Part shown: piece after piece, positions 1-64,000 of the stretch | How positions within the stretch are numbered: the first letter of the stretch is position 1 | Layout: each line of letters begins with the position of its first letter | Assembly: GCA_948144175.1 (NCBI GenBank) | Contig: CANXME010001998.1 | Span: 124,001-188,000, forward strand | Direction of reading: 5' to 3' | DNA length: 64,000 nucleotides | DNA from: Closterium sp. NIES-65 | Taxonomy: Eukaryota > Streptophyta > Zygnematophyceae > Desmidiales > Closteriaceae | Translations under genes and position numbers: made by a program | The notes under the pieces: model-generated | Told to the model about the DNA's origin: nothing | What the model saw: the letters and a program-made list of their open reading frames with translations, nothing else | Database searches by the model: none

Positions 1-1290
1 GTCGACGACCTGAAGCTGTTCTTACAGTGCGATAGGGCAGACGGTCTTTCTCTCTTTGACCTCACCTCTGGCGCCGTCCCTGCCCCTGCTGCTGATGCTG
101 ACGCCACTGTTCGCTCACAATGGGCCACGCGCGATGCTGCTGCACGTCTTGCTGTGCGTCGCCACCTGCCTACCGCTGAGCGCGCGCACTTTAGCCAGTA
201 CAAGAGTGCCCAGACCTTGTACGACGCTGTAGTTGCGCGCTACTCCTCCCCTGCCACTACTGCACTGAGCCGCCTCATGCTCCCCTTCCTCTTCCCTGAC
301 CTTGCCGCCTTTCCCACTGTCGCTGACCTCATTACGCACCTCCGCACTAGTGACACTCGCTACCGCGCTGCGCTTCCTGCTGACTTCTTCGCCAAGAACC
401 CCCCCCCCCATGTACATCACTCTCTACTTTTTAGTCACTCGCCTTCCTGACTCCCTTCGTGTAGTCCGGGACCACTTCCTCGCGGTCTGTCCCACCACCC
501 TCACAGTCGACAGCCTCGAGAAGGCCCTCCTAGCGGCGGAAAAGAGCATAGTCGCTATAGGAGCCTCTCGAGGTGACCCCCGCGCCCCCATCTTTGAGGG
601 GTGTTCTCCTTCCCCTCTCCTGCCCTCTGTTGCCTCTGCCACTGCGGCCGACCTCGTTGGTCTTGAGTCGGTCGGTGCGGCGTCTGACCCTAGCGAGAGA
701 CGCCGCTCTGGCAAGGGCAAGGGGGGCAAGGGAGCAGGTGGGGCCAGCGGGGGCGGTGGAGGTGGAGGTGGAGGCGGCGGAGGGAGTGGGGGTGGTGGTG
801 GAGGGGGTGGAGGGGGTGGGGGTGCTAGTGGCGGCAGTGGAGGCGGAGGTAGCGGTGGCGGTGGTGGTGGGAGCGGAGGTGGCGGAGGCGGCGGCGGTGG
901 AGGCGGAGGCGGGGGCGGTGGAGGCGGAGGCGGGGGTGGCGGTGGTGGAGGTGGTCGAAGTGGCACTTCGCAGCGGAGCAGCACTGGGGGTGGTCACCGC
1001 CAGCAGCAGTAGCAGCGTTCTCGCGACATCCCCACCCCTCAGCAGCTCCGTGAGTGGTACACGCAGCGTCAGCGTGGTGGGGGTTTTGGTCCCTGCACCT
1101 ACCTTCTTCGCACTGGCGACCGCGCTGGAGAGCAGTGTGGGGGTACCCACACCACCCAGCGCTGCTTTGGCCGCTTGACGAACGCTTGGCGCCAGCACTT
1201 CCCGGAGGCCGCGGAGATCCCCCGCTGGGGAGAGCTGTCTAGGGCTGGTGTAGCTATCTTTGATCTTGACTATGATGCTATCCTTGCTGC
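1..1290 (+). pseudogene. copia A Gag region, fossil
   Basis: The start reads as the conserved copia Gag-like UBN2 region, comparable to the amino-terminal Gag of copy D. From about 720 to 960 the frame is almost pure glycine (GGN repeats). It is followed by a cysteine/histidine cluster (about 1095-1170) where retroviral-type nucleocapsids have a zinc knuckle; in relatives in this window the spacing is C-x13-C-x3-H-x4-C rather than CCHC. The role of Gag is to form the virus-like particle. The copy is degraded. Confidence 0.8.
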
Positions 1291-1469
1291 CTAGATGATG
1301 TGACCATTAGTGAGGAGGGTGACTATTACCGGTGTTTCCCGCCCGACCCGGGCATTGGTACTGCTGCTCTAGGTGCCAGTGCGTCTGTGCTCTCAGGTAC
1401 TCGTGAGGCTGCTCTCTCAGGTACTAGTGAGTCTGCGCTCTCAGGTACTTCTTCCGCTTCGGCCTCCCA

Positions 1470-2720
1470 CACCTTCACCCTTGACTCTGGAGCGTCTCGC
1501 TCCTTCTTTCGGGACCGCACCACCCTCACGCCGCTTAGTCGGCCGGTTGCGGTGTCCCTGGCTGACCCCTCTGGGGGTCCTGTTCTGTCTCGCTTCTCCA
1601 CAGTCCTCCCGTGTCCGGCGGCTCCCTCTGGCACCCTGTCTGGTCTCTACCTCCCCTCGTTCTCTACGAACTTGGTGAGTGGTGCTGACCTACAGGATGC
1701 GGGAGTCCACCAGTTCACCCCTGCTCGTCAGCGAGTGACGCACTGCATAGAGGCTAGCACAGGTCGTCGCCTGGCTACGTTTACACGTCAGCCAGGGTCA
1801 AGCCTGTACACAGTGACCACTGCTTCTCCTCCAGTTCATGAGTGTGGTATGGTCCCCTCGTCAGGTCAGGTGTTTGCTGCAGCGTCCAGGTCTGGTCCTG
1901 AGTCTGCCCCCTGTTCGTGTCGTCGCCTGTCCCACGAGACTCTCCTCTGGCACCACCGCCTGGGTCACCCCTCTCTGCTTCGGCTCAGAGGCATGGCCTC
2001 CCGTCTTCTTGTGTCTGGTCTTCCCCCGTCCCTCCCTCCCCTTCCTCAGGGCCCTGGCCCTGCCTGTGTCCTCTGTGTCGAGGGGCGCCAGCGTGCTGCC
2101 CCTCACTCCTCCCAGTTTCCTCCGACAGAGGCTCCGTTGCAGACGCTTCACATGGACGTGTGGGGCCCTGCCCGCGTCCGTGGACTCGGTCACGAGCGCT
2201 ACTTACTGTTGGTGGTTGACGACTACTCGCGTTACACCACAGTCTTCCCCTAGCGCAGGAAGGGTGATGTCACTGAGGTGCTGATCGACTGGATCCGCGC
2301 AGCTCGTCTCCAGCTCAGGCAGAGCTTTAGCTCGGACTTTCCTGTGTTGCGTCTGCACTAGGACAGGGGCGGAGAGTTCTCCTCTTGCCTTCTGCGTGCC
2401 TACTGTCGTGCGCGAGGCATCCGTCAGACCTTCACGCTTCCGGACTCACCGCAGCAAAATGGGATTGCTGAGCGCCGCATTGGCATGGTCATGGACGTCG
2501 CCCGTACGTCCATGATGCATGCGGCTGCCCCCCATTTTCTGTGGCCGTTTGCGGTCAGGTACGCGGCGCATCAGATCAACCTCCACCCCAGGGTCTCCAC
2601 GCCGGAGACCTCCCCAGCTCTGCTGTGGACGGGGAAGGTTGGCAATGCGTTGGCGTTCAGGGTCTGGGGATCTCGGTCGTTTGTCCGCGACTTGTCTGCG
2701 GACAAGCTGTCCCCTCGCGC
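1470..2720 (+). pseudogene. copia A protease and integrase region, fossil
   Basis: A protease-like DSGAS motif lies near 1483-1497. It is followed by a GAG-pre-integrase zinc-finger segment around 1930-2090 (histidines of LWHHRLGHPS, then a CVLC motif) and by the integrase core: DVW near 2155, DDYSRY near 2218 and a second acidic site upstream of the PQQNG-type motif around 2450. This order is normal for copia Pol. The segment is degraded. Confidence 0.85.
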
Positions 2721-2999
2721 TGCTCCCTGCGTCTTCCTGGGGTTCCCCCCCGACGCCCCCTGGGTGGCAGTTCTACCACCCCACCTTTCGCCGTGTTCTA
2801 TCCTCCCAGGACGTCACGTTCGACGAGTCGGTACCCTACTACCGCCTCTTCCCCTACCGCACTCCGTCCCTCCCCCCACCCCCGCCCTTCTTGGTACCAG
2901 GTCCCCCCCCGGTTGACCCCCTTCCCCCTCAGGGTCCTGCCCCTTCAGGTGTGTCCCACGTAGACGCGGTCGAGCCTGTCGAGGTCACTGGTGACTCTG

Positions 3000-3235
3000 G
3001 TGCTGCTGTGGGTGCTGAGCCTAGGGGTGCTGTGACTGGGGGTGCTGTTCCTGGGGGTGCTGAGTCTGGGGGTGCTGAGCCTAGGGGTGTTGAGCCTGGG
3101 GGTGCTGAGCCTGGGGGTGCTGAGCCTGGGGGTGCTGGGCCTGGGGGTGCTGAGCCTGGGGGTGCTGAGCCTGGGGGTGCTAAGCCTGGGGGTGCTGAGC
3201 CTGGGGGTGCTGAGCCTGGCGGTCCTTAGACTGGA
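3000..3235 (+). repeat. 15-bp coding minisatellite (GGAEP repeats) in copia A linker
   Basis: About 15 tandem copies of a 15-bp unit, GGTGCTGAGCCTGGG with small variations, encode GGAEP/GGAEP-like pentapeptides between integrase and reverse transcriptase. The same array is present with other copy numbers in B (about 38690-38900), C (about 45490-45690) and D (about 56030-56290). A second, less regular GTGCTGCTGGAG-type array follows at about 3500-3640. Confidence 0.9.
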
Positions 3236-4329
3236 GGTGCTTCGCCTGGGGGTTCTCTGGGTGCTTCATCTCGCCGAGAGCCACTCTCCCCGCAGGAGCT
3301 GCGTGAGTGGTTTGCACGGCGCTGGAGGCGTGCTGCTGGTGCTGGAGGTTCTTCGGACTGCTAAGGGTGCTGCTGCCGCGCTTCCCGAAGGTGCTCGTAC
3401 TGGGGGTACAGGAGCTGCTGGGCCTGCGGGTTCTACTTGAGCTGGTGCTGCTAAACGTGTTGGCGCTGAGACTACTGCTGGCGGTCCGGCTGGCAGTGCT
3501 CCTGGTGCTACTGGAGGTTCTGGATCTACTGGAGGTGCTACTGGAGGTGCCGCTGGAGGTGCTACTGGGGGTTCTGGAGCTAATGGAGGTGCTGCTGGAG
3601 GTGCTACTGGAGCGGGTACTCCAGCTGGGGGTACTGGTGCTGTCCCTGCTGTTTCTGGCGTCGCCTCGCGGCCCAGACCGTACTTCGTTCCCCTCCTGCA
3701 GCAGGTTCTTGGTCTTACACCTTCTCATGGTCCTTCTCCTCCTCCCTTAGATGGTCCACAGCCTGTCCAGTCACAGTCACAACTACAGCCTGCCTCCCCT
3801 TTGCCTGCTTCTTCTCCCTACACTGGTCCGACTGGAGGTCTTACCGAGCGTCGTGAGCCTGCGTCTCCTCCAGCGTCGCCTGTTCGTACTGCACGCACTA
3901 GTGGTCGCGGTTCGCGTCAGCGTCCTCCTCCTGTCCCTGGCACGCACCGGATGTCTCTGCGTCCCTCTACTGCTCCTCTGCGTGCCCCTTTGCCTTCTCC
4001 TCCTGCTTCCTCTCTTCCTGCTCTTGCCGACCCGGAGTCGGACTCTTTTCGTGCTGCCAGTCCTACTGTCACGCGTCTCCTTGCTACTACCGTCACTGAC
4101 CCTTCTTTCGAGTCTTCTGCTGCGTCTGCTCTTGTCACTGAGCTCATCAACTTTGCTGCGAACTGTCGTCTAGACTACGCTGCTAGTCTTGTCGCTGAGT
4201 CTGAGTCTGCCTGTCCTCCGTCCGTCGGGGGTGAGTGTGCCCTTGGCACGGACGTCCTTGAGGACAGGCAGGAGGAGTTCCCGTATCTGGCCGCCGCTTC
4301 ACCTCATCTCGCGTCTGTACTGCTCACCC

Positions 4330-5880
4330 CTGAGGGAGACCCGGATGCACTAGACATCCCGACTCCGCGCTCTTACGCGGAGGCGATAGAGGGTCCCTAC
4401 TCCTCTCAGTGGCAGGCAGCTATGGATGCAGAGATGGCTTCCTGGAGGTCCACAGGCACCTACGTTGACGCTGTTCCCCCACCTGGGGCGAACATAGTCA
4501 GTGGCATGTGGATCTTCAGGGTGAAGCGGCCGCCGGGTTCTCCGCCTGTCTTCAAGGCGCGTTTTTGTGGCTCGTGGCTTCAGTCAGCGGCAGGGAGTTG
4601 ACTACTTTCAGACCTTCTCTCCCACCTCGAAGATGACCACTCCTCGGGTTCTGCTGCACGTCGTCCGCTAACCGTGACTACGAGCTGCACTCTCTCGACT
4701 TCAGCACTGCTTTCTTGCAGGGCAGCCTGCACGAGGTGATCTGGCTGCGTCGCCCACCTGGCTTGACTGGGTCTTTCCCTCCTGGTACCCAGTGGAGTCT
4801 CCGGCGTCCAGTCTACGGTCTCTGCCACGCGCCACGTGAGTGGCATGACACACTGAGGACTACGCTGGCGGCACTTGGGTTTGCTCCTTCTACTGCCGAC
4901 CCGTCGCTGTTTCTGCGCACCGACACCTCTCTGCCGCCGTTCTACATCCTCGTGTACGTCGACGACTTGGTCTTTGCCACAGCTGACACTGCTGGACTCG
5001 CCCACGTGAAGTCCGAGCTGCAGAAGAGACACACGTGCACTGACCTGGGTGAACTGCGCAGCTACCTTGGCTTGCAGATCACCCGGGACAGAGCACGCCG
5101 CACCATTACCATGACTCAGTCACACATGGTGCAGCAGGTCCTTCAGCGCTTCGGCTTCACGTACTCCTCCCCTCAGGCCACTCCTCTACCTACTCGCCAC
5201 TCGCTCTCAGCTCTGCCTTCGGATGAGTTCGTAGAGTCGAGTGGCCCGTATGCAGAGCTTGTTGGCTGCCTCATGTACCTGATGACCTGCACCGACCTGA
5301 CCTTGCATACCCTCTTAGCATTCTTGCACGCTATGTTGCTCCTGGGAGACACCGACCAGAGCACATGGCTGCAGCGAAGAGGGTGTTGCGCTATTTGTGC
5401 AGTACGTCGGGCATGGGGCTAGTGCTTGGAGGGCGCAGTCCAGTGGTCCTCCCTGGGCACGCAGACGCTTTTTGGGCTGACGACCAGGCTACACAGCGGT
5501 CGTCACAGGGTTACACCTTCAGCCTTGGTTCCGGCTCTGTTTCGTGGCGGGCTACCCGCTCGTCTTCTGTCCTCGGCTCCAGTTGTGAGGCTGAGATCTA
5601 CGCCAGGGCTATGGCTGCCCTGGAGCTTCGCTGGCTCACCTACCTGCTGACCGACCTTGGAGAGCCGCCTCGTTCTCCTCCAGTCCTGTACGTAGACAAC
5701 AAGGCCATGCTGGCCTTGTGTCGAGAGCAGCGACTGGAGCACAGGACAAAGCACATTGCTCTCCGCTACTTTCTTGCTTGTGAGCTACAGCAGCGTTGAC
5801 GGTTGCGACTTGCGTACGTGGCCTCTGAGGCCAACACTGCTGATGTCTTCACCAAGGCACTTGCGCCTTGTGATCATCAG
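4330..5880 (+). pseudogene. copia A reverse transcriptase and RNase H region, fossil
   Basis: Copia RT landmarks are present: the EAIEGP..W..AM.AEM segment near 4380-4440, the LDFSTAFLQG segment near 4700, and the catalytic YVDDL at about 4955-4970. RNase H follows, with the tail segment ADVFTKAL near 5840-5860. The copy is broken. Domain order and motifs place it in Ty1/copia with high confidence. Confidence 0.88.
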
Positions 5881-6150
5881 CGCTGCTGTACGCAGCTGGG
5901 TCTTGTGCCTGTCTTGCCTCACTTGCTCACTTCTTGACCTTGCTTGTACCTTCACCTATATATACTCTTGCCCTTACTTGCTTGACTCTTGTATTATCTC
6001 TGTATATAATCTTGCATGTGGACTGGCCTTTTGGCCTTTGAACTTGTTCTCGGAATGTGTGGTGACTTTGTGATCCACCCTGAGCTTTGTTTTGCTTTGC
6101 TTGACTGGTCTTGTGACCCCTTGTTCTCCCCCACTTTGCCTATGGGGGTG

Positions 6151-6283
6151 TGTCAGAACATTATAGCTTACTTATTTGTGTAGGCTATAGTGGGGAATCC
6201 CATAGGGGGTACAACCCAATTAGGGTTTCCTATTTGTACTCACTTTGTTCATAGTCATTCTCATTCTCGTTCTATTCTTCTCA
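6151..6283 (+). repeat. 3' LTR of copia A
   Basis: 133 bp, starting TGTCAGAACATT and ending CTTCTCA. It is preceded by a polypurine tract. It aligns along its length with the 132-bp LTRs of copy B at 35696-35827 and 42987-43118, which carry the same TG...CA ends. Confidence 0.9.
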
Positions 6284-7556
6284 AGCACCCCACTGTAGAC
6301 TAGACAATGATGACATTCTGACACACCCCCATAGTCGAAGTGGGGTATAATCAGCACAGCAAGCAGTTATAGAGCAGGTTCACAAGGACAAGCAAAGCTA
6401 GAGGCATTCACAATGGGTACGTGCGGAGGAGGAGGCTGGATTGTGAGAGGATAGGAGATGGGAGGCGACGACTTTAGCTGCAGACACACGGGCAACAGGA
6501 GCGCGCACACAGTGGCTACCGGGACAGCGCCCCAGACTACTGGAGTAACTGGCTCGGCGGCTACGAGGAGCGGCAAGAGCAACGGACCCATGGGCGACAG
6601 GCACAGCAGGCTGTCTGGGCTACCAGGAACAGCGCCCCGGACTACAGGTGCTGCGGACGACAAGACGGCAGCCTCCGCTCAACCTCCCCGAACTGTCCCA
6701 CCCCCCTTTCACACACTCTTTGCTGTACCTCTAGCTCCATTCCCACGTCACCCCCCTTAAACCCGAAGCCCCCGGCTCCCACACACCCACCCCCCTTAGC
6801 GACAGTTGCAGCAGTGGGAGACGGTGGAGGAGGAGGAGCTGCAGGTTACCCACACCGGTCACCCCCATGCCCCCCACCCCCAAACCCTAACGCAGGCAGG
6901 AGCGCGGGAAGCAGCAGGGGTGGTTCACGGAGGGAAAGGGAGGCGGCGGGGGGGTCTCCTGGGCGCCACGAAGGAGCAGGGCGCGGGCCCCCCGAGGGCG
7001 CCACGGCGGGTGACGGGAGGGGGGCTGCGCACGGGCCCTCGAGGGCGGCTCGACTGGCGACGAGAGGGGCCGCGCGCAGGCCCCCAAGGCGCCGCGACGA
7101 GGCGACGAAAAGGGGCGGCGCGCGGGCCCCCAAGGCGCCGCGACGAGGCGACGGGAGGGGGCGGCGCGCGGGCCCCCAAGGTGCCGCGACGAGGCGACGG
7201 GAGGAGGGGGACGCGCGGGCCCCCAAGGCGCCGCGACGAGGCGACGGGAGGGGCCGGCGCGCGGGCCCCCAGGGCGCCGCGACGAGGCGACGGGAGGAGG
7301 ACGACGGGGGGCAGCGCGCAGGTCCCCGGGGGCGCCACGACGGGCAGGAAACTGCCGCGCGCCTCGGGGCGCACGGCGTGCAGAAAACCGCCGCACGCCC
7401 CGAGCGCACGGCGGGATGAAAAACGCCGCGCGCTCCGAGTGCGCGGCAGGAAGAAAGGGTCGCGCGCCCGGGGCGGTTCATATAGCAAACCCTAATTTGG
7501 GTTGTACTCACTATAGAGCACCCCACTGCAGACCAGACAATGATGACATTCTGACA
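6284..7556 (-). mobile_element. non-autonomous LTR element K (minus strand), interrupted by copia A
   Basis: A 40-bp direct repeat, from AGCACCCCACTG to GACATTCTGACA, lies at 6284-6323 and again at 7517-7556. Read on the minus strand both copies begin TGTCAGAATGTC, an LTR start of the local copia type, and a minus-strand purine tract TATGGGGGTG lies just inside the left copy (6324-6333). No gag or pol is seen in the roughly 1.1 kb between. The left LTR is cut at 6284 exactly where copia A's LTR ends, so A probably inserted into this LTR and the remainder lies before the window. The right LTR boundary on its inner side and a primer site could not be fixed. Confidence 0.6.
7078..7302. repeat. 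about 48-bp GC-rich tandem repeat inside element K
   Basis: About five copies of a roughly 45-50-bp unit built on CAAGGCGCCGCGACGAGGCG and a spacer of GGGAGGGGGCGGCGCGCGGGC type. All frames stay open here because of composition. Arginine- and alanine-rich translations of this stretch are not credible proteins. Confidence 0.8.
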
Positions 7557-8419
7557 CGGCGGACGGCGAGAAGCTCAAGCCGTGGGTCTTTTTCAAGCGC
7601 AACACGGTGCCGAGGGGTGACTTCCCGCCAGGTAAGAATACACCATGATCAGCAGATGTTTGGTTTTCCAGTCGTGATAATAACGACTGTTTCTCGGCTG
7701 ACTGTGATATCGCAGATGTGGTCGTGGCGGTGCACCCGAACGGCTAGATGGACACCAACAGCGTCACGCGCTGGCTCGAGGAGTGCGTCAAGCCCTTCAT
7801 CCGGCCTCGGTTCGGCAGGCAGGCGAGGAGTGCCATGGTCGTCCTTGACTCCTACCGCGGTCATCTCACGGACGAAGTGAAGGAGAAGTTCGTCGACGTC
7901 GACATGGTTCCGACGGTGATCCCGTCGGGCTGTACGGCGGTGATCCCGTCGGGCTGTACGGCGGAGGTACAGCCCCTCGACGTCTCGATCAATAAGTCCT
8001 TCAAAGCAAGCATCCGCCAGCAGTACCAGACCTGGTTTGAAGAGGACGGCCAGGAGCGGCTGACGGCTGCAGCTAAGAACCCCACCGTTGATCCCTAGTT
8101 GGCTGCTTCGTTTCCCGGTGTATACTGTGTTAACAGCATCTCCCATACTCTGACATGTGGTGTAGGGAACATAAAAAAGCCCCCCCCTGCGGTGGTGCTC
8201 AGGTGGATCTCACGGGCCTGGAAGGCCGTGCCACCAGAGCTGATCAAGAAGGCGTTCCTCACCTGTGGCATCAGCAACGTGCTTGATGGCAGTGAGGACA
8301 ACCTTGCCATGGCGCACAGGCGTAGCCAGCTGACCCACGTGGTCAACGTCGATGACGAGATCGTCGCCAACGGCTTCTTTGGCAACAACTGCGAGGAGCC
8401 GGAGTCTGAGGACGAGTAG
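7557..8419 (+). pseudogene. pogo/Tigger-type DDE transposase, 5'-truncated fossil
   Basis: The carboxy-terminal half of a DDE_1-superfamily (pogo/Tigger) transposase. Reading starts at the edge of element K with a segment like EKLKPWVFFK, followed by a GT-AG intron (about 7632-7714). It continues DVVVAVHPNG, then VVLDSYRGH near 7833-7860 (the second catalytic Asp), then the hallmark GCTA.VQPLD near 7950-7980, and ends with WKAVPPELIKKAF and GISNVLDGSED near 8215-8300. The encoded enzyme would cut and paste a TA-flanked DNA transposon. An in-frame TAG stands at 7744-7746 after HPNG, where the family normally has tryptophan. A 24-bp tandem duplication disturbs the GCT motif. The join around 8090-8205 needs a second intron or is a frame break. 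The amino-terminal HTH/CENP-B DNA-binding half and first catalytic Asp are missing. Dead copy, family call confident. Confidence 0.82.
7916..7963 (+). repeat. 24-bp tandem duplication in the transposase
   Basis: The unit GTGATCCCGTCGGGCTGTAC plus GGCG occurs at 7916-7939 and 7940-7963. It duplicates eight residues (VIPSGCTA) immediately before the VQPLD motif and keeps the frame. Confidence 0.93.
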
Positions 8420-8724
8420 ATTTCTAGTTAGGGGTGTAATTCGTAATGTGTAATGAGATTAGTGGTAGAGAGGCATGTGTAGAAATCGTGTTAGTGTAGG
8501 TAAAAATGTTTAGACTAAAAAAATATATAGTGGAAAGACTACCCCCTGGGGAGAAGGGATGCGCTTATAAAAAGTACATGCATTCTAGGGGGTGCGCTTA
8601 TAATTGAGTACCGGCCATAAGCGCATGGCTCCAGATAGAAGCGTCGACGCCTTTACTCAGGCGGCGCTACTATCCAGGGCAATACGGTAATTGTTGGGTG
8701 CCTCTCACTAAGCCTATGGGGGTG
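8420..8724. other. 3' flank of the DNA transposon
   Basis: AT-rich non-coding sequence. GCGCTTATAA occurs twice (about 8552 and 8587), and the second lies in a segment ending ATTGAGTA. This could be the 3' terminal inverted repeat with its TA target, but the 5' partner lies outside the window. At about 8700-8724 the sequence changes to a copia-type 3' end with a purine tract. Confidence 0.35.
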
Positions 8725-8998
8725 TGTCGAATGTTAATATTGTGATAGGCTGCGGTGAGATACTCCATAGAGAGTAACTTTGTTAGGCTTCCTTTTTGTG
8801 TTGCCTCCCAGAACCACGGGAAAACTAGGCTCGGAAGTTAGGCGAATTGTGCAGGGCGATTCGTGGTTGTTTGGTCGGGTTTTTAAACCGAACTAGCTGG
8901 TGCGAACCCTTCAGGACTGAACCTGCTAATGTGCGACTGGAGTAACGACTTGTATTTCCTTACAAATAATGATCGCTAATCCACAATAGAGCACCCTT
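8725..8998 (+). repeat. copia LTR remnant
   Basis: A purine tract, GCCTATGGGGGTG, ends at 8724. It is followed by TGTCGAATGTTAATATTGTG, and the next 80 bases resemble the local copia LTR (TAGGCTG..GTGAGATAC..CCATAG..). No coding part is attached. The right end is uncertain; CACCCTTTCA at 8989-8998 is a candidate. Confidence 0.5.
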
Positions 8999-9009
8999 TC
9001 AATATTCGA

Positions 9010-9031
9010 TTTTTTTTTTTTTTTTTTTTTT
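9010..9031 (-). repeat. 22-nt poly(T), possible poly(A) tail on the minus strand
   Basis: An uninterrupted T-run at the junction between the LTR remnant and the next unassigned stretch. On the minus strand it could be the tail of a retroposed sequence, but no body or target duplication was found. Confidence 0.5.
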
Positions 9032-10016
9032 GGTTCCGGGCTTGCAGCTCCTTCTACGGGTATTTAACGAACAAATATAGGTAGCATTATTAGTGTACAT
9101 AAGTACTAATACTATTAGAGGTATTTGGTTGTCCCAAATCACTGGAAAATGTGGTTTCTGTGTGGTTCGATTCGGTTCATCTCGGTTGTTCAACCCCGAA
9201 GAAATATCTGCTAACTGAATCTCCGAAAGCAGGCGAACCTAGAGTGCTCTGCATGTGATCGAGGCTTGCACGGCAATGGCGCAGACCATTAGGACGCGGT
9301 ACATGTTTTCATTTTGCCAGGCTCGGGGTAGGATCGAGACCTCACATCGATCCTGGCACATCGATCGGCACACCGATGTGCCCACACTGCAAATTTGCAG
9401 TGGGGTAGACACATCGAGCTATAGGTGCCAGGGTCGAAATTGCAGGGTCGGGCAGGTTGGAGCTGCGTCGGAAGAGCAACACACTGCAACGCACAACCAA
9501 TCAGGGCAGAGCGTGGTAGGTCGCCCAGCAATTTCATTCGCAACGACTCAAGATTTTTTCGCCTGCGACCGTGGGCGACGCCGATCGATCGCGGCTGTCA
9601 CCTGTGGCGCGATGTGCTCTCCCGCCAACCCAAACGCACGATTGTTGTGTGCACCACGGCACATCGTTCGTGCGAGCTGCAGGTGCCACAATTTTGGGTA
9701 CCCTTTTACTGTACACTTTCGACGTCATGCGAAAAACGGATACCAGGCATTGGCTGACGTCGCCAACTCACTGTACAAGTGGCACATCGATCCCCTCCCA
9801 CGATCGATCCTGGTAAATTGAAAACAGAGGCCCGTCCTCATTAGCTAGGCGTAGGAAAGAGCACCCGCGTCATGTGCCCGTCAGTGGCCCCCGCCCCCTT
9901 GCTCGCAATCTAGCGCGTTACCTTGGCGGTCGACTAGAGCTGATTGTTAGCTCTACTTGAGATTGGAAGAGGAAATTTTCATTGTTACTAGATACCTTTG
10001 TATCGCGAACGCAGCG
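9032..10016 (+). other. upstream region and 5' leader of the GPATCH1-like gene
   Basis: No convincing coding sequence. It contains a perfect 14-bp palindrome, CTGCAAATTTGCAG (about 9389-9402), several CATCGATC motifs, and a short inverted repeat AGAGCT..AGCTCT near 9938-9956, about 60 bases upstream of the start codon. No TATA element could be assigned. Confidence 0.4.
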
Positions 10017-13000
10017 ATGGACGACAATGGCGAGGATTGCGTGTACTTCGGGCGCGCGTTGGAGCGCGAGGAGGGCGCGGGGGGCCGCAAGCTGCACCTG
10101 GCGGTGGCGGAGGGGCGCGCGAAGCAGGCGGTGCCGCCGTGGCAGCAGGAGGCGCGCGACGATGAGGGCAGGCGGCGGTTTCACGGCGCGTTCACGGGGG
10201 GCTTTTCCGCGGGGTACTTCAACAGCGTGGGGTCCAAGGAAGGTACGAGGCACCTGCCATAGGCTTGGAGCCCAAAACCGGTGAGAGGAAGCAAAAGGAG
10301 GGGGTGCAGGGAAGGTTATTCCACCCCTTGCCGCCATGCGAGCGTGCGCCTTTCGCGCGCTGGGACTCTCTATCGGATTCTCGCGCCAGTAGGCGCCGAT
10401 GCGGCTGTTCCCTCGCCTGCTGTCCCCCTTGCTGCCGCTGTCCTGCTCGTCTCGCTGCTTCCTCAGTGGTCCGCTCGTCGGCACGAGGGGCGAGGTGACG
10501 CAACGCCCGAGGGGGCGACGGCAGCATCACTCATCCCACTGCTCTCCCCTTCCACCCCCGAACCCCCTCTCTTCATCCCAACCCCCCGCGTTGATCTGCC
10601 CGCCAACCCCTCACCATCCAACGCAGGGTGGCAGCCAGCATCGTTCCGCTCGTCGCGCTCGCAGCGCGCGGAGGTGCAGCCGCAGCGCGTGGAGGCGCTC
10701 ATGGACGCCGACGAGCGCCACGACGCGCAGCGCGGCGCCGTGGCGGCCCAAAGCGCGTTCGACACGTTCGGCTTCACCGCTGCTGAGCGCGCCCGCCAGC
10801 TCGCCCCCGCCGCGGACCGGCGCCCCTCCGTGATCCCCGGAGGGGCCGTGGCAGAGCTGCTGGCGCCCGCTGCTGACTCCATCGGTGCGGCAAGGGGGGA
10901 AGGGAGGGGGGAGGCAGGGGGAGGGAGGGGCTGCGCCAGAGGAGGCAGGGGGAAGGGACAGCTGGATTGGATGGGTGGGGTGGCTTGTTGCCATTGGACT
11001 GGCTGCTGACTGCTGGGAGTGCAATGTGGAAACGTTATCCCTTCCCTGTCTGCCTGTGCACTCCACTTGTACCACGTCCCCCAGCCAACCTGTGCGTCTG
11101 TCCTCTGCTCTTCACGTCTCAACCCATTGCCTCAGTGCCCCATGCACTTGCATACCTCCTCCCCCCCCACTTTCCTTCCACCTCTCCCACTTCCCGCCCC
11201 TCTCCAACCCCCCTCCTTAATCCAACACGCTTCACATTCCCCCCTCCACCAACCTTCCCCGCTCCTCCCGTCCCCCTTCCCCAACCACCCAAGCCAGGCA
11301 AGGCGCTGCTGCGCAGGATGGGGTGGAGAGAGGGCAGGGGGCTGGGGCCGGACGAGGTGGCAGCTTCCAGGAAGGTGCATCGCGAGGGCAGGCGGGCAAT
11401 GCTGGCGCTGGCAGCGGGAGGAAGAGGGCGCGGGGAGGGGGGAGGAGACGATGATGGGGAGGCAGAGGGGGACGAGGACGATGAGGAAGGGGACGCATGG
11501 GGGGGTCGAGAGGAGATTGTGGGGAAGGGCAGGGGGGCAAGGGGTGGCAAGGACGGGGGGGCGTTGGCGGCAGCAGCGGCAGCAGAGGCGGCGGTGGCGG
11601 CGCAGCTGAGGGCGCCCAAGCGGGACACCCGGGGTGTGGGCTTCGATGCTTTCCAGGGCGCTGAGGATGTGCGAGGTCAGGCGTGCAGAGGGGTGGTGAG
11701 GGCGTGCAGAGGGGTGGTGAGGGCGTGCAGAGGGGTGGTGAGGCGTGCAGAGGGGTGGTGAGGCGTGCAGAGGGGTGGTGAGGCGTGCAGAGTGGTGGTG
11801 ACTGGCATACTTGCAATGACTGCCATATGTGGAATGTCCCCTTGGTAATACTGTCTGCCATGCGTGCAAGGACCACTGAAGCTCTTCTTCCTCCCCGTTG
11901 CGTGTCACTCTCATTGCTCACTACAACTCCCTCATCCCGCCTTCCCGCCTTCCCCCTCCCTGCCTCGCCCGCCTCTCTGTTCTCTGGGGAGTGGGAGCAG
12001 AGCACAGGCAAAGGACGGCAGGGGGGGCGAGGGAGGGAGGGGAGAGGGGGGGAGAGAGGGGCCTGGGTGGGCGGTGCAGGGCGGGTGGTGGCAGGCAGTC
12101 ACTGTTTGCGGCGGGCAGTGGGCGGGTGGCGGGGGGGTTTGGCATCGGGGCTCTGGAGGAGGCTGGGGCTGAGGATGAGGATATCTACGACTTCGGTGAG
12201 ATGCTGTGCGGTGGAGTTCGGTGGTGGTGGGTGAGGAGCGAGAGTGTGTTGTTGTGCAAAGAAAAGGTTGACTGCATGTGGTGGCTCGTTACCATGGTGG
12301 CACGTTACCATGGTGGCACGTTACCATGGTGGCACGTTACCATGTAACTTCCTTGCTTTCCTCCTTCACTGCGCCCTTTTCTTCATGCGCACTGCGCTCA
12401 CCCCCTTGCCCTCTCCCCCCGTACGCCCTCCCCCCCCGTGCGCCCTCCCCCCCGTGCGCCCTCTCCCCCGTACGCCCTCCCCCCCCGTGCGCCCTCCCCC
12501 CCGTGCGCCCTCTCCCCCCGTGCGCCCTCTCCCCCCGTGCGCCATCCAGAGATACCGGCGGGCGAGCTGCACCTAGTGGCGAGCGACGAGGACGAGGAGG
12601 GGGAGGGGCGAGGCGTGCATGCTGGCGGGGGCTTCATGGCCGCAGGCAGGCGCGGGCAGCAGGGGGGGCAGCAGGGGGCGCAGGGAGGGGCGCAGCAGGG
12701 CATGGCGTGGATGGGAGGGGTGGGCCGTGGGAGCAGCTCGGCTGTGCTGCGGGGCTTCTGTGAGGGGCGCGTGGCGCTGGAGGAATGCAAATGGTACTGC
12801 TGCCTGCCCCCCCCTTGCCTCACCCACACTCACTGCAGCCCAATGTGTGTGCTGTTGCTTCTGTTGCCTCTGCCACATGCCTTCCTGCCCACCACGAGCC
12901 TTGCTCCCTGCCCACCACGAGCCTTGCTCCCTGCCCACCGCACTGCTTCTTTCCTTAGCTGCAAGTCCGCGTTCACTTCCACCCACACTGCTTCACTGTC

Positions 13001-16000
13001 AACCAGCCACGCCTTTTCACACACATGCTGCTCTCCTACCTCCCACCCTCCCTCCCACCCTCCCTCCCACCCACCCTCCCACCCTCCCTCCCACCCCCCC
13101 CACCCACCCACCCTCCAGGTACCCGCCCCCCCACGTGCCCTCCTCCTTCACCCCCCACCACGTCTTCCCCTCCTCCCCACCCCCCTCCGCCATGTCAGCG
13201 CCCTCCACACTCGCCCCGCCGCCAGCCCCTCCCCCCGCAGACGCGGCGGTGCGGGCGGCGGTGGAGGGCGTGGCGGCCATGGTGGCGCGCTGTGGGGCGC
13301 ACGTGGAGGCGCTGCTGCTGTCTCGGGCAGGGGGAGGGGTGGGGGAAGGGGCGCAGGAAGGCATGGTGCAGGGCGCAAGCGCGAGGGAGGGAGGGGGAGG
13401 AGAGGGCAGTGCGCGGCTGGCGTTCCTGGTGGGCGGGGAGGGCAGTGCGTACTACCGGCGGCGCGTGTGGGAGCTGGCGGAGAGGCAGAGGGCCGCCCAG
13501 GGCAGGGCAGCAGCGGGCAAGGCAGTGGGGAGCAGTGGGGGGGAGCGCCTGGGGCCTGATGTGCGGGGCGCGCTGCTGGGCGAGCAGCCCCTGCCTTCCT
13601 CCCAGCCTGCCCCTGCTCCACGTCTATCAGCGCACCCCACACCCACCTCAACTGCTTTTCCTGCTGCTGCAGCTTCTGCCTTTACTTCTGCCACATCTCC
13701 TGCTGCTCCCCCTGCCCCCACCGTGCCGGCCTTCCAGCAGCACGGGGCGGCGGCTGAGCTGGCAGCGATGATGGCGGCGCGCTTCCACAGCAGCGGGCAT
13801 GAGGATCGGGCGGGCAAGGGCGGCATGAGCAGTGAGAAGGCGGCGCTGCCTGCTGCACCCGGGGCAGGCACTGCGCTGGCAGGGGCGGCAGCAGTGGTGG
13901 TGGCTCGGCGGAGGGAGGAGGCGTGGAGGCCGCTGCCTCTGCTGTGCAAGCGCTTCAACCTGCCCGACCCGTACGCGGGCAAGGTGAGATGGCCGTGCCA
14001 CCCTGTGCGCTTAGTTGGGCATCTCATATGTTTGCATAGTACATGTAACCTCATTGAAAGTTTGTATGCTTAGTATCATGTGAAAATACGTAGTGCTTAC
14101 GGGCTGACCGGGAAACAGAGAGGAAAAAAAGGCTGCGACACTGATGTTGCAGAATCCTTCCAACTAAGCCTGTGAGGCAGCCCACAGACAGGTGACGTTG
14201 GAAGCCGTGTGTTGTCGTCTGGTGGCAACCAGTTCCTTCCTTGATGCGCGCACTGGTCGGCCAGCACGCCTCTGCTTGCCTGCCACCAGATTTCCCCGCT
14301 GCTCCCTGCCCCTTCCCACACGTCCACTCCCCTTCTTCCTCCCCCCGTGTATTCTGCCCGGCTGGTCCCACTGCCATGCCTGCCGCCCAAGTGGTTCACT
14401 CTGCTTGCACGCTGCACCTCTGCGCCGCACACCTGTGCGATTCTCTGCAGTCAACCCGGTCACAGCACATCGATCCACTTGTTCACCTTTTCACACGGCT
14501 TTCTTCTCTCTCCTCTCTCTTCTCCTTTTCCGTGGTCCCTCCACAACAGGCCCCTCCCCCCCCTCTCCACCGTCCCTCTCAGCTCGACACCCTCACCTCC
14601 TTCCCCCAAACCCTCCCCTCCACCACGCCCGCCCCCACTGCTGCCCCCACTGCTGCCCCCTCGCCTCTCCTCTCCCTCCCTGCGCCTCCTCCTGCTGCGC
14701 CTGCCATGCCTCCTGGGCGTGATGGGTGGATGGAAGGACACGAGGAGGGACACGTGAGGGGAGCGATCGGGGGAGGGAAGGAGGACACAGGACGGGGGGG
14801 AGAGGAAAGTGCGGGAGTGTGGGAGGGGGAGGGGGAGGGGCAGGCAGCAGCGGAGGCGGTGAAGAACCGCCCCATGGACCTCTTCAAGGTGCCCCCCGCC
14901 TGCTCTCCCATGATCCCATCCCCTGCTCTTGCCGTTTTCTCTTTCTCTTTTATCGTCACTCTTGGTAGTCGTGAAATTTTTACATTTGTGTTCCGTTAAA
15001 CACTCACGTCACCTGCTTCTGTTTCCCTGTCTCCTTACTGCCCTCTGCTGCGAGTTTGTGACTCCAACTCCACCTGTCCCGCCACCCTGCACGCTCCCCT
15101 TCGCTCCAGGCAATCTTTTCGGATGATGAAGACAGCGACGATGATGCTCGTGCCACATCCGCAGCGCCAGGTGGCATTGATGACGTGGCAGCGGCAGAAG
15201 CTGCCACGCGGGCTCTTGCCCGGCTGGAGGCAGGTGACTTCCTGGAGGGGCTGGGCGAGGAGCTGGGCTTGCAGGTGGACCCGGGGGAGGTGCGACACGG
15301 GGCAGGGGGCGAGGGCAGGCGAGAGGAGAGGGAGGGCAGCAAGGGTGCGAAGCGGGAGAGTAAAGCGGGAAAGGGGAGGGCAGGAAAGGAGCAGGAGGGT
15401 GGTGTGTGGGGCCAAGGGGGTTATGGCGCTGGCATGGCAGGCAGTGCGGAGGGTGCAGTGGAAGCAGGGCGGGCAGAACGGGCCAGAGAAGGAGTTGAGA
15501 ACGTGGCAGGTGGAAGCGGGGCGAGTGAGGCAGCTGTGGGGGAGGAGCGGCAGAGTGATCAGGGAGGCAGTGGAGGTGGTATGGCTGATGCACATGGACG
15601 CACGAGAGGTGGTGCCATGGGGGAGGGAAGGTGCGCACTTGCTGCTGCCGCTGCTGTCGCTGCTGTCAAGAAGAAGAAGCGTGTGCTGACGTCATCGTCG
15701 TCGTCATCAGCATCGTCGGGGTCTGACTCGGATAGCGCAGGCTCTTTGTCTGGTAGAGGGGAGGGGAGGAGGAGGAGGAAGGAGGGGGTGAAGAAAAGGA
15801 GCAATAAACGGTCACGAGAGATTGATGGGGGGAAGAAGCGACGGAAGAGGACGAAGAGACGAGACAGCGGGAGTACAGGAAGTGAAGAATCAGATCATGC
15901 AGCGAGGAGGAAGAAGCACAAGAAGAAGGCATCACGGAGAAAGCACCACAGGGGAAGGCATGAGAGCAGCAGTGAGAGCGATGGGAGCAGCAGTGAGGGT

Positions 16001-16096
16001 GACAACTGTGGGAGTGACAGCAGCAGCGAGAGGAGACACACCAAGAGCAGACGGCGGCATGGTGATAAGGGGGGGCACAAGAGGCGGAACAAGTGA
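10017..16096 (+). CDS. GPATCH1/TOUGH-like G-patch and SURP protein
   Basis: An apparently intact host gene of eight exons: 10017-10242, 10627-10884, 11298-11695, 12099-12195, 12550-12793, 13119-13983, 14550-14888 and 15110-16096, about 1137 residues. All introns are GT-AG and phases agree. The protein starts [16 protein letters not shown] and has the DUF1604-type block [16 protein letters not shown] (about residues 55-70), then a G-patch segment [17 protein letters not shown] (about 162), an FDAFQGAED block, [25 protein letters not shown], a SURP/SWAP module (about 448-530, ending [12 protein letters not shown]), [16 protein letters not shown], the family signature [15 protein letters not shown] (about 802-816), [13 protein letters not shown], and a Lys/Arg/Ser tail. 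In plants TOUGH binds RNA and aids pri-miRNA processing; human GPATCH1 is linked to the spliceosome. ATG 10017 is the first ATG and matches the family start. The exon 3 donor is uncertain (11675 or repeat copies from 11695); only the latter kept frame with 12099. At about 1137 aa it is longer than usual through low-complexity inserts. Confidence 0.9.
11676..11797 (+). repeat. 20/21-bp minisatellite of splice-donor units at GPATCH1 intron 3
   Basis: Six units with starts at 11676, 11696, 11717, 11738, 11758 and 11778. From the second on, each begins GTGAGG and is preceded by G, a good U1-type donor (G|GTGAGG); the first reads GTCAGG. A further GTGACT follows at 11798. The array sits exactly at the exon 3/intron 3 boundary. 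Confidence 0.92.
12290..12345 (+). repeat. 16-bp tandem repeat in GPATCH1 intron 4
   Basis: Nearly four perfect copies of CGTTACCATGGTGGCA. Each holds the palindrome CCATGG. It lies within intron 4 and does not touch a splice site. Confidence 0.93.
12411..12549 (+). repeat. 17-19-bp pyrimidine-rich array ending at the intron 4 acceptor
   Basis: About eight units of the type CCCCGTGCGCCCTCTCC. The last unit reads GTGCGCCATCCAG and supplies the 3' splice site of intron 4 at 12548-12549. Confidence 0.9.
13039..13118 (+). repeat. CCCTCCCA-type array ending at the intron 5 acceptor
   Basis: Simple repeats of CCCTCCCACC form an 80-base polypyrimidine tract that runs into the acceptor CCTCCAG|G at 13118/13119. 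Confidence 0.88.
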
Positions 16097-16372
16097 CGTG
16101 ATGGGTGAATCGAATGTTTTGTGACGATGTTTCAGAAGCTATGTGGTATATATGGTGATGAAGTTTTGCTGGTGGGAGTTGTCAGGATTGTCAATGGGAC
16201 ATGCCATATATTGAAGCGCGCGGCCCAAGTTACGAGTCAAGTTTTTTAAACTTTAATGTCGAGGGCTGTGCTTGAGCGTGTTGAACAAGATTTTTAAACT
16301 TTAATACCATAATCCCCCATATAGTAGACCCGGCGAACAGGGCTTCAGATTCGTTTTGGGCCACCCTTAGTA
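16097..16372 (+). other. 3' flank of the GPATCH1-like gene
   Basis: Likely 3' untranslated and termination region, AT-richer than the gene. A TTTTTAAACTTTAAT motif appears twice (about 16241-16258 and 16290-16305). No polyadenylation site could be fixed. Confidence 0.4.
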
Positions 16373-16827
16373 ATCAGGGTTCTAGGTATAGTCAACCCTG
16401 ATGCGTAGGGTAAAAATTTTGTTTCCCTGACAAATGCAGGGTAAAAAAACAGTTAGTCTGTTTGGGCAGGGTTTTTTTAAAACATTTTTGGGAGTGACAG
16501 TTCTCAAGAACTTGAATTCAATGGCTAGTAATTCAGCTGGTTCAATTGCGCATTTAATCTGTAATGTCGCAAGTTCAAATCTCGCTAATTGTATCGTTTT
16601 GCACGGACCTGTATAGTGTTTCGTCTCGCTACGGAGCACTCAGTACCAGTATAGTTTGGATTGTACACTGTACAGTCAGAGTAATGTGTTCCTTATGCTG
16701 TTTTTCAAAGGGTATTGAAAAACTTACACTTTCTGGCCTAGGGTTAAAAATCCACTACCATGCCTGTGAAAGGGTAACTGAAAAAAAGCGGCCGCCAGTC
16801 AGTGCAAGAAGGGTATTTTACCCTGAT
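16373..16827. mobile_element. possible MITE with 8-bp inverted ends
   Basis: ATCAGGGT at 16373-16380 mirrors ACCCTGAT at 16820-16827, and GGGTAAAA/TTTTACCC words recur inside. No protein is encoded. Eight bases is a weak terminal repeat and no clear target duplication was found, so this is tentative. Confidence 0.3.
16517..16595 (+). pseudogene. degenerate tRNA-like sequence
   Basis: An A-box-like AATTCAGCTGGTTCAATTG and, about 35 bases later, a T-arm-like GCAAGTTCAAATCTCGC with one mismatch in its stem. The D arm, anticodon loop and acceptor stem do not form properly, so no isotype is called. It may be a tRNA-derived SINE head or an organelle-like tRNA relic. Confidence 0.25.
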
Positions 16828-17339
16828 AACGAGAGGCCTGCCGGCGAAATAAAGCACCTGTGTTTGTTATATCCGGGGTGTGGCAGCACCCCGTTTTCAG
16901 ATTGGATATAGCACCCCACCCCACCCTCCCCCACCATTTTTAAGTGCCCCTGCAATTGTTTCAGCTGGCGAAACTTCAGTAAACATCTGCACAAGCATAC
17001 GGTACAAATTACACTACAAGCATACTCCTCACTTCAACATGCATCATTTCGTCGCACGTGCCATGCATGATGCATCCCAGCACATGCCCTGCATCCCAGC
17101 AGTATTATTTCTCCACATCAATCCACGGCCGTAAAACCGTGTTCAACTACTCATTGCTCCACCCGCATTCGCGCACACACAACCGGGTAACCTGCCTCTC
17201 ATCCACTATTAACCTGCCTCTCACCATCCCGGCTGCACCTTGTTAAAGTCCCAGATCCAGCTCCTTCAGCTGCGGCATGTCACATTTCTGCAGCTTGCTC
17301 GTCGCCGGCCGCAGCTTGCTCGTCGCCGGTGTGCCTGCG
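16828..17339. other. intergenic, nothing recognised
   Basis: Mixed-composition sequence with a CATGCATGATGCATCC-like simple stretch near 17060 and two copies of CAGCTTGCTCGTCGCCGG near 17291-17330. No gene, RNA or repeat family is recognised. Confidence 0.4.
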
Positions 17340-17662
17340 AGCGCGCTCACCTGCGCGCCCGCTCCCGTGCCCTTTATAGCTATCCTCACTCTAGCCTAAC
17401 ACACAAACATGTTTGGACACACCCCCATAGGCTAAGTGATGGACAGCAAGAGTCACGAATGGTCACAAGACCAGTTAAGAGAGGAAACACAACCAAGCTC
17501 AGGGTGGGTCTCAATTACAACATAGTACAAGCACAACCAAGCGGCCACAAAGCCAGTTCACATGTAATGTTATAGTAGCAATAACAATACGGTGATCACA
17601 ATCTAGCAAGAGTGCATTTGTAGGTATAGATATATATAACAGAGTGTAACAAGTAAGGCAAC
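17340..17662 (-). mobile_element. copia fragment H, 3' untranslated part and LTR start
   Basis: On the minus strand, a copia 3' leader-like region (about 17640 down to 17430) matches the equivalent region of B and D (GGTCACAAGACCAGT, CTCAGGGTGG, GCCAGTTCACATG on the plus strand). It is followed by a purine tract CCTATGGGGGTG and an LTR start TGTCCAAACATG whose first base is 17419. The LTR's far end is not resolved. No coding domain is attached. Confidence 0.65.
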
Positions 17663-17811
17663 TCACTTCTCCTGATTTTTTTCCAAGTCCTTCAAATCAT
17701 TAAGGCTATGAGATCCTTTCACTGCACGTGTTGCAGAACCTGACTTGTGCGGTCCACCCCTATGAGGTGCGGATGCAATGTGAGCATCTGCCTGTTCGAA
17801 ACGGTTGCCTT
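17663..17811 (-). other. orphan reading-frame end, unrecognised
   Basis: A 49-codon open frame on the minus strand enters from the edge of copia G at 17811 and ends in a stop at 17663-17665. The translation ends SHSLNDLKDLEKNQEK and has no ATG. Its composition is mixed, unlike the low-complexity frames nearby. It could be the last exon of a host gene carried next to element H, or an unfamiliar copia tail. No family is recognised. Confidence 0.3.
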
Positions 17812-17941
17812 TGTCAAATGTTATATCTGCTACAGTTTGTTTAGGTTGTTGTGGGGTAGTTACTATGGGGTACAGTAAGTTTAGGGTTTCCTACTTGTAC
17901 CCAACTCTTTCATAGTTCAATCACTCTTGTTGATTCTAACA
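17812..17941 (+). repeat. 5' LTR of copia G
   Basis: 130 bp with TG...CA ends, aligning with the LTRs of C (28308-28438, 47465-47595). It is followed directly by a Met-tRNA-type primer site. Confidence 0.85.
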
Positions 17942-18169
17942 TGGTATCACGAGCCTAAGTTGCCACCTAGGACCGCTTACTACTACGGGCCCACTATTCC
18001 GCTAGAAGCGCCCTCGTGCGCCCTTCTTTGCTCGTGCGCCCTCGTGCGCCCTTTTTTTCTACTAGTGCGCCCTCGCGCGCCTCGCCTTTCGTTCTGCCCG
18101 CGCGCCGTCCTGCAGCCCTCGCGCTGCCTCCTGCTGCCCTAGGCCAGTGCGCTGCCCCTGCAAGTTAGT

Positions 18170-18365
18170 AAGGCCCTCGAACCGCCCCTGCAGGCCCGTC
18201 AGGCCCCCGAGCCGCCACCTACAGGCCCGTCAGGCCTGTGAGCCGCCCCTGGAGGCCTGTCAGGCCCCCGAGCCGCCTCTGCAGGCTCGTCAGGCCCCCG
18301 AGCCACCAACTACAGGCCCGTCAGGCCTGTGAGCCGCCTCTGCAGGCCCGTCAGGTCAGCGCGCT
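18170..18365 (+). repeat. tandem repeats in the copia G leader
   Basis: About seven copies of a 25-30-bp unit, CAGGCCCGTCAGGCCCCCGA followed by GCCGCC. A separate 15-bp array, CCTGGAGCAGCCGCC, follows at about 18830-19030. Confidence 0.85.
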
Positions 18366-19829
18366 GCCCCTGCAGGACCTTGACGCCCGACCGCGCGCCG
18401 CCCCTACCCGCGCGTAGCCTCTGCCCGACCGCGCGCCGCCCCTGCAGGCCCTCGACGCCCGCGCGCAGCCTCTGCCCGACCACGCGCCGCCCCTGCAGGT
18501 CCTCGCCGCCCGCGAGCAGCCTCTGCAGGCCCGTCAGGCCAGCGCGCGACCCCGTCAGGTCGTTGTCGCGGACTCGTCAGGCCGCAGTCGCGGCCCCACC
18601 TTATCGCTGACGCGGCAGCGCCCTGCTGCTGACGCGGCCGCGCCCAGCGGGTGACGCGTCGTCGCCTCCTGCCCGCCGCGTCGCCCTTCCCGCCGCGTCG
18701 CCCTGCCCGCCGCGTCGCCCTGCCTGCCGCGTCGCCCCTGCCAGCGGCGTCGCCCCTGCCCGCCATGTCGCCCTGCCCGCCGCTTTGCCCTGCCCTACCC
18801 CGCGCCTGGCCCTTGGAGCAGCCGCACCTGCAGCCGCCCCTGGCCCCTGGAGTGGCCGCCACTGGAGCAGCCGCCACTGCAGGAGCCACCCCTGGAGCAG
18901 CTGCCCATGGAGCAGCGGCCCCTGGAGCAGCCGCCCCTGGAGCAGCCGCCCCTGGAGCAGACGCCCCTGGAGTAGCCGCCCCTGGAGCAGCCGCCCCTGG
19001 AGTAGCCGCCCCTACAGCACCCGCCCCTGGCCCTTAGAGAAGCCGCCCCTGCAGCAGCGATCATCGCGGCCCGCTCCCGCCCTGCAGCAGCTGTCGCGGA
19101 GCTTCCTGCCGCGGTCACGGCCCCGCCCTGCCGCTGCAGCGGCCCCGCAGTCGCCTCCGTCATGCGCCTGCCCTTCCCACCACTGATGAGCACTGCCCTG
19201 CCCGTGCTGCTATTGTTGGAAGTCTACGCCTTCAGGTACTACGTCTACTGAGGCACTGCACACCTTCACACTGGACTCAGGTGCTTCCCGCAGTTTCTTT
19301 CGCGACCGCATTGCCCTCGAGCAGCTCCCTAGACCGGTTGCTGTCTCCCTGGCTGACCCCTCCGAGGGTCCGGCCCTTGCGACCTCCACCACTGCCCTCC
19401 CTTGACCTGCTGTCCCGTCCGGCACGCTGTCAGGCCTTTACCTTCCCTCGTTCTCTACGAACTTGGTGGCGGGTTCTGCGCTCCAGGACGCGAGTGTTCA
19501 CCAGTTCACCCCTGCCTACGAGCGTGTGACACACTGCACGTGTGCCCGGACGGGTCCTCACCTGGCTACCTTCACTCGGCAGCCGGGGTCGGACTTGTAT
19601 ACACTGACCACTAAGTCCCCTCAGGTAGCGGCGTCTGCGTCTGCGTCAGGTCAGTTGTCCGCCCCTTGCTCGTGTCGCAACCTGTCGCACCAGACGGTCC
19701 TCTGGCACCACCGCATTGGGCACCCTTCGATGCAGCTCCTTCGTGGCATGCACTCTCGTTTCCTTGTCTCTGGTCTCCCCAGGTCACTGCCTCCCCTGCC
19801 ACCGTCCCCTGCCCCTGGTTTATTGTCAG

Positions 19830-20132
19830 CACGTGCTGACTAAAGTGCTGAAGGTATGAAATTGTATTATGGCTGCACGTTATCCAAATGTGGTTTCATT
19901 CTAAAACCATTTTATCATCCTTCGTGGGCAGAGCTACATTGAAGGTAATGAGCGGGTGTTGATGGTGCTCACCATTTCGCTTAACGTTGGAGAAGCGTTT
20001 AGAGCACTTGAATTTGGTGGAAGAGTCAACACGTGCGAGCTAAGATATGCCAAACGGGATGTTCGGCAAAAAGGACCAGCAGTCTCGTTAGGGAATAAAG
20101 AGGGTGGTAGGCCACCACAGAAAAAGGGCTGA
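19830..20132 (+). pseudogene. 3' end of a kinesin-like (probably kinesin-14) motor gene
   Basis: Two exons of a host gene: a 24-nt exon at 19830-19853 (VLTKVLK) and a last exon at 19932-20132. They are joined by a GT-AG intron, with the frame kept from the GTATG donor to the GGGCAG acceptor. The peptide runs SYIEGNERVLMVLTIS, then EAFRALEFGGRVNTCEL, then a basic tail ending PPQKKG and a TGA stop. This matches the end of a kinesin motor: the SKLT-LL block, the beta-strand before alpha-6, and the LRFAARVNACE-type helix. The ending just after the motor suits a C-terminal-motor kinesin-14. The nucleotide pocket (P-loop, switch I and II) is not in the window; directly upstream is copia fragment G. 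Either G landed in the preceding intron and was then rearranged, or this is a displaced gene piece. Family fairly sure, subfamily less so. Confidence 0.6.
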
Positions 20133-20789
20133 ACCTTATGAGTCTTAACCAAGCATCTGATTTTTGTTGAATCTATTCTCTAGTCTTCTACGTACAATGC
20201 GTGTGCTGCTGTGATTGGTGATGTTCCGAACTAAGTGCACTTCTTTTGAACAACTCATGACAATGTTTGAACGTTGGACCATTTACATAAAGAGGGGCAC
20301 ATTTGGTCATTGCTTGTATTGTACCATACTGTCAACAACTGTTTAGGTCTTACTTCCTAAAAGATGGGGAGAAAAAGAAATGGGGAAGGTTGGTGGCTTC
20401 GGGAGTGTGTTTAATGCAGTAGGAAATATCGGTCATCGGATAATTTTGACGAATGATCTCAAACTTCATTGTTTGCTAGTGTACTAAAGGGGAATTCTCG
20501 TTGGGGCCCTTAAAAGTCAGCGTTTCAAGCGCGTATGCTAAAAATGTATTGACTTTACACAAGGATGCCTACAAGAGTGACATCTAAGACCAGTGGCATC
20601 TTATTGTGTGAAATTTCCACAAGGTCGGGAGATGAGGAATAAGAGAGGCAGAACAACAAGGAGCCAGGGAGGCAGGGAAAGGTGGAGGAGAAATGTGCGC
20701 GCCCAGGTCAATATAAGTATAAAATCGAAACATGACCCAATAAAAGACTTTCCCAATACGCACAAATAAGGCGGAGAGGTCTTTGAGAG
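20133..20789 (+). other. flank downstream of the kinesin-like exon
   Basis: AT-rich sequence without a credible frame. Part is probably the gene's 3' untranslated region; the rest is unassigned up to the gypsy fragment. Confidence 0.4.
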
Positions 20790-22792
20790 CTGCTTGCTTG
20801 CTGAGCTGATATCCTCCTGCTACCCACTGCATCCGTGCATCCAGTCTCTTTTTAGTTTCTCCCCGTATGCTCTCGGCCCCCTTTTTATAGTTTGCACAAA
20901 TCTCTTTGTCAGGCCGTCGTTTTGAGGATGGTACTGCGACGTACGTTTGTGGTTGATGCCACTCTCTTTCAGCAGCTTCTCGAACTCTCCTAAGAACTCC
21001 GTTCCTTGATCAGTCAGCACTTCTACGCAGGCCCCAAACCTTGTCAGTACTTGCTCCTCAAAGGCTTTAGCTATTCTTGCGGAGTTTTTGCTCGGCAGCG
21101 CCTTTACTTGCACCCAAGTCCTGGGACCATCTGAACCCCAACCCTCTGATCGGCAACGACTGCAGCTCTTCTCTTCCTCTCTCCAGCTCAGCATTTGTTC
21201 CTGCTGCAGAACTCGCATGCTGGCGCCCATTCCTTAAGCTCTCTTCTCATGCCTGCCCACCACCAGCCCGTCTCCACTAGCTGGCTCGTCCTCAGGCTTC
21301 CGTAATGCCCTAGCTGCCTTTGTACTTTCGCATTTTTCCCCTCCTGCTCTTCTTTCTTGGGGACCACCTTCCATCCATCTTTAGTGTTTTTCTACAGCTG
21401 CTCCTGGTACCACCGGTAGTGTACTCCTCCCGCTTCGGCCCTCTTGCTGGCTGGCTCTGCTTGGGTGGTCTTCCCTTGTATCCATCGCAGCACCTCCGGG
21501 TCATCCCATACGTCTTCTGGTCCCTTGCTTTGCTTCTCTTTAGCTCCGTGTCTGTCGATTTCTTTCGCAAGAGCCACCACACATGCAGACAGACTTTCTG
21601 GAGGCGGGTTTCTCGATAGCTCCTCCACATGCTGCAAGGTCTTCTCAGGTCTGTGCCTGATGGTGAATTCGTACTCCTGGAGGCGCATGGTCCACCTTGC
21701 TTTCCTCCCTAGCAACGCTTGGTTGGCCATTAGCCATGTGAGTGGCTGATAGTCGGTCACCAGCACAAAGGGCCTTGTTTTGCAGATACACCCTGAAGTG
21801 TGTGATGGCCCATACGGCAGCCAACCCCTCTCCCTTGTATGAGCATAAGTTGGCTTCAGCTGGATTGCAGCTCCTACTCGCGAACGCCACCACCATCTCC
21901 TGCCTCTCCCTTTCTTGGAATAAGATGGCCCCCATCCCGACACTACTCCAGTCTGTATACAGCACGAAGGGGTGCTCTTTACTGGGGAGGGATAGTACAG
22001 TCTCGGACTTCACTCCTCGGAGCAGTGCCTCCATTGCCCCCTGCTCTGCTTCTCCCCACTGCTAGGCTTGCTCTTCCCTCAGCAGCCAGTTTAGTACGGC
22101 TGCTGATATGATGTATACTATATATGGACCGCACTTTGATCAAGACTTTATTAATGATACGACTGAAGTTGGGCTCGAGTTTCTGATTGTAATTCAAGAA
22201 GCCAAGGATGGCTCGGAGCGTGCTTCTTTCCTTGGGTGGTGGCACCCTATCCAGTACTTCCACCTTTGCTTGTTGGATACTCATCTTCCCCCCTTGCACC
22301 TCGAAGCCCCTTGGGTGAGCTATTGCCGAAGGTGCATCACTTCATGATGGCATGTCAAGCCTGCCTCTCATATTTCTTTCAAGGTGTCTCTCACGTCCTT
22401 CACGTGCTGCCTCTGATGTGCTAAAGATGACCACGTTGTCGATGTAGCATGAAGCTGCCGGTACGTTTCTTAGTGCAGCGTCCATGGCGCACTGGAATAG
22501 CGCCAAGGCGTTCTTTATGCCAAACGGCATGAACTTCCATTTGTACACGCCGTCAGGTCCATGAAATGCTGTCTTTTTGAAGTCCTTGGGCCAGATCGGT
22601 ATCCGATTGAAGCCATGTCTCAAATCCAGGGTTGTGAACATGGTTGCACCTTGCAGCTTGCTAAATATTTCCTCATCTAATTGCATCGGGTACCTATCCA
22701 CCACTGTCACTTTGTTAAGCCCGAGGTAATCTCTGCAAATTATTTTGGCCGACACTTCTCCTGTTAGGTCTTTCCTTGCTAGGGGAGCCAAG
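20790..22792 (-). mobile_element. old Ty3/gypsy fragment M
   Basis: Read from the right on the minus strand: reverse transcriptase (about 22790-22340, with TTLDLRHGFNRI and FMPFGIKNAL), RNase H (about 22030-21740, with FVLYTDWSSVGMG), and integrase (about 21230-20820, with EVLTDQGTEFLGEF and HPQNDGLTKRF). RT before integrase gives Ty3/gypsy. No LTRs or Gag are seen. Broken about ten times. Its sequence differs from chromoviruses L and E, so it is another lineage and probably the oldest element here. Confidence 0.82.
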
Positions 22793-23099
22793 CAAGCACT
22801 GACAGTCAGCCGAGCATAGTGAACGCTTCTGCTTTAGGTAATACCATGAGTATTTCATTGGAAACACTAAAGGGAGGGTTCTAAGGGAAACCTGAAAGAA
22901 AGAACAAGGAGAGGGAGAAGGAGGGTAAGAGGAGAGACATGCTTGGAGCCGGTACGCAGGTGGAGTAATTCCCGACAAGGGAAGGTGACAATCAACAGAA
23001 TGAGAGGGTAACATCAGGGCAGCCTGAACTTGCTGGAAGAAACGAAGGGAGCAGGAGAGGAAAGGAAGAAGGAGAAGAAGCAAGATAGAAGATTTTCTG
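22793..23099. other. unassigned purine-rich stretch
   Basis: A/G-rich plus strand with several GAAGGAG/GAGAGG runs between the gypsy and copia pieces. No gene or repeat family is recognised. Confidence 0.4.
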
Positions 23100-23800
23100 T
23101 AGGAGAAGGCCCATGGCATCCAACATGTCACTGGGCCACAAGTTCAGCTGGTGCACGACATAGCGGACTGCAAGAGGCCATGGAAACTAGGGGGCACCAG
23201 CATGGAACATGGAGGTCCGCACAGCCTCCATGTCCAGGCCGATGCGTCTCTCAGCGAACTCATTTTTGTGAGGATCTAGGATCGAGCTCAGAAAAGAGAG
23301 TTTGAATTGAATGATCACCTGGGTACAACACGAGGCTATATATAGGCTCGACACAAGGCCTAGTAACCAGGTGTTACGCTAAGGTTCCGCGGGTCGCGAA
23401 GCGTCTTGAATAGAGCCTTCCCGAATTCGGTAGAAGGCAATTCGGTGGCAACCGAAAAGCCAGAATTCGGTGCACGCAACCTAGCTCGGTGCTATAACTA
23501 TAATAAAATAGGAGAAAAGCACCTAGCCTAGGAAATCAAGCAATTCATGCATGCATATAATTATCCTATGCTAGAAATAGCATGATAAAGTAAAGGCAAG
23601 CAAGCATAGCTGGCATAAGCCGTCGTACTCTCACAGTTTTGGTGTGGCGTGTCTAGTAGCGTGAAAGACTGGTTAATCCCCTGACCCAGACATAACACCT
23701 CCAGGCGAGTGGAAGCAAACTCACCACCACGGTCCGAGTGTAGCCGAAGCCCACGAAGGCCCTGGGTGCTATCCCGTGGGTGCTACCTGGGTCGGCACTT
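23100..23800 (-). mobile_element. copia integrase fragment N, split by a solo gypsy LTR
   Basis: Minus-strand copia integrase sequence lies on both sides of a gypsy LTR: the LHSDRGGEF segment (about 23725-23755) to the right, and the segment corresponding to the conserved PQQNG-AER region to the left. Neither end has its LTR. At about 23800 it abuts copia F in the opposite orientation. Degraded. Confidence 0.65.
23267..23635 (-). repeat. solo LTR of the chromovirus L family
   Basis: 369 bp from TGTGAGGATCTAGG to GTACTCTCACA, matching the LTRs of element L (30819-31174, 43818-44174) with more divergence. The five bases on each side (ATTTT and GTTTT) agree at four positions, fitting a worn target duplication. 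A lone LTR normally arises by LTR-LTR recombination. Confidence 0.85.
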
Positions 23801-26303
23801 CACCACCTCAGTCTCCCGCTCGCCTCTGCAGAGCCGTCTGCCACTGGTGCTACTCCTCCGCTACTGTTTCCGCCGCCTAACCTGTTTCAGGCGGTTGCCT
23901 GTTGGCTCCCCTCTGCCTGGTCCTCCTCGTAACACCCCGTTAGCTAACTCCACGACCGAGTGTCGGGAGCCTGCGTCTTGTGCTACCTCACGTGTTGCTC
24001 ATCGTCGTCGCCCTCGTGCTCGCCCTCCACCTGTTCCCAATACTCACACCATGACACTTCGTCGTTCCTCATTTTACAGCCTATTATTCTTCCGTTACCT
24101 CCTCTGTCTTCTCTTCTTAACGTTCTTGACCGTGTGTCTGACCTCGCTCGTGCTGACCGTCCGACTCTCACTCATTTTCTCGCCACACTTGCGAAAGACC
24201 TTTCTCTACCTCCGCATCAGCGTCTACCTTGGTCACTGAGCTTACTGACTTCGTTGCTACTCGCCGCCTTTACTACCTCGCGAGTCTGGTTTCTGACTCT
24301 GCTTGTCCCGCGCCTGTCGGGGGTGAGCTTGCCTTTGCTGTGATGTCCAAGAGGACAGGCAGTTTCAGCTGGGGTTCCTCTCGGCTGCTACACTTCATCT
24401 CGCTACCATATTGCTTACCCCTAAGGGAGACCCGGGTGCACTTGACATTTCGACCCTGCGCTCTTACGCTAAGGCGATCATGTGTCCATGGACGTCTCAG
24501 TGGAAAACAGCTATAGAAAAAGAGATGGCATCCTGGAAGTCCACTAGCACCTACGTCGACACAGTCCCACTGCCTGGGGCGAACGTCATCAGTGGCATGT
24601 GGATCTTCAGTGTGAAGCGGGCGCCGGGTTCCCCGCCTGCCTTCTAGGCGCGTTATGTTGCACACGGTTTCAGCCACCATGAGGGGGTGGACTTCTTTTA
24701 GACCTTCTCCCCCACCCTGAAGATGACGACTCTTCGGGTGTTACTGCACGTTATGGCACAGCGTGACTACAAGCTGCACTCACCTGACTACGGGGCAGCC
24801 TCCACGAGCAGATTAGGTTGAGGCACCCACCTGTCTTCACTGGGACGTATCCTGAGGGTACCTAGTGGAGCCTCCGACGGCCGGTCTACAGTCTGCATCA
24901 GGCGCCCCGCGAATGGCACGACACACTGAGGACGACACTTGCGTCTCTTCGCTTCAATCCCTCGACTGCTGACCCGTCCCTGTTTCCGTGCACTGGCCCT
25001 GCTTTACTACCGTTCTACACCCTTGTGTACGTAGACAACCTAGTTTTTGCGGCTGCTGTCAGTGAGGCACTGGCCTTCGTGAAGGTCGAACTGCAGAAGA
25101 GACACACCTGCACTAATCTGGGTGAATTGCGAACCTACCTTGGTTTGCAGATCACCCGGGACAGAGCAGCACGCACCATCACTTTGACTCAGTCACACAT
25201 GGTGCAGCAGGTCCTTCTGCGCTTCAGTCTTCATTTCTCCTCGGCACAGCCCATTTCTCTGCCTATGGGCCACAACTCTCACCTCCACATATGAATGAGT
25301 CCGTAGAGCCTGGTGGTCCGTACGCAGAGCTTGTGGGTTGCCTCATGTACCTGATGACGTGCACTCTACCTGACATCGTGTACCTTTTCATCATCCTGGC
25401 TCGCCACGTGGCGACCGGGAGACACCGACCTGAGCAATGGTCGGCTGCTAAGAGGGTGTTGCGCTACTTGGCCTGTACATTAGGTTTGGGCATTGTGCTT
25501 GGGGGACGGGTTCCAGTTGTGCTCACTGGGCACTCAGACGCTTCGTGGGCTGATGACCATGCGACTTGGCGGTCATCACGGGGTTATGCTTTCAGCCTTG
25601 GTACTGGTGTTGTTTCGTGGAGGTCCACTCGCTCGTCTTACTTAGCTGCAGCTGTGAGGCCGAAATCTACGCTGGGTCCATGGCTGCTCAGGAGTTACGT
25701 CGCTGACCTACTTGCTTACCGACTTGGGTGAGCAGCCTCGTTCTACACCGGTCTTGTTCGCTGACAACAAGGCCAGAGAATCAAGAGCAAAACGAAACAC
25801 ATTGTTCTTCGTTACTTTCTGCTGCAAGAGTAGCAGCATGGTTAGGTTTGCCTTGTGTAGATGGTCTCTAGAGCCAACACTGCTTATATCTTCACCAAGG
25901 CCCTTGGGCCTAGTAATCACCAGCGTTTCTGCATTGCTCTTTGACTCGTCCCTACTGTGCCTCACTTGCTTTCCTCTTGACCTCATCTTTTTTTCTGTAC
26001 TGATTTATATCTATACCTGCATGTGCACACTTACTAGCCTGTGCTCGTTGCACTGCTTATGCTATTATAAACCTGCATGCAAATTGGCCTTGTGGTCGCT
26101 TTCTAATGCTCAGATTGTGTGGTGATCTTGACATCCACCGTGAGCTACGCTTGTTGCTTCTATTGACTGGTCTTGTGACCATTTGTGGTACTTGTTCTCT
26201 CTTGCCATCTCTCACTTAGCCTATGGGGGTGTGTCAAATTGCATATTTGTGGTTGTAGGCTAAAATGAGGTATCTGTACAGGGTATGACCCTTTTGAGGG
26301 TTA
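23801..26303 (+). mobile_element. copia fragment F, linker to 3' LTR start
   Basis: Linker (23801-24230), reverse transcriptase (about 24440-25060, with WKTAIEKEMASW and the catalytic YVDNL-type site near 25025) and RNase H (about 25290-25900, ending in the FTKAL-type tail). A 3' region with purine tract CTATGGGGGTG and an LTR start TGTCAAATTGCAT near 26235 follow. The LTR resemblance fades at about 26303. Broken roughly ten times; 5' half absent. Confidence 0.82.
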
Positions 26304-26675
26304 GTACCGTCATCGCTCGGATATAAGACATATATGCCTTATCTTATACACTAGAAAAAGGTTTGGGTTGTCTTGTATTTGGGGAAATTTTGGGTGTCTT
26401 ATAAGTCATATAAATTGACAATATTTTAATGTACTATGAAATATTTACAGAGTCCGTAAAACAATGGGCCAACCTTGGGGTTGATGCATGCGTTGACATC
26501 ACGTGCCACATGAGGGACGGACCAAAGCTGTCTGTACTGGCAACATCCCTCCCTACTGACAGCATCTTATCATGCTGCCAATGTCGTTTTGCTAACAGCA
26601 GCGCAAAGATCCCCTCTAGTTATAAGAATTTCCATAAACCCTAGTATGTTTACAAGACACTGTCTCAACCTTGCT
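25905..26675 (+). repeat. duplicated segment, copy 1
   Basis: The 3' end of copia F plus about 370 following bases (GGATATAAGACATATATGCC ... AAATTTTGGGTGTCTTATAA ... CATAAACCCTAG) recurs at 47596-48345 with high identity. The part beyond the LTR start is not an LTR and not recognised. Short inverted words (ATAAGACA / TGTCTTAT) inside suggest a small DNA element. Confidence 0.85.
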
Positions 26676-28307
26676 GACATTTTCACCAAGGCCCTTCTGC
26701 GTGCGCCACACCGTTTCTATATGCGCGAGCTTGGGCTCACACGACTTGCCACTTCTAGGGGTGTTCCCGTTCGCTAGGTGTTTTGTTCCAAAGCTTCTTC
26801 TAGCTTGGGGGTGTGTTGGAGTAGGCTAGAACTTGCTCTGGCCTTTATTTTGGTGTTCTCTTTGTCAAAACCTATATTTGTAACTGCTTGTAGCTGTAGT
26901 TAGTGTAGTTATTTAAATCTGTAGGTGGTGCACCTCTTCACTTGTTTCCTTTGCTATATGTACTTCGAAACTATAGTGAAGCACCATTCCTTCCCAATTC
27001 CTCTTCCAACTCACTCGATCTTCTCCCTAGGGCAAAACCCGCTTGACACCTAATCTCGGGCCTAGGCTCCTAAGCCCAGGCCCTAGTTAATCTTAACTCT
27101 TCCTCGTGCAACTATTTTTCACATGGTATCAGAGCGAAATTCGTCCTGGCCTGTGGGCTCGCCTCATGCTTCCGCTGCTACGCTCTTACGATCGCGCGCC
27201 TAGGGCGCGTGGCAATTTTTTTTATTGTCCCGCCCCCGGGCGTGTGACTCCTTATCTGCCCGTCGCGCGCCCCGTGGCACGCGACGGTGCCCTAAATCTG
27301 CCCGTCGTGCGCCCCGTGGCACGCGACGGTGCCGTGCTCGTCGTGCGCCCCGTGGCACTCGATCGGGCCCTTCAACTTAAACTTACCCGTCGTGCGCCCC
27401 GTGGCACGCGACGAGCCTTTCCGCACTTGCACTCCCTGCAGCCGCCCCTGACCTTTCAGCGCCGACACAGTGTAGCCGCTCTGCGGCTTTCTTCCCGCCC
27501 ACCCCCTCCTCCTTTGTCTCTCTGCAGCCGCGGGGAGGAGGGTATGGGGGTGGCGGGTGTTGGGGTGTTGGGTCGTTCACTTCCCTTCCCCTCCTCCTCC
27601 TTTCATTCCCACTGCTGCAGCTGCCGCTGGGGGGGAGGGTGTGAGGGTGTGGGGGAGTAGGGGGAGTGGTACCGGGGTGGCGGGTGTGAGGCAACACGCA
27701 GCCGTCCCTCCATCTCTCCTCTCTTCCCCCCTTCTCTGCTGCTCCTGCAGCAGTGTGGGGGAGGGGAAGGAGGAGGGTGAGGAGATGGAGGGGGTGACCA
27801 CCTAGTGTCAGCCCGCCTGCATTACCTGCTGTTGCTTGCTTTTTATTGTTTTGCATGTGTACATCTGCAAGTTGTATTCTGCACATACTCCTGCTGCAGG
27901 CAGTTATGGGGGAGTGTCAAAACCTATATTTGTAACTGCCTGTAGCTGTAGTTAGTGTAGTTATTTAAATCTGTAGGTGGTGCACCTCTTCACTTGTTTC
28001 CTTTGCTATATGTACTTCGAAACTATAGTGAAGCACCATTCCTTCCCAATTCCTCTTCCAACTCACTCGATCTTCTCCCTAGGGCAAAACCCGCTCGACA
28101 CCTAATCTCGGGCCTAGGCTCCTAAGCCTAGGCCCTAGTTAATCTTAACTCTTCCTCGTGCAACTATTTTTCACAGTCTTATCGTTCCACCATGTTTAGA
28201 GCGAGTTACGCTTCCAAGTTCAATTTAGGATCATTTCGTAGCTATAGTACAAACTGAACACACCCTAAGTTCAATTAGGGTTTCCAATTCCTTTCTAGAC
28301 CCGTATC
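26676..28307 (+). mobile_element. copia fragment I (RNase H tail and LTR), split by element J
   Basis: An RNase H tail reading ADIFTKALLRAPHRFYMREL (about 26680-26740) is followed by a purine-rich stretch GCTTGGGGGTG and an LTR start TGTTGGAGTAGG near 26816. Element J occupies 26863-28175. The probable rest of the LTR runs from 28176 to about 28307, where copia C begins. Family differs from A-D. Confidence 0.6.
26863..28175 (+). mobile_element. non-autonomous LTR element J (1.3 kb)
   Basis: Two 261-bp LTRs (26863-27123 and 27915-28175; TGTCAAAACCTA ... TTTTTCACA) differ at about three positions, about 1%, so the insertion is young. A primer site TGGTATCAGAGCG follows the first LTR, and a purine tract TTATGGGGGAG precedes the second. 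The 791-bp interior has no gag or pol and is GC-rich with several copies of a GTGCGCCCCGTGGCACGCGA unit. TCTT flanks both sides (four of five bases of the target agree). It must be mobilised in trans. It is bigger than typical TRIMs and much smaller than LARDs. Confidence 0.9.
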
Positions 28308-28438
28308 TATCAAACATATATGTTGCTTATTGTGTAAGCTGTAGTGTGGTAGCCCATATGGGCTACAACTCAAATTATGGTTTGCTACTTGTACCCATCC
28401 TGCTGCTAGTTCATGCATTCCTGTTCATTATTCTGACA
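28308..28438 (+). repeat. 5' LTR of copia C
   Basis: 131 bp, partner of 47465-47595. Followed by a Met-tRNA-type primer site at 28439. Confidence 0.9.
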
Positions 28439-28499
28439 TGGTTTCAGAGCAGGTCCTAGCCTAGGACCAATTTCTTAGGGCCCACCGAGTAGCGCTACC

Positions 28500-29100
28500 C
28501 CACCCGTCGCGCCACTGTGATCGCGTTGCCCTGCCCTGCCCTGCCTTGCTTTGCCTGCGCGCCGCCTGCTGCAGCGCGCCCTGATGAGTTGCGCGCCGCT
28601 TGGTGCAGCGCGACCTGCCCTGCCTGCACGTCGCATCGCCGCGCCTGCCCTGCCTTCGTGCCGCGCCGCGCGCCTCCGCCCTACCCACGCGCCGCGCCGC
28701 CGCGCGCCTCTGCCCTGCGCGCGCGCCGCGCCGCCGCGCGCCCTTGCCATGCCCACGCGCCGCGCCGCTGCGCGCCTCTGCCCTACCCGAGCGCCGCGCT
28801 GCAGCGCGCTCTGCCCTGCCCGCACGCCGCGCCGTCGCGTGCCCTGCCCTGCCCGCGCGCGGCGCCGCTGTGTGCCTCTGCCCTGCTCGCGCGCAGCGCC
28901 GCCGCGCGCCTGTGCCCTGCCCGAGCGCCGCGCCGCGCGCCTCTGACCTTCCCGCGCGCCTGTGCGTTGCCGACGCGCCGCACCGCCGCGCGCCTCTGCC
29001 CTACCATGCGCGCCTTGCCCTGCCGTGCACGCCCTGCCCTGCTGCGCGTCCTGCCCTGCCGTGTGCGCCACGCGCCGCTCTCTATTGCACTGCTGCCAGG
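28500..29100 (+). repeat. CGCGCC-rich leader repeats of copia C
   Basis: Irregular repeats of GCGCGCCGCGCCGCCGCGCG and CTCTGCCCTGCC in the untranslated leader keep several frames open on both strands. Arg/Ala-rich translations here are composition artefacts. Confidence 0.75.
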
Positions 29101-29159
29101 GCGCTCCCCTGCCTAGCCCTGCCTGCGTGCTACTAGCGCGCTCGACTGCTCCGCTTGCT

Positions 29160-30500
29160 ATGGCCACTCTCAACGTTCTCACCTTCGATTCGGAGGGCCG
29201 CCCGATAGAGTTCAATGCGTGGCTAGACGACTTACAGCTGTTCCTGCCGACAGACTCTAAGGACGGTACCTCACTTTTTGACCTCACTTCTGGCGCCTCA
29301 CCCGCCCCTGACGCCACAGCTGACAGTGCGACCCGCTCACAGTGGCTTACTCGTGACGCTGCTGCTCGCCTAGCCGTTCGAAACCACCTGCCGTTAGCCG
29401 AACGTGCCCACTTTGGCCAGCATAAGACAGCTAAAGCACTGTACGACGCAGTAGTCACTCGTTACTCCTCCCCGGCCACTGCTGCTCTAGGCCGCCTTCT
29501 CCTGCCCTACCTGTTCCCAGAGCTGTCCGCCTTTGCCATAGTAGCCGACCTAGTCACTCACCTCCGCACTAGTGACACTCGCTACTGTGCTGCGCTCCCC
29601 GCTGAGTTTCTCACCAACCCCCCCCCCCCCCCTCTCATGTACATCACGGTCTACTTCATAGTCACTCGCCTCCCTGACTCTCTTACTGCAGTCAGGGACC
29701 TCCTCCTAGCACTTGACCCCACCGACCTCACTGTCGACCTGCTCAAGAAGCACCTCCTAGCAGCTGAGACTAGCATAGTCGCTGTAGGCGCTTCTCGTGG
29801 CACTCCTCGCACTCCTTTCTTTGAGGGGTGTTCGCCCTCCCCCCTTCTCCCCTTAGTCGCCTCTGCTGCAGCTGTTGACTACCTTCGTGCTGAGGAGGTA
29901 GGAGCTGCGTCTGCCCCTAGTGGGAGGCACCGCAGCGGCAGGGGCAGGGGAGGCAGGAGCGGTGGGGGTGGCAGAGGTGGAGGCGGTGGTGGGGGCGGTG
30001 GAGGCGGTGGTGGGGGCAGCGGTGGAGGAGTTAGTGGTGGTGGGGGTGGCGGGGCAGGTGGCGGCAGTGGTGGCGGCAGTGGGAGTGGTGGCGGCAGTGG
30101 TGGTGGCGGCGGTAGTGGCGGCAGTGGGGGTGGAGGCGGCGGCAGTGGGGGCGGCAGGGGTGGCACCAGCCAGAGGGGAGGCCTTGGAGGTCGCCAGCGG
30201 CAGCAGCAGCGTCAGCCTCTTTCGTCTCAGGAGCTCCGTGAGTGGTTTGCTCAGCGTGGGGTGGCTGGGGGTTGTGGTCCCTGCCCGTATGTCATTCGCA
30301 CAGATTACCATACTGGTCAGACATGCGGGAGGTCTCACACTCAGCACCGCTACTTCTACCGCCTTGCTGACGCCTTTCGCGCAGAGTTTCACGATGCGCA
30401 TGAGCTCCCCGACTGGGCGGCGCTGCTTAGGCAGAATGTTGATATCTTTTTTCTAGACTTTGATGCTATCCTATCTGCCATGTATGCATTGACGGTTAGT
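29160..30500 (+). pseudogene. copia C Gag region, fossil
   Basis: The frame begins MATLNVLTFDSEGRPIEFNA at 29160 and stays open into protease: a UBN2-type Gag, a glycine-rich tract (about 29960-30170), then a Cys/His cluster and the downstream FDAILSAMYAL segment. It is the longest uninterrupted Gag frame in the window, though the element as a whole is dead. Confidence 0.85.
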
Positions 30501-30818
30501 GCTGAGGGTGACTATTACCTATGTATGCCGCCAGACCCATGTATAGAGGCTGCTGCTCTAGGTGCTAGTGAGTCTGCAGCCCTAGGTGCTGGTGAGTTTG
30601 CTCTCTCTGGTACTGCGTGTGCTGCGGCCCAGCATACCTTCACGTTTGACTCAGGTGCTTCCCGCTGTTTCTTTCATGACAGTACCACAGTCACACCACT
30701 TACTGCACCTGTTGCTGTGTCTTTGGCTGACCCCTCTAGGGGCCCAGTCCTTGCACGTTCCTCCACTGTTCTGCCCTGTCCATCGGTTCCGTCTGGGTCA
30801 CTGTTAGGTCTCCACCTC

Positions 30819-31174
30819 TGTAAGGATCTAGGATCGAGCTCAGAAAAGAGAATTGTAATTGAATGATTCACCTGGGTACAACACGAGGCTATATATAGTC
30901 TCGACACAAGGACAATTACCCAGGTGTTACGCGAATGTTCTGAGGGTCACGAAGCGTCCCGAATAGAACCTTCCCGAACTCAGTAGAAAGCAATTCGGTG
31001 GAAACCGAATAGGCATGAGTTCGGTACACGTAACCTGGTTCGGTGCTATAACTATAATAACCTAACCTAGGAAATCAAGCATATCTATGCATGATAGAAT
31101 AAACCCAAGCTAGATATAGCATAGTAAAGTCTAGGCAAGCTAGCAAAGCCAGCATAAGCCGTCGTACTCTCACA
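30819..31174 (-). repeat. 3' LTR of chromovirus L
   Basis: 356 bp; on the minus strand it is preceded by the purine tract GAGGGGGGGACA. Partner of 43818-44174. Confidence 0.93.
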
Positions 31175-31189
31175 TGTCCCCCCCTCAAA

Positions 31190-34100
31190 ACTGGGTGGCG
31201 CGAGAAACACCCTGCTTGACAAGATATTCCTTGAGAGCACGGCGTGCGTTGCTCATATCAGCTTCTGCAACCCAACTGTCCTCAGTGGGGTCATATCCCT
31301 TCGAGCGTATCAGGAACTCGAGGGCCTTGCCGCCGCGGCGCCGATGAGTGAGAACGCGCTCCACTTCGTACTTGGGTTCATGCTGTATGAGAACAGGTGG
31401 TGGTGGCGGTAGCTGCCGTCCCTGGAGCTGTTGGTTTGGGTCCTTGTAGGGTTTCAGTAGCTGAACATGGAAAGCATTCTGAAGCTTCCACGTAGTAGGT
31501 AAGCGCAAGCGGAATGATACTGGTGTCACCTGTGCCTCAACGAGAAAAGGACCACAGAAGCGAGGCCGGAGTTTGGATGGGAGGTGAGACAGGTTCAAGT
31601 TGCGCGTGTCGAGAAGCACCTGGTCTCCGACTGCTACTGAGTGATCACGTCGCTGGCGATCGGCATACTGCTTCTAGGAGTTCTGCATCGTGGTGAGACG
31701 GCGCTGAGTCTTCTCCCATAGCTGCAGCATGGTGGTGACGAAATCATGTGCGGCTTGGACGTGAGCCGGTGTGGTTGGCTGCTGTGGTGTAAGTGGTTCT
31801 TGTCTGTAACACAGGAAGAAAGGAGTTTTCCCTGTGGCCGCATGTGATGCGTTGTTGTAAGCGAACTCTAGGGTCGGTAACTATGTGTCCCAATGGCTGA
31901 CATCGTCCTTGCAAGCTGTGCGCAGTAACTGTTCAACCACCTGATTGAGTTGCTCTGTCTGTCCGTCAATCTATGGGTGGTATGCTTAAGACATTGCAAG
32001 CTTAGTCCCCAACAATTCCATGAGCCTCTTCCTGAACTTACTCGTGAACTTGGGGTCTCTTTCTAAGATGAGTGTAGCGGGGATGCCGTAGATGGTGATG
32101 ATGCGGTCGAAGAAGATGCGAGCAATTGCTTCAGCTGTAGCTGTGGCGTTGGTTGGGATGAAGTGACCCATTTTGGAGAACTTGTCGATTACTACGATGA
32201 TAGAATCATGTCCCCGTGAGGTCAAAGGAAGTCCCGTGATAAAGTCGAGGCTAACGACCTGCCATGGCTGCTCCGGTTCAGGTAGAGGCTGAAGTAACCC
32301 TGCTTTTTTCTGCTTGCTGCTCTTCATCCGCTGGCACGTGTCGGAAGAGGTGACAAACTGCTGCACGTCTGCTGCCATCCCGGGCCAGTAGTAATATTTC
32401 GCTATCCCTGCTAACGTTTTGTTGCTCCCGAAATGTCCTGCGTAAGGTACGTCGTGAAACTCCTCCAAGAGGATCTGCCGCAGCAGGGCGTAATTTGGTA
32501 CCCAAATCTTTCCTGAACCCTTCCTTACAGCTAAGTCTTTCTCCCACTGTAACAGCTTCTTAGTCTGTGCTGTAGTGATCTCTGCGTCCACGGAGTACCC
32601 ATGTTGGAATAGACCCTTGAGCAGAGGGTTCATCCCGTCGAGTTGGATGCCTGCTACATGACCAGGGCGGCTCAATGCGTCTCCTTTTGTTGTGTAGCCC
32701 GGGCTTGTAGACGATGTCGTAGTGGAAGTGTGTTTCTAGGAAGTCCACCCACGGCACCTGTCGTCGTGAGAGCGTCGGCTGCGACTTCAAGTATTTGAGG
32801 TTGCAGTGGACGGTATACACTATGGTCTTGGCTCCTTCTAGGTAACACCTCCACGCCTTGAAGGCTATGACTATCGCTAAGGCTTCCTTGTCATGGATGG
32901 GGTAATTCAATTCTGCTCCGTGTAATTTCTTACTGAGGTAGGCGATGGGCTGCAAACCGCGTCCGTGATCCTGCATCAGTACTGCTCAAACTGCTTGGTC
33001 ACAAGCGTCTGCTTCCATCACGTAGTCCTTGTCTGAATCTGGTAGGATGAATACTGGCGCTGTAGTCAGTGCTGTCTGTAGCTGCTCCATGGCTTGCTGA
33101 TGAGGAGTATCCCAATTGTAGGGCGTATCCTTTTTCAGTAGGTCGGTCAGTGGCGTTGCTATCTTAGCATACTGCGGCACGAACCTGTTGTAGTAGTTGG
33201 CAAAGCCTAGGAACTGCTGCAACTCCTTTTCGTTCTCCGGTACTTTCCACTTCTTGACGGCTTCGATCTTCCACGGGTCCACGTGTATGCCCTCGGCACT
33301 CACCATGTGCCCGAGAAACTGCACCTTCTTCAGGGCGAAGTCGCTCTTCGACAGCTTCACGTAGAACTTGTTCTTCCGCATGATCTTGAACACATTTCGC
33401 AGATGCTCCTCGTGCTCCTTCATGTTTTTGGAGTAGATGAGAATGTCGTTCAGGTACACCACCACGCATTCGTCCAACAGGGGCCGTAAGATGTGATTCA
33501 TCTCCGCCTGGAATGTTGCTGGTGCGTTGCAGAGTCCGAACGGCATCATCAAGTATTTGTAGGAGCCGTATCTGGTACAGGACGCCGTCTTGTGGACCGA
33601 GTTGTCTGCCATCTTGATCTGCCAGTAACCCGACCGTAGGTCCAACTTCGAAAAGACTGTTGCACCACGCAGTTGATCCAATAGGTCGTCTATGCGCAGT
33701 ATGGGGTATTTGTCTGTTTGTTCAGTGCGCGGTAGTCGATGCACATCCGTAAACTGCCGTCTAGTTTTGGAGTGAAGAGAACTAGTGCACCGTAGGGAGA
33801 GGTGGATGGGCGGATCAGTTGTCTGTCCAGTAGATACTCTATCTGTTTCTTCATGTCTGACAGTTCGGTCGGACTCAGTCGGTATGGTGCACGTGAGACG
33901 GGCTTCACACCTGGCTCCTCCACGATCACATCCTCGTGGGTGAGCGCCGGAGGTACGCCTGCAGGTAGGTCGTCGGGCATTATGTCATTGTATTGCTCCA
34001 AGACCTCCTTCACTGCTGCAGGTAGCTCCGAACTCAGCTTCTCCTCCTCTGCTGCTGCCATAACCAGTGCTAAGTAACCCGTGTTACTCTCGTTCACCGT

Positions 34101-34520
34101 CCGTTCGAACCGTGCCAGTGTCGTTTCAGGAACGCTCCCTGTATCCATCCAGCTTCGCAGCTCCACTCGTTTCCCGTTGTTGTAGATGCGCGCCTTCCTG
34201 TTGACCCTGTCGATCTCGGGGTTGAACCGCTTCAGGAAATCTCGCCCCAAGATGAAATCTAAACCCTTGATGTTCGTGATCGGCAACGTCAGCTTCCACC
34301 TCAGCGCCCCTATGTGCAGGTAGTGCTGCTTTGCCGAGGATGGGAAGTTTTGTACCGTCCACCATTGTTGCCGTGAACTTGGTCTCCTCTGAAGTGGTCT
34401 CCTCCGAAGATTCTCCAATTTTCTCCAACGTCCCGTGGTCGCACACCAAGTGAGACACACCGCTGTCCACCAGTGCGTGGAGGCGTCGCCCGTTGCAGAT
34501 CACCTCGAGTAGTAGTGGTT
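31190..34520 (-). pseudogene. chromovirus L Pol region, fossil
   Basis: Minus-strand order protease - RT (MCIDYRALNK, a YLNDIL catalytic box) - RNase H - integrase (H-x-H-x-C-x2-C-type finger, DFITGLP, ATLILERDPKF) - chromodomain (LEFLIRSKGYDPTEDSW). The chromodomain downstream of integrase marks the chromovirus clade, whose integration is known to be guided to chromatin by it. Several breaks are present. Confidence 0.9.
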
Positions 34521-36069
34521 GTTGCTGCTCCGAGTAACCGTAGACGGTCTCGCTTATAGGATCATAGGGTACGTTAAATATATCTCCCCTAGGTCCTGCG
34601 CTCGAAGCTGCTGATTCTATATCAGTTTTCAACTGAGCAGTATTAGAAGGATTTATCCGAGGCCGATTCAGCTTTGTCTCGGCCTGGAACCTTCCCTTAA
34701 GCCTTTGCAGCTGTGTAGGCATCACCTGTGGGAAATGGAGAGCCTTAACACTATGCTTCGGGGAGAGAATATTAACTCCTTGGAACGCACGACCCTTTTC
34801 AACGCTCCGGAGTGGTTTGCCCAATTTCTCATGTACTTGAATAATGGCTTAAGGCTTTTTCTTGGCCTTGAAATCTCCCCTGAATTTTTTAAAAGCTTGA
34901 AAACCTCGAGAGGATATATTCTTACTCTCGGGGGTGTTCGGCTGGAGATTCCCAGTCGGTGCAGAGTCTTGTTTCGCGGAGCCTCCATTTGTCTCGGCAA
35001 TTTCCCCTGTTGCCGGCTGGTCGTGGCATTTTAAATTCGCGCCATCGTGTCCTCCTTTTTTTCGCCATCGTGGATGTCGCACTGCTGTTGCCCTGCAGCT
35101 CTACTCGTGCATTCTTCATTTTCCAACACGCCAAGAATCGATGTCCTGCTGCGCTGCAAAATTTGCACTTCTCATATTTTGTCGGCCGCTGCTTTGCGTC
35201 GATCTTGTCGATATCCATCTGGTCGGCGGTCGTGGGTGGTGCCGATCGCTTCGTGCCAAATGATTGGTTCGGCACGTGGCGTCGTGTCTCGGGTTCGCCT
35301 CGAGTCACCGCATCGAATCTCTCTGCTGCACATACCAAGTCGTAGTAGTTTGCGGCAGTCACCTATCGGCAGACTTCCATCTTTAGCCCCTCGCTATACG
35401 CTTTGATTTTTCCCCTTCGGTCAGGTCGCTTATTCGGTTGAAGAGGCTCTCCATCTGCTGCGTGTACTGTGTTACACTGCCGAACTGTTTTTGCCGATGA
35501 ATCTGCTGCCGCGCCAAGTAGCTGGAGTTGATTGGTTCGAAACGTTGAATTAAAGCTGCCCGAAACTGCATCCATGACCCCTCGCCTCGGATCTTATTGC
35601 TGTTGTAAATCCACTCGAGCGCTGGGCCTCGTAACAGTGTCGCTGCGAGCCAAATCCGCATTTTATCGTGTGTCGGGGTCGTACAGCCAACAGCCTGAGA
35701 AGAATAGAACGAGAATGAAATGACTATGAATGAAGTGGGTACAAATAGGAAACCCTAATGGGATTGTACCCCATATGGGATACCCCACTATAGCCTACAC
35801 AAATAAGTAAGCTATAATGTTCTAACACACCCCCATAGGCAAAGTGGGGGAGAACAAGGGGTCACAAGACCAGTCAAGCAAAGCAAAGCAAAGCTCAGGG
35901 TGGATCACAAAGTCACCACACAATCCGAGCACAAGTTCAAAGGCCAGAAGGCCAGTTCACATGCAAGATCACATATAGAGATATACAAGAGTCAAGCAAG
36001 AAAGAGCAAGAGTATATATAGGTAAAGGTACAAGCAAGGTCAAGAAGTGAGCAAGTGAGGCACAAGACC

Positions 36070-39000
36070 CAGCTACGTGCAGCAGCGCTGATGATCACAA
36101 GGCGCAAGTGCCTTGGTGAAGACATCAACAGTGTTGGCCTCAGAGGCCACGTATGCAAGTCGCAACTGTCCACGCTGCTGTAGCTCATGAGCAAGAAAGT
36201 AGCGGAGAGCAATGTGCTTTGTCTTGTGCTCCAGTCGCTCCTCTCGACACAAGGCCAGCATGGCCTTGTTGTCTACGTACAGGACTGGAGGAGAACGAGG
36301 CGGCTCTCCAAGGTCGGTCAGCAGGTACGTGAGCCAGCGAAGCTCCTAGGGCCGCCATAGCCCCGGCGTAGATCTCAGCCTCACAACTGGAGCCGAGAAC
36401 AAAAGACGAGCGGGTAGCCCGCCACGAAACAGAGCCGGAACCAAGGATGAAGGTCTAACCCTGTGATGACCGCTGCGTAGCCTGGTCGTCAGCCCAAGAA
36501 GCGTCCGCGTGCCCAGTGAGAACCACTGGACTGCGCCCTCCAAGCACTAGCCCCATGCCCGACGTACTGCACAAGTAGCGCAACACCCTCTTCGCTGCAG
36601 CCATGTGCTCTGGTCAGTGTCTCCCAGGAGCAACATAGCGTGCGAGAATGCTAAGAGGGTATGCAAGGTCAGGTCGTGTGCAGGTCATCAGGTACATGAG
36701 GCAGCCAACAAGCTCAGGATACGGGCCACTCGACTCTACGGACTCATCCGAAGGCAGAGCTGAGAGCGAGTGGCGAGTAGACAGAGGAGTGGCCTGAGGC
36801 GAGGAGTACGTGAAGCCGAAGCGCTGAAGGACCTGCTGCACCATGTGTGACTGAGTCAGGGTAATGGTGCGGCGTGCTCTGTCCCGGGTGATCTGCAAGC
36901 CAAGGTAGCTGCGTAAGTTCACCCAGTCTTCTGCAGCTCCTACTTCACGTAGGCGAGTCCAGCAGTGTCAGCTGTGGCAAAGACCAAGTCTTCGACGTAC
37001 ACGAGGATGTAGAACGGCGGCAGAGAGGTGTCGGTGCGCAGAAACTAGCGACGGGTCTGCCGTGGAAGGAGCAAACCCAAGTGCCGCCAGCGTAGTCCTC
37101 AGTGTGTCGTGCCACTCACGCGGCGCCTGGCGGAGACCGTAGACTGGACGCCGGAGACTCCACTGGGTACCAAGAGGGAAAGACCCAGTGAAGCCAGGAG
37201 GGCGACGCAGCCAGATCTCCTCGTGCAGGCTGCCCTGCAAGAAAGCAGTGCTGAAGTCGAGAGAGTGCAGCTCGTAGTCGCGGTGAGCAGCAACGTGCAG
37301 TAATACCCGAAGAGTGGTCATCTTCGGGGTGGGGGAGAAGGTCTGAAAGTAGTCAACTCCCTGCCGCTGACTGAAGCCACGAGCCACGTAACGCGCCTTG
37401 AAGACAGGCGGAGAACCCGGCGGCCGCTTCACCCTGAAGATCCACATGCCACTGACGATGTTCGCCCCAGGAGGGGGGACAGCGTCAACGTAGGTGCCTG
37501 TGGACTTCCAGGAAGCCATCTCTGCATCCATAGGTGCCTGCCACTGAGAGGAGTAGGGACCCTCTATCGCCTCCGCGTAAGAGCGCGGAGTCGGGATGTC
37601 TAGTGCATCCGGGTCTCCCTCAGGGGTGAGCAGTACAGACGCGAGATGAGGTGAAGCGGTGGCCAGACACTGGAACTCCTCCTGCCTGTCCTCTAGGACG
37701 TCCGTGCCAAGGGCACACTCACCCCCGACGGACGGAGGACTGGCACATTCAGACTCAGCGACAAGACTAGCAGCGTAGTCTAGACGACAGCGCGCAGCTA
37801 AGTCAACGAGCTCAGTAACAAGGGCGGACGCAGCAGAAGACTCGAAAGAAGGGTCAGTGACGGCAGTAGCAAGGAGACGCGTGACAGTAGGACTGGCAGC
37901 ACGAAGAGAGTCCGACTCCGGGTTGGCAAGAGCAAGAAGAGAGGAAGCAAGAGGAGAAGGCAAAGGGGCACGCAAAGGAGCAGTGGACGGACGCAGAGAC
38001 ATCCGGTGCGTGCCAGGGACAGGAGGAGGACGCAGACGCGAACCGCGACCACTAGTGCGCGCAGCACGAACAGGCGACGCAGGACGTGACGCAGGCTCAC
38101 GACGCTCGGTAAGACCTCCAGTCGGACCAGTGTAAGGAGAAGGAGCAGGCAAAGGGGAGGCACGCTGGAGCTGTGACTGTGCATGGACAGGCTGTGGACC
38201 CTCTAAGGGAGGAGGAGGAGGACCAGTAGAAGGTGTAAGACCAAGAACCTGCTGTAGGAGTGGAACGAAGTACGGTCGGGGTAGCGTGGCGACGCCAGAA
38301 ACAGCAAGGACAGCACCAGTACCCCCGCAGGAGTACCCGCTCCAGCAGCACCTCCTGTAGCTCCAGAACCCCCAGCAGCCCCTCCAGCAGCCCCAGAACC
38401 TCCAGCAGCACCAGGAGCACTGCCAGTCTGACCGCCAGCGGTAGTCTCAGCGCCAACACGCTGAGCAGGCACCAGCTCCAGGAGAACCCGTAGGCCTAGC
38501 AGCTCCAGTACTCCCACTATGAGCACCTCCGAGACGCGCGGCAGCAGCACCCTCAGCAGCCGAATAACCTCCAGCACCAGCAGCACGCCTCGAGCGCCGG
38601 GCAAACCACTCACGCAGCTCCTGTGGGGAGAGTGGCTCTCAGCGAGACGAAGCACTCGGACAACCTCCAAGCGAAGAACCTCCAGTCTCAGAACTCCCAG
38701 GCTCAGCACCCCCACGCGCAGCACCTCCAGTCTCAGCACCCCCAGGCTCAGCACCCCCAGGCTCAGCACCCCCAGGCTCATCACCCCCAGGCCCAGCACC
38801 CCCAGGCTCAGCACCCTCAGACTCCGCACCCCCAAGCTCCGCACTCCCAGGCTCAGCACCCCCAGGCACAGCACCCCCAGTCACAGCACCCCTAGGCTCA
38901 GCACCCACAGCAGCACCAGAGTCACCAGTGACCTCGACAGGCTCGACCGCGTCTACCTGGGACACACCTGAAGGGGCAGGACCCTGTGGGGGGAGGGGGT

Positions 39001-41975
39001 CTACCGGGGGGGGACCTGGTACCAAGAAGAGCGGGGGTGGGGGGAGGGACGGAGTGCGGTAGGGGAAGAGGCGGCAGTAGGGTACCGACTTGTCGAACGT
39101 GACGTCCTGGGAGGACAGAACACGGCGAGAGGTGGGGTGGTAGAACTGCCACCCAAGGGCGTCGGAGGGGAACCCCACGAAGACGCAGGGAGCAGCGCGA
39201 GGGGACAGCTTGTCCGCAGACAAGTCGCGGACAAACGTCCAAGATCCCAGACCCGGAACGCCGACGCATCGCCAACCTTCCCCGTCCACAGCAGAGCTGG
39301 GGAGGTCTCCGGCCTGGAGACCCTGGGGTGGAGGTTGATCGGATGCGCCGCGTACCTCACCGCAAACGGCCACAGAAAATGGGGGGTAGCGGCATGCATC
39401 ATAGACGTACGAGCGACGTCCATGACCATGCCAATGCGGCGCTCTGCAATCCCATTTTGCTGCGGTGAGTCCGGAAGCGTGAAGGTCTGACGGATGCCTC
39501 GCGCACGACAGTAGGCACGCAGATGGCCAGAGGAGAACTCTCCGCCTCTGTCCGAGTGCAGACACAGCACAGGAAAGTCCGAGCCAAAGCTCTGCCTGAG
39601 TTGGAGACGAGCTGCGCGGATCCAGTCGATCAGCACCTCAGTGACATCACCCTTGCTGCACAAGGGGAAGACTGTGGTGTAACGCGACTAGTAGTCAGCC
39701 ACCAACAGGAAGTAGCGCTCGTGACCGAGTCCACGGACGCGGGCAGGGCCCCACACGTCCATGTGAAGCGTCTGCAACGGAGCCTCTGTCGGAGGAAACT
39801 GGGAGGAGTGAGGGGCAGCACGCTGGCGCCCCTCGACACAGGGGACACAGGCAGGGCCAGGGCCCTGAGGAAGGGGAGGGAGGAGACCATACACAAGAAG
39901 ACGGGAGGCCATGCCTCTGAGCCGAAGCAGAGAGGGGTGACCCAGGCGGTGGTGCCAGAGGAGAGTCTCGTGAGACAGGCGACGACACGAACAGGGGGCA
40001 GACTCAGGACCAGACCTGGACGCTGCAGCAAACACCTGTCCTGACGAAGGGACCCTACCAGACTCAGGAACTGGAGGAGAAGCACTGGTCAGTGTGTACA
40101 GGCTCGACCCTGGCTGACGTGTAAACGTAGCCAGGTGACGGCCTGTGCTAGCCTCTGTGCAGTGCGTCACCCGCTGACGAGCAGGGGTGAACAGGTGGAC
40201 TCCCGCATCCTGAAGGTCAGCACCACTCACCAAGTTTCGTAGAGAATGAGGGGAGGTAGAGACCAGACAGGGTGCCAGAGGGAGCCGCCGGACACGGGAG
40301 GACGGTGGAGAAGCGAGACAGGATAGGACCCCCAGAGGGGTCAGCCAGGGACACCGCAACCGGCCGACTAAGCGGCGTGAGTGTGGTGCGGTCCCGAAAG
40401 AAGGAGCGAGACGCTCCAGAGTCAAGAGTGAAGGTGTTGGAGGCCGAGGCCGACGCAGTACCTGAGGGCACAGACACACTGGTACCTGAGAGAGCAGCCT
40501 CACCAGTACCTGAGAGCACAGACGCACTGGCACCTAGAGCAGAAGCCTCACTGACACCTAGAGCAGCACTACCAATGCCCGGGTCGGGCGGGAAACACCG
40601 GTAACAGTCACCCTCATCACTAATGGTCACAGCATACATGGCAGCAAGGATAGCATCAAAGTCAAGATCAAAGATAGCTACACCAGCCCTAGACAGCTCT
40701 CCCCAACGGGGGATCTCCGCGGCCTCCTGGAACTACTGACGCCAAGCGTCTGTCAGGCGGCCAAAGCAGCGCTGGGCGGTGTGGGTACCCCCATACTGCT
40801 CTCCAGCACGGTCGCCAGTGCGAAGGACGTAGGTGCAGGGACCAAAACCCCCACCACGCTGATGCTGGGTGTACAACTCACGGAGCTGCTGAGGCGTCAA
40901 GGAGGTCGCGAGAACGCTGCTGCTGCTGGCACTGACCACCCCCAGTGCTGCTCCGCTGCGAAGCGCCACTCCGACCACCTCCACCACCGCCACCGCCACC
41001 GCCACCCCCGCCTCCGCCTCCACCGCTGCCGCCTCCGCCACCTCGGCTCCCACCGCCACCGCCGCCGCCACCCCCGCCCCCACTGCAGCCACTAGCACCC
41101 CCACCCCCGCCACCACCTCCACTGCCACCCCCACTCCCTCCGCCGCCTCCACCGCCCCCGCTGGCCCCACCCGCTCCCTTGCCCCCCTTGCCCTTGCCAG
41201 AGCGGCGTCTCCCGCTAGGGGCAGACGCCGCACCGACCGACTCAAGACCAACGAAGTCGGCCGCAGCGGCAGAGGCGACAGAGGGCAGGAGAGGGGAAGG
41301 AGAACACCCCTCAAAGATGGGGGCGCAGGGGTCACCTCGAGAGGCTCCTACAGCGACTATGCTCTTCTCCGCCGCTAGGAGGGCCTTCTCGAGGCTGTCG
41401 ACTGTGAGGGTGGTGGGACAGACCGCGAGGAAGTGGTCGCGGACTACACGAAGGGAGTCAGGGAGGCGAGTGACTAAAAAGTAGAGAGTGATGTACATGG
41501 GGGGGGGGGGTTCTTGGCGCAGAAGTCAGCAGGAAGCGCAGCGCGGTAGCGAGTGTCACTAGTGCGGAGGTGCGTAATGAGGTCAGCGACAGTGGGAAAG
41601 GCGGCAAGGTCAGGGAAGAGGAAGGTGAGCATGAGGCGGCTCAGTGCAGCAGTGGCAGGGAAGGAGTAGCGCGCAACTACAGCGTCGTACAAGGTCTGGG
41701 CACTCTTGTACTGGCTAAAGTGCGCGCGCTCAGCGGTAGGCAGGTGGCGACGCACAGCAAGACGTGCAGCAGCATCGCGCGTGGCCCACTGTGAGCGAAC
41801 AGTGGCGTCAGCATCAGTAGCAGAGGCAGGGACGGCGCCAGAGGTGAGGTCAAAGAGAGAAAGACCGTCTGCCCTATCGCACTGTAAGAACAGCTGCAGG
41901 TTGTCGAGCCAGACCTCAAAGTCAATGGCACGACCCTCAGCGTCGAAAGCTAGGACACTAGGGGTAGCCATGACT
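36070..41975 (-). pseudogene. copia B gag-pol region, fossil
   Basis: Gag starts MATPSVLAFDAEGRAIDFEV at about 41970. A glycine-rich tract lies at about 41200-40960, the integrase DVWGPARV segment near 39770, and the RT segment LHSLDFSTAFLQG near 37250. The longest intact RT piece is about 390 residues. Close relative of A and D. Confidence 0.88.
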
Positions 41976-42059
41976 GCAACCGGCGATCTCACCAGACAGG
42001 ATGGGTCGGGGAGCACAGTAGCACAGCAAACACGGCTGCTCGGCCGGCCTAACAGCAAC

Positions 42060-42860
42060 AGCAGCACCTCGGCACCAGCGGCTCGGGCGGCTCGGGCGGC
42101 TCGGGCGGCTCGGGCGGCTCTGGCGGCTTGGGCGGCTCGGGCGGCTCGGGCGGCTCGGGCGCTCAGCGGCACAGGCGACCCGGGCGGCTCTGCAGCTCGG
42201 GCGGCTCGGGCGGCTCGGCTCCTCAGCTGCGCAGGCGGCTCGGGTGACGCGGGTGGCACGGGCGGCTCGGGCGTCGTGACGGGCGGCTCACGAGCGGCTC
42301 GCGGGCGGCTCACGGGCGGCTGAAGGGCGGCTCACGGGCAGCTCACAGGCTGCTGTCGGGCGGCTCACGGGCGGCTCACGGGTGGCGCACGGACGGCTCA
42401 CGGGCGGCTCACGGGCGGCGCACGAGCGGTCACGGGCGGCTCACGGGCGGCTGAAGGCGGCTGACGGGCGGCGCACGGGCGGCTCACGGGCGGCTGAGGG
42501 CGGCGCATAGGCGGCTCACGGGCGGCTGATGGGTGGGTCACGGGCGGTTCACGGGCGGCGCGTCGGGCGGCTGAGGGCGGCGCACGGGTGGCACGTGGAC
42601 GGCCTTGGGCCTGGCGGGCAGCACGCGGGTGGCTAAGGGCGGCGCGCGGATGGCGCGCGGGCGGCCTGGGGCCTGGCGAGCGGCGCGCGGGCTGTGTAGG
42701 GCGGCGCGCGGGTTCTAGGGCGGCGCGCGGGCTGCATAGGGCGGCTGCGCGGGCTGCGTAGGGCGGCGCGTTGGCTCTAGGGCGGCGTGCAGGCTGCGAA
42801 GGGCGGCGCGCGGGCTGCTAAGGGCGGCGCGCGGGCTGCAAAGGGCGGCGCACGGGCGGC
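42060..42860 (-). repeat. GGCGGCTC-type tandem repeats in copia B leader
   Basis: Dozens of 9-10-bp units (GGCGGCTCGG, later GGCGGCTCACGG and GGCGGCGCGCGG) fill the untranslated leader. Copy D has a related array at about 59410-60120. Confidence 0.88.
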
Positions 42861-42986
42861 TAAGGGCCGGAACAGGCGGCGCGCGGGCGTGAAAGAGAGA
42901 GCCCGGAGCGCGCTCCGGGCAGAAAAAAAGTCGAAGTAGTGGTGGGCCCTAAGCACAGTTCCCACAGGGGAACCTGCTCGATACCA

Positions 42987-43118
42987 TGAGAAGAATAGAA
43001 CGAGAATGAAATGACTATGAATGAAGTGGGTACAAATAGGAAACCCTAATGGGATTGTACCCCCTATGGGATACCCCACTATAGCCTACACAAATAAGTA
43101 AGCTATAATGTTCTGACA
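42987..43118 (-). repeat. 5' LTR of copia B
   Basis: 132 bp with TG...CA ends on the minus strand, next to a Met-tRNA-like primer site. Partner of 35696-35827. Confidence 0.93.
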
Positions 43119-43817
43119 CGGCCTCGAAGTAAATTTCGAGGGTCGCAATGAATCGACGGACGTCGATGTCTCTAGCATTCGGATTGAATGTCTCCGGTAG
43201 TCTCGAACGTGCCGCCTCAAGATTCACTGTAGCTGCTGCCGGTGCTGCTAGGTGAAGTGTCGGTATAGCCGCTGTTGCTGCTGACATCGAAGCTACATTC
43301 GCCGCTGCGTTCGTAGCTGCCGCGGCGGCTGCCGGCTGGTTGGCAAGAAGCTCCTCTATTTGCTGGAGTGCCGCTCGTGTCTGGTCCAAGCCATTGTGTA
43401 ACTCCATAATTTTTCGTACGGAATTATCACCATTTTCCTCCATTTGACGATTTACAGGAAGATTTGCGACGAAAAAAATCAAATTATAGGCGCTGGTCGT
43501 CTTACTGTGAGTCGAATCGAGTGTAGAAATCACGAGCGCTGATTCTGTAGGTCGCGTCATTCTCCCTTAGTCGAAATTCGCGTCCGATCTCGGCCGTTGA
43601 CAAGAAATTCGATCAGACGCTCCAAATTCCATTTTTTTGGGCGAAATTTTCAGGGCCGTTGAGATTCGAATCGATTCGACGGTCGAAATTCCAACTTTTT
43701 CGCTACTGGACCTGAGAAGTGTTCGAAAACCGGTTCGAGGGGGACGTTAAAAAATAGGCGTACTCGTAATCGGCGCTTTTCGTCGTCGCCCCCGCGGTTT
43801 TTAAAGCTAGTTTTTAG

Positions 43818-44174
43818 TGTGAGGATCTAGGATCGAGCTCAGAAAAGAGAATTGTAATTGAATTATGCACCTGGGAAACAACATGAGGCTGTATATAGTC
43901 TCGACACAAGGCGAGTTACCCAGGTGTTACGCGAATGTTCTGAGGGTCGCGAAGCGTCCCGAACAGAACCTTCCCGAACTTAGTAGAAAGCAATTCGGTG
44001 GAAACCGAATAAGCTTGAGTTCGGTACACGTAACCTGGTTCGGTGCTATAACTATAATAACCTAACCTAGGAAATCAAGCATATCTATGCATGATAAAAT
44101 AAACCCAAGCTAGATATAGCAAAATAAAGTCTAGGCAAGCTAGCAAAGCCAGCATAAGCCGTCGTACTCTCACA
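43818..44174 (-). repeat. 5' LTR of chromovirus L
   Basis: 357 bp, partner of 30819-31174. A primer-binding site matching a known tRNA was not identified beside it. Confidence 0.92.
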
Positions 44175-47100
44175 ACCTCCCCTCGTTCTCTACGAACTCG
44201 GTGAGCACTGCTGTCCTCCAGGACGCGTAGGTTGACACCTTCACCCCTGGACGGCAGCGTGTGGCGATCTGTACGTGCTCCCGGAACGGTTGCCACCTAA
44301 CCACATTCACCCGTCGGGCTGGGTCGAGTCTCTACACACTGACTATTGCGCCTCCTTAGGTAGTTGCGTCTGCGTCTGCGTCAGGTCAGCTAGCTGCCCC
44401 CTGCTCGTGTCGCACCCTGTCGCACCTGACGCTCCTTTGGCACCACCGTCTTGGTCACCCCGCTGTGGCATGCCTCCGTGGCATGCACTCCCGTCTTCTT
44501 GTCTCTGGTCTTCCGAGGTCTCTGCCTCCCCTCCCACCATTACCTGCCCCTCCCTGCCTTCTATGTATCGAGGGGCGGCAGCGTGCCGCTCCACACTCCT
44601 CCTTGTTCCCCCTGACAGAGGCACCCCTGTAGACTCTCCACCTGGACGTGTGGGGCCCAGCCCGCATCCATGGACAGGGACACGAGCGGTACTTTCTGCT
44701 GGTTGTCGACGACTACTCGTGTTACACCACGATCTTCCCCTTGCACCGCAAGGGGAGGTCCCTGATGTTCTAATCCCTTGGATCCGCGCTGTTCGTCTCC
44801 AGCTCCGCGAGCGGTTCGAGACCGACCTTCAAGTCCTGCGTCTGCACTCTGACAGAGGTGGTGAGTATTCCTCCGACCTCTTGCGGGCCTTTTGTCGTGC
44901 GGAGGGCATTCGCCAGATGTTCACGCTCCCGGCCTCTCCGCAGGAGAATGGGGTTGCTAAGCGCCGCATTGCCTTAGTCATGAAGGTCGCTCGTACCTCC
45001 ATGATCCATGCGGCTGCCCCCCATTTTCTGTGGCCGTTGGCTGTCCAGTACACTGCCCATCAGCTCAACCTCTGGCCCCGTGTCTCCTTGCCGGAGACCT
45101 CGCCCACACTGCGTCGGACGGGGTAGGTTGGCAATGCGTCGGTGTTCCGGGTCTGGGGATGTCGAGCCTTTGTCCGCGATACGTTTGCGGACAAGCTCTC
45201 GTCCCGCGTCGTTTCCCTGTGTCTTCCTTGGCTTTGTCCCTGACGCGCCTGGCTGGAAGTTTTACCACCCCACCTCGCGCCGTGTCCTGCCCTCTCAGGA
45301 CGTCACGTTTGACGAGTCGGTCCCCTTTTACCATCTCTTCCCCTATCGCACTGCCCCTCTCCCTCCTCCGCCGCTCTTCCTAGCACCAGGTCCTCCTCCG
45401 GTAGACCCCCTCCCCCCTCAAGGTCCTGCTCCCTCAGGTGTGTCCCAGGTAGACCCTGTCGAGCTTGTCGAGGTAGCTGTCGATTCTAGTGCTGCTAGAG
45501 GTGGTGCGTCTAGGGGTGCTGAGCCTGCGGGGTTGGGGCCTCGGGGTGCTGAGCTTGAGCGTGCGGAGCCTGGGGGTGTTGAGCCTGGGGGTGCTGAGTG
45601 AGAGGGTGCGGAGCCTGGGGTGCTGAGCCTGACCGTACGGAGCCTGGAGGTGCTGAGCCTGGGGGTGCTGAGCCCGAGTGTACTAAGCCTGGAGGCCCTT
45701 TGGGTGTCTTGTCATGGCCGAAGTCTCTCTCCACTGCAGCTCCGCGAGTGGTTTGCTCGGAGCTGGAGCCTCTGGAGTGGTGCTGCTGGAGCTGAAGGCG
45801 TTGGAGGTGCTAGAGCCGCTAGTTCCGGAGGTGCTCGTACTGGAGGTACTGGAGCTGCTGGGGCTGGAGGTACTACTGGAGCTGCTGGAGGTGCTGGTGC
45901 TGTTGGAACTGGAGCTACTGGAGATGCTTCTGGAGCTGGAGCTGCTGGAGGTGCTGGAGCTACTAGAGCTGGAGGTGCTGCTAGAGCTGGAGCTGCAGGA
46001 GGTGATGGAGCTGGAGTTGCTGGAGCTGGAGGTGCTTCTGGAGCTGGAGCTGGAGTTGCTGCTGGAGCTGGAGCTGGTGGAGGTACTGGTGCTGTCAGTG
46101 CTGGTGCTGTTGGTGCTGAGCAGCCGTGACCATACTCTGTTCCACAACTTAAGTAGGTTCTTGGTCTCTCGCCTTCTGCTGACCTTGCTCCTCCCTTCCT
46201 GTGTCCACCGCCAGACCAGTCCGAGCCACAGCTACTGCCAGCCTCTCCGCTGCCTGCTCCTTCTCCTTACACTAAGCAGCCCGGAGGTCTTACTAAGCGT
46301 CGTGAGACTGAGTCTCGTCCTGCGTCGCCTGTTCGCGCTAGTTGCACTGGTCGTCGTGTTCCGCGTCCGCGTCCTCCTCCAGTCCTCGGCACGAACCAGA
46401 TGGCACTTCGTCCTTCCTCTATTCCACTGCGTGTCCCTCTGCCGTCTCCTCCTGCGTCCTCCCTTGCTAACGGTCCGGACCCGGAGTCTGACTCTCTTCG
46501 TGCTGCTAGTCGTACTGTCACGCGTCTCCTGGCCACTATGGTCACTGACCCTTCCTTTGAGTCCACGGCTGCGTCTGCCTTAGTCGCCGAGCTTAGTCGA
46601 CTTTGGTGCTCGCTGTCGTCTAGACTACGCCGCTAGCCTTGTTGCTGAGTCTAAGTCTGTCTGTCCTCCGTCCGTCGGGGGTGAGTGTGCTCTTCGCACG
46701 GACGTCCTTGAGGATAGGCAGGAGGACTTTGAGTGCTTTGCAGCTGATGTACCTCATCTCGTGTCCTATGCTGATTGCACCTGAGGGAGACCCAGATGCA
46801 CCAGACATCCTGGCCCCGCGCTCTTACGCAGAGGCGATAGAGGGTCCCTACTCCTCTCAGTGGCAGACAGCCATGGATGCAAAGATGGCATCCTGGAAGT
46901 CCACGAGCGCTTACGTCGACGAGGTTCCCCCACCTGGGGCGAACATCGTCGATGACATGTGGATTTTCAGGGTAAAGCGGCCGCCGGGTTCTCCACCTGT
47001 CTTCAAGGCTCGTTACGTTGCACTAGGCTTTGATCAGCGACAGGGAGTTGACTTCTTCCAGACCTTCTCCCCGACCCCGAAGATGACCACTCTTCGGGTT

Positions 47101-47210
47101 CTGCTGCACGTCGCCGTTCAGCGTGACTACGAGCTTCACTCTCTTGACTTCAGCACTGCCTTCCTACAGGGCAGACTGCACGAGGAGATCTGGCTGCGCC
47201 GCCCACCTTT
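44175..47210 (+). pseudogene. copia C Pol region right of element L, fossil
   Basis: A pre-integrase finger (LWHHR..HP near 44440), integrase core (LDVWGPARI near 44640, DDYS near 44710, LHSDRGGEYSS near 44845), linker repeats, and RT (WQTAMDAKMASW near 46860, LHSLDFSTAFLQG near 47135). Heavily degraded. Confidence 0.82.
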
Positions 47211-47464
47211 TCCTCACTTGCTCACTTCTTGATTTTGCCTGTACTGTGATCTATATACTTATACCTGCATACTTACTCTTGCTAGGTTGTGATCACTGTA
47301 CTGCTTGTTCTCCTATATTTATAACTCTGCATGTGAACTGGCCTTGTGGCCTTTTGCTTGTGCTCAGGAATGCGTGGTGACTTCGTGATCCACCCTGAGC
47401 TTGCTTTGCCGTTCTTGACTAGCCTTGTGACCTCTTTTTCTCCCCGAATTTGCCTATGGGGGTG

Positions 47465-47595
47465 TGTCAAACATATATGTTGCTTATTGTGTAGGCTGTA
47501 GTGGGGTAGCCGATATGGGGTACAACCCAAATTAGGGTTTGCTAGTTGTACCCATCCTGCTGCTAGTTCATTCATTCCTGTTTGTTATTCTGACA
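47465..47595 (+). repeat. 3' LTR of copia C
   Basis: 131 bp, preceded by the purine tract CTATGGGGGTG. Partner of 28308-28438. Confidence 0.92.
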
Positions 47596-48345
47596 GTGAT
47601 CACTAGCGTTTCTGCATTGCTGTTAGACTTATGCCTACTGTGCCTCACTTGCTTGCCTCTTGACCTCATCTTCTGTTCTGTACTGATATTTATCTATACC
47701 TGCATGTGCACACTTACTAGCCTGTGCTCGTTGCACTACTTATGCTATTATAAACCTGCATGTAAATTGGCCTTGTGGTCACTTTCTAATGCTCGGATTG
47801 TGTGGTGATCTTGACATCCACCCTGAGCTACGCTTGTTGCTTCTATTGACTGGTCTTGTGACCATTTGTGGTACATGTTCTCTCTTGCTATCTCTCACTT
47901 AGCCTATGGGGGAGTGTCAAATTGCATATTTGTGGTTGTAGGCTAAAGTGAGGTATCATGTACAGGGTATGATCCTTTCGAGGGTTAGTACCGTCATCGC
48001 CCGGATATAAGACATATATGCCTTATCTTATACACTAGAAAAAAGTTTGGGTTGTCTTGTATTTGGGGAAATTTTGGGTGTCTTATAAGTCATATAAATT
48101 GACAATATTCTATTGTATTATGTAATATTTACAGAGTCCGTAGAAACCTTGGGCCGACCTTGGGGTTGATGCATGCGTTGACATCATGTGCCACATGAGG
48201 GACGGACCAAAGCTGTCTGTGCTGGCAACATCCCTCCCTATTGATAGCATATTATCATGCTGCCAATGTCGTTTTGCTAACAGCAGCGCAAAGATCCCCT
48301 CTAGTTACAAGAATTCCCATAAACCCTAGTACGTTTTCAAGATAT
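47596..48345 (+). repeat. duplicated segment, copy 2
   Basis: Repeats 25905-26675: copia F-type 3' end, purine tract, LTR start TGTCAAATTGCAT near 47917, then the unassigned GGATATAAGACATATATGCC segment. It begins at the first base after copia C's 3' LTR. Confidence 0.85.
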
Positions 48346-48471
48346 TGTCTCATACACACACATGTTTCTTATAATCAGGAATACCCAATTATAAGAAACA
48401 CCCCAATTAGAGAAACCCCCTGTCCTCAATTCGCCAGTGTCATATATCCGAACGTTTACGGTACTTGTATC
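48346..48471. other. flank with a 12-bp inverted repeat
   Basis: GTTTCTTATAAT at about 48364 and ATTATAAGAAAC at about 48390 form a perfect inverted repeat. No gene. Confidence 0.5.
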
Positions 48472-48816
48472 TGTCAGAGGTCCACTGGTGATCCTCGATT
48501 GATCCTAGGGAAGGGTTACAGGCACATTGGCCTAGGGGGTTATGGGCGCACTGACCCGCTACTTAAGAAGCCCTTTTATCCCAATGGTCTAGTGGTTGGG
48601 ATTCTGTCATGGTATCAGAGCGAAGGTCTCGGGTTCGAATCCCGGTGTATGCACTTCGGGCATCCCAGTGCGGGGGGGTGTCAGAGGTCCACTGGTGATC
48701 CTCGATTGATCCTAGGGAAGGGTTACAGGCACATTGGCCTGGGGGGTTATGGGCGCACTGACCCGCTACTTAACAAGCCCTTTTATCCCAATGGTCTAGT
48801 GGTTGGGATTCTGACA
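48472..48816 (+). mobile_element. 345-bp miniature LTR element (TRIM/SMART type) with tRNA-like sequence
   Basis: Two 138-bp LTRs (48472-48609 and 48679-48816; TGTCAGAGGTCC ... GGGATTCTGACA) differ at about three bases. A perfect 5-bp target duplication GTATC flanks them (48467-48471 and 48817-48821). The interior is only 69 bp: primer site TGGTATCAGAGCG at 48610-48622, a tRNA T-arm-like block, and a purine tract CGGGGGGG against the second LTR. It codes for nothing and would depend on enzymes of an autonomous copia. Size and layout match plant TRIM/SMART elements. Confidence 0.92.
48578..48654 (+). other. tRNA-Glu-like composite across LTR end, primer site and interior
   Basis: From TCCCAATGGTCTAGTGG the sequence follows the 5' half of a tRNA-Glu including the A box. 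The LTR end and primer site replace the anticodon arm, and TCGGGTTCGAATCCCGG gives a perfect T arm and B box. The A-B spacing is close to that of a tRNA. Taken as a possible RNA polymerase III promoter, not a functional tRNA. Confidence 0.55.
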
Positions 48817-48821
48817 GTATC

Positions 48822-49039
48822 ACCATTTGTTGCTAGTCAATTATTTCTCCGTTGTTTTTCTTCAAAGAGTAGGATAGGAGCATGTCCTTATACCAAAAAG
48901 AGGGGAAGTAGCAGTTCACCAAACCCTTCGCTTGAGTAGAATCTGCTTTGCACCACAATACACAATTTTGAAAAGTGTTGCACACTTTTCATATGGTTAG
49001 TTATCGTATATTATCCCATTTAAAGCATTTATACTAGAC
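48822..49039. other. flank between the TRIM and chromovirus E
   Basis: AT-rich, no credible gene. It contains a perfect 9-bp-stem hairpin GAAAAGTGT-TGC-ACACTTTTC at about 48970-48992. Confidence 0.5.
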
Positions 49040-49392
49040 TCTAAGGAAAATTCCTTTTTCTTACTTCGCGCCCTTGCTTACCGCTTACACGACTGTTCCC
49101 GTCAACAGTTCCCAACAGTGCACAGTTACCACTCGCAACACTCGCCTCGACCACTAATCCCGCCACTGTTCACGACGCGACCCAACCTCACGGTTTGGTT
49201 GGTAACCCGCGCTCCGGACCTCCGCCTCGGTATTTTCCAACCTCGGCGCTAGGCCCGTTGCGCACCCCAATTTCTCGCATTACCGTTACCACGCTAGCTT
49301 TGCTACATAATCTTTGCTCATGCCTTCGCTCAATGTACTGTTTTGCTCTGATAGTGCAATTCTCGCTCGCTCGCTCAATTGCACTCGTAGCA
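49040..49392 (+). repeat. 5' LTR of chromovirus E
   Basis: 353 bp, partner of 61137-61434. Ends in CTCGTAGCA just before the primer-like site. Confidence 0.82.
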
Positions 49393-49572
49393 CTTGGTAT
49401 TCTGAGCCTACGATCTCTTCTGAAACTGCGCCCACACCTTCGCTTCCCTAATATCTCAATTTTTGGAGGGGCTAGTCGTCTCTAAGCGATCAAGCACCAC
49501 TGCTTGTGTGCCCTCTTGTAAGCACACTCAGCTTAGACTGAAGCTCTCGCTGAGCTCGTCCGACACCCCCGC

Positions 49573-52500
49573 CATGGCTAAATTCAGCCTCGCGACGCTG
49601 ACGCAAGAGCGCCTCGACGAACTTCTACGCCAAATCGAGGAATCTACGCTCGAAATCGCGATACTCATAGTGGAACACGACTCCGCCCAACAGCAATAAA
49701 CGGCGAATGCACCAGCACCAGCACCTGCAAATGCACCTACACAGTCAGATGAGCCAATTGGGATCTCATCAAGACCACAGTCACATCACAACAGCGTGGG
49801 ACAACGCTTGGGCGCGATCAATGATGGCGCCGCCCAATCGATGCCAGGCATGGAGAGAATCAGGACTGTACCGGGCGTAAGTGTACCTCGCAAGTCTCGT
49901 CGTCACGTCGGATTTGTTGCACCCGCCGGCAACGATGACATTGGTGAGCCGGTGCCCCTCAAGCCGGAACGCCTGCCCTGCTTCGATCCTAGCCAGCGTG
50001 GAGGTTTGACGGTTCAATCGTGCGTTCTCACGATGAACGTATTTTTTTACGCGAATTACGTCACGTCGGAGGTTGCGAAGATTCGGTACGCCGTTTCATT
50101 GCTGCGGGGCCCCGCCATGGACTGGTGGCGAGTCATCGTGACGTCGGCGCGTGCCTACAAGCCACTGTCGCAAGAGGAAGGGCCCGCGGACCAAGCCGTC
50201 ACCTAGAGTTCGTTCTACAAGACCGCCCAATAAAGCACGTGGGATGCGTGGTGCGCAGGGCTTCAATGCGCGCTTGGAGCCGATCGTGGCTTCGATTTCG
50301 GCACGCCAAAAGATGCGTACTTGGTGGCAACTCGGATGGTTCAAGATTACACCAACGGTTTTCTTGCGATTTGTGAGCAGGTCGGCTATATGCACGAAGC
50401 CGAGCGAGTGGATCGCTACTTCGGCGGCCTGAAGCCTGACATCTTGCACAAAATTTCCGCTTCGCGAGATCTCGAACTTCAACGAATCCTGGCGCTAGCG
50501 GAGAAAATCGATATCCTACACCGTCCAAGACCGGGGTCCTACAACGAACATCGCTCTCGAGGACCGATTGAGCACGCCACTGTACATGGCGTTGCGACAA
50601 ATGCACTGCCGCGACATTTTATTGACGGAGGAGCATGTCACAGCTTAGTTAATACCGCAACAGCACAAAAACTGCAACTGTCACTTAGCCGCTGCTTGCC
50701 GGAGATCGATGCACGCTTAGTTGACGGCACGCCGCTGGCTATACGGGAAAAGGTGAAGAGAGTGAAGGTTTGCCGTGGGGGGAATTTCGGGTTTACACAG
50801 GAAATGCTCGCGACGACACTGGATGGGAACGACATTTTAGTGACTCTACAACCCGCAAGTTGAATGGACGACATGTAGCTGCACTGTGCGAAGCGGTGGT
50901 AACTGGGTCGAACTACCTCGCTGGCATTCGCCTAAGTCTTTGGTCCACGTCAACACCATCATATGAAACAGGCTGTCGTCACTGGAGGTGACGTGTACAC
51001 AGTGGACATCACGGAGTAGGAGAAGCAGAGGAGCCGAGTGATTTTCAAAAAGTGCTGGCGGTCGTACCGCCCGAGCTACAGGAACTTTTGAAACGGTACC
51101 CGGGGATTTTCCCAGACGATTTACTAGAGGGACTGCCATCTCAGCGAGCACACTACCACCGCATAGAATTAGAACCAAGGGCACAGCCAACCGTACAGTG
51201 ACAGTTCAGACTGACACTGCCCGAACTTGACAAACTAGATCACCTGTTGGAAAAACAATTCATCCGACCGAGTTCGTCAATGTTCGCCGCACCGATATTG
51301 TTCACCCCGAAAAAAGACGAAGGGTTTTGCATGTGTATCGACTACCACGCACTGAACAGGGTAATAGTCAAATCTCGATATCCCATCCCCGCACTGACGA
51401 ACTGATAGACCAACGGCGAACGGCATGGGTATTTTTGAAGATCGACTTACGGGGATGTTACCACCAGATTAGAGTCGAACCATGGGCTGTGCCAAGACAG
51501 CTTTTAGAACTAAATACAGGTCGTACGAGTATACAGTGATGCCATTCCGGCTGACCAACGTACCGGCGACATTTCATATGACCATGAACGAGGCGTTTAG
51601 ACCGCTTTTAGATAAACGCGTGATTGTTTACCTCGACGACATCCTAGTTTACAGACACCATAACCAGCAGCACTTAGCAGACCTCGAAGCAGTGTTCAAG
51701 ATTTTAGACGAAAACTTGCTACTGACCAAGGGTTCGAAGTGCGATTTTTTTCATGACTAGCTAGAATTTCTAGGACACGTTATTTCGGAGGTTGGAGTTG
51801 AGATCGATCCAAAAAAAAAGTGGACACGGTGAAAGCGTTGCACCCCCCAACAGTTATCACGGAGCTGCAGGGTTTTTCAGAGTTCGTTAATTATGTGCGT
51901 CGGTTCGTCCCCGACATACCACGGTTAACTGCCCCACTGACACATCTTCTACGAAAGAATGTCGCTTCTACGTGGGGGGAGAAAGGGCATGCTGCCTTCT
52001 CTGCCCTAAAATTGTACTCTGTTCAACACGCGTACTGCGCATTGCCGACCCACACCGCCCGTTCGAAGTAGTTACATATGCAAGCGACATCACCATTGGA
52101 GCCGTATCGATACATGACTTAGGCAACAGATTACAACCCATCGCATACGAGTCACGAAAATTGCATCCGCCCGAAAAGAATTACCCGATACACGACCGCG
52201 AAATGCTCGCGATCGTGCACGCATTCAAAGTTTGGCACTACTACTTGACCAGTGCAGGCGTGACAGTACGAACACACCACAAATCACTATAGTACCTCCG
52301 CGCACAGCCCCACTTCAACCCACGTCAGGTTCGTTGGCTCGACTTCCTCGAGTCAAATTTCCACTACATGGTCACCTACAAAAAGGGAGCCTCGAACATC
52401 GCCGACGCATTGACCCGCCCCACTGCCCAAATACACGCCATAGTACTCGCCCAAACCAGCCCTCTACTTACAGGACTATTTACCCATGGCTACCAAACAA

Positions 52501-52640
52501 AACCATTCTTTACTGGAAAAAATTCACAACAGACTCATGGGTTTGTAAAAGCCGACACCGATTGCATCTGGGTACTGGGCTACACTTTATTGCGGGAGTT
52601 AGTACTACAAGAGACAAATCATGACATTTCGGAGTAGAGA
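49573..52640 (+). pseudogene. chromovirus E Gag, protease, RT, RNase H, fossil
   Basis: Gag starts MAKFSLATLTQERLDELL at 49573. A capsid-like segment (RYAVSLLRGPAMDWW near 50090), protease-like DGGA site, RT VMPFRLTNVPATF and YLDDIL (about 51540-51650), and RNase H NYPIHDREMLAIVHAFKVW (about 52180-52240) follow in gypsy order. A nucleocapsid knuckle was not seen. Heavily broken. Confidence 0.85.
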
Positions 52641-53061
52641 AAACATGGCAGCAGCTGCAGCGATATTACTAATGGGCCGAGATGCAAACCGACGTGTAGC
52701 GACACGTGGCATCGTGTCCCACCTGCCAGCTCTTGAAATCATCACGACACCGGCCGGCTGAACAGTTGCAGCCAATACCACCCCCAGAGCATGCTTGGCA
52801 GTAGGTGATGATGGACTTCGCTGCGTCGTTACCGGCCGGAGCAAGTGGGAACGACGCGATCGTGGTCGTCGTCGATCGGCTAACAAAGATGGCACATTTT
52901 GCAGCCTGCAAAATTCAATATCATACCACCCCGAAACTGACGGTTAAATAGAACGGACAAATCAGACCATGGAGCAGTTAATCCGAGCCACGTGCGACGA
53001 CCCGGCAACATGGGAACAGCAGCTACCACTCATTGAATTCGCATACAACAACTACACCTCA

Positions 53062-53186
53062 TGAGAAGAAACGAGGAATGGGAATGACTAAGGGAAAGTT
53101 GGGTACAAGTACAAACCCTAGAAAGTTGTACCCCATATGTGCTACCCCACTATAGCCTACAGCAGCTATGTCATATATGTCTGACA
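53062..53186 (-). repeat. 3' LTR of copia D
   Basis: 125 bp; partner of 60298-60422; purine tract CCTATGGGGGTG beside it on the minus strand. Confidence 0.93.
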
Positions 53187-53439
53187 CACCCCCATAGGCA
53201 AAGTGGGGGAGAACAAGGGGTCACAAGACCAGTCAAGCAAAGCAAAGCAAGCTCAGGGTGGATCACAAAGTCACCACACATTCCGAGCACAAGTTCAAGG
53301 CCACAAGGCCAGTTCACATGCAGGATTACATATATATAAAAGGCTAGACAAGCAAGAGCAGGTGTATATATATATATGCAACAGTACAAACAAGGTCAAG
53401 GGGTGAGCAAGTGAGGCAAGGTAGGCACAAGACCCAGCT

Positions 53440-56400
53440 GAGTACAGAAGCGCTGATGATCACAAGGCGCAAGTGCCTTGCTGAAGATATCAGCAGTGTT
53501 GGCCTCAGAGGCCACGTACGCAAGACGCAACTGACCACGCTGCTGTAGCTCACGAGCAAGGAAGTAGCGGAGAGCAATATGCTTCGTTTTGTGCTCCAGT
53601 CTCTGCTATCGACACAAGTCCAGCATGGCCTTGTTGTCTACGTACAGCACTGGAGGAGAACGAGGAGGCTCTCCGAGGTCAGTCAGCAGGTAGGTGAGCC
53701 AGCGAAGCTCCTGTGCAGCCATGGCCCCGGCGTAGATCTCAGCCTCACAACTGGAGCCGAGAACAGAAGACGAGCGGGTAGCCCGCCACGGAACCAAGGC
53801 TGAAGGTGTAACCCTGTGACGACCGCTGCGTAGTCTGGTCGTCAGCCCAAGAAGCGTCTGCGTGCCCAGTGAGGACCACTGGACTATGCCCTCCAAGCAC
53901 AAGCCCCATGCCCGACGTACTGCACAAGTAGCGCCACACCCTCTTCGCTGCAGCCATGTGCTCCGGTCTGTGTCTCCCAGGAGCAACATAGCGTGCGAGA
54001 ATGCTAAGAGGGTATACAAGGTGAGGTCTTGTGCAGGTCATCAGGTACATGAGGTAGCCAACAAGCTCTGGGTACGGGCCACTCGACTCTACGGACTCAT
54101 CCGAAGGCAGAGCTGAGAGCGAGTGGCGAGTAGGCAGAGGAGTGGCCTGAGGCGAGGAGTACGTGAAGCCGAAGCGCTGAAGGACCTGCTGCACCATGTG
54201 TGACTGAGTCAGGGTAATGGTGCGGCGTGCTCTGTCCCGGGTGATCTGCAAGCCAAGGTTGTTGCGCAGTTCACCCAGGTCTGTGCACGTGTGTCTCTTT
54301 TGCAGCTCGGACTTCATGTGGGCGAGTCCAGCAGTGTCAGCAGTGGCAAAGATCAAGTCGTCGACGTACACGAGGATGTAGAACGGCGGCAAAGAAGTGT
54401 CGGTGCGCAGAAACAGCGACGGGTTGGCAGTAGAGGGAGCAAACCCAAGAGCCGCAAGTGTAGTCCTCAGTGTGTCATGCCACTCACGCGGTGCCTAGCG
54501 GAGACCGTAGACTGGCCGCCGGAGGCTCCACTGGGTGCCAGGAGGAAAAGACCCAGCGAAGCCAGGTGGGCGACGCAGCCAGATCTCGTTGTACAGGCTG
54601 CCCTGCAAGAAAGCATTGTTGAAGTCAAGAGAGTGAAGCTCGTAGTCGCGGTGAGCAGCTATGTGCAGCAGTACCCGAAGAGTGGTCATCTTCGGGGTGG
54701 GAGAGAAGGTCTAAAATTAGTCAACTCCCTGCCGCTGTCTGAAGCCTCGAGCCACGTAACGCGCCTTGAAGACAGGCGGAGAACCCGGCGGCCGCTTCCC
54801 CCTGAAAATCCACATGCCACTGACGATGTTCGCCGTAGGCGGGGGAACCTCGTCAACGTAGGTGCCTGTGGACTTCCAGGAAGCCATCTCTGCATCCATA
54901 GCTGCCTGCCACTGAGAGGAGTAGGGACCCTCTATCGCCTCCGCGTAAGAGCACGGAGTCGGGATGTCAAGTGCATCCGGGTCTCCCTCAGGGGTAAGCA
55001 GTACGGACACGAGATGAGGTGAAGCAGCAGCCAAACACTGGAACTCCTCCTGCCTGTCCTCAAGGACGTCTGTGCCAAGGGCACACTCACCCCCGACGGA
55101 CCGAGGACACACAGACTCAGACTCAGCGACAAGACTAGCAGCGTAGTCTAGACGACAGTGAGCAGCAAAGTCGACAAGCTCTACAACTAGGGCAGACGCA
55201 GGAGTGGACTCAAAGGAAGGGTCAGTGACGACAGTAGCAAGGAGACGCGTGACAGAAGGACTGGCAGCAAGTAGAGTGTCCGACTCCGGGTCTGAAGAGC
55301 AGGAAGAGAGGACTCAGGAGGAGAAGGCAAAGGAGCAGTGGACGGATGCAGAGACATCTGGTGCATGCCAGGGACAGGAGGAGGGACGCTGACGCGAACC
55401 ACGACCACTAGAGCGAGCAGTATGGACAGGCGACGCAGGGCGAGACGCAGGCTCACGACGCTCAGCAAGACCTCCAGTAGGACCAGTGTAAGGAGAAGGA
55501 GCAGGCAGTGAGGAGGCCGGCTGGAACTGTAACTGTGACGGGACAGGCTGTGGACACTCTAAGGGAGGAGGAGGACCAGTAGAAGGCGGGAGACCAAGAA
55601 CTTGCTGAAGGAGCGAAACGAAGTACCGCCGAGGCTGCGCGGCGACTCCAGACACAGCAGGGACAGCACAAGGACCCCCAGCGGCAGCACCAGCGCCAGC
55701 AGCACCTCCAGCTCCAATACCTCCAGCAGCACCAGTAGCACCCCCAACAGGACCGCCTCCAGGACCGACAGCAGTAGCCTTAGCGCCAACACCCTCAGCA
55801 GCTCCAGCTCCAGTCGTACCCGCAGGCCCCGCTGCTCCAATACCCCCAATACGAGCACCTCCGGGACCCGCGGCACCAGCACCCTCAGCAGCCGAAGAAC
55901 CTCCAGCTCCAGCAGCACGCCTCCAGCGCCGGGCAAACCACTCACGCAGCTCCTGTGGAGAGAGTGGCTCCCGACGAGACGAATCACGCGGATAACCTGC
56001 AGGCTCAGTATCGCCAGACGCGACACGAGCAGGCCCAGCTCCCTCAGGCTCCGCACCCCGAGGCTCAGCACCTCCAGGCGTAGCACCCCCAGGCTCAGCA
56101 CCCCCACTCGTAGCACCCCTAGGCTCAGCACCTCCAGGCTCAGCACCCCCAGTAGTAGCACCCCCAGGCTCAGCACCCCCAGACTCAGCACCCCCAGTAG
56201 TGGCACCCTCAGACTCAGCACCCCCAGGCGTAGCACCCACACGCTCAGCACCCCCAGAGTCAGCACCCCCATGCTCAGCACCCTCAGCAGCACCAGAGTC
56301 ACCAGCAACCTCAGCAGGCTCAACTGCGTCTACGTGGGACACACCTGAAGGGGCAGGACCCTGAGGGGGGAGGGGGTCTACCCGGGGGGGACCTGGCACA

Positions 56401-59353
56401 AGGAAGAGCGATGGCGTGGGGAGGAACGGAGTGCGGTAGGGGAAGAGGCGGTAGTAGGGGACCGACTCGTCAAACGTGACGTCCTGGGAGGACAGAACAC
56501 GGCGAGAGGTGGGGTGGTAGAACTGCCACCCTGGCGCGTCAGGGGGGAAGCCAAGGAAGACGCAAGGAGCAGCACGAGGGGACAGCTTGTCCGCAGACAA
56601 TTCGCGGACAAACGCCCGAGATCCCTAGACACGGAATGCAGACGCATCGCCAACCTTCCCCGTCCACAGCAAAGCTGGGGAGGTCTCCGTCATGGAGACC
56701 CTGGGGTGAAGGTTGATCTGATGCGCCGCGTACCGAACCGCAAACGGCCACAGAAAATGGGAGGCAGCCGCATGCATCATGGACGTACGGGCGACGTCCA
56801 TGACCATGCCAATGCGGCGCTCAGCAATCCCATTTTGCTGTGGAGAGTCCGGAAGCGTGACGGTCTAGCGGATGCCTCGTGCAGGACAGTAGGCTCGCAG
56901 AAGGCCAGAGGAGAACTCTCCGCCTCGGTCAGAGTGCAGACGCAGAATAGGAAAGTCCGAGCCAAAGCTGTGCCTGAGCTGGAGACGAGGGGCGCGGATC
57001 GAGACGATCAACACCTAAGTGACATCACCCTTGCTGCGCAAGGGGAAAACAGTGGTGTAACGCGAGTAGTCGTCAACCACCAGCAGGAAGTAGCGCTCGT
57101 GACCCTGTCCACGGACGCGGGCCGGGCCCCACACGTCCATGTGAAGCGTCTGCAGCGGGGCCTCTGTCGGAGGAAACTGGGAGGAGTGAGCGACAGCATG
57201 CTGCCGCCCCTCGACACAGGGGACGCAGGCAGGGGCAGGCCCTGGACGAAGGGGAGGGAGGGACCGGGGAAGACCAGATACAAGGACATGGGAGGCCATG
57301 CCTCGGAGACGAAGCCGGAGGGTTGACCATGGCGGTGGTGCCAGAGGAGAGTCTCGTGAGACAGAAGGCGACACGAGCAGGGGGTAGACTCAGGACCAGA
57401 CCGGGACGCTGCAGCAAACACCTGACCTGACGCAGCTACCTGACCAGACGCAGTGACTGGAGGAGACTCAGTGGTCCGTGTGTACAGGCCCAACCTCGGT
57501 CGACGTGTAAACGTGGCCAGGTGTCGGCCTGTCCGAGCGTCCGTGCAGTGGGTCACCTGCTGACTTGCAGGAGTGAATTGGTGAACCCCTGCATCCTGCA
57601 GGTCAGCACCACTCACCAAGTTTGTAGAGAACGAGGGGAGGTAAAGACCAGACAGGGTGCCAGAGGGGGCCGCCGGACACGGGAGGATAGTGGAGACGTG
57701 AGCAAGGATAGGACCCCCAGAGGGGTCTGCCAGAGAGACTGCAACTGGCCGACCAAGCGGCGTGAGTGTGGTGCGGTCTCAAAAGAAGGAGCGAGAAGCC
57801 CCCGAGTCAAGTGTGAAGGTGTGGGAGGCCGAAGCCGACGCAGTACCTGAGAGAGCAGACTCACCAGCACCTGAGGAAGCAGACGCACCAGCACCTAGAG
57901 CAGCAGCCTCGCTAGCACCTAGAGCAGCAGCCTCACAAGTACCTAGAGCAGCAGCCTCAATGCCGGGGTCGGGCGGAAAACACCGGTAACAGTCACCCTC
58001 ATCACTAATAGTCACAGCATACATGGTAGCAAGAATAGCATCAAATTCAAGGTCAAAGATAGCTACTCCCGCCCTAGACAGTTCGCCCCAGCGAGGGATC
58101 TCAATGGCCTCAGGGAACTGGTGACGCCAAGCGTCCGTGATGCGGCCAAAGCAGCGCTGGGTGGAGTGCGCACCCCCGCACCGCTCACCCGCGCGGTCGC
58201 CGGTGCGTAGGACGTAGTTGCACGGACCAGTACCCCAACCCCGCTGGCGTGCACCGTACCACTCACGGAGCTGCTGAGGGGAGGGGATGTCACGAGTGCG
58301 CTGCTGCTGCTGCTGGCGCTGACCACCACCTGGAGCCGACCCTCTGTGCAGCGCCAACCCGACCAGCTCCACCGCCTCCGCCGCCGCCTCCTCCACCGCC
58401 GCCACCTCCGCCACCTCCGCTCCCACCGCCACCGCCGCCGCCGCCTCCGCCTCCACTGCCGCCACCGACACCTCCACCCCCGCCACCACTCCCACCACCA
58501 CCCCCACACCCTCCACTGCCTCCACCGCCACCTCCGCCACCCCCGTGAGCCCCTTCAGCGCCCTTGCCCCCCTTGCCCTTGCCGGTGCGACGTCTCCCGC
58601 TCGGGGCAGACACAGCGCCGACCGATTCGAAACCACGAGGTCGGCCGCAGCAGCAGAGGCAACAGAGGGCAAAAGGGGGGAGGGGGAACACCCCTCAAAG
58701 ACGAGGGTGCGAGGGTCACCACGAGAGGCTCCTACAGCGACTATGCTCTTCTCTGCTGCTAGGAGGGCCTTCTCAAGGAGGTCAACGGTGAGAGTGGTGG
58801 GGCAAACTGAGAGGAAGTGGTCCCTGACTACGCGAAGGGAGTCAGGGAGCCGGGTGACTATGTAGTAGAGGGTGATGTACATGGGGGGGGGTTTCTTGGC
58901 GTAGAACTCAGCAGGAAGCGCAGCGCGGTAGCGAGTGTCACTAGTGCGGAGGTGCGTAATGAGGTCAGCGTCTGTGGGGAAGGCAGTAAGGTCAGGGAAG
59001 AGGTATGGTAGCATGAGGCGGCTCAGTGCAGCAGTGGCAGGGGAGGAGTAGTGTGCAACTACAGCGTCGTACAAGGTCTGAGCACTCTTGTACTGGCTAA
59101 AGTGCGCACGCTCAGAGGTAGGCACGTGGCCACGCACAGCAAGACGTGCAGCAGCATCGCGTGTGGCCCACTGTGAGCGAACAGTGGCGTCAGCATCAGC
59201 AGCAGGGGCAGGAGAGGCACCAGAGGTGAGGTCAAAGAGGGAGAGACCGTCTGCCCTATCGCACTGTAAGAAAAGCTGCAAGTCATCTATCCAGATGTCA
59301 AAGTCAATGGCCCGACCCTCAGCGTCAAAGGTGAGGATACTAGGGGTAGCCAT
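53440..59353 (-). pseudogene. copia D gag-pol region, fossil
   Basis: Gag begins MATPSILTFDAEGRAIDFDI at 59353, and the frame stays open for over 500 codons into the protease motif FTLDSGASRSFF. The Gag Cys/His cluster reads C-x13-C-x3-H-x4-C (about 58230-58150). Integrase HMDVWGPARVRG and DDYSRY lie near 57140 and 57070; RT ILVYVDDLIFA near 54370. Confidence 0.9.
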
Positions 59354-59409
59354 GACAGCAGTAGACTAGCAGCGCGAACAGTAGGGTAAGGGCAGTGCAG
59401 GGATAGAAG

Positions 59410-60130
59410 CGCTGCTCTTACCGGACAGGGCGGCTCGGGAGGCTCGGCGGCTCGGCAGCAACTGCGGCTCGGCGACTCGGCGGCTCAGGCGGCTCGGCGG
59501 CTCGGGCGGCTCAGGCGACTTGGCGGCTCGGGCGGCTCGGCGACTCGGCGGCTCGGGCGGCTCGGCGGTCGGCTGCTGGGCGGCTCGGTTGCTCGGCTGC
59601 TCGGCTGCTGGGCGGCTCGGCGGCTCGGCGGCTCGGCGGCTCGGCGGCTCGGCTGCTCGGCTGCTGGGCGGCTCGGCGGCTGGTGTGGCTGGTGACGACC
59701 GCGGCAGCAGTCGCAGGAGCTGTGGCTACTGCTGCTGCAGAGACGGGGGCGGCTGCTGCCTCAGGGACGGCGGTGGCCGGCCGCTAGGGGCCGCGAAGGG
59801 CGGCGGAGAGGCCGTGAAGGGGGCCACGAGGGGCCGCCGAGGGCGGCGACGGGGCGTGAGGAGGCCGCGGAAGGCGGCTCGAGGGGCCGCGAGGGGGCCG
59901 TAAGGGGCCGACGGGCGGCGGGAGGGGCCGAAGGGGCCGCGGGAGGGCCCGTAAGGGTAGCGTGAGGGGCCGTAAGGGGCCGTAAGGGGCGGCTCGCTGG
60001 GCCGTAAGGGCGGCGTTAGGAGCCGTAAGGGCGGCACGAGGGGCCGTAAGGGCGGCGCGACGGGCGCGACGGGCCGTAAGGGCGGCGCGACGGGCCGTAA
60101 GGGCGGCGCTAGGGAGCCGTGAGAGGGCCG
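59410..60130 (-). repeat. leader repeats of copia D
   Basis: 9-bp GGCGGCTCG units (about 59420-59690) followed by GGGCCGTAAGGG-type units (about 59880-60130). Untranslated leader. Confidence 0.85.
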
Positions 60131-60297
60131 CTAAGGGCGACGCGACGGGGCCGTGAGGGGCCTAGCGAGGGCGCGACGGTAGGGAGAGCACACGGGGCGC
60201 GACTCGGGCCGGAGTGAAGCGCGCTCTGGGCAGGAAAAAAAAAATCGTGGTGGTGGGCCCTAGGAATCGTTCCCACTAGGGAAACTGCTCGATTCCA

Positions 60298-60422
60298 TGA
60301 GAAGAAACGAAGAATGGGAATGACTAAGGGAAAGTTGGGTACAAGTACAAACCCTAGAAAACTGTACCCCATATGTGCTACCCCACTATAGCCTACAGCA
60401 GCTATGTCATATATGTCTGACA
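60298..60422 (-). repeat. 5' LTR of copia D
   Basis: 125 bp; partner of 53062-53186. Confidence 0.93.
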
Positions 60423-61136
60423 CCTCAGCCACGACGCAACAGTTGCCATTCTACCTCAACTACGGACAGAACCCAACAGTGCCCATGACCCCGAATTCCG
60501 ACAACCCATTACCACGCGCGCAATAGTTCGCATAAATTTTACAACCAGCACGGACCCGAGCAGCAGACGCCATTAAAAAATCAATCATCGCTAAGCGTAA
60601 CGCTGATCGCCACTGTCGCCCAATCACGTACGAGCCCAAGGACCTCGTTCTGATCTTCACTCAAAACCTCCGCGTGCCCATCACTCTGAAGCTCAGCCCA
60701 CGATATTGCAGGCCATTTCGCATCAGCCACATGATAATACCTGTCACCGCCCACCTCCTCCTCCCTGCTAATTGGTACATCAGCCCGTCACTTCACATCA
60801 GCTTACTCCGCCCATGCGTCCCATCCACCAGTCAACTGCCCTGCAACCGCCCTGTCAGTATGATACGACCGCCCACACGACCACGGAGCCGATCATCACA
60901 TCCGAGAAAATCCCGAGCCACCGAGTTCATGACCCACGTGGAGCTCGCAGGATTGAGTTCCTAATTCGCTGGAAAGACCGCATGCCTACCGAGGACAACT
61001 GGGTGCCCTTGGACAGAATTGAAAGCCAACCTGTTCTCACCGAGTACCTCTGCAGCCGCAATTTCCAGGATGTACACGCACTCTCGTAAGGGGAGTCTCT
61101 TTTTGGGGGGGGGGGGGTGGGGAGGGAGTGGGGTAG

Positions 61137-61434
61137 TGTAAGGAAAATTCCTTTCCCTTACTTTGCACCCCTGCTTACCGCATACACGACCGTTCCCACC
61201 AACAGTTCCCAACAGTGCACCGTTACCACTCGCGACACTCACCTCGACCACTGTTCCCGCCACGGTTCACGGCGCGACCCAACCTCGGCGCTAGGCCCGT
61301 AGCGTACCCCAATTTCTCGCATTACCGTTACCACGCTAGCTTCGCTACATAATATTCGCTCATGCCTTCGCTCAATGTACTGTTTTGCTCCGATAGTGCA
61401 ATTCTCGCTCGCTCGCTCAATTGCACTCGCAACA
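61137..61434 (+). repeat. 3' LTR of chromovirus E
   Basis: 298 bp, preceded by a long G-rich tract (61106-61136). Partner of 49040-49392. Confidence 0.82.
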
Positions 61435-61751
61435 AATACCTTTTCCCTCCCCTTCGTAAGGAAAACCACTTTCTCAAGCAATATCGGATCGGATGGACAA
61501 ATATGTCTTATATCTGGCGACGACGGTATGCATATCCATGGCAGGTAAGGGGGCAACCAGTGGCAGTAGTGCTGGTGCATGGGGAATAAATCAATTACCT
61601 GTACATACGGTAGTAGTACTACACCTAGCAGTGAGATGGACAGACATGCGTTGTGCAACAAGAATCTTGAATGAAGTGTGTAGATGTCCCGCAGCTTCAC
61701 CATCGCCTCTGGCCTGCAATGCTTCATTTCGTGGGTGCAACTGCAGCACCT
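61435..61751 (-). other. 3' flank of the RING-H2 gene
   Basis: Sequence between chromovirus E's right end and the RING stop codon; presumably the gene's 3' untranslated region. No other feature seen. Confidence 0.5.
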
Positions 61752-61960
61752 TCACTGCTCCGCGCCCCGTGTGTCTCGCTTGCAGATGGGGCACACTGCT
61801 CGGCGCCTCAACCACTCATCAATGCACTGCCAAGAGCAGGGAGGGGCAGCAGCCAATGTAGGCAGAAAGGGTGGAGGAGGAAAGAACAGCGATGACACTG
61901 AGAGAACCGAGAAAATCTATATGCTAACTCGCGGAGCTCAGCCCACAAGAAGAAATGGAA

Positions 61961-62011
<51 letters not shown>

Positions 62012-64000
62012 TTCAGCGCTCATGCTGTGATTATGAATGTGGTGATAAGCATTTCAATGACCCGTGTGCTTCCATCTCATGGAATTACTAACATTTGACT
62101 ATGACATGCACAAATCGTGGAAGCCAGTCAATCCAAGTTCACTTGTTTATCCAAGTTCACTTGTTTCAAGCCAAGTGCAATTCACATTTCGGTGGAAGGG
62201 TTGGTCGACTCACCCTTTTGACTCACCCTTTTGACTCACCCTTTTGACTCGCGCTTTTGACTCATGCTTTTTACTCACCCTTTTGACTCATGCTTTTGAC
62301 TCACGCTTTTGGCTCACGCTTTTGACTCATGCTTCTTGTTACAAAAAATGACTTTGGTTGACTCACATCGCGATGGAAGGCATGGGAGCAGGGTAGGCGG
62401 CGGATGACTTCAGGCGGGGAGGGCACCTCAATGCAGATGGCACACGGGTCCAGATCGCTGTCATGTGCCTGGCAGGGGGGAGATGGGCGATGGAGGTATG
62501 GCAGGGGGGAGATGGGCGATGGAGGTATGGCAGGGGGGAGATGGGCGATGGAGGTACGGCAGGGGGGAGATGGGCGATGGAGGTATGGCAGGGGGGAGAT
62601 GGGCGATGGAGGTATGGCAGGGGGGAGATGGGCGATGGAGGTATGGCAGGGGGGAAGAGACGGAGTTGTCTTTGACAATGCTGCTACCCAGGTCGCTATG
62701 GTATGGCTGGAATGGGGAAAACGACCACATGCATGGCAAGGGAAGTGTGCACTGCTGATGGGACATGCATCCCCCGACCCCACACCCCACACCCCACACC
62801 CCAGACCCCAGACCCCAGACCAGGCTGCACCAGGCGGAGAGGGGACAGTCACTTCCTTGCCGATGCACTCAGAGCAGTGAGCAGTGCGTGCAGCAAGCGT
62901 GTGCATTTCTGTGCTTAAGAGCAGGGCGAACAGGCTGTTGCAATGCGGAGCAACAGGTGCAGGAGAGCAGAGAGGGTACGGACCGTGACAAGGGCGGTGG
63001 GCAGGCTGTTGATCTCATCGGGCGTGGCGCCGGGGCGCACGACGGGCGCTGAGATGTCGTCCAGCGCCAGCAGCATCTCGTAGTCCGACCTGCACCTCGT
63101 GTGGCGTGGGGAGACGAGCAGGTACGAGAACCACGGGCAGGGAATGTGTGGGGTTAGGTGGGGGAACGGAATGCGGAGAAGGCAGGAAGGAGAGAGAGGG
63201 AGCTGTAACCGCACAATGATTGGCAGAGTGGTTGGATTGCAATGAGTGGTTGGATTGCAATGAGTGGTTGGATTGCAATGAGTGGTTGGATTGCAATGAG
63301 TGGTTTGACCACACAGCGTGGTTGAAGGCGCAAATTCATGGCTACTTAGGAACTGAAAAACTAGGCGCTCAGCCAGAGCAAAGCACAGCAGAGCAGCGCA
63401 GGGAGAAGGGAAGGGGGATGGGGCGGGGACACACTCATTGAAGGGGAGGGGGGGCGGGACGGGGACACACTCATTGAAGGGGAGGGGGGGCGGGGCGGGG
63501 ACACACTCATTGAAGGCAGGGGGGGCGGGGTGGGGCGGGGACACACTCATTGAAGGGCAGGGGGGGCGGGGCGGGGCGGGGACACACTCATTGAAGGGGA
63601 GGGGGCGGGGACACACTCATTGAAGGGCAGGGGGGGCGGGGCGGGGCGGGGACACACTCATTGAAGGGGAGGGGGGGCGGGGCGGGGACACACTCATTGA
63701 AGGGGAGGGGGGGCGGGGCGGGGACACACTCATTGAAGGGGAGGGGGGGCGGGGCGGGGACACACTCATTGAAGGGGAGGGGGGGCGGGGCGGGGACACA
63801 CTCATTGAAGGGGAGGGGGGGCGGGGCGGGGACACACTCATTGAAGTCGCGGTCGATGGCGGCGAGGCGGAAGGCGAGAGGGAAGTTGCGCGCGAGGGGG
63901 GGGGCGGGGGAAGGGGGCGATGCGGTGGAAGGCGGCGTCCACCCCCCCCATGCCCGCCTCCAACGCCTGCCACACCGCCAGCCGCTGATGGGGGGGGAGG
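61752..64000 (-). CDS. RING-H2 E3 ubiquitin ligase (5' part outside window)
   Basis: Four exons on the minus strand: 63838 upward to the window edge, 62984-63089, 62368 or 62367-62468, and 61752-61826. Introns are GT-AG and phases fit. The protein has FPLAFRLAAIDRDFNE, SDYEMLLALDD, EINSLPTALVT and a complete RING-H2: C-x2-C (CAIC) in the third visible exon, C-x-H-x2-H split across the next junction (LPCSHAFHRD then CIDEWL), and C-x2-C (CPIC). It ends KRDTRGAEQ. Such proteins bind an E2 enzyme and transfer ubiquitin to target proteins. The IDRDF..DYEMLLALD..INSLP arrangement before the RING resembles a plant RING family, but I cannot name the orthologue or target. In the first visible exon the coherent frame (LAVWQALEAGMGGVDAAFHRIAPFP) changes at a C-run near 63895-63905, which may be a run-length error, a frameshift or an unseen intron. 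All three introns hold tandem arrays. Confidence 0.82.
61962..62007 (+). repeat. 46-nt poly(A) in RING intron 3
   Basis: Uninterrupted A-run on the plus strand (T-run in the sense of the gene). No retroposed body or target duplication recognised; may be simple-sequence expansion. Confidence 0.85.
62207..62336 (-). repeat. 13-bp array of GTGAGT units in RING intron 3
   Basis: About ten units of AAAAGGGTGAGTC on the minus strand, beginning about 25 bases past the real donor (GAT|GTGAGTCAACC at 62366). Most copies keep GTGAGT; others read ATGAGT or GCGAGT. Confidence 0.92.
62471..62663 (-). repeat. 29-bp array abutting the RING intron 2 acceptor
   Basis: Six full units and a partial one, spaced exactly 29 bp from 62471. 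On the minus strand each ends CCATCTCCCCCCTGCC; the copy next to the exon continues AG, forming the acceptor at 62469-62470, while the others continue AT. Confidence 0.93.
63226..63305. repeat. 18-bp tandem repeat in RING intron 1
   Basis: Four perfect copies of GAGTGGTTGGATTGCAAT and a partial fifth. Confidence 0.95.
63417..63845 (-). repeat. about 36-bp array repeating the exon-intron junction of RING intron 1
   Basis: Twelve copies of ACACACTCATTGAAG on the plus strand, at about 63428, 63466, 63501, 63541, 63582, 63611, 63652, 63688, 63724, 63760, 63796 and 63832, separated by G-rich spacers. In gene sense each unit is CTTCAATGA|GTGTGTCCCC, i.e. the last exon bases and the donor of the exon ending at 63838. 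Confidence 0.94.

Follow-up and report, generated by a model that had tools for sequence, protein, structure and literature searches.

Long introns are usually ascribed to transposons. The donor minisatellite of IFI6 is reportedly a tandem array at an exon end of one gene, with a donor in each unit and several of these donors used in transcripts, and paired nickases are said to induce local tandem duplications, tens of base pairs long, in plant DNA; we know of no conserved palindromic filler as part of the latter system. In the portions of the reports available, intron gain by tandem genomic duplication is described as the rise of a new intron within an exon (PMC3443670), with a case in potato (PMC4974935), and introners as similar sequences that create introns in many genes (PMC9860276). 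The genome of Closterium peracerosum-strigosum-littorale NIES-65 is reported as an 876 Mb assembly in which genes are duplicated throughout and introns average 485.4 bp (PMC10407611); the available text of that paper does not describe the junction copies reported below, and its main text, as available, contains no 'palindrom-' word.

The window analysed here, a stretch of 64,000 nucleotides from Closterium sp. NIES-65, contains two host genes whose introns carry short-unit tandem arrays. An earlier note on this DNA had counted three donor-side and three acceptor-side arrays among ten introns, a count confirmed by TRF and inspection of the sequence; in our models the ten comprise seven introns of gene 1 and three of the RING-finger gene, the third open-ended. 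The features are as follows (slash, splice junction).

10018..16096, plus strand: host gene 1, TOUGH/GPATCH1-like (DUF1604 + G-patch), eight exons and seven introns, hand-curated model
10577..10610, plus strand: stretch by the gene 1 intron 1 acceptor, no array, matching single units of a 25-bp array in the three other homologous copies
11675..11801, plus strand: donor array of gene 1 intron 3 (TRF), 20-bp unit G/GTGAGGCGTGCAGAGGGGT, 6.2 units
12279..12344, plus strand: unanchored mid-intron array of gene 1 intron 4 (TRF), 16-bp unit, 4.1 units
12408..12547, plus strand: acceptor array of gene 1 intron 4 (TRF), C-rich 17-bp unit, stopping 2 bp short of the exon
12884..12939, plus strand: unanchored mid-intron array of gene 1 intron 5 (TRF), 23-bp unit, 2.4 units
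13035..13116, plus strand: acceptor array of gene 1 intron 5 (TRF), 12-bp unit CCTCCCTCCCAC, 6.8 units, stopping 2 bp short of the exon
62367..64000, minus strand: host gene 2, RING-finger protein, continuing past the window
ending 63838; 63089-62984; 62468-62367, minus strand: gene 2 exons, boundaries judged by eye
63408..63846, minus strand: donor array of gene 2 intron 1 (TRF), 36-bp unit, 12.0 units
63226..63305, minus strand: unanchored mid-intron array of gene 2 intron 1 (TRF), 18-bp unit, 4.4 units
62777-62821: further mid-intron array (TRF)
62470..62655, minus strand: acceptor array of gene 2 intron 2 (TRF), 29-bp unit, 6.4 units, 1 bp off the exon
62207..62334, minus strand: donor-side array of gene 2 intron 3 (TRF), 13-bp unit AAAAGCGTGAGTC, 9.8 units

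The N-terminal exons of gene 1 match Pfam PF07713 (E 2e-33) and PF01585, and a genome search found four copies of the gene; its boundaries came from a spliced alignment and were then set manually, with less certainty for the precise intron 3 acceptor (about 12000) and for intron 6 (13988-14548). Gene 2 scores over the cut-off for zf-RING_11 (29.6 vs 27 bits). The array at 11675-11801 starts on the final base of the TOUGH-like exon, its first copy at the exon end reading GTCAGG, and the 36-bp unit of the array at 63408-63846 includes the donor preceded by 9 nt of exon end (CTTCAATGA/GTGTGT). The 62207-62334 array begins about 30 bp into RING intron 3, downstream of the donor ...CGCGAT/GTGAGTC, and its units carry GTGAGTC or a near form; units of the acceptor array at 62470-62655 carry CCAT (one CCGT), the real acceptor being CCAG. 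The earlier note had held that each array has its own unit at an unvarying position: the units do differ and the position does recur, but arrays also lie mid-intron, so the position is not exclusive.

Among homologous copies of gene 1 the arrays vary mostly by whole units. The 25-bp array near the intron 1 acceptor has 9.3, 21.3 and 12.3 units in the three other copies, and the intron 3 donor array has 3.2 units in two of the three (the third is truncated at that place). In two other copies, the intron 4 acceptor array has 7.4 and 10.4 units, the 23-bp mid-intron array of intron 5 has 3.4 and 8.4, and the intron 5 acceptor array has 3.8. Two alleles of a locus elsewhere, L035 and L042, carry 9.6 and 12.6 units while being 99.6% identical over one 2.66-kb alignment. 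Unit number thus varies between alleles and between homologous copies, as in minisatellites that change by slippage or unequal exchange.

We surveyed 25 gene loci with 165 introns in an assembly of 874,075,685 bases, taking introns of at least 250 bp as long (45, spread over 13 loci) and the other 120 as short. L019, L021, L033 and L042 were excluded as alleles of L018, L020, L032 and L035, respectively; the third intron of L027 was removed before counting, two short introns of L035 were fused into one, the donor of RACK1 exon 3 was reset to a GTGAGG site, and L041 and L036 cover their genes only in part. For the RING gene, the first donor was placed 4 nt early in the counts, the array overlapping it either way, and intron 3, whose acceptor was not located, was left out. 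None of the 27 spliced models contains a stop codon, the aligner itself disfavouring stops.

Across these loci, 25 of the 47 arrays found in introns begin or end no more than 30 bp from a splice site (10.2 expected), the enrichment that the earlier note had proposed to look for: 6 of 10 arrays in the two window genes (2.1 expected, P 0.007) and 19 of 37 in the 23 other loci (8.1 expected, P 5e-6). Together with the exon-end copies described below, these counts uphold its view of a process that recurs in this genome, as opposed to two coincidences. Its proposed bias of donor-side units towards multiples of three did not appear (3 of 13 donor-side arrays), and the idea that any copy splices is doubtful: most long units (119, 112 and 151, though not 141) have lengths indivisible by three, and splicing from an inner donor would therefore usually disrupt the reading frame.

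A stronger signal lies beyond the window, in diverged long copies of exon ends that a tandem-repeat finder catches only in part. Direct copies of the adjoining exon end, 78-100% identical, occur in 17 of the 45 long introns, in 6 of the 13 loci with long introns, and in 15 of these 17 a copy extends to the splice junction. When exon sequence alone was searched against adjoining long introns, the 3' part of the upstream exon matched in 12/45 and the 5' part of the downstream exon in 10/45, compared with 0/45 and 2/45 on the opposite strand and 0/120 and 1/120 in short introns. The two opposite-strand matches, both in the window gene, look like GC-rich chance matches and were retained in the counts; the lack of copies in short introns is partly trivial, as they offer little room. 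The start of 43 of the 58 copies coincides exactly with the shared junction, and 48 start within 6 nt of it. In the 17 copy-bearing introns, the stretches running from the edge out to the most distant copy account for 7,600 of 13,099 bases.

These introns are concentrated in L032 (7 of the 17) and L041 (4), and copies are absent from the six long introns of L034 and from four loci with one long intron each; in the window genes, the exon-only search found long exon-end copies in none of eight long introns. The exon part of the copies gathers at 50-56 nt, in 9 of 22 junctions against 2.7 expected from a fitted gamma distribution, chosen post hoc. This count takes the largest reach per junction, leaves out the donor side of L032 exon 6, where the copy lies 68 nt off the junction, and L035 exon 9, which adjoins a short intron, and adds the donor side of L036 exon 3. 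The copies showed no significant age gradient with distance from the exon (Spearman 0.06, P 0.63; without L035, -0.24, P 0.10), and inspection by eye found no consistent common sequence at the far boundary of the copies.

Comparable introns share their positions with related genes (actin 20, 76, 152 and 356; IDH 187, 222, 284 and 343), with one position in L041 (295) absent from L040; RACK1 is not comparable, and the PP2A genes L031 and L032 have few positions in common with other PP2A genes. Actin introns measure 59-106 bp in six genes (without the dropped third intron of L027), and most IDH introns of L040 measure 88-213 bp. At actin position 356, five genes have introns of 76-106 bp and L030 has one that measures 590 bp and contains a junction copy, and at IDH position 222 an intron of 121 bp in L040 corresponds to one of 1346 bp with copies in L041.

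Several explanations for the copies and anchored arrays have to be weighed. That the copies serve as functional alternative exon ends, or as decoys under selection, is very improbable, even though GT is retained in 25 of 26 junction-reaching donor copies, a figure biased because copies had to align as far as the junction and because L035 contributes nine identical units (AG is retained in 12 of 17 acceptor copies). Mismatches pooled by codon position (85, 54 and 168 in 59 copies) first hinted at constraint on functional alternative exons, but this pooling misleads because each change in a master exon is counted once per copy. The copies decay neutrally: in eight families with at least three copies, changes private to a single copy fall 22, 22 and 26 by codon position and those common to all copies (master changes) 2, 0 and 7, with 34 further sites not assignable, and 8 of the 9 indels cause a frameshift. 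Most copies, moreover, repeat an exon end but lack that exon's other splice site. Composition, with C-rich polypyrimidine tracts and G-rich donor flanks acting as low-complexity seeds, is an improbable source of the anchoring. Introns shuffled in 40-bp blocks (20 repeats) still gave a mean of 12.7 arrays, of which 6.2 lay near sites, mostly at acceptors (4.3), and several acceptor arrays are of CCCTCC type; anchoring is thus partly explained, because shuffled composition alone yields arrays near sites. The same shuffles rule composition out as the whole cause, their maximum being 9 near-site arrays against the 25 observed, and composition cannot produce exon-end copies tens of nucleotides long. 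Duplication directed to splice junctions, for instance by nicks linked to transcription or splicing, by R-loops or by exon-end chromatin, seems unlikely, if less so. The 43 copies beginning exactly at a junction, the gathering of exon parts near 53-54 nt and the contact with a junction of 18 of 20 duplication clusters in genes would all fit it. Free placement in present long introns nevertheless gives 14.1 of 20 (P 0.02), an excess that points weakly to a possible junction preference; 38 further clusters in the surveyed sequences lie outside annotated genes, showing that the process also acts away from junctions, and both window genes have mid-intron arrays. For the earlier note's suggestion that duplication starts at splice junctions we found no evidence: since introns of related genes in the assembly are short and duplicated stretches span 44-114 bp, most events touching such an intron straddle a junction anyway. 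Splice-site targeting is neither shown nor needed to account for the anchored arrays.

A further candidate cause is an 18-bp palindrome, TTTTGAG-NNNN-CTCAAAA, which occurs at 30,566 places in the assembly with a gap of 0-6 and at 30,327 with a gap of exactly 4, a dispersed, conserved high-copy core like that of a transposon; a control palindrome of the same composition occurs at 90 places and the reversed pattern at 31. Counted by eye, 46 of 50 listed plus-strand 4-bp centres are themselves perfect palindromes (TCGA, ACGT, GCGC, AATT). In the retrieved DNA, alleles included, all nine places with the core TTTGAG...CTCAAA sit between direct copies of 44-114 bp, 82-96% identical, not the fixed short target duplication of a transposon; these nine are seven without alleles and reduce to six independent duplications, one with its second copy more than 120 bp away. 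Under a stricter rule, which requires both direct copies within 40 bp, 4 of 5 hairpins of the TTTTGAG/TTTTGGG type pass versus 1 of 54 others, out of 59 with arms of 8 or more and a loop of no more than 6 (alleles excluded). It is conceivable, and we put it forward only tentatively, that this short element, in about 30,000 copies, is mobile and is placed together with a target duplication of tens to about 115 bp, perhaps through widely staggered cuts; that the junction copies are target duplications of such insertions is an equally tentative suggestion. If so, an event across a splice junction would leave a second junction copy in the intron, repeats would lengthen it, and the system would represent both a class of element and a route of intron growth not reported before. 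Against this, the TTTTGAG-type palindrome or a near form is present in only 7 of 58 duplication clusters, and none of the nine core places falls within the window.

The explanation that we consider probable is recurrent local tandem duplication with slippage, filtered by selection, the short-unit arrays being one form of this general process. Stretches of tens to about 115 bp would be copied head to tail, sometimes with palindrome-bearing filler, and units would later be amplified or lost, presumably by slippage or unequal exchange. Duplications internal to an exon would break the protein and be lost, whereas those straddling a junction would be tolerated, the exon-side donor or acceptor presumably remaining the site that joins the coding exons and the inner copies turning intronic. 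Because the starting introns are short, most tolerated events would straddle a junction, and introns would grow inward from their ends by gaining duplicates of their own splice junctions that go on to decay neutrally. The copies with the side and direction in which they lie, their neutral decay, the variation in unit number and the occurrence of short and long introns at the same positions were all seen directly. Because the eight long introns of the window hold no copies, its short-unit arrays are tied to the long copies by analogy; they probably share a process, although the two may differ in origin. The clustering of exon parts at 50-56 nt is not predicted by random breakpoints, AG-retaining acceptor copies should burden the gene with cryptic splicing, and the copies are spread unevenly among loci, all of which count against this explanation.

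Some of the long introns here are made up largely of worn splice-junction copies of their own. Such introns make intron growth datable and testable, form natural arrays of competing splice sites and point to a process of duplication that a conserved palindrome marks. Both the process and the palindrome's role look new, and the literature searched yielded no match for a palindrome-marked duplication process. As in tandem-duplication intron gain, so far as the available text describes it (PMC3443670), exon sequence by splice signals is duplicated and the extra copy is spliced out; in contrast to that system, introns at positions common to related genes grow here. As with introners, in the portion of the report available (PMC9860276), repetitive and possibly element-linked DNA shapes the introns of many genes, but the copies here match the intron's own exon ends. 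All-against-all blastn among the retrieved loci found no one intron family in unrelated genes: L032 matched only its allele L033, L041 only the related L040, and L036 nothing. The duplications resemble those reported for paired nickases in being local, tens of base pairs long and in plant DNA. As is said of IFI6, the window arrays at 11675-11801 and 63408-63846 are exon-end arrays with a donor motif in each unit; unlike the single gene of that case, the arrays here involve several genes, extend to the acceptor side and are accompanied by long copies that carry tens of nucleotides of exon.

The window, part of the 874-Mb, 2,400-contig assembly that we searched, holds two host genes, with much retroelement-like sequence (judged by eye from the ORF list) around and between them:

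Window 10018-16096, plus strand: TOUGH/GPATCH1-like gene, Pfam DUF1604 and G-patch
Window about 62367 to past its end at 64000, minus strand: RING gene, Pfam domain match

Tandem Repeats Finder (TRF) and reading of the sequence confirmed the earlier note's claim of tandem arrays at splice sites in the ten introns of these genes, three on the donor side and three on the acceptor side, each of the six with its own unit, as had also been proposed. Two donor arrays include the exon end, by 1 and 9 bases, and the acceptor arrays end within 2 bases of the exon; unanchored arrays are also present in these introns. The TOUGH-like gene has four copies by assembly search, about 91-98% identical across the longer alignments, introns included. 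Differences between the window-gene arrays and those of homologous copies are mostly of whole units, and one acceptor-side array has 9.3, 21.3 and 12.3 units in the homologous TOUGH-like copies and none in the window copy. The match of one of the four (L013, reverse strand) to the window copy covers about the first 1.5 kb and ends at ~4441, with other repeat-rich sequence beyond. A run of 46 A (window 61962-62007) lies near the RING gene. Retroelement-like ORFs, identified by eye, have 15-bp minisatellites in their coding region, with units such as CTGGGGGTGCTGAGC that translate as GGAEP-type repeats; Gly-rich arrays occur elsewhere in these elements, and copy number varies from element to element.

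Window 3006-3253, 38678-38910, 45514-45691 and 56030-56287: 15-bp minisatellites in retroelement-like ORFs

The suggestion that anchoring of arrays on splice sites extends across the genome held in a survey of 25 gene loci with 165 introns, four allelic loci excluded, which were located by assembly search and modelled with a purpose-written spliced protein-to-DNA aligner using reference proteins. TRF found 47 arrays in these introns. In 25 of them, 13 at donors and 12 at acceptors, an edge is no more than 30 bp from a splice site, where random placement in the same introns predicts 10.2; with the window genes excluded, the figures are 19 of 37 against 8.1. Introns shuffled in 40-bp blocks still gave 12.7 arrays, 6.2 of them near splice sites, so composition explains part of the anchoring. 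All 47 arrays fall in 12 of the 25 loci, and TRF found none in L016-L029, whose introns are mostly short.

The units of some arrays, in PP2A and isocitrate dehydrogenase (IDH) genes, contain exon sequence:

L035, PP2A gene: 119 bp x9.6, unit including 54 exon bases
L032, another PP2A gene: units of 112 and 141 bp containing exon sequence
L041, IDH gene: unit of 151 bp containing exon sequence

When every exon was used as a query against the gene it belongs to, many further, diverged copies came to light. With exon-only queries, the 3' part of the upstream exon is copied directly in 12 of 45 long introns (at least 250 bp) and the 5' part of the downstream exon in 10, compared with 0 and 2 opposite-strand matches in the same introns and 0 and 1 copies in 120 short introns. 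Altogether 17 long introns bear copies, which reach the junction in 15, and these introns are spread over six of the 13 loci that have long introns:

L030, 1 of 2 long introns; L031, 1 of 5; L032, 7 of 7; L035, 2 of 7; L036, 2 of 2; L041, 4 of 4

No exon-end copies were found in the six long introns of L034, in the six and two long introns of the two window genes or in the single long intron of each of L016, L023, L038 and L040. Copies start exactly at the junction in 43 of 58 cases, within 6 nt in 48, and 9-68 nt away in 10. Exon-only searches of the surveyed loci showed no copies of the exon end facing away from the intron, except where a copy covers all or almost all of a short exon. Measured from intron edge to farthest copy, the copies span 7,600 bases out of a total of 13,099 in the 17 introns; L032 intron 1 can be read as three copies of the exon 1 end followed by four of the exon 2 start. 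Beyond the 3' end of a GAPDH and an SAHH gene there are also partial copies of the last exon (in L018 and L019, past exon 8, and at C1935:270494-270721).

The copies look, from their sequence, like relics: in eight families of at least three copies each, private changes are evenly spread over codon positions (22, 22 and 26), and eight of nine indels shift the frame. Related actin and IDH genes of this assembly have short introns at matching positions. Copy number is still changing; unit number in one allelic pair is 9.6 (L035) versus 12.6 (L042), and the mostly whole-unit differences among homologous copies of the window gene point the same way.

In L041, L035 and L032 a palindrome core, TTTTGAG-NNNN-CTCAAAA, or a near form sits between copies. 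The strict palindrome with a gap of 0-6 occurs at 30,566 places in the assembly, 30,327 of them with a gap of exactly 4, against 90 for a palindrome of the same composition and 31 for the reversed pattern; the centre is perfectly palindromic in 46 of 50 plus-strand places among the matches listed. In the fetched DNA the shorter core TTTGAG...CTCAAA turns up at nine places, or seven once alleles are set aside, and these belong to six duplications. Each of the nine has direct copies of 44-114 bp on both sides. Five of the six duplications have 25-65 bp of filler separating their copies; the sixth, with two palindromes, has 161 bp. The palindrome may be a cause or a by-product of duplication. Since it or a near form is present in only seven of 58 duplication clusters, it either marks some duplications and not others or is lost as they grow older. 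Other palindromes and series were seen as follows, the first from an assembly-wide pattern search:

C6:107990-108155, C6:131439-131668 and C10:378176-378319: 18-bp palindrome in tandem series, steps of 37, 53 and 42 bp
L012 1177-1204, L012 reverse strand 7790-7832 and L035 5559-5584: another kind of palindrome, around GGACGCATGCGTCC/TGCGTCCGGACGCA, in one case within a tandem array
L029 2535-2558, L034 9726-9749 and window about 61138-61162: palindrome-like GTAAGGAAAA...TTCCTTAC, shared by these loci, perhaps the end of an element

Junctions might be preferred by the duplication process itself or by what survives it. Contact with a junction was seen in 18 of the 20 duplication clusters that overlap annotated introns or exons (17 classed so, and one in L036 first classed as exon since its gene model ended), compared with 14.1 expected from free placement in the present long introns (P 0.02); had the introns started shorter, free placement would yield even more junction contacts. 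A further 38 clusters lie outside annotated genes, in 186 kb, so the duplication process is general. Selection would then remove exon-only events and leave those that straddle junctions. The exon part of the copies measures 50-56 nt at nine of 22 junctions in the fetched loci, a cluster counted after the data were seen, and this does not fit random breakpoints.

As a check on whether the loci come from one organism, the fetched loci were compared with each other: repeats are common to the window or TOUGH-like loci and, for example, L024, L026, L028, L029, L035 and weakly L030; the same comparison of fetched loci found none for L032, L036 and L041. The genome-wide palindrome is present in L032 and L041, and L036 has neither it nor the common repeats. 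In the parts of the open-access literature consulted, on splice-donor minisatellites, tandem duplication with exon-intron boundaries, intron gain, exon copies in introns, adjacent nicks, Closterium and its relatives, and dispersed palindromes with duplication, neither introns made up of junction copies nor the palindrome TTTTGAG-NNNN-CTCAAAA was described; the same literature does describe related single mechanisms.
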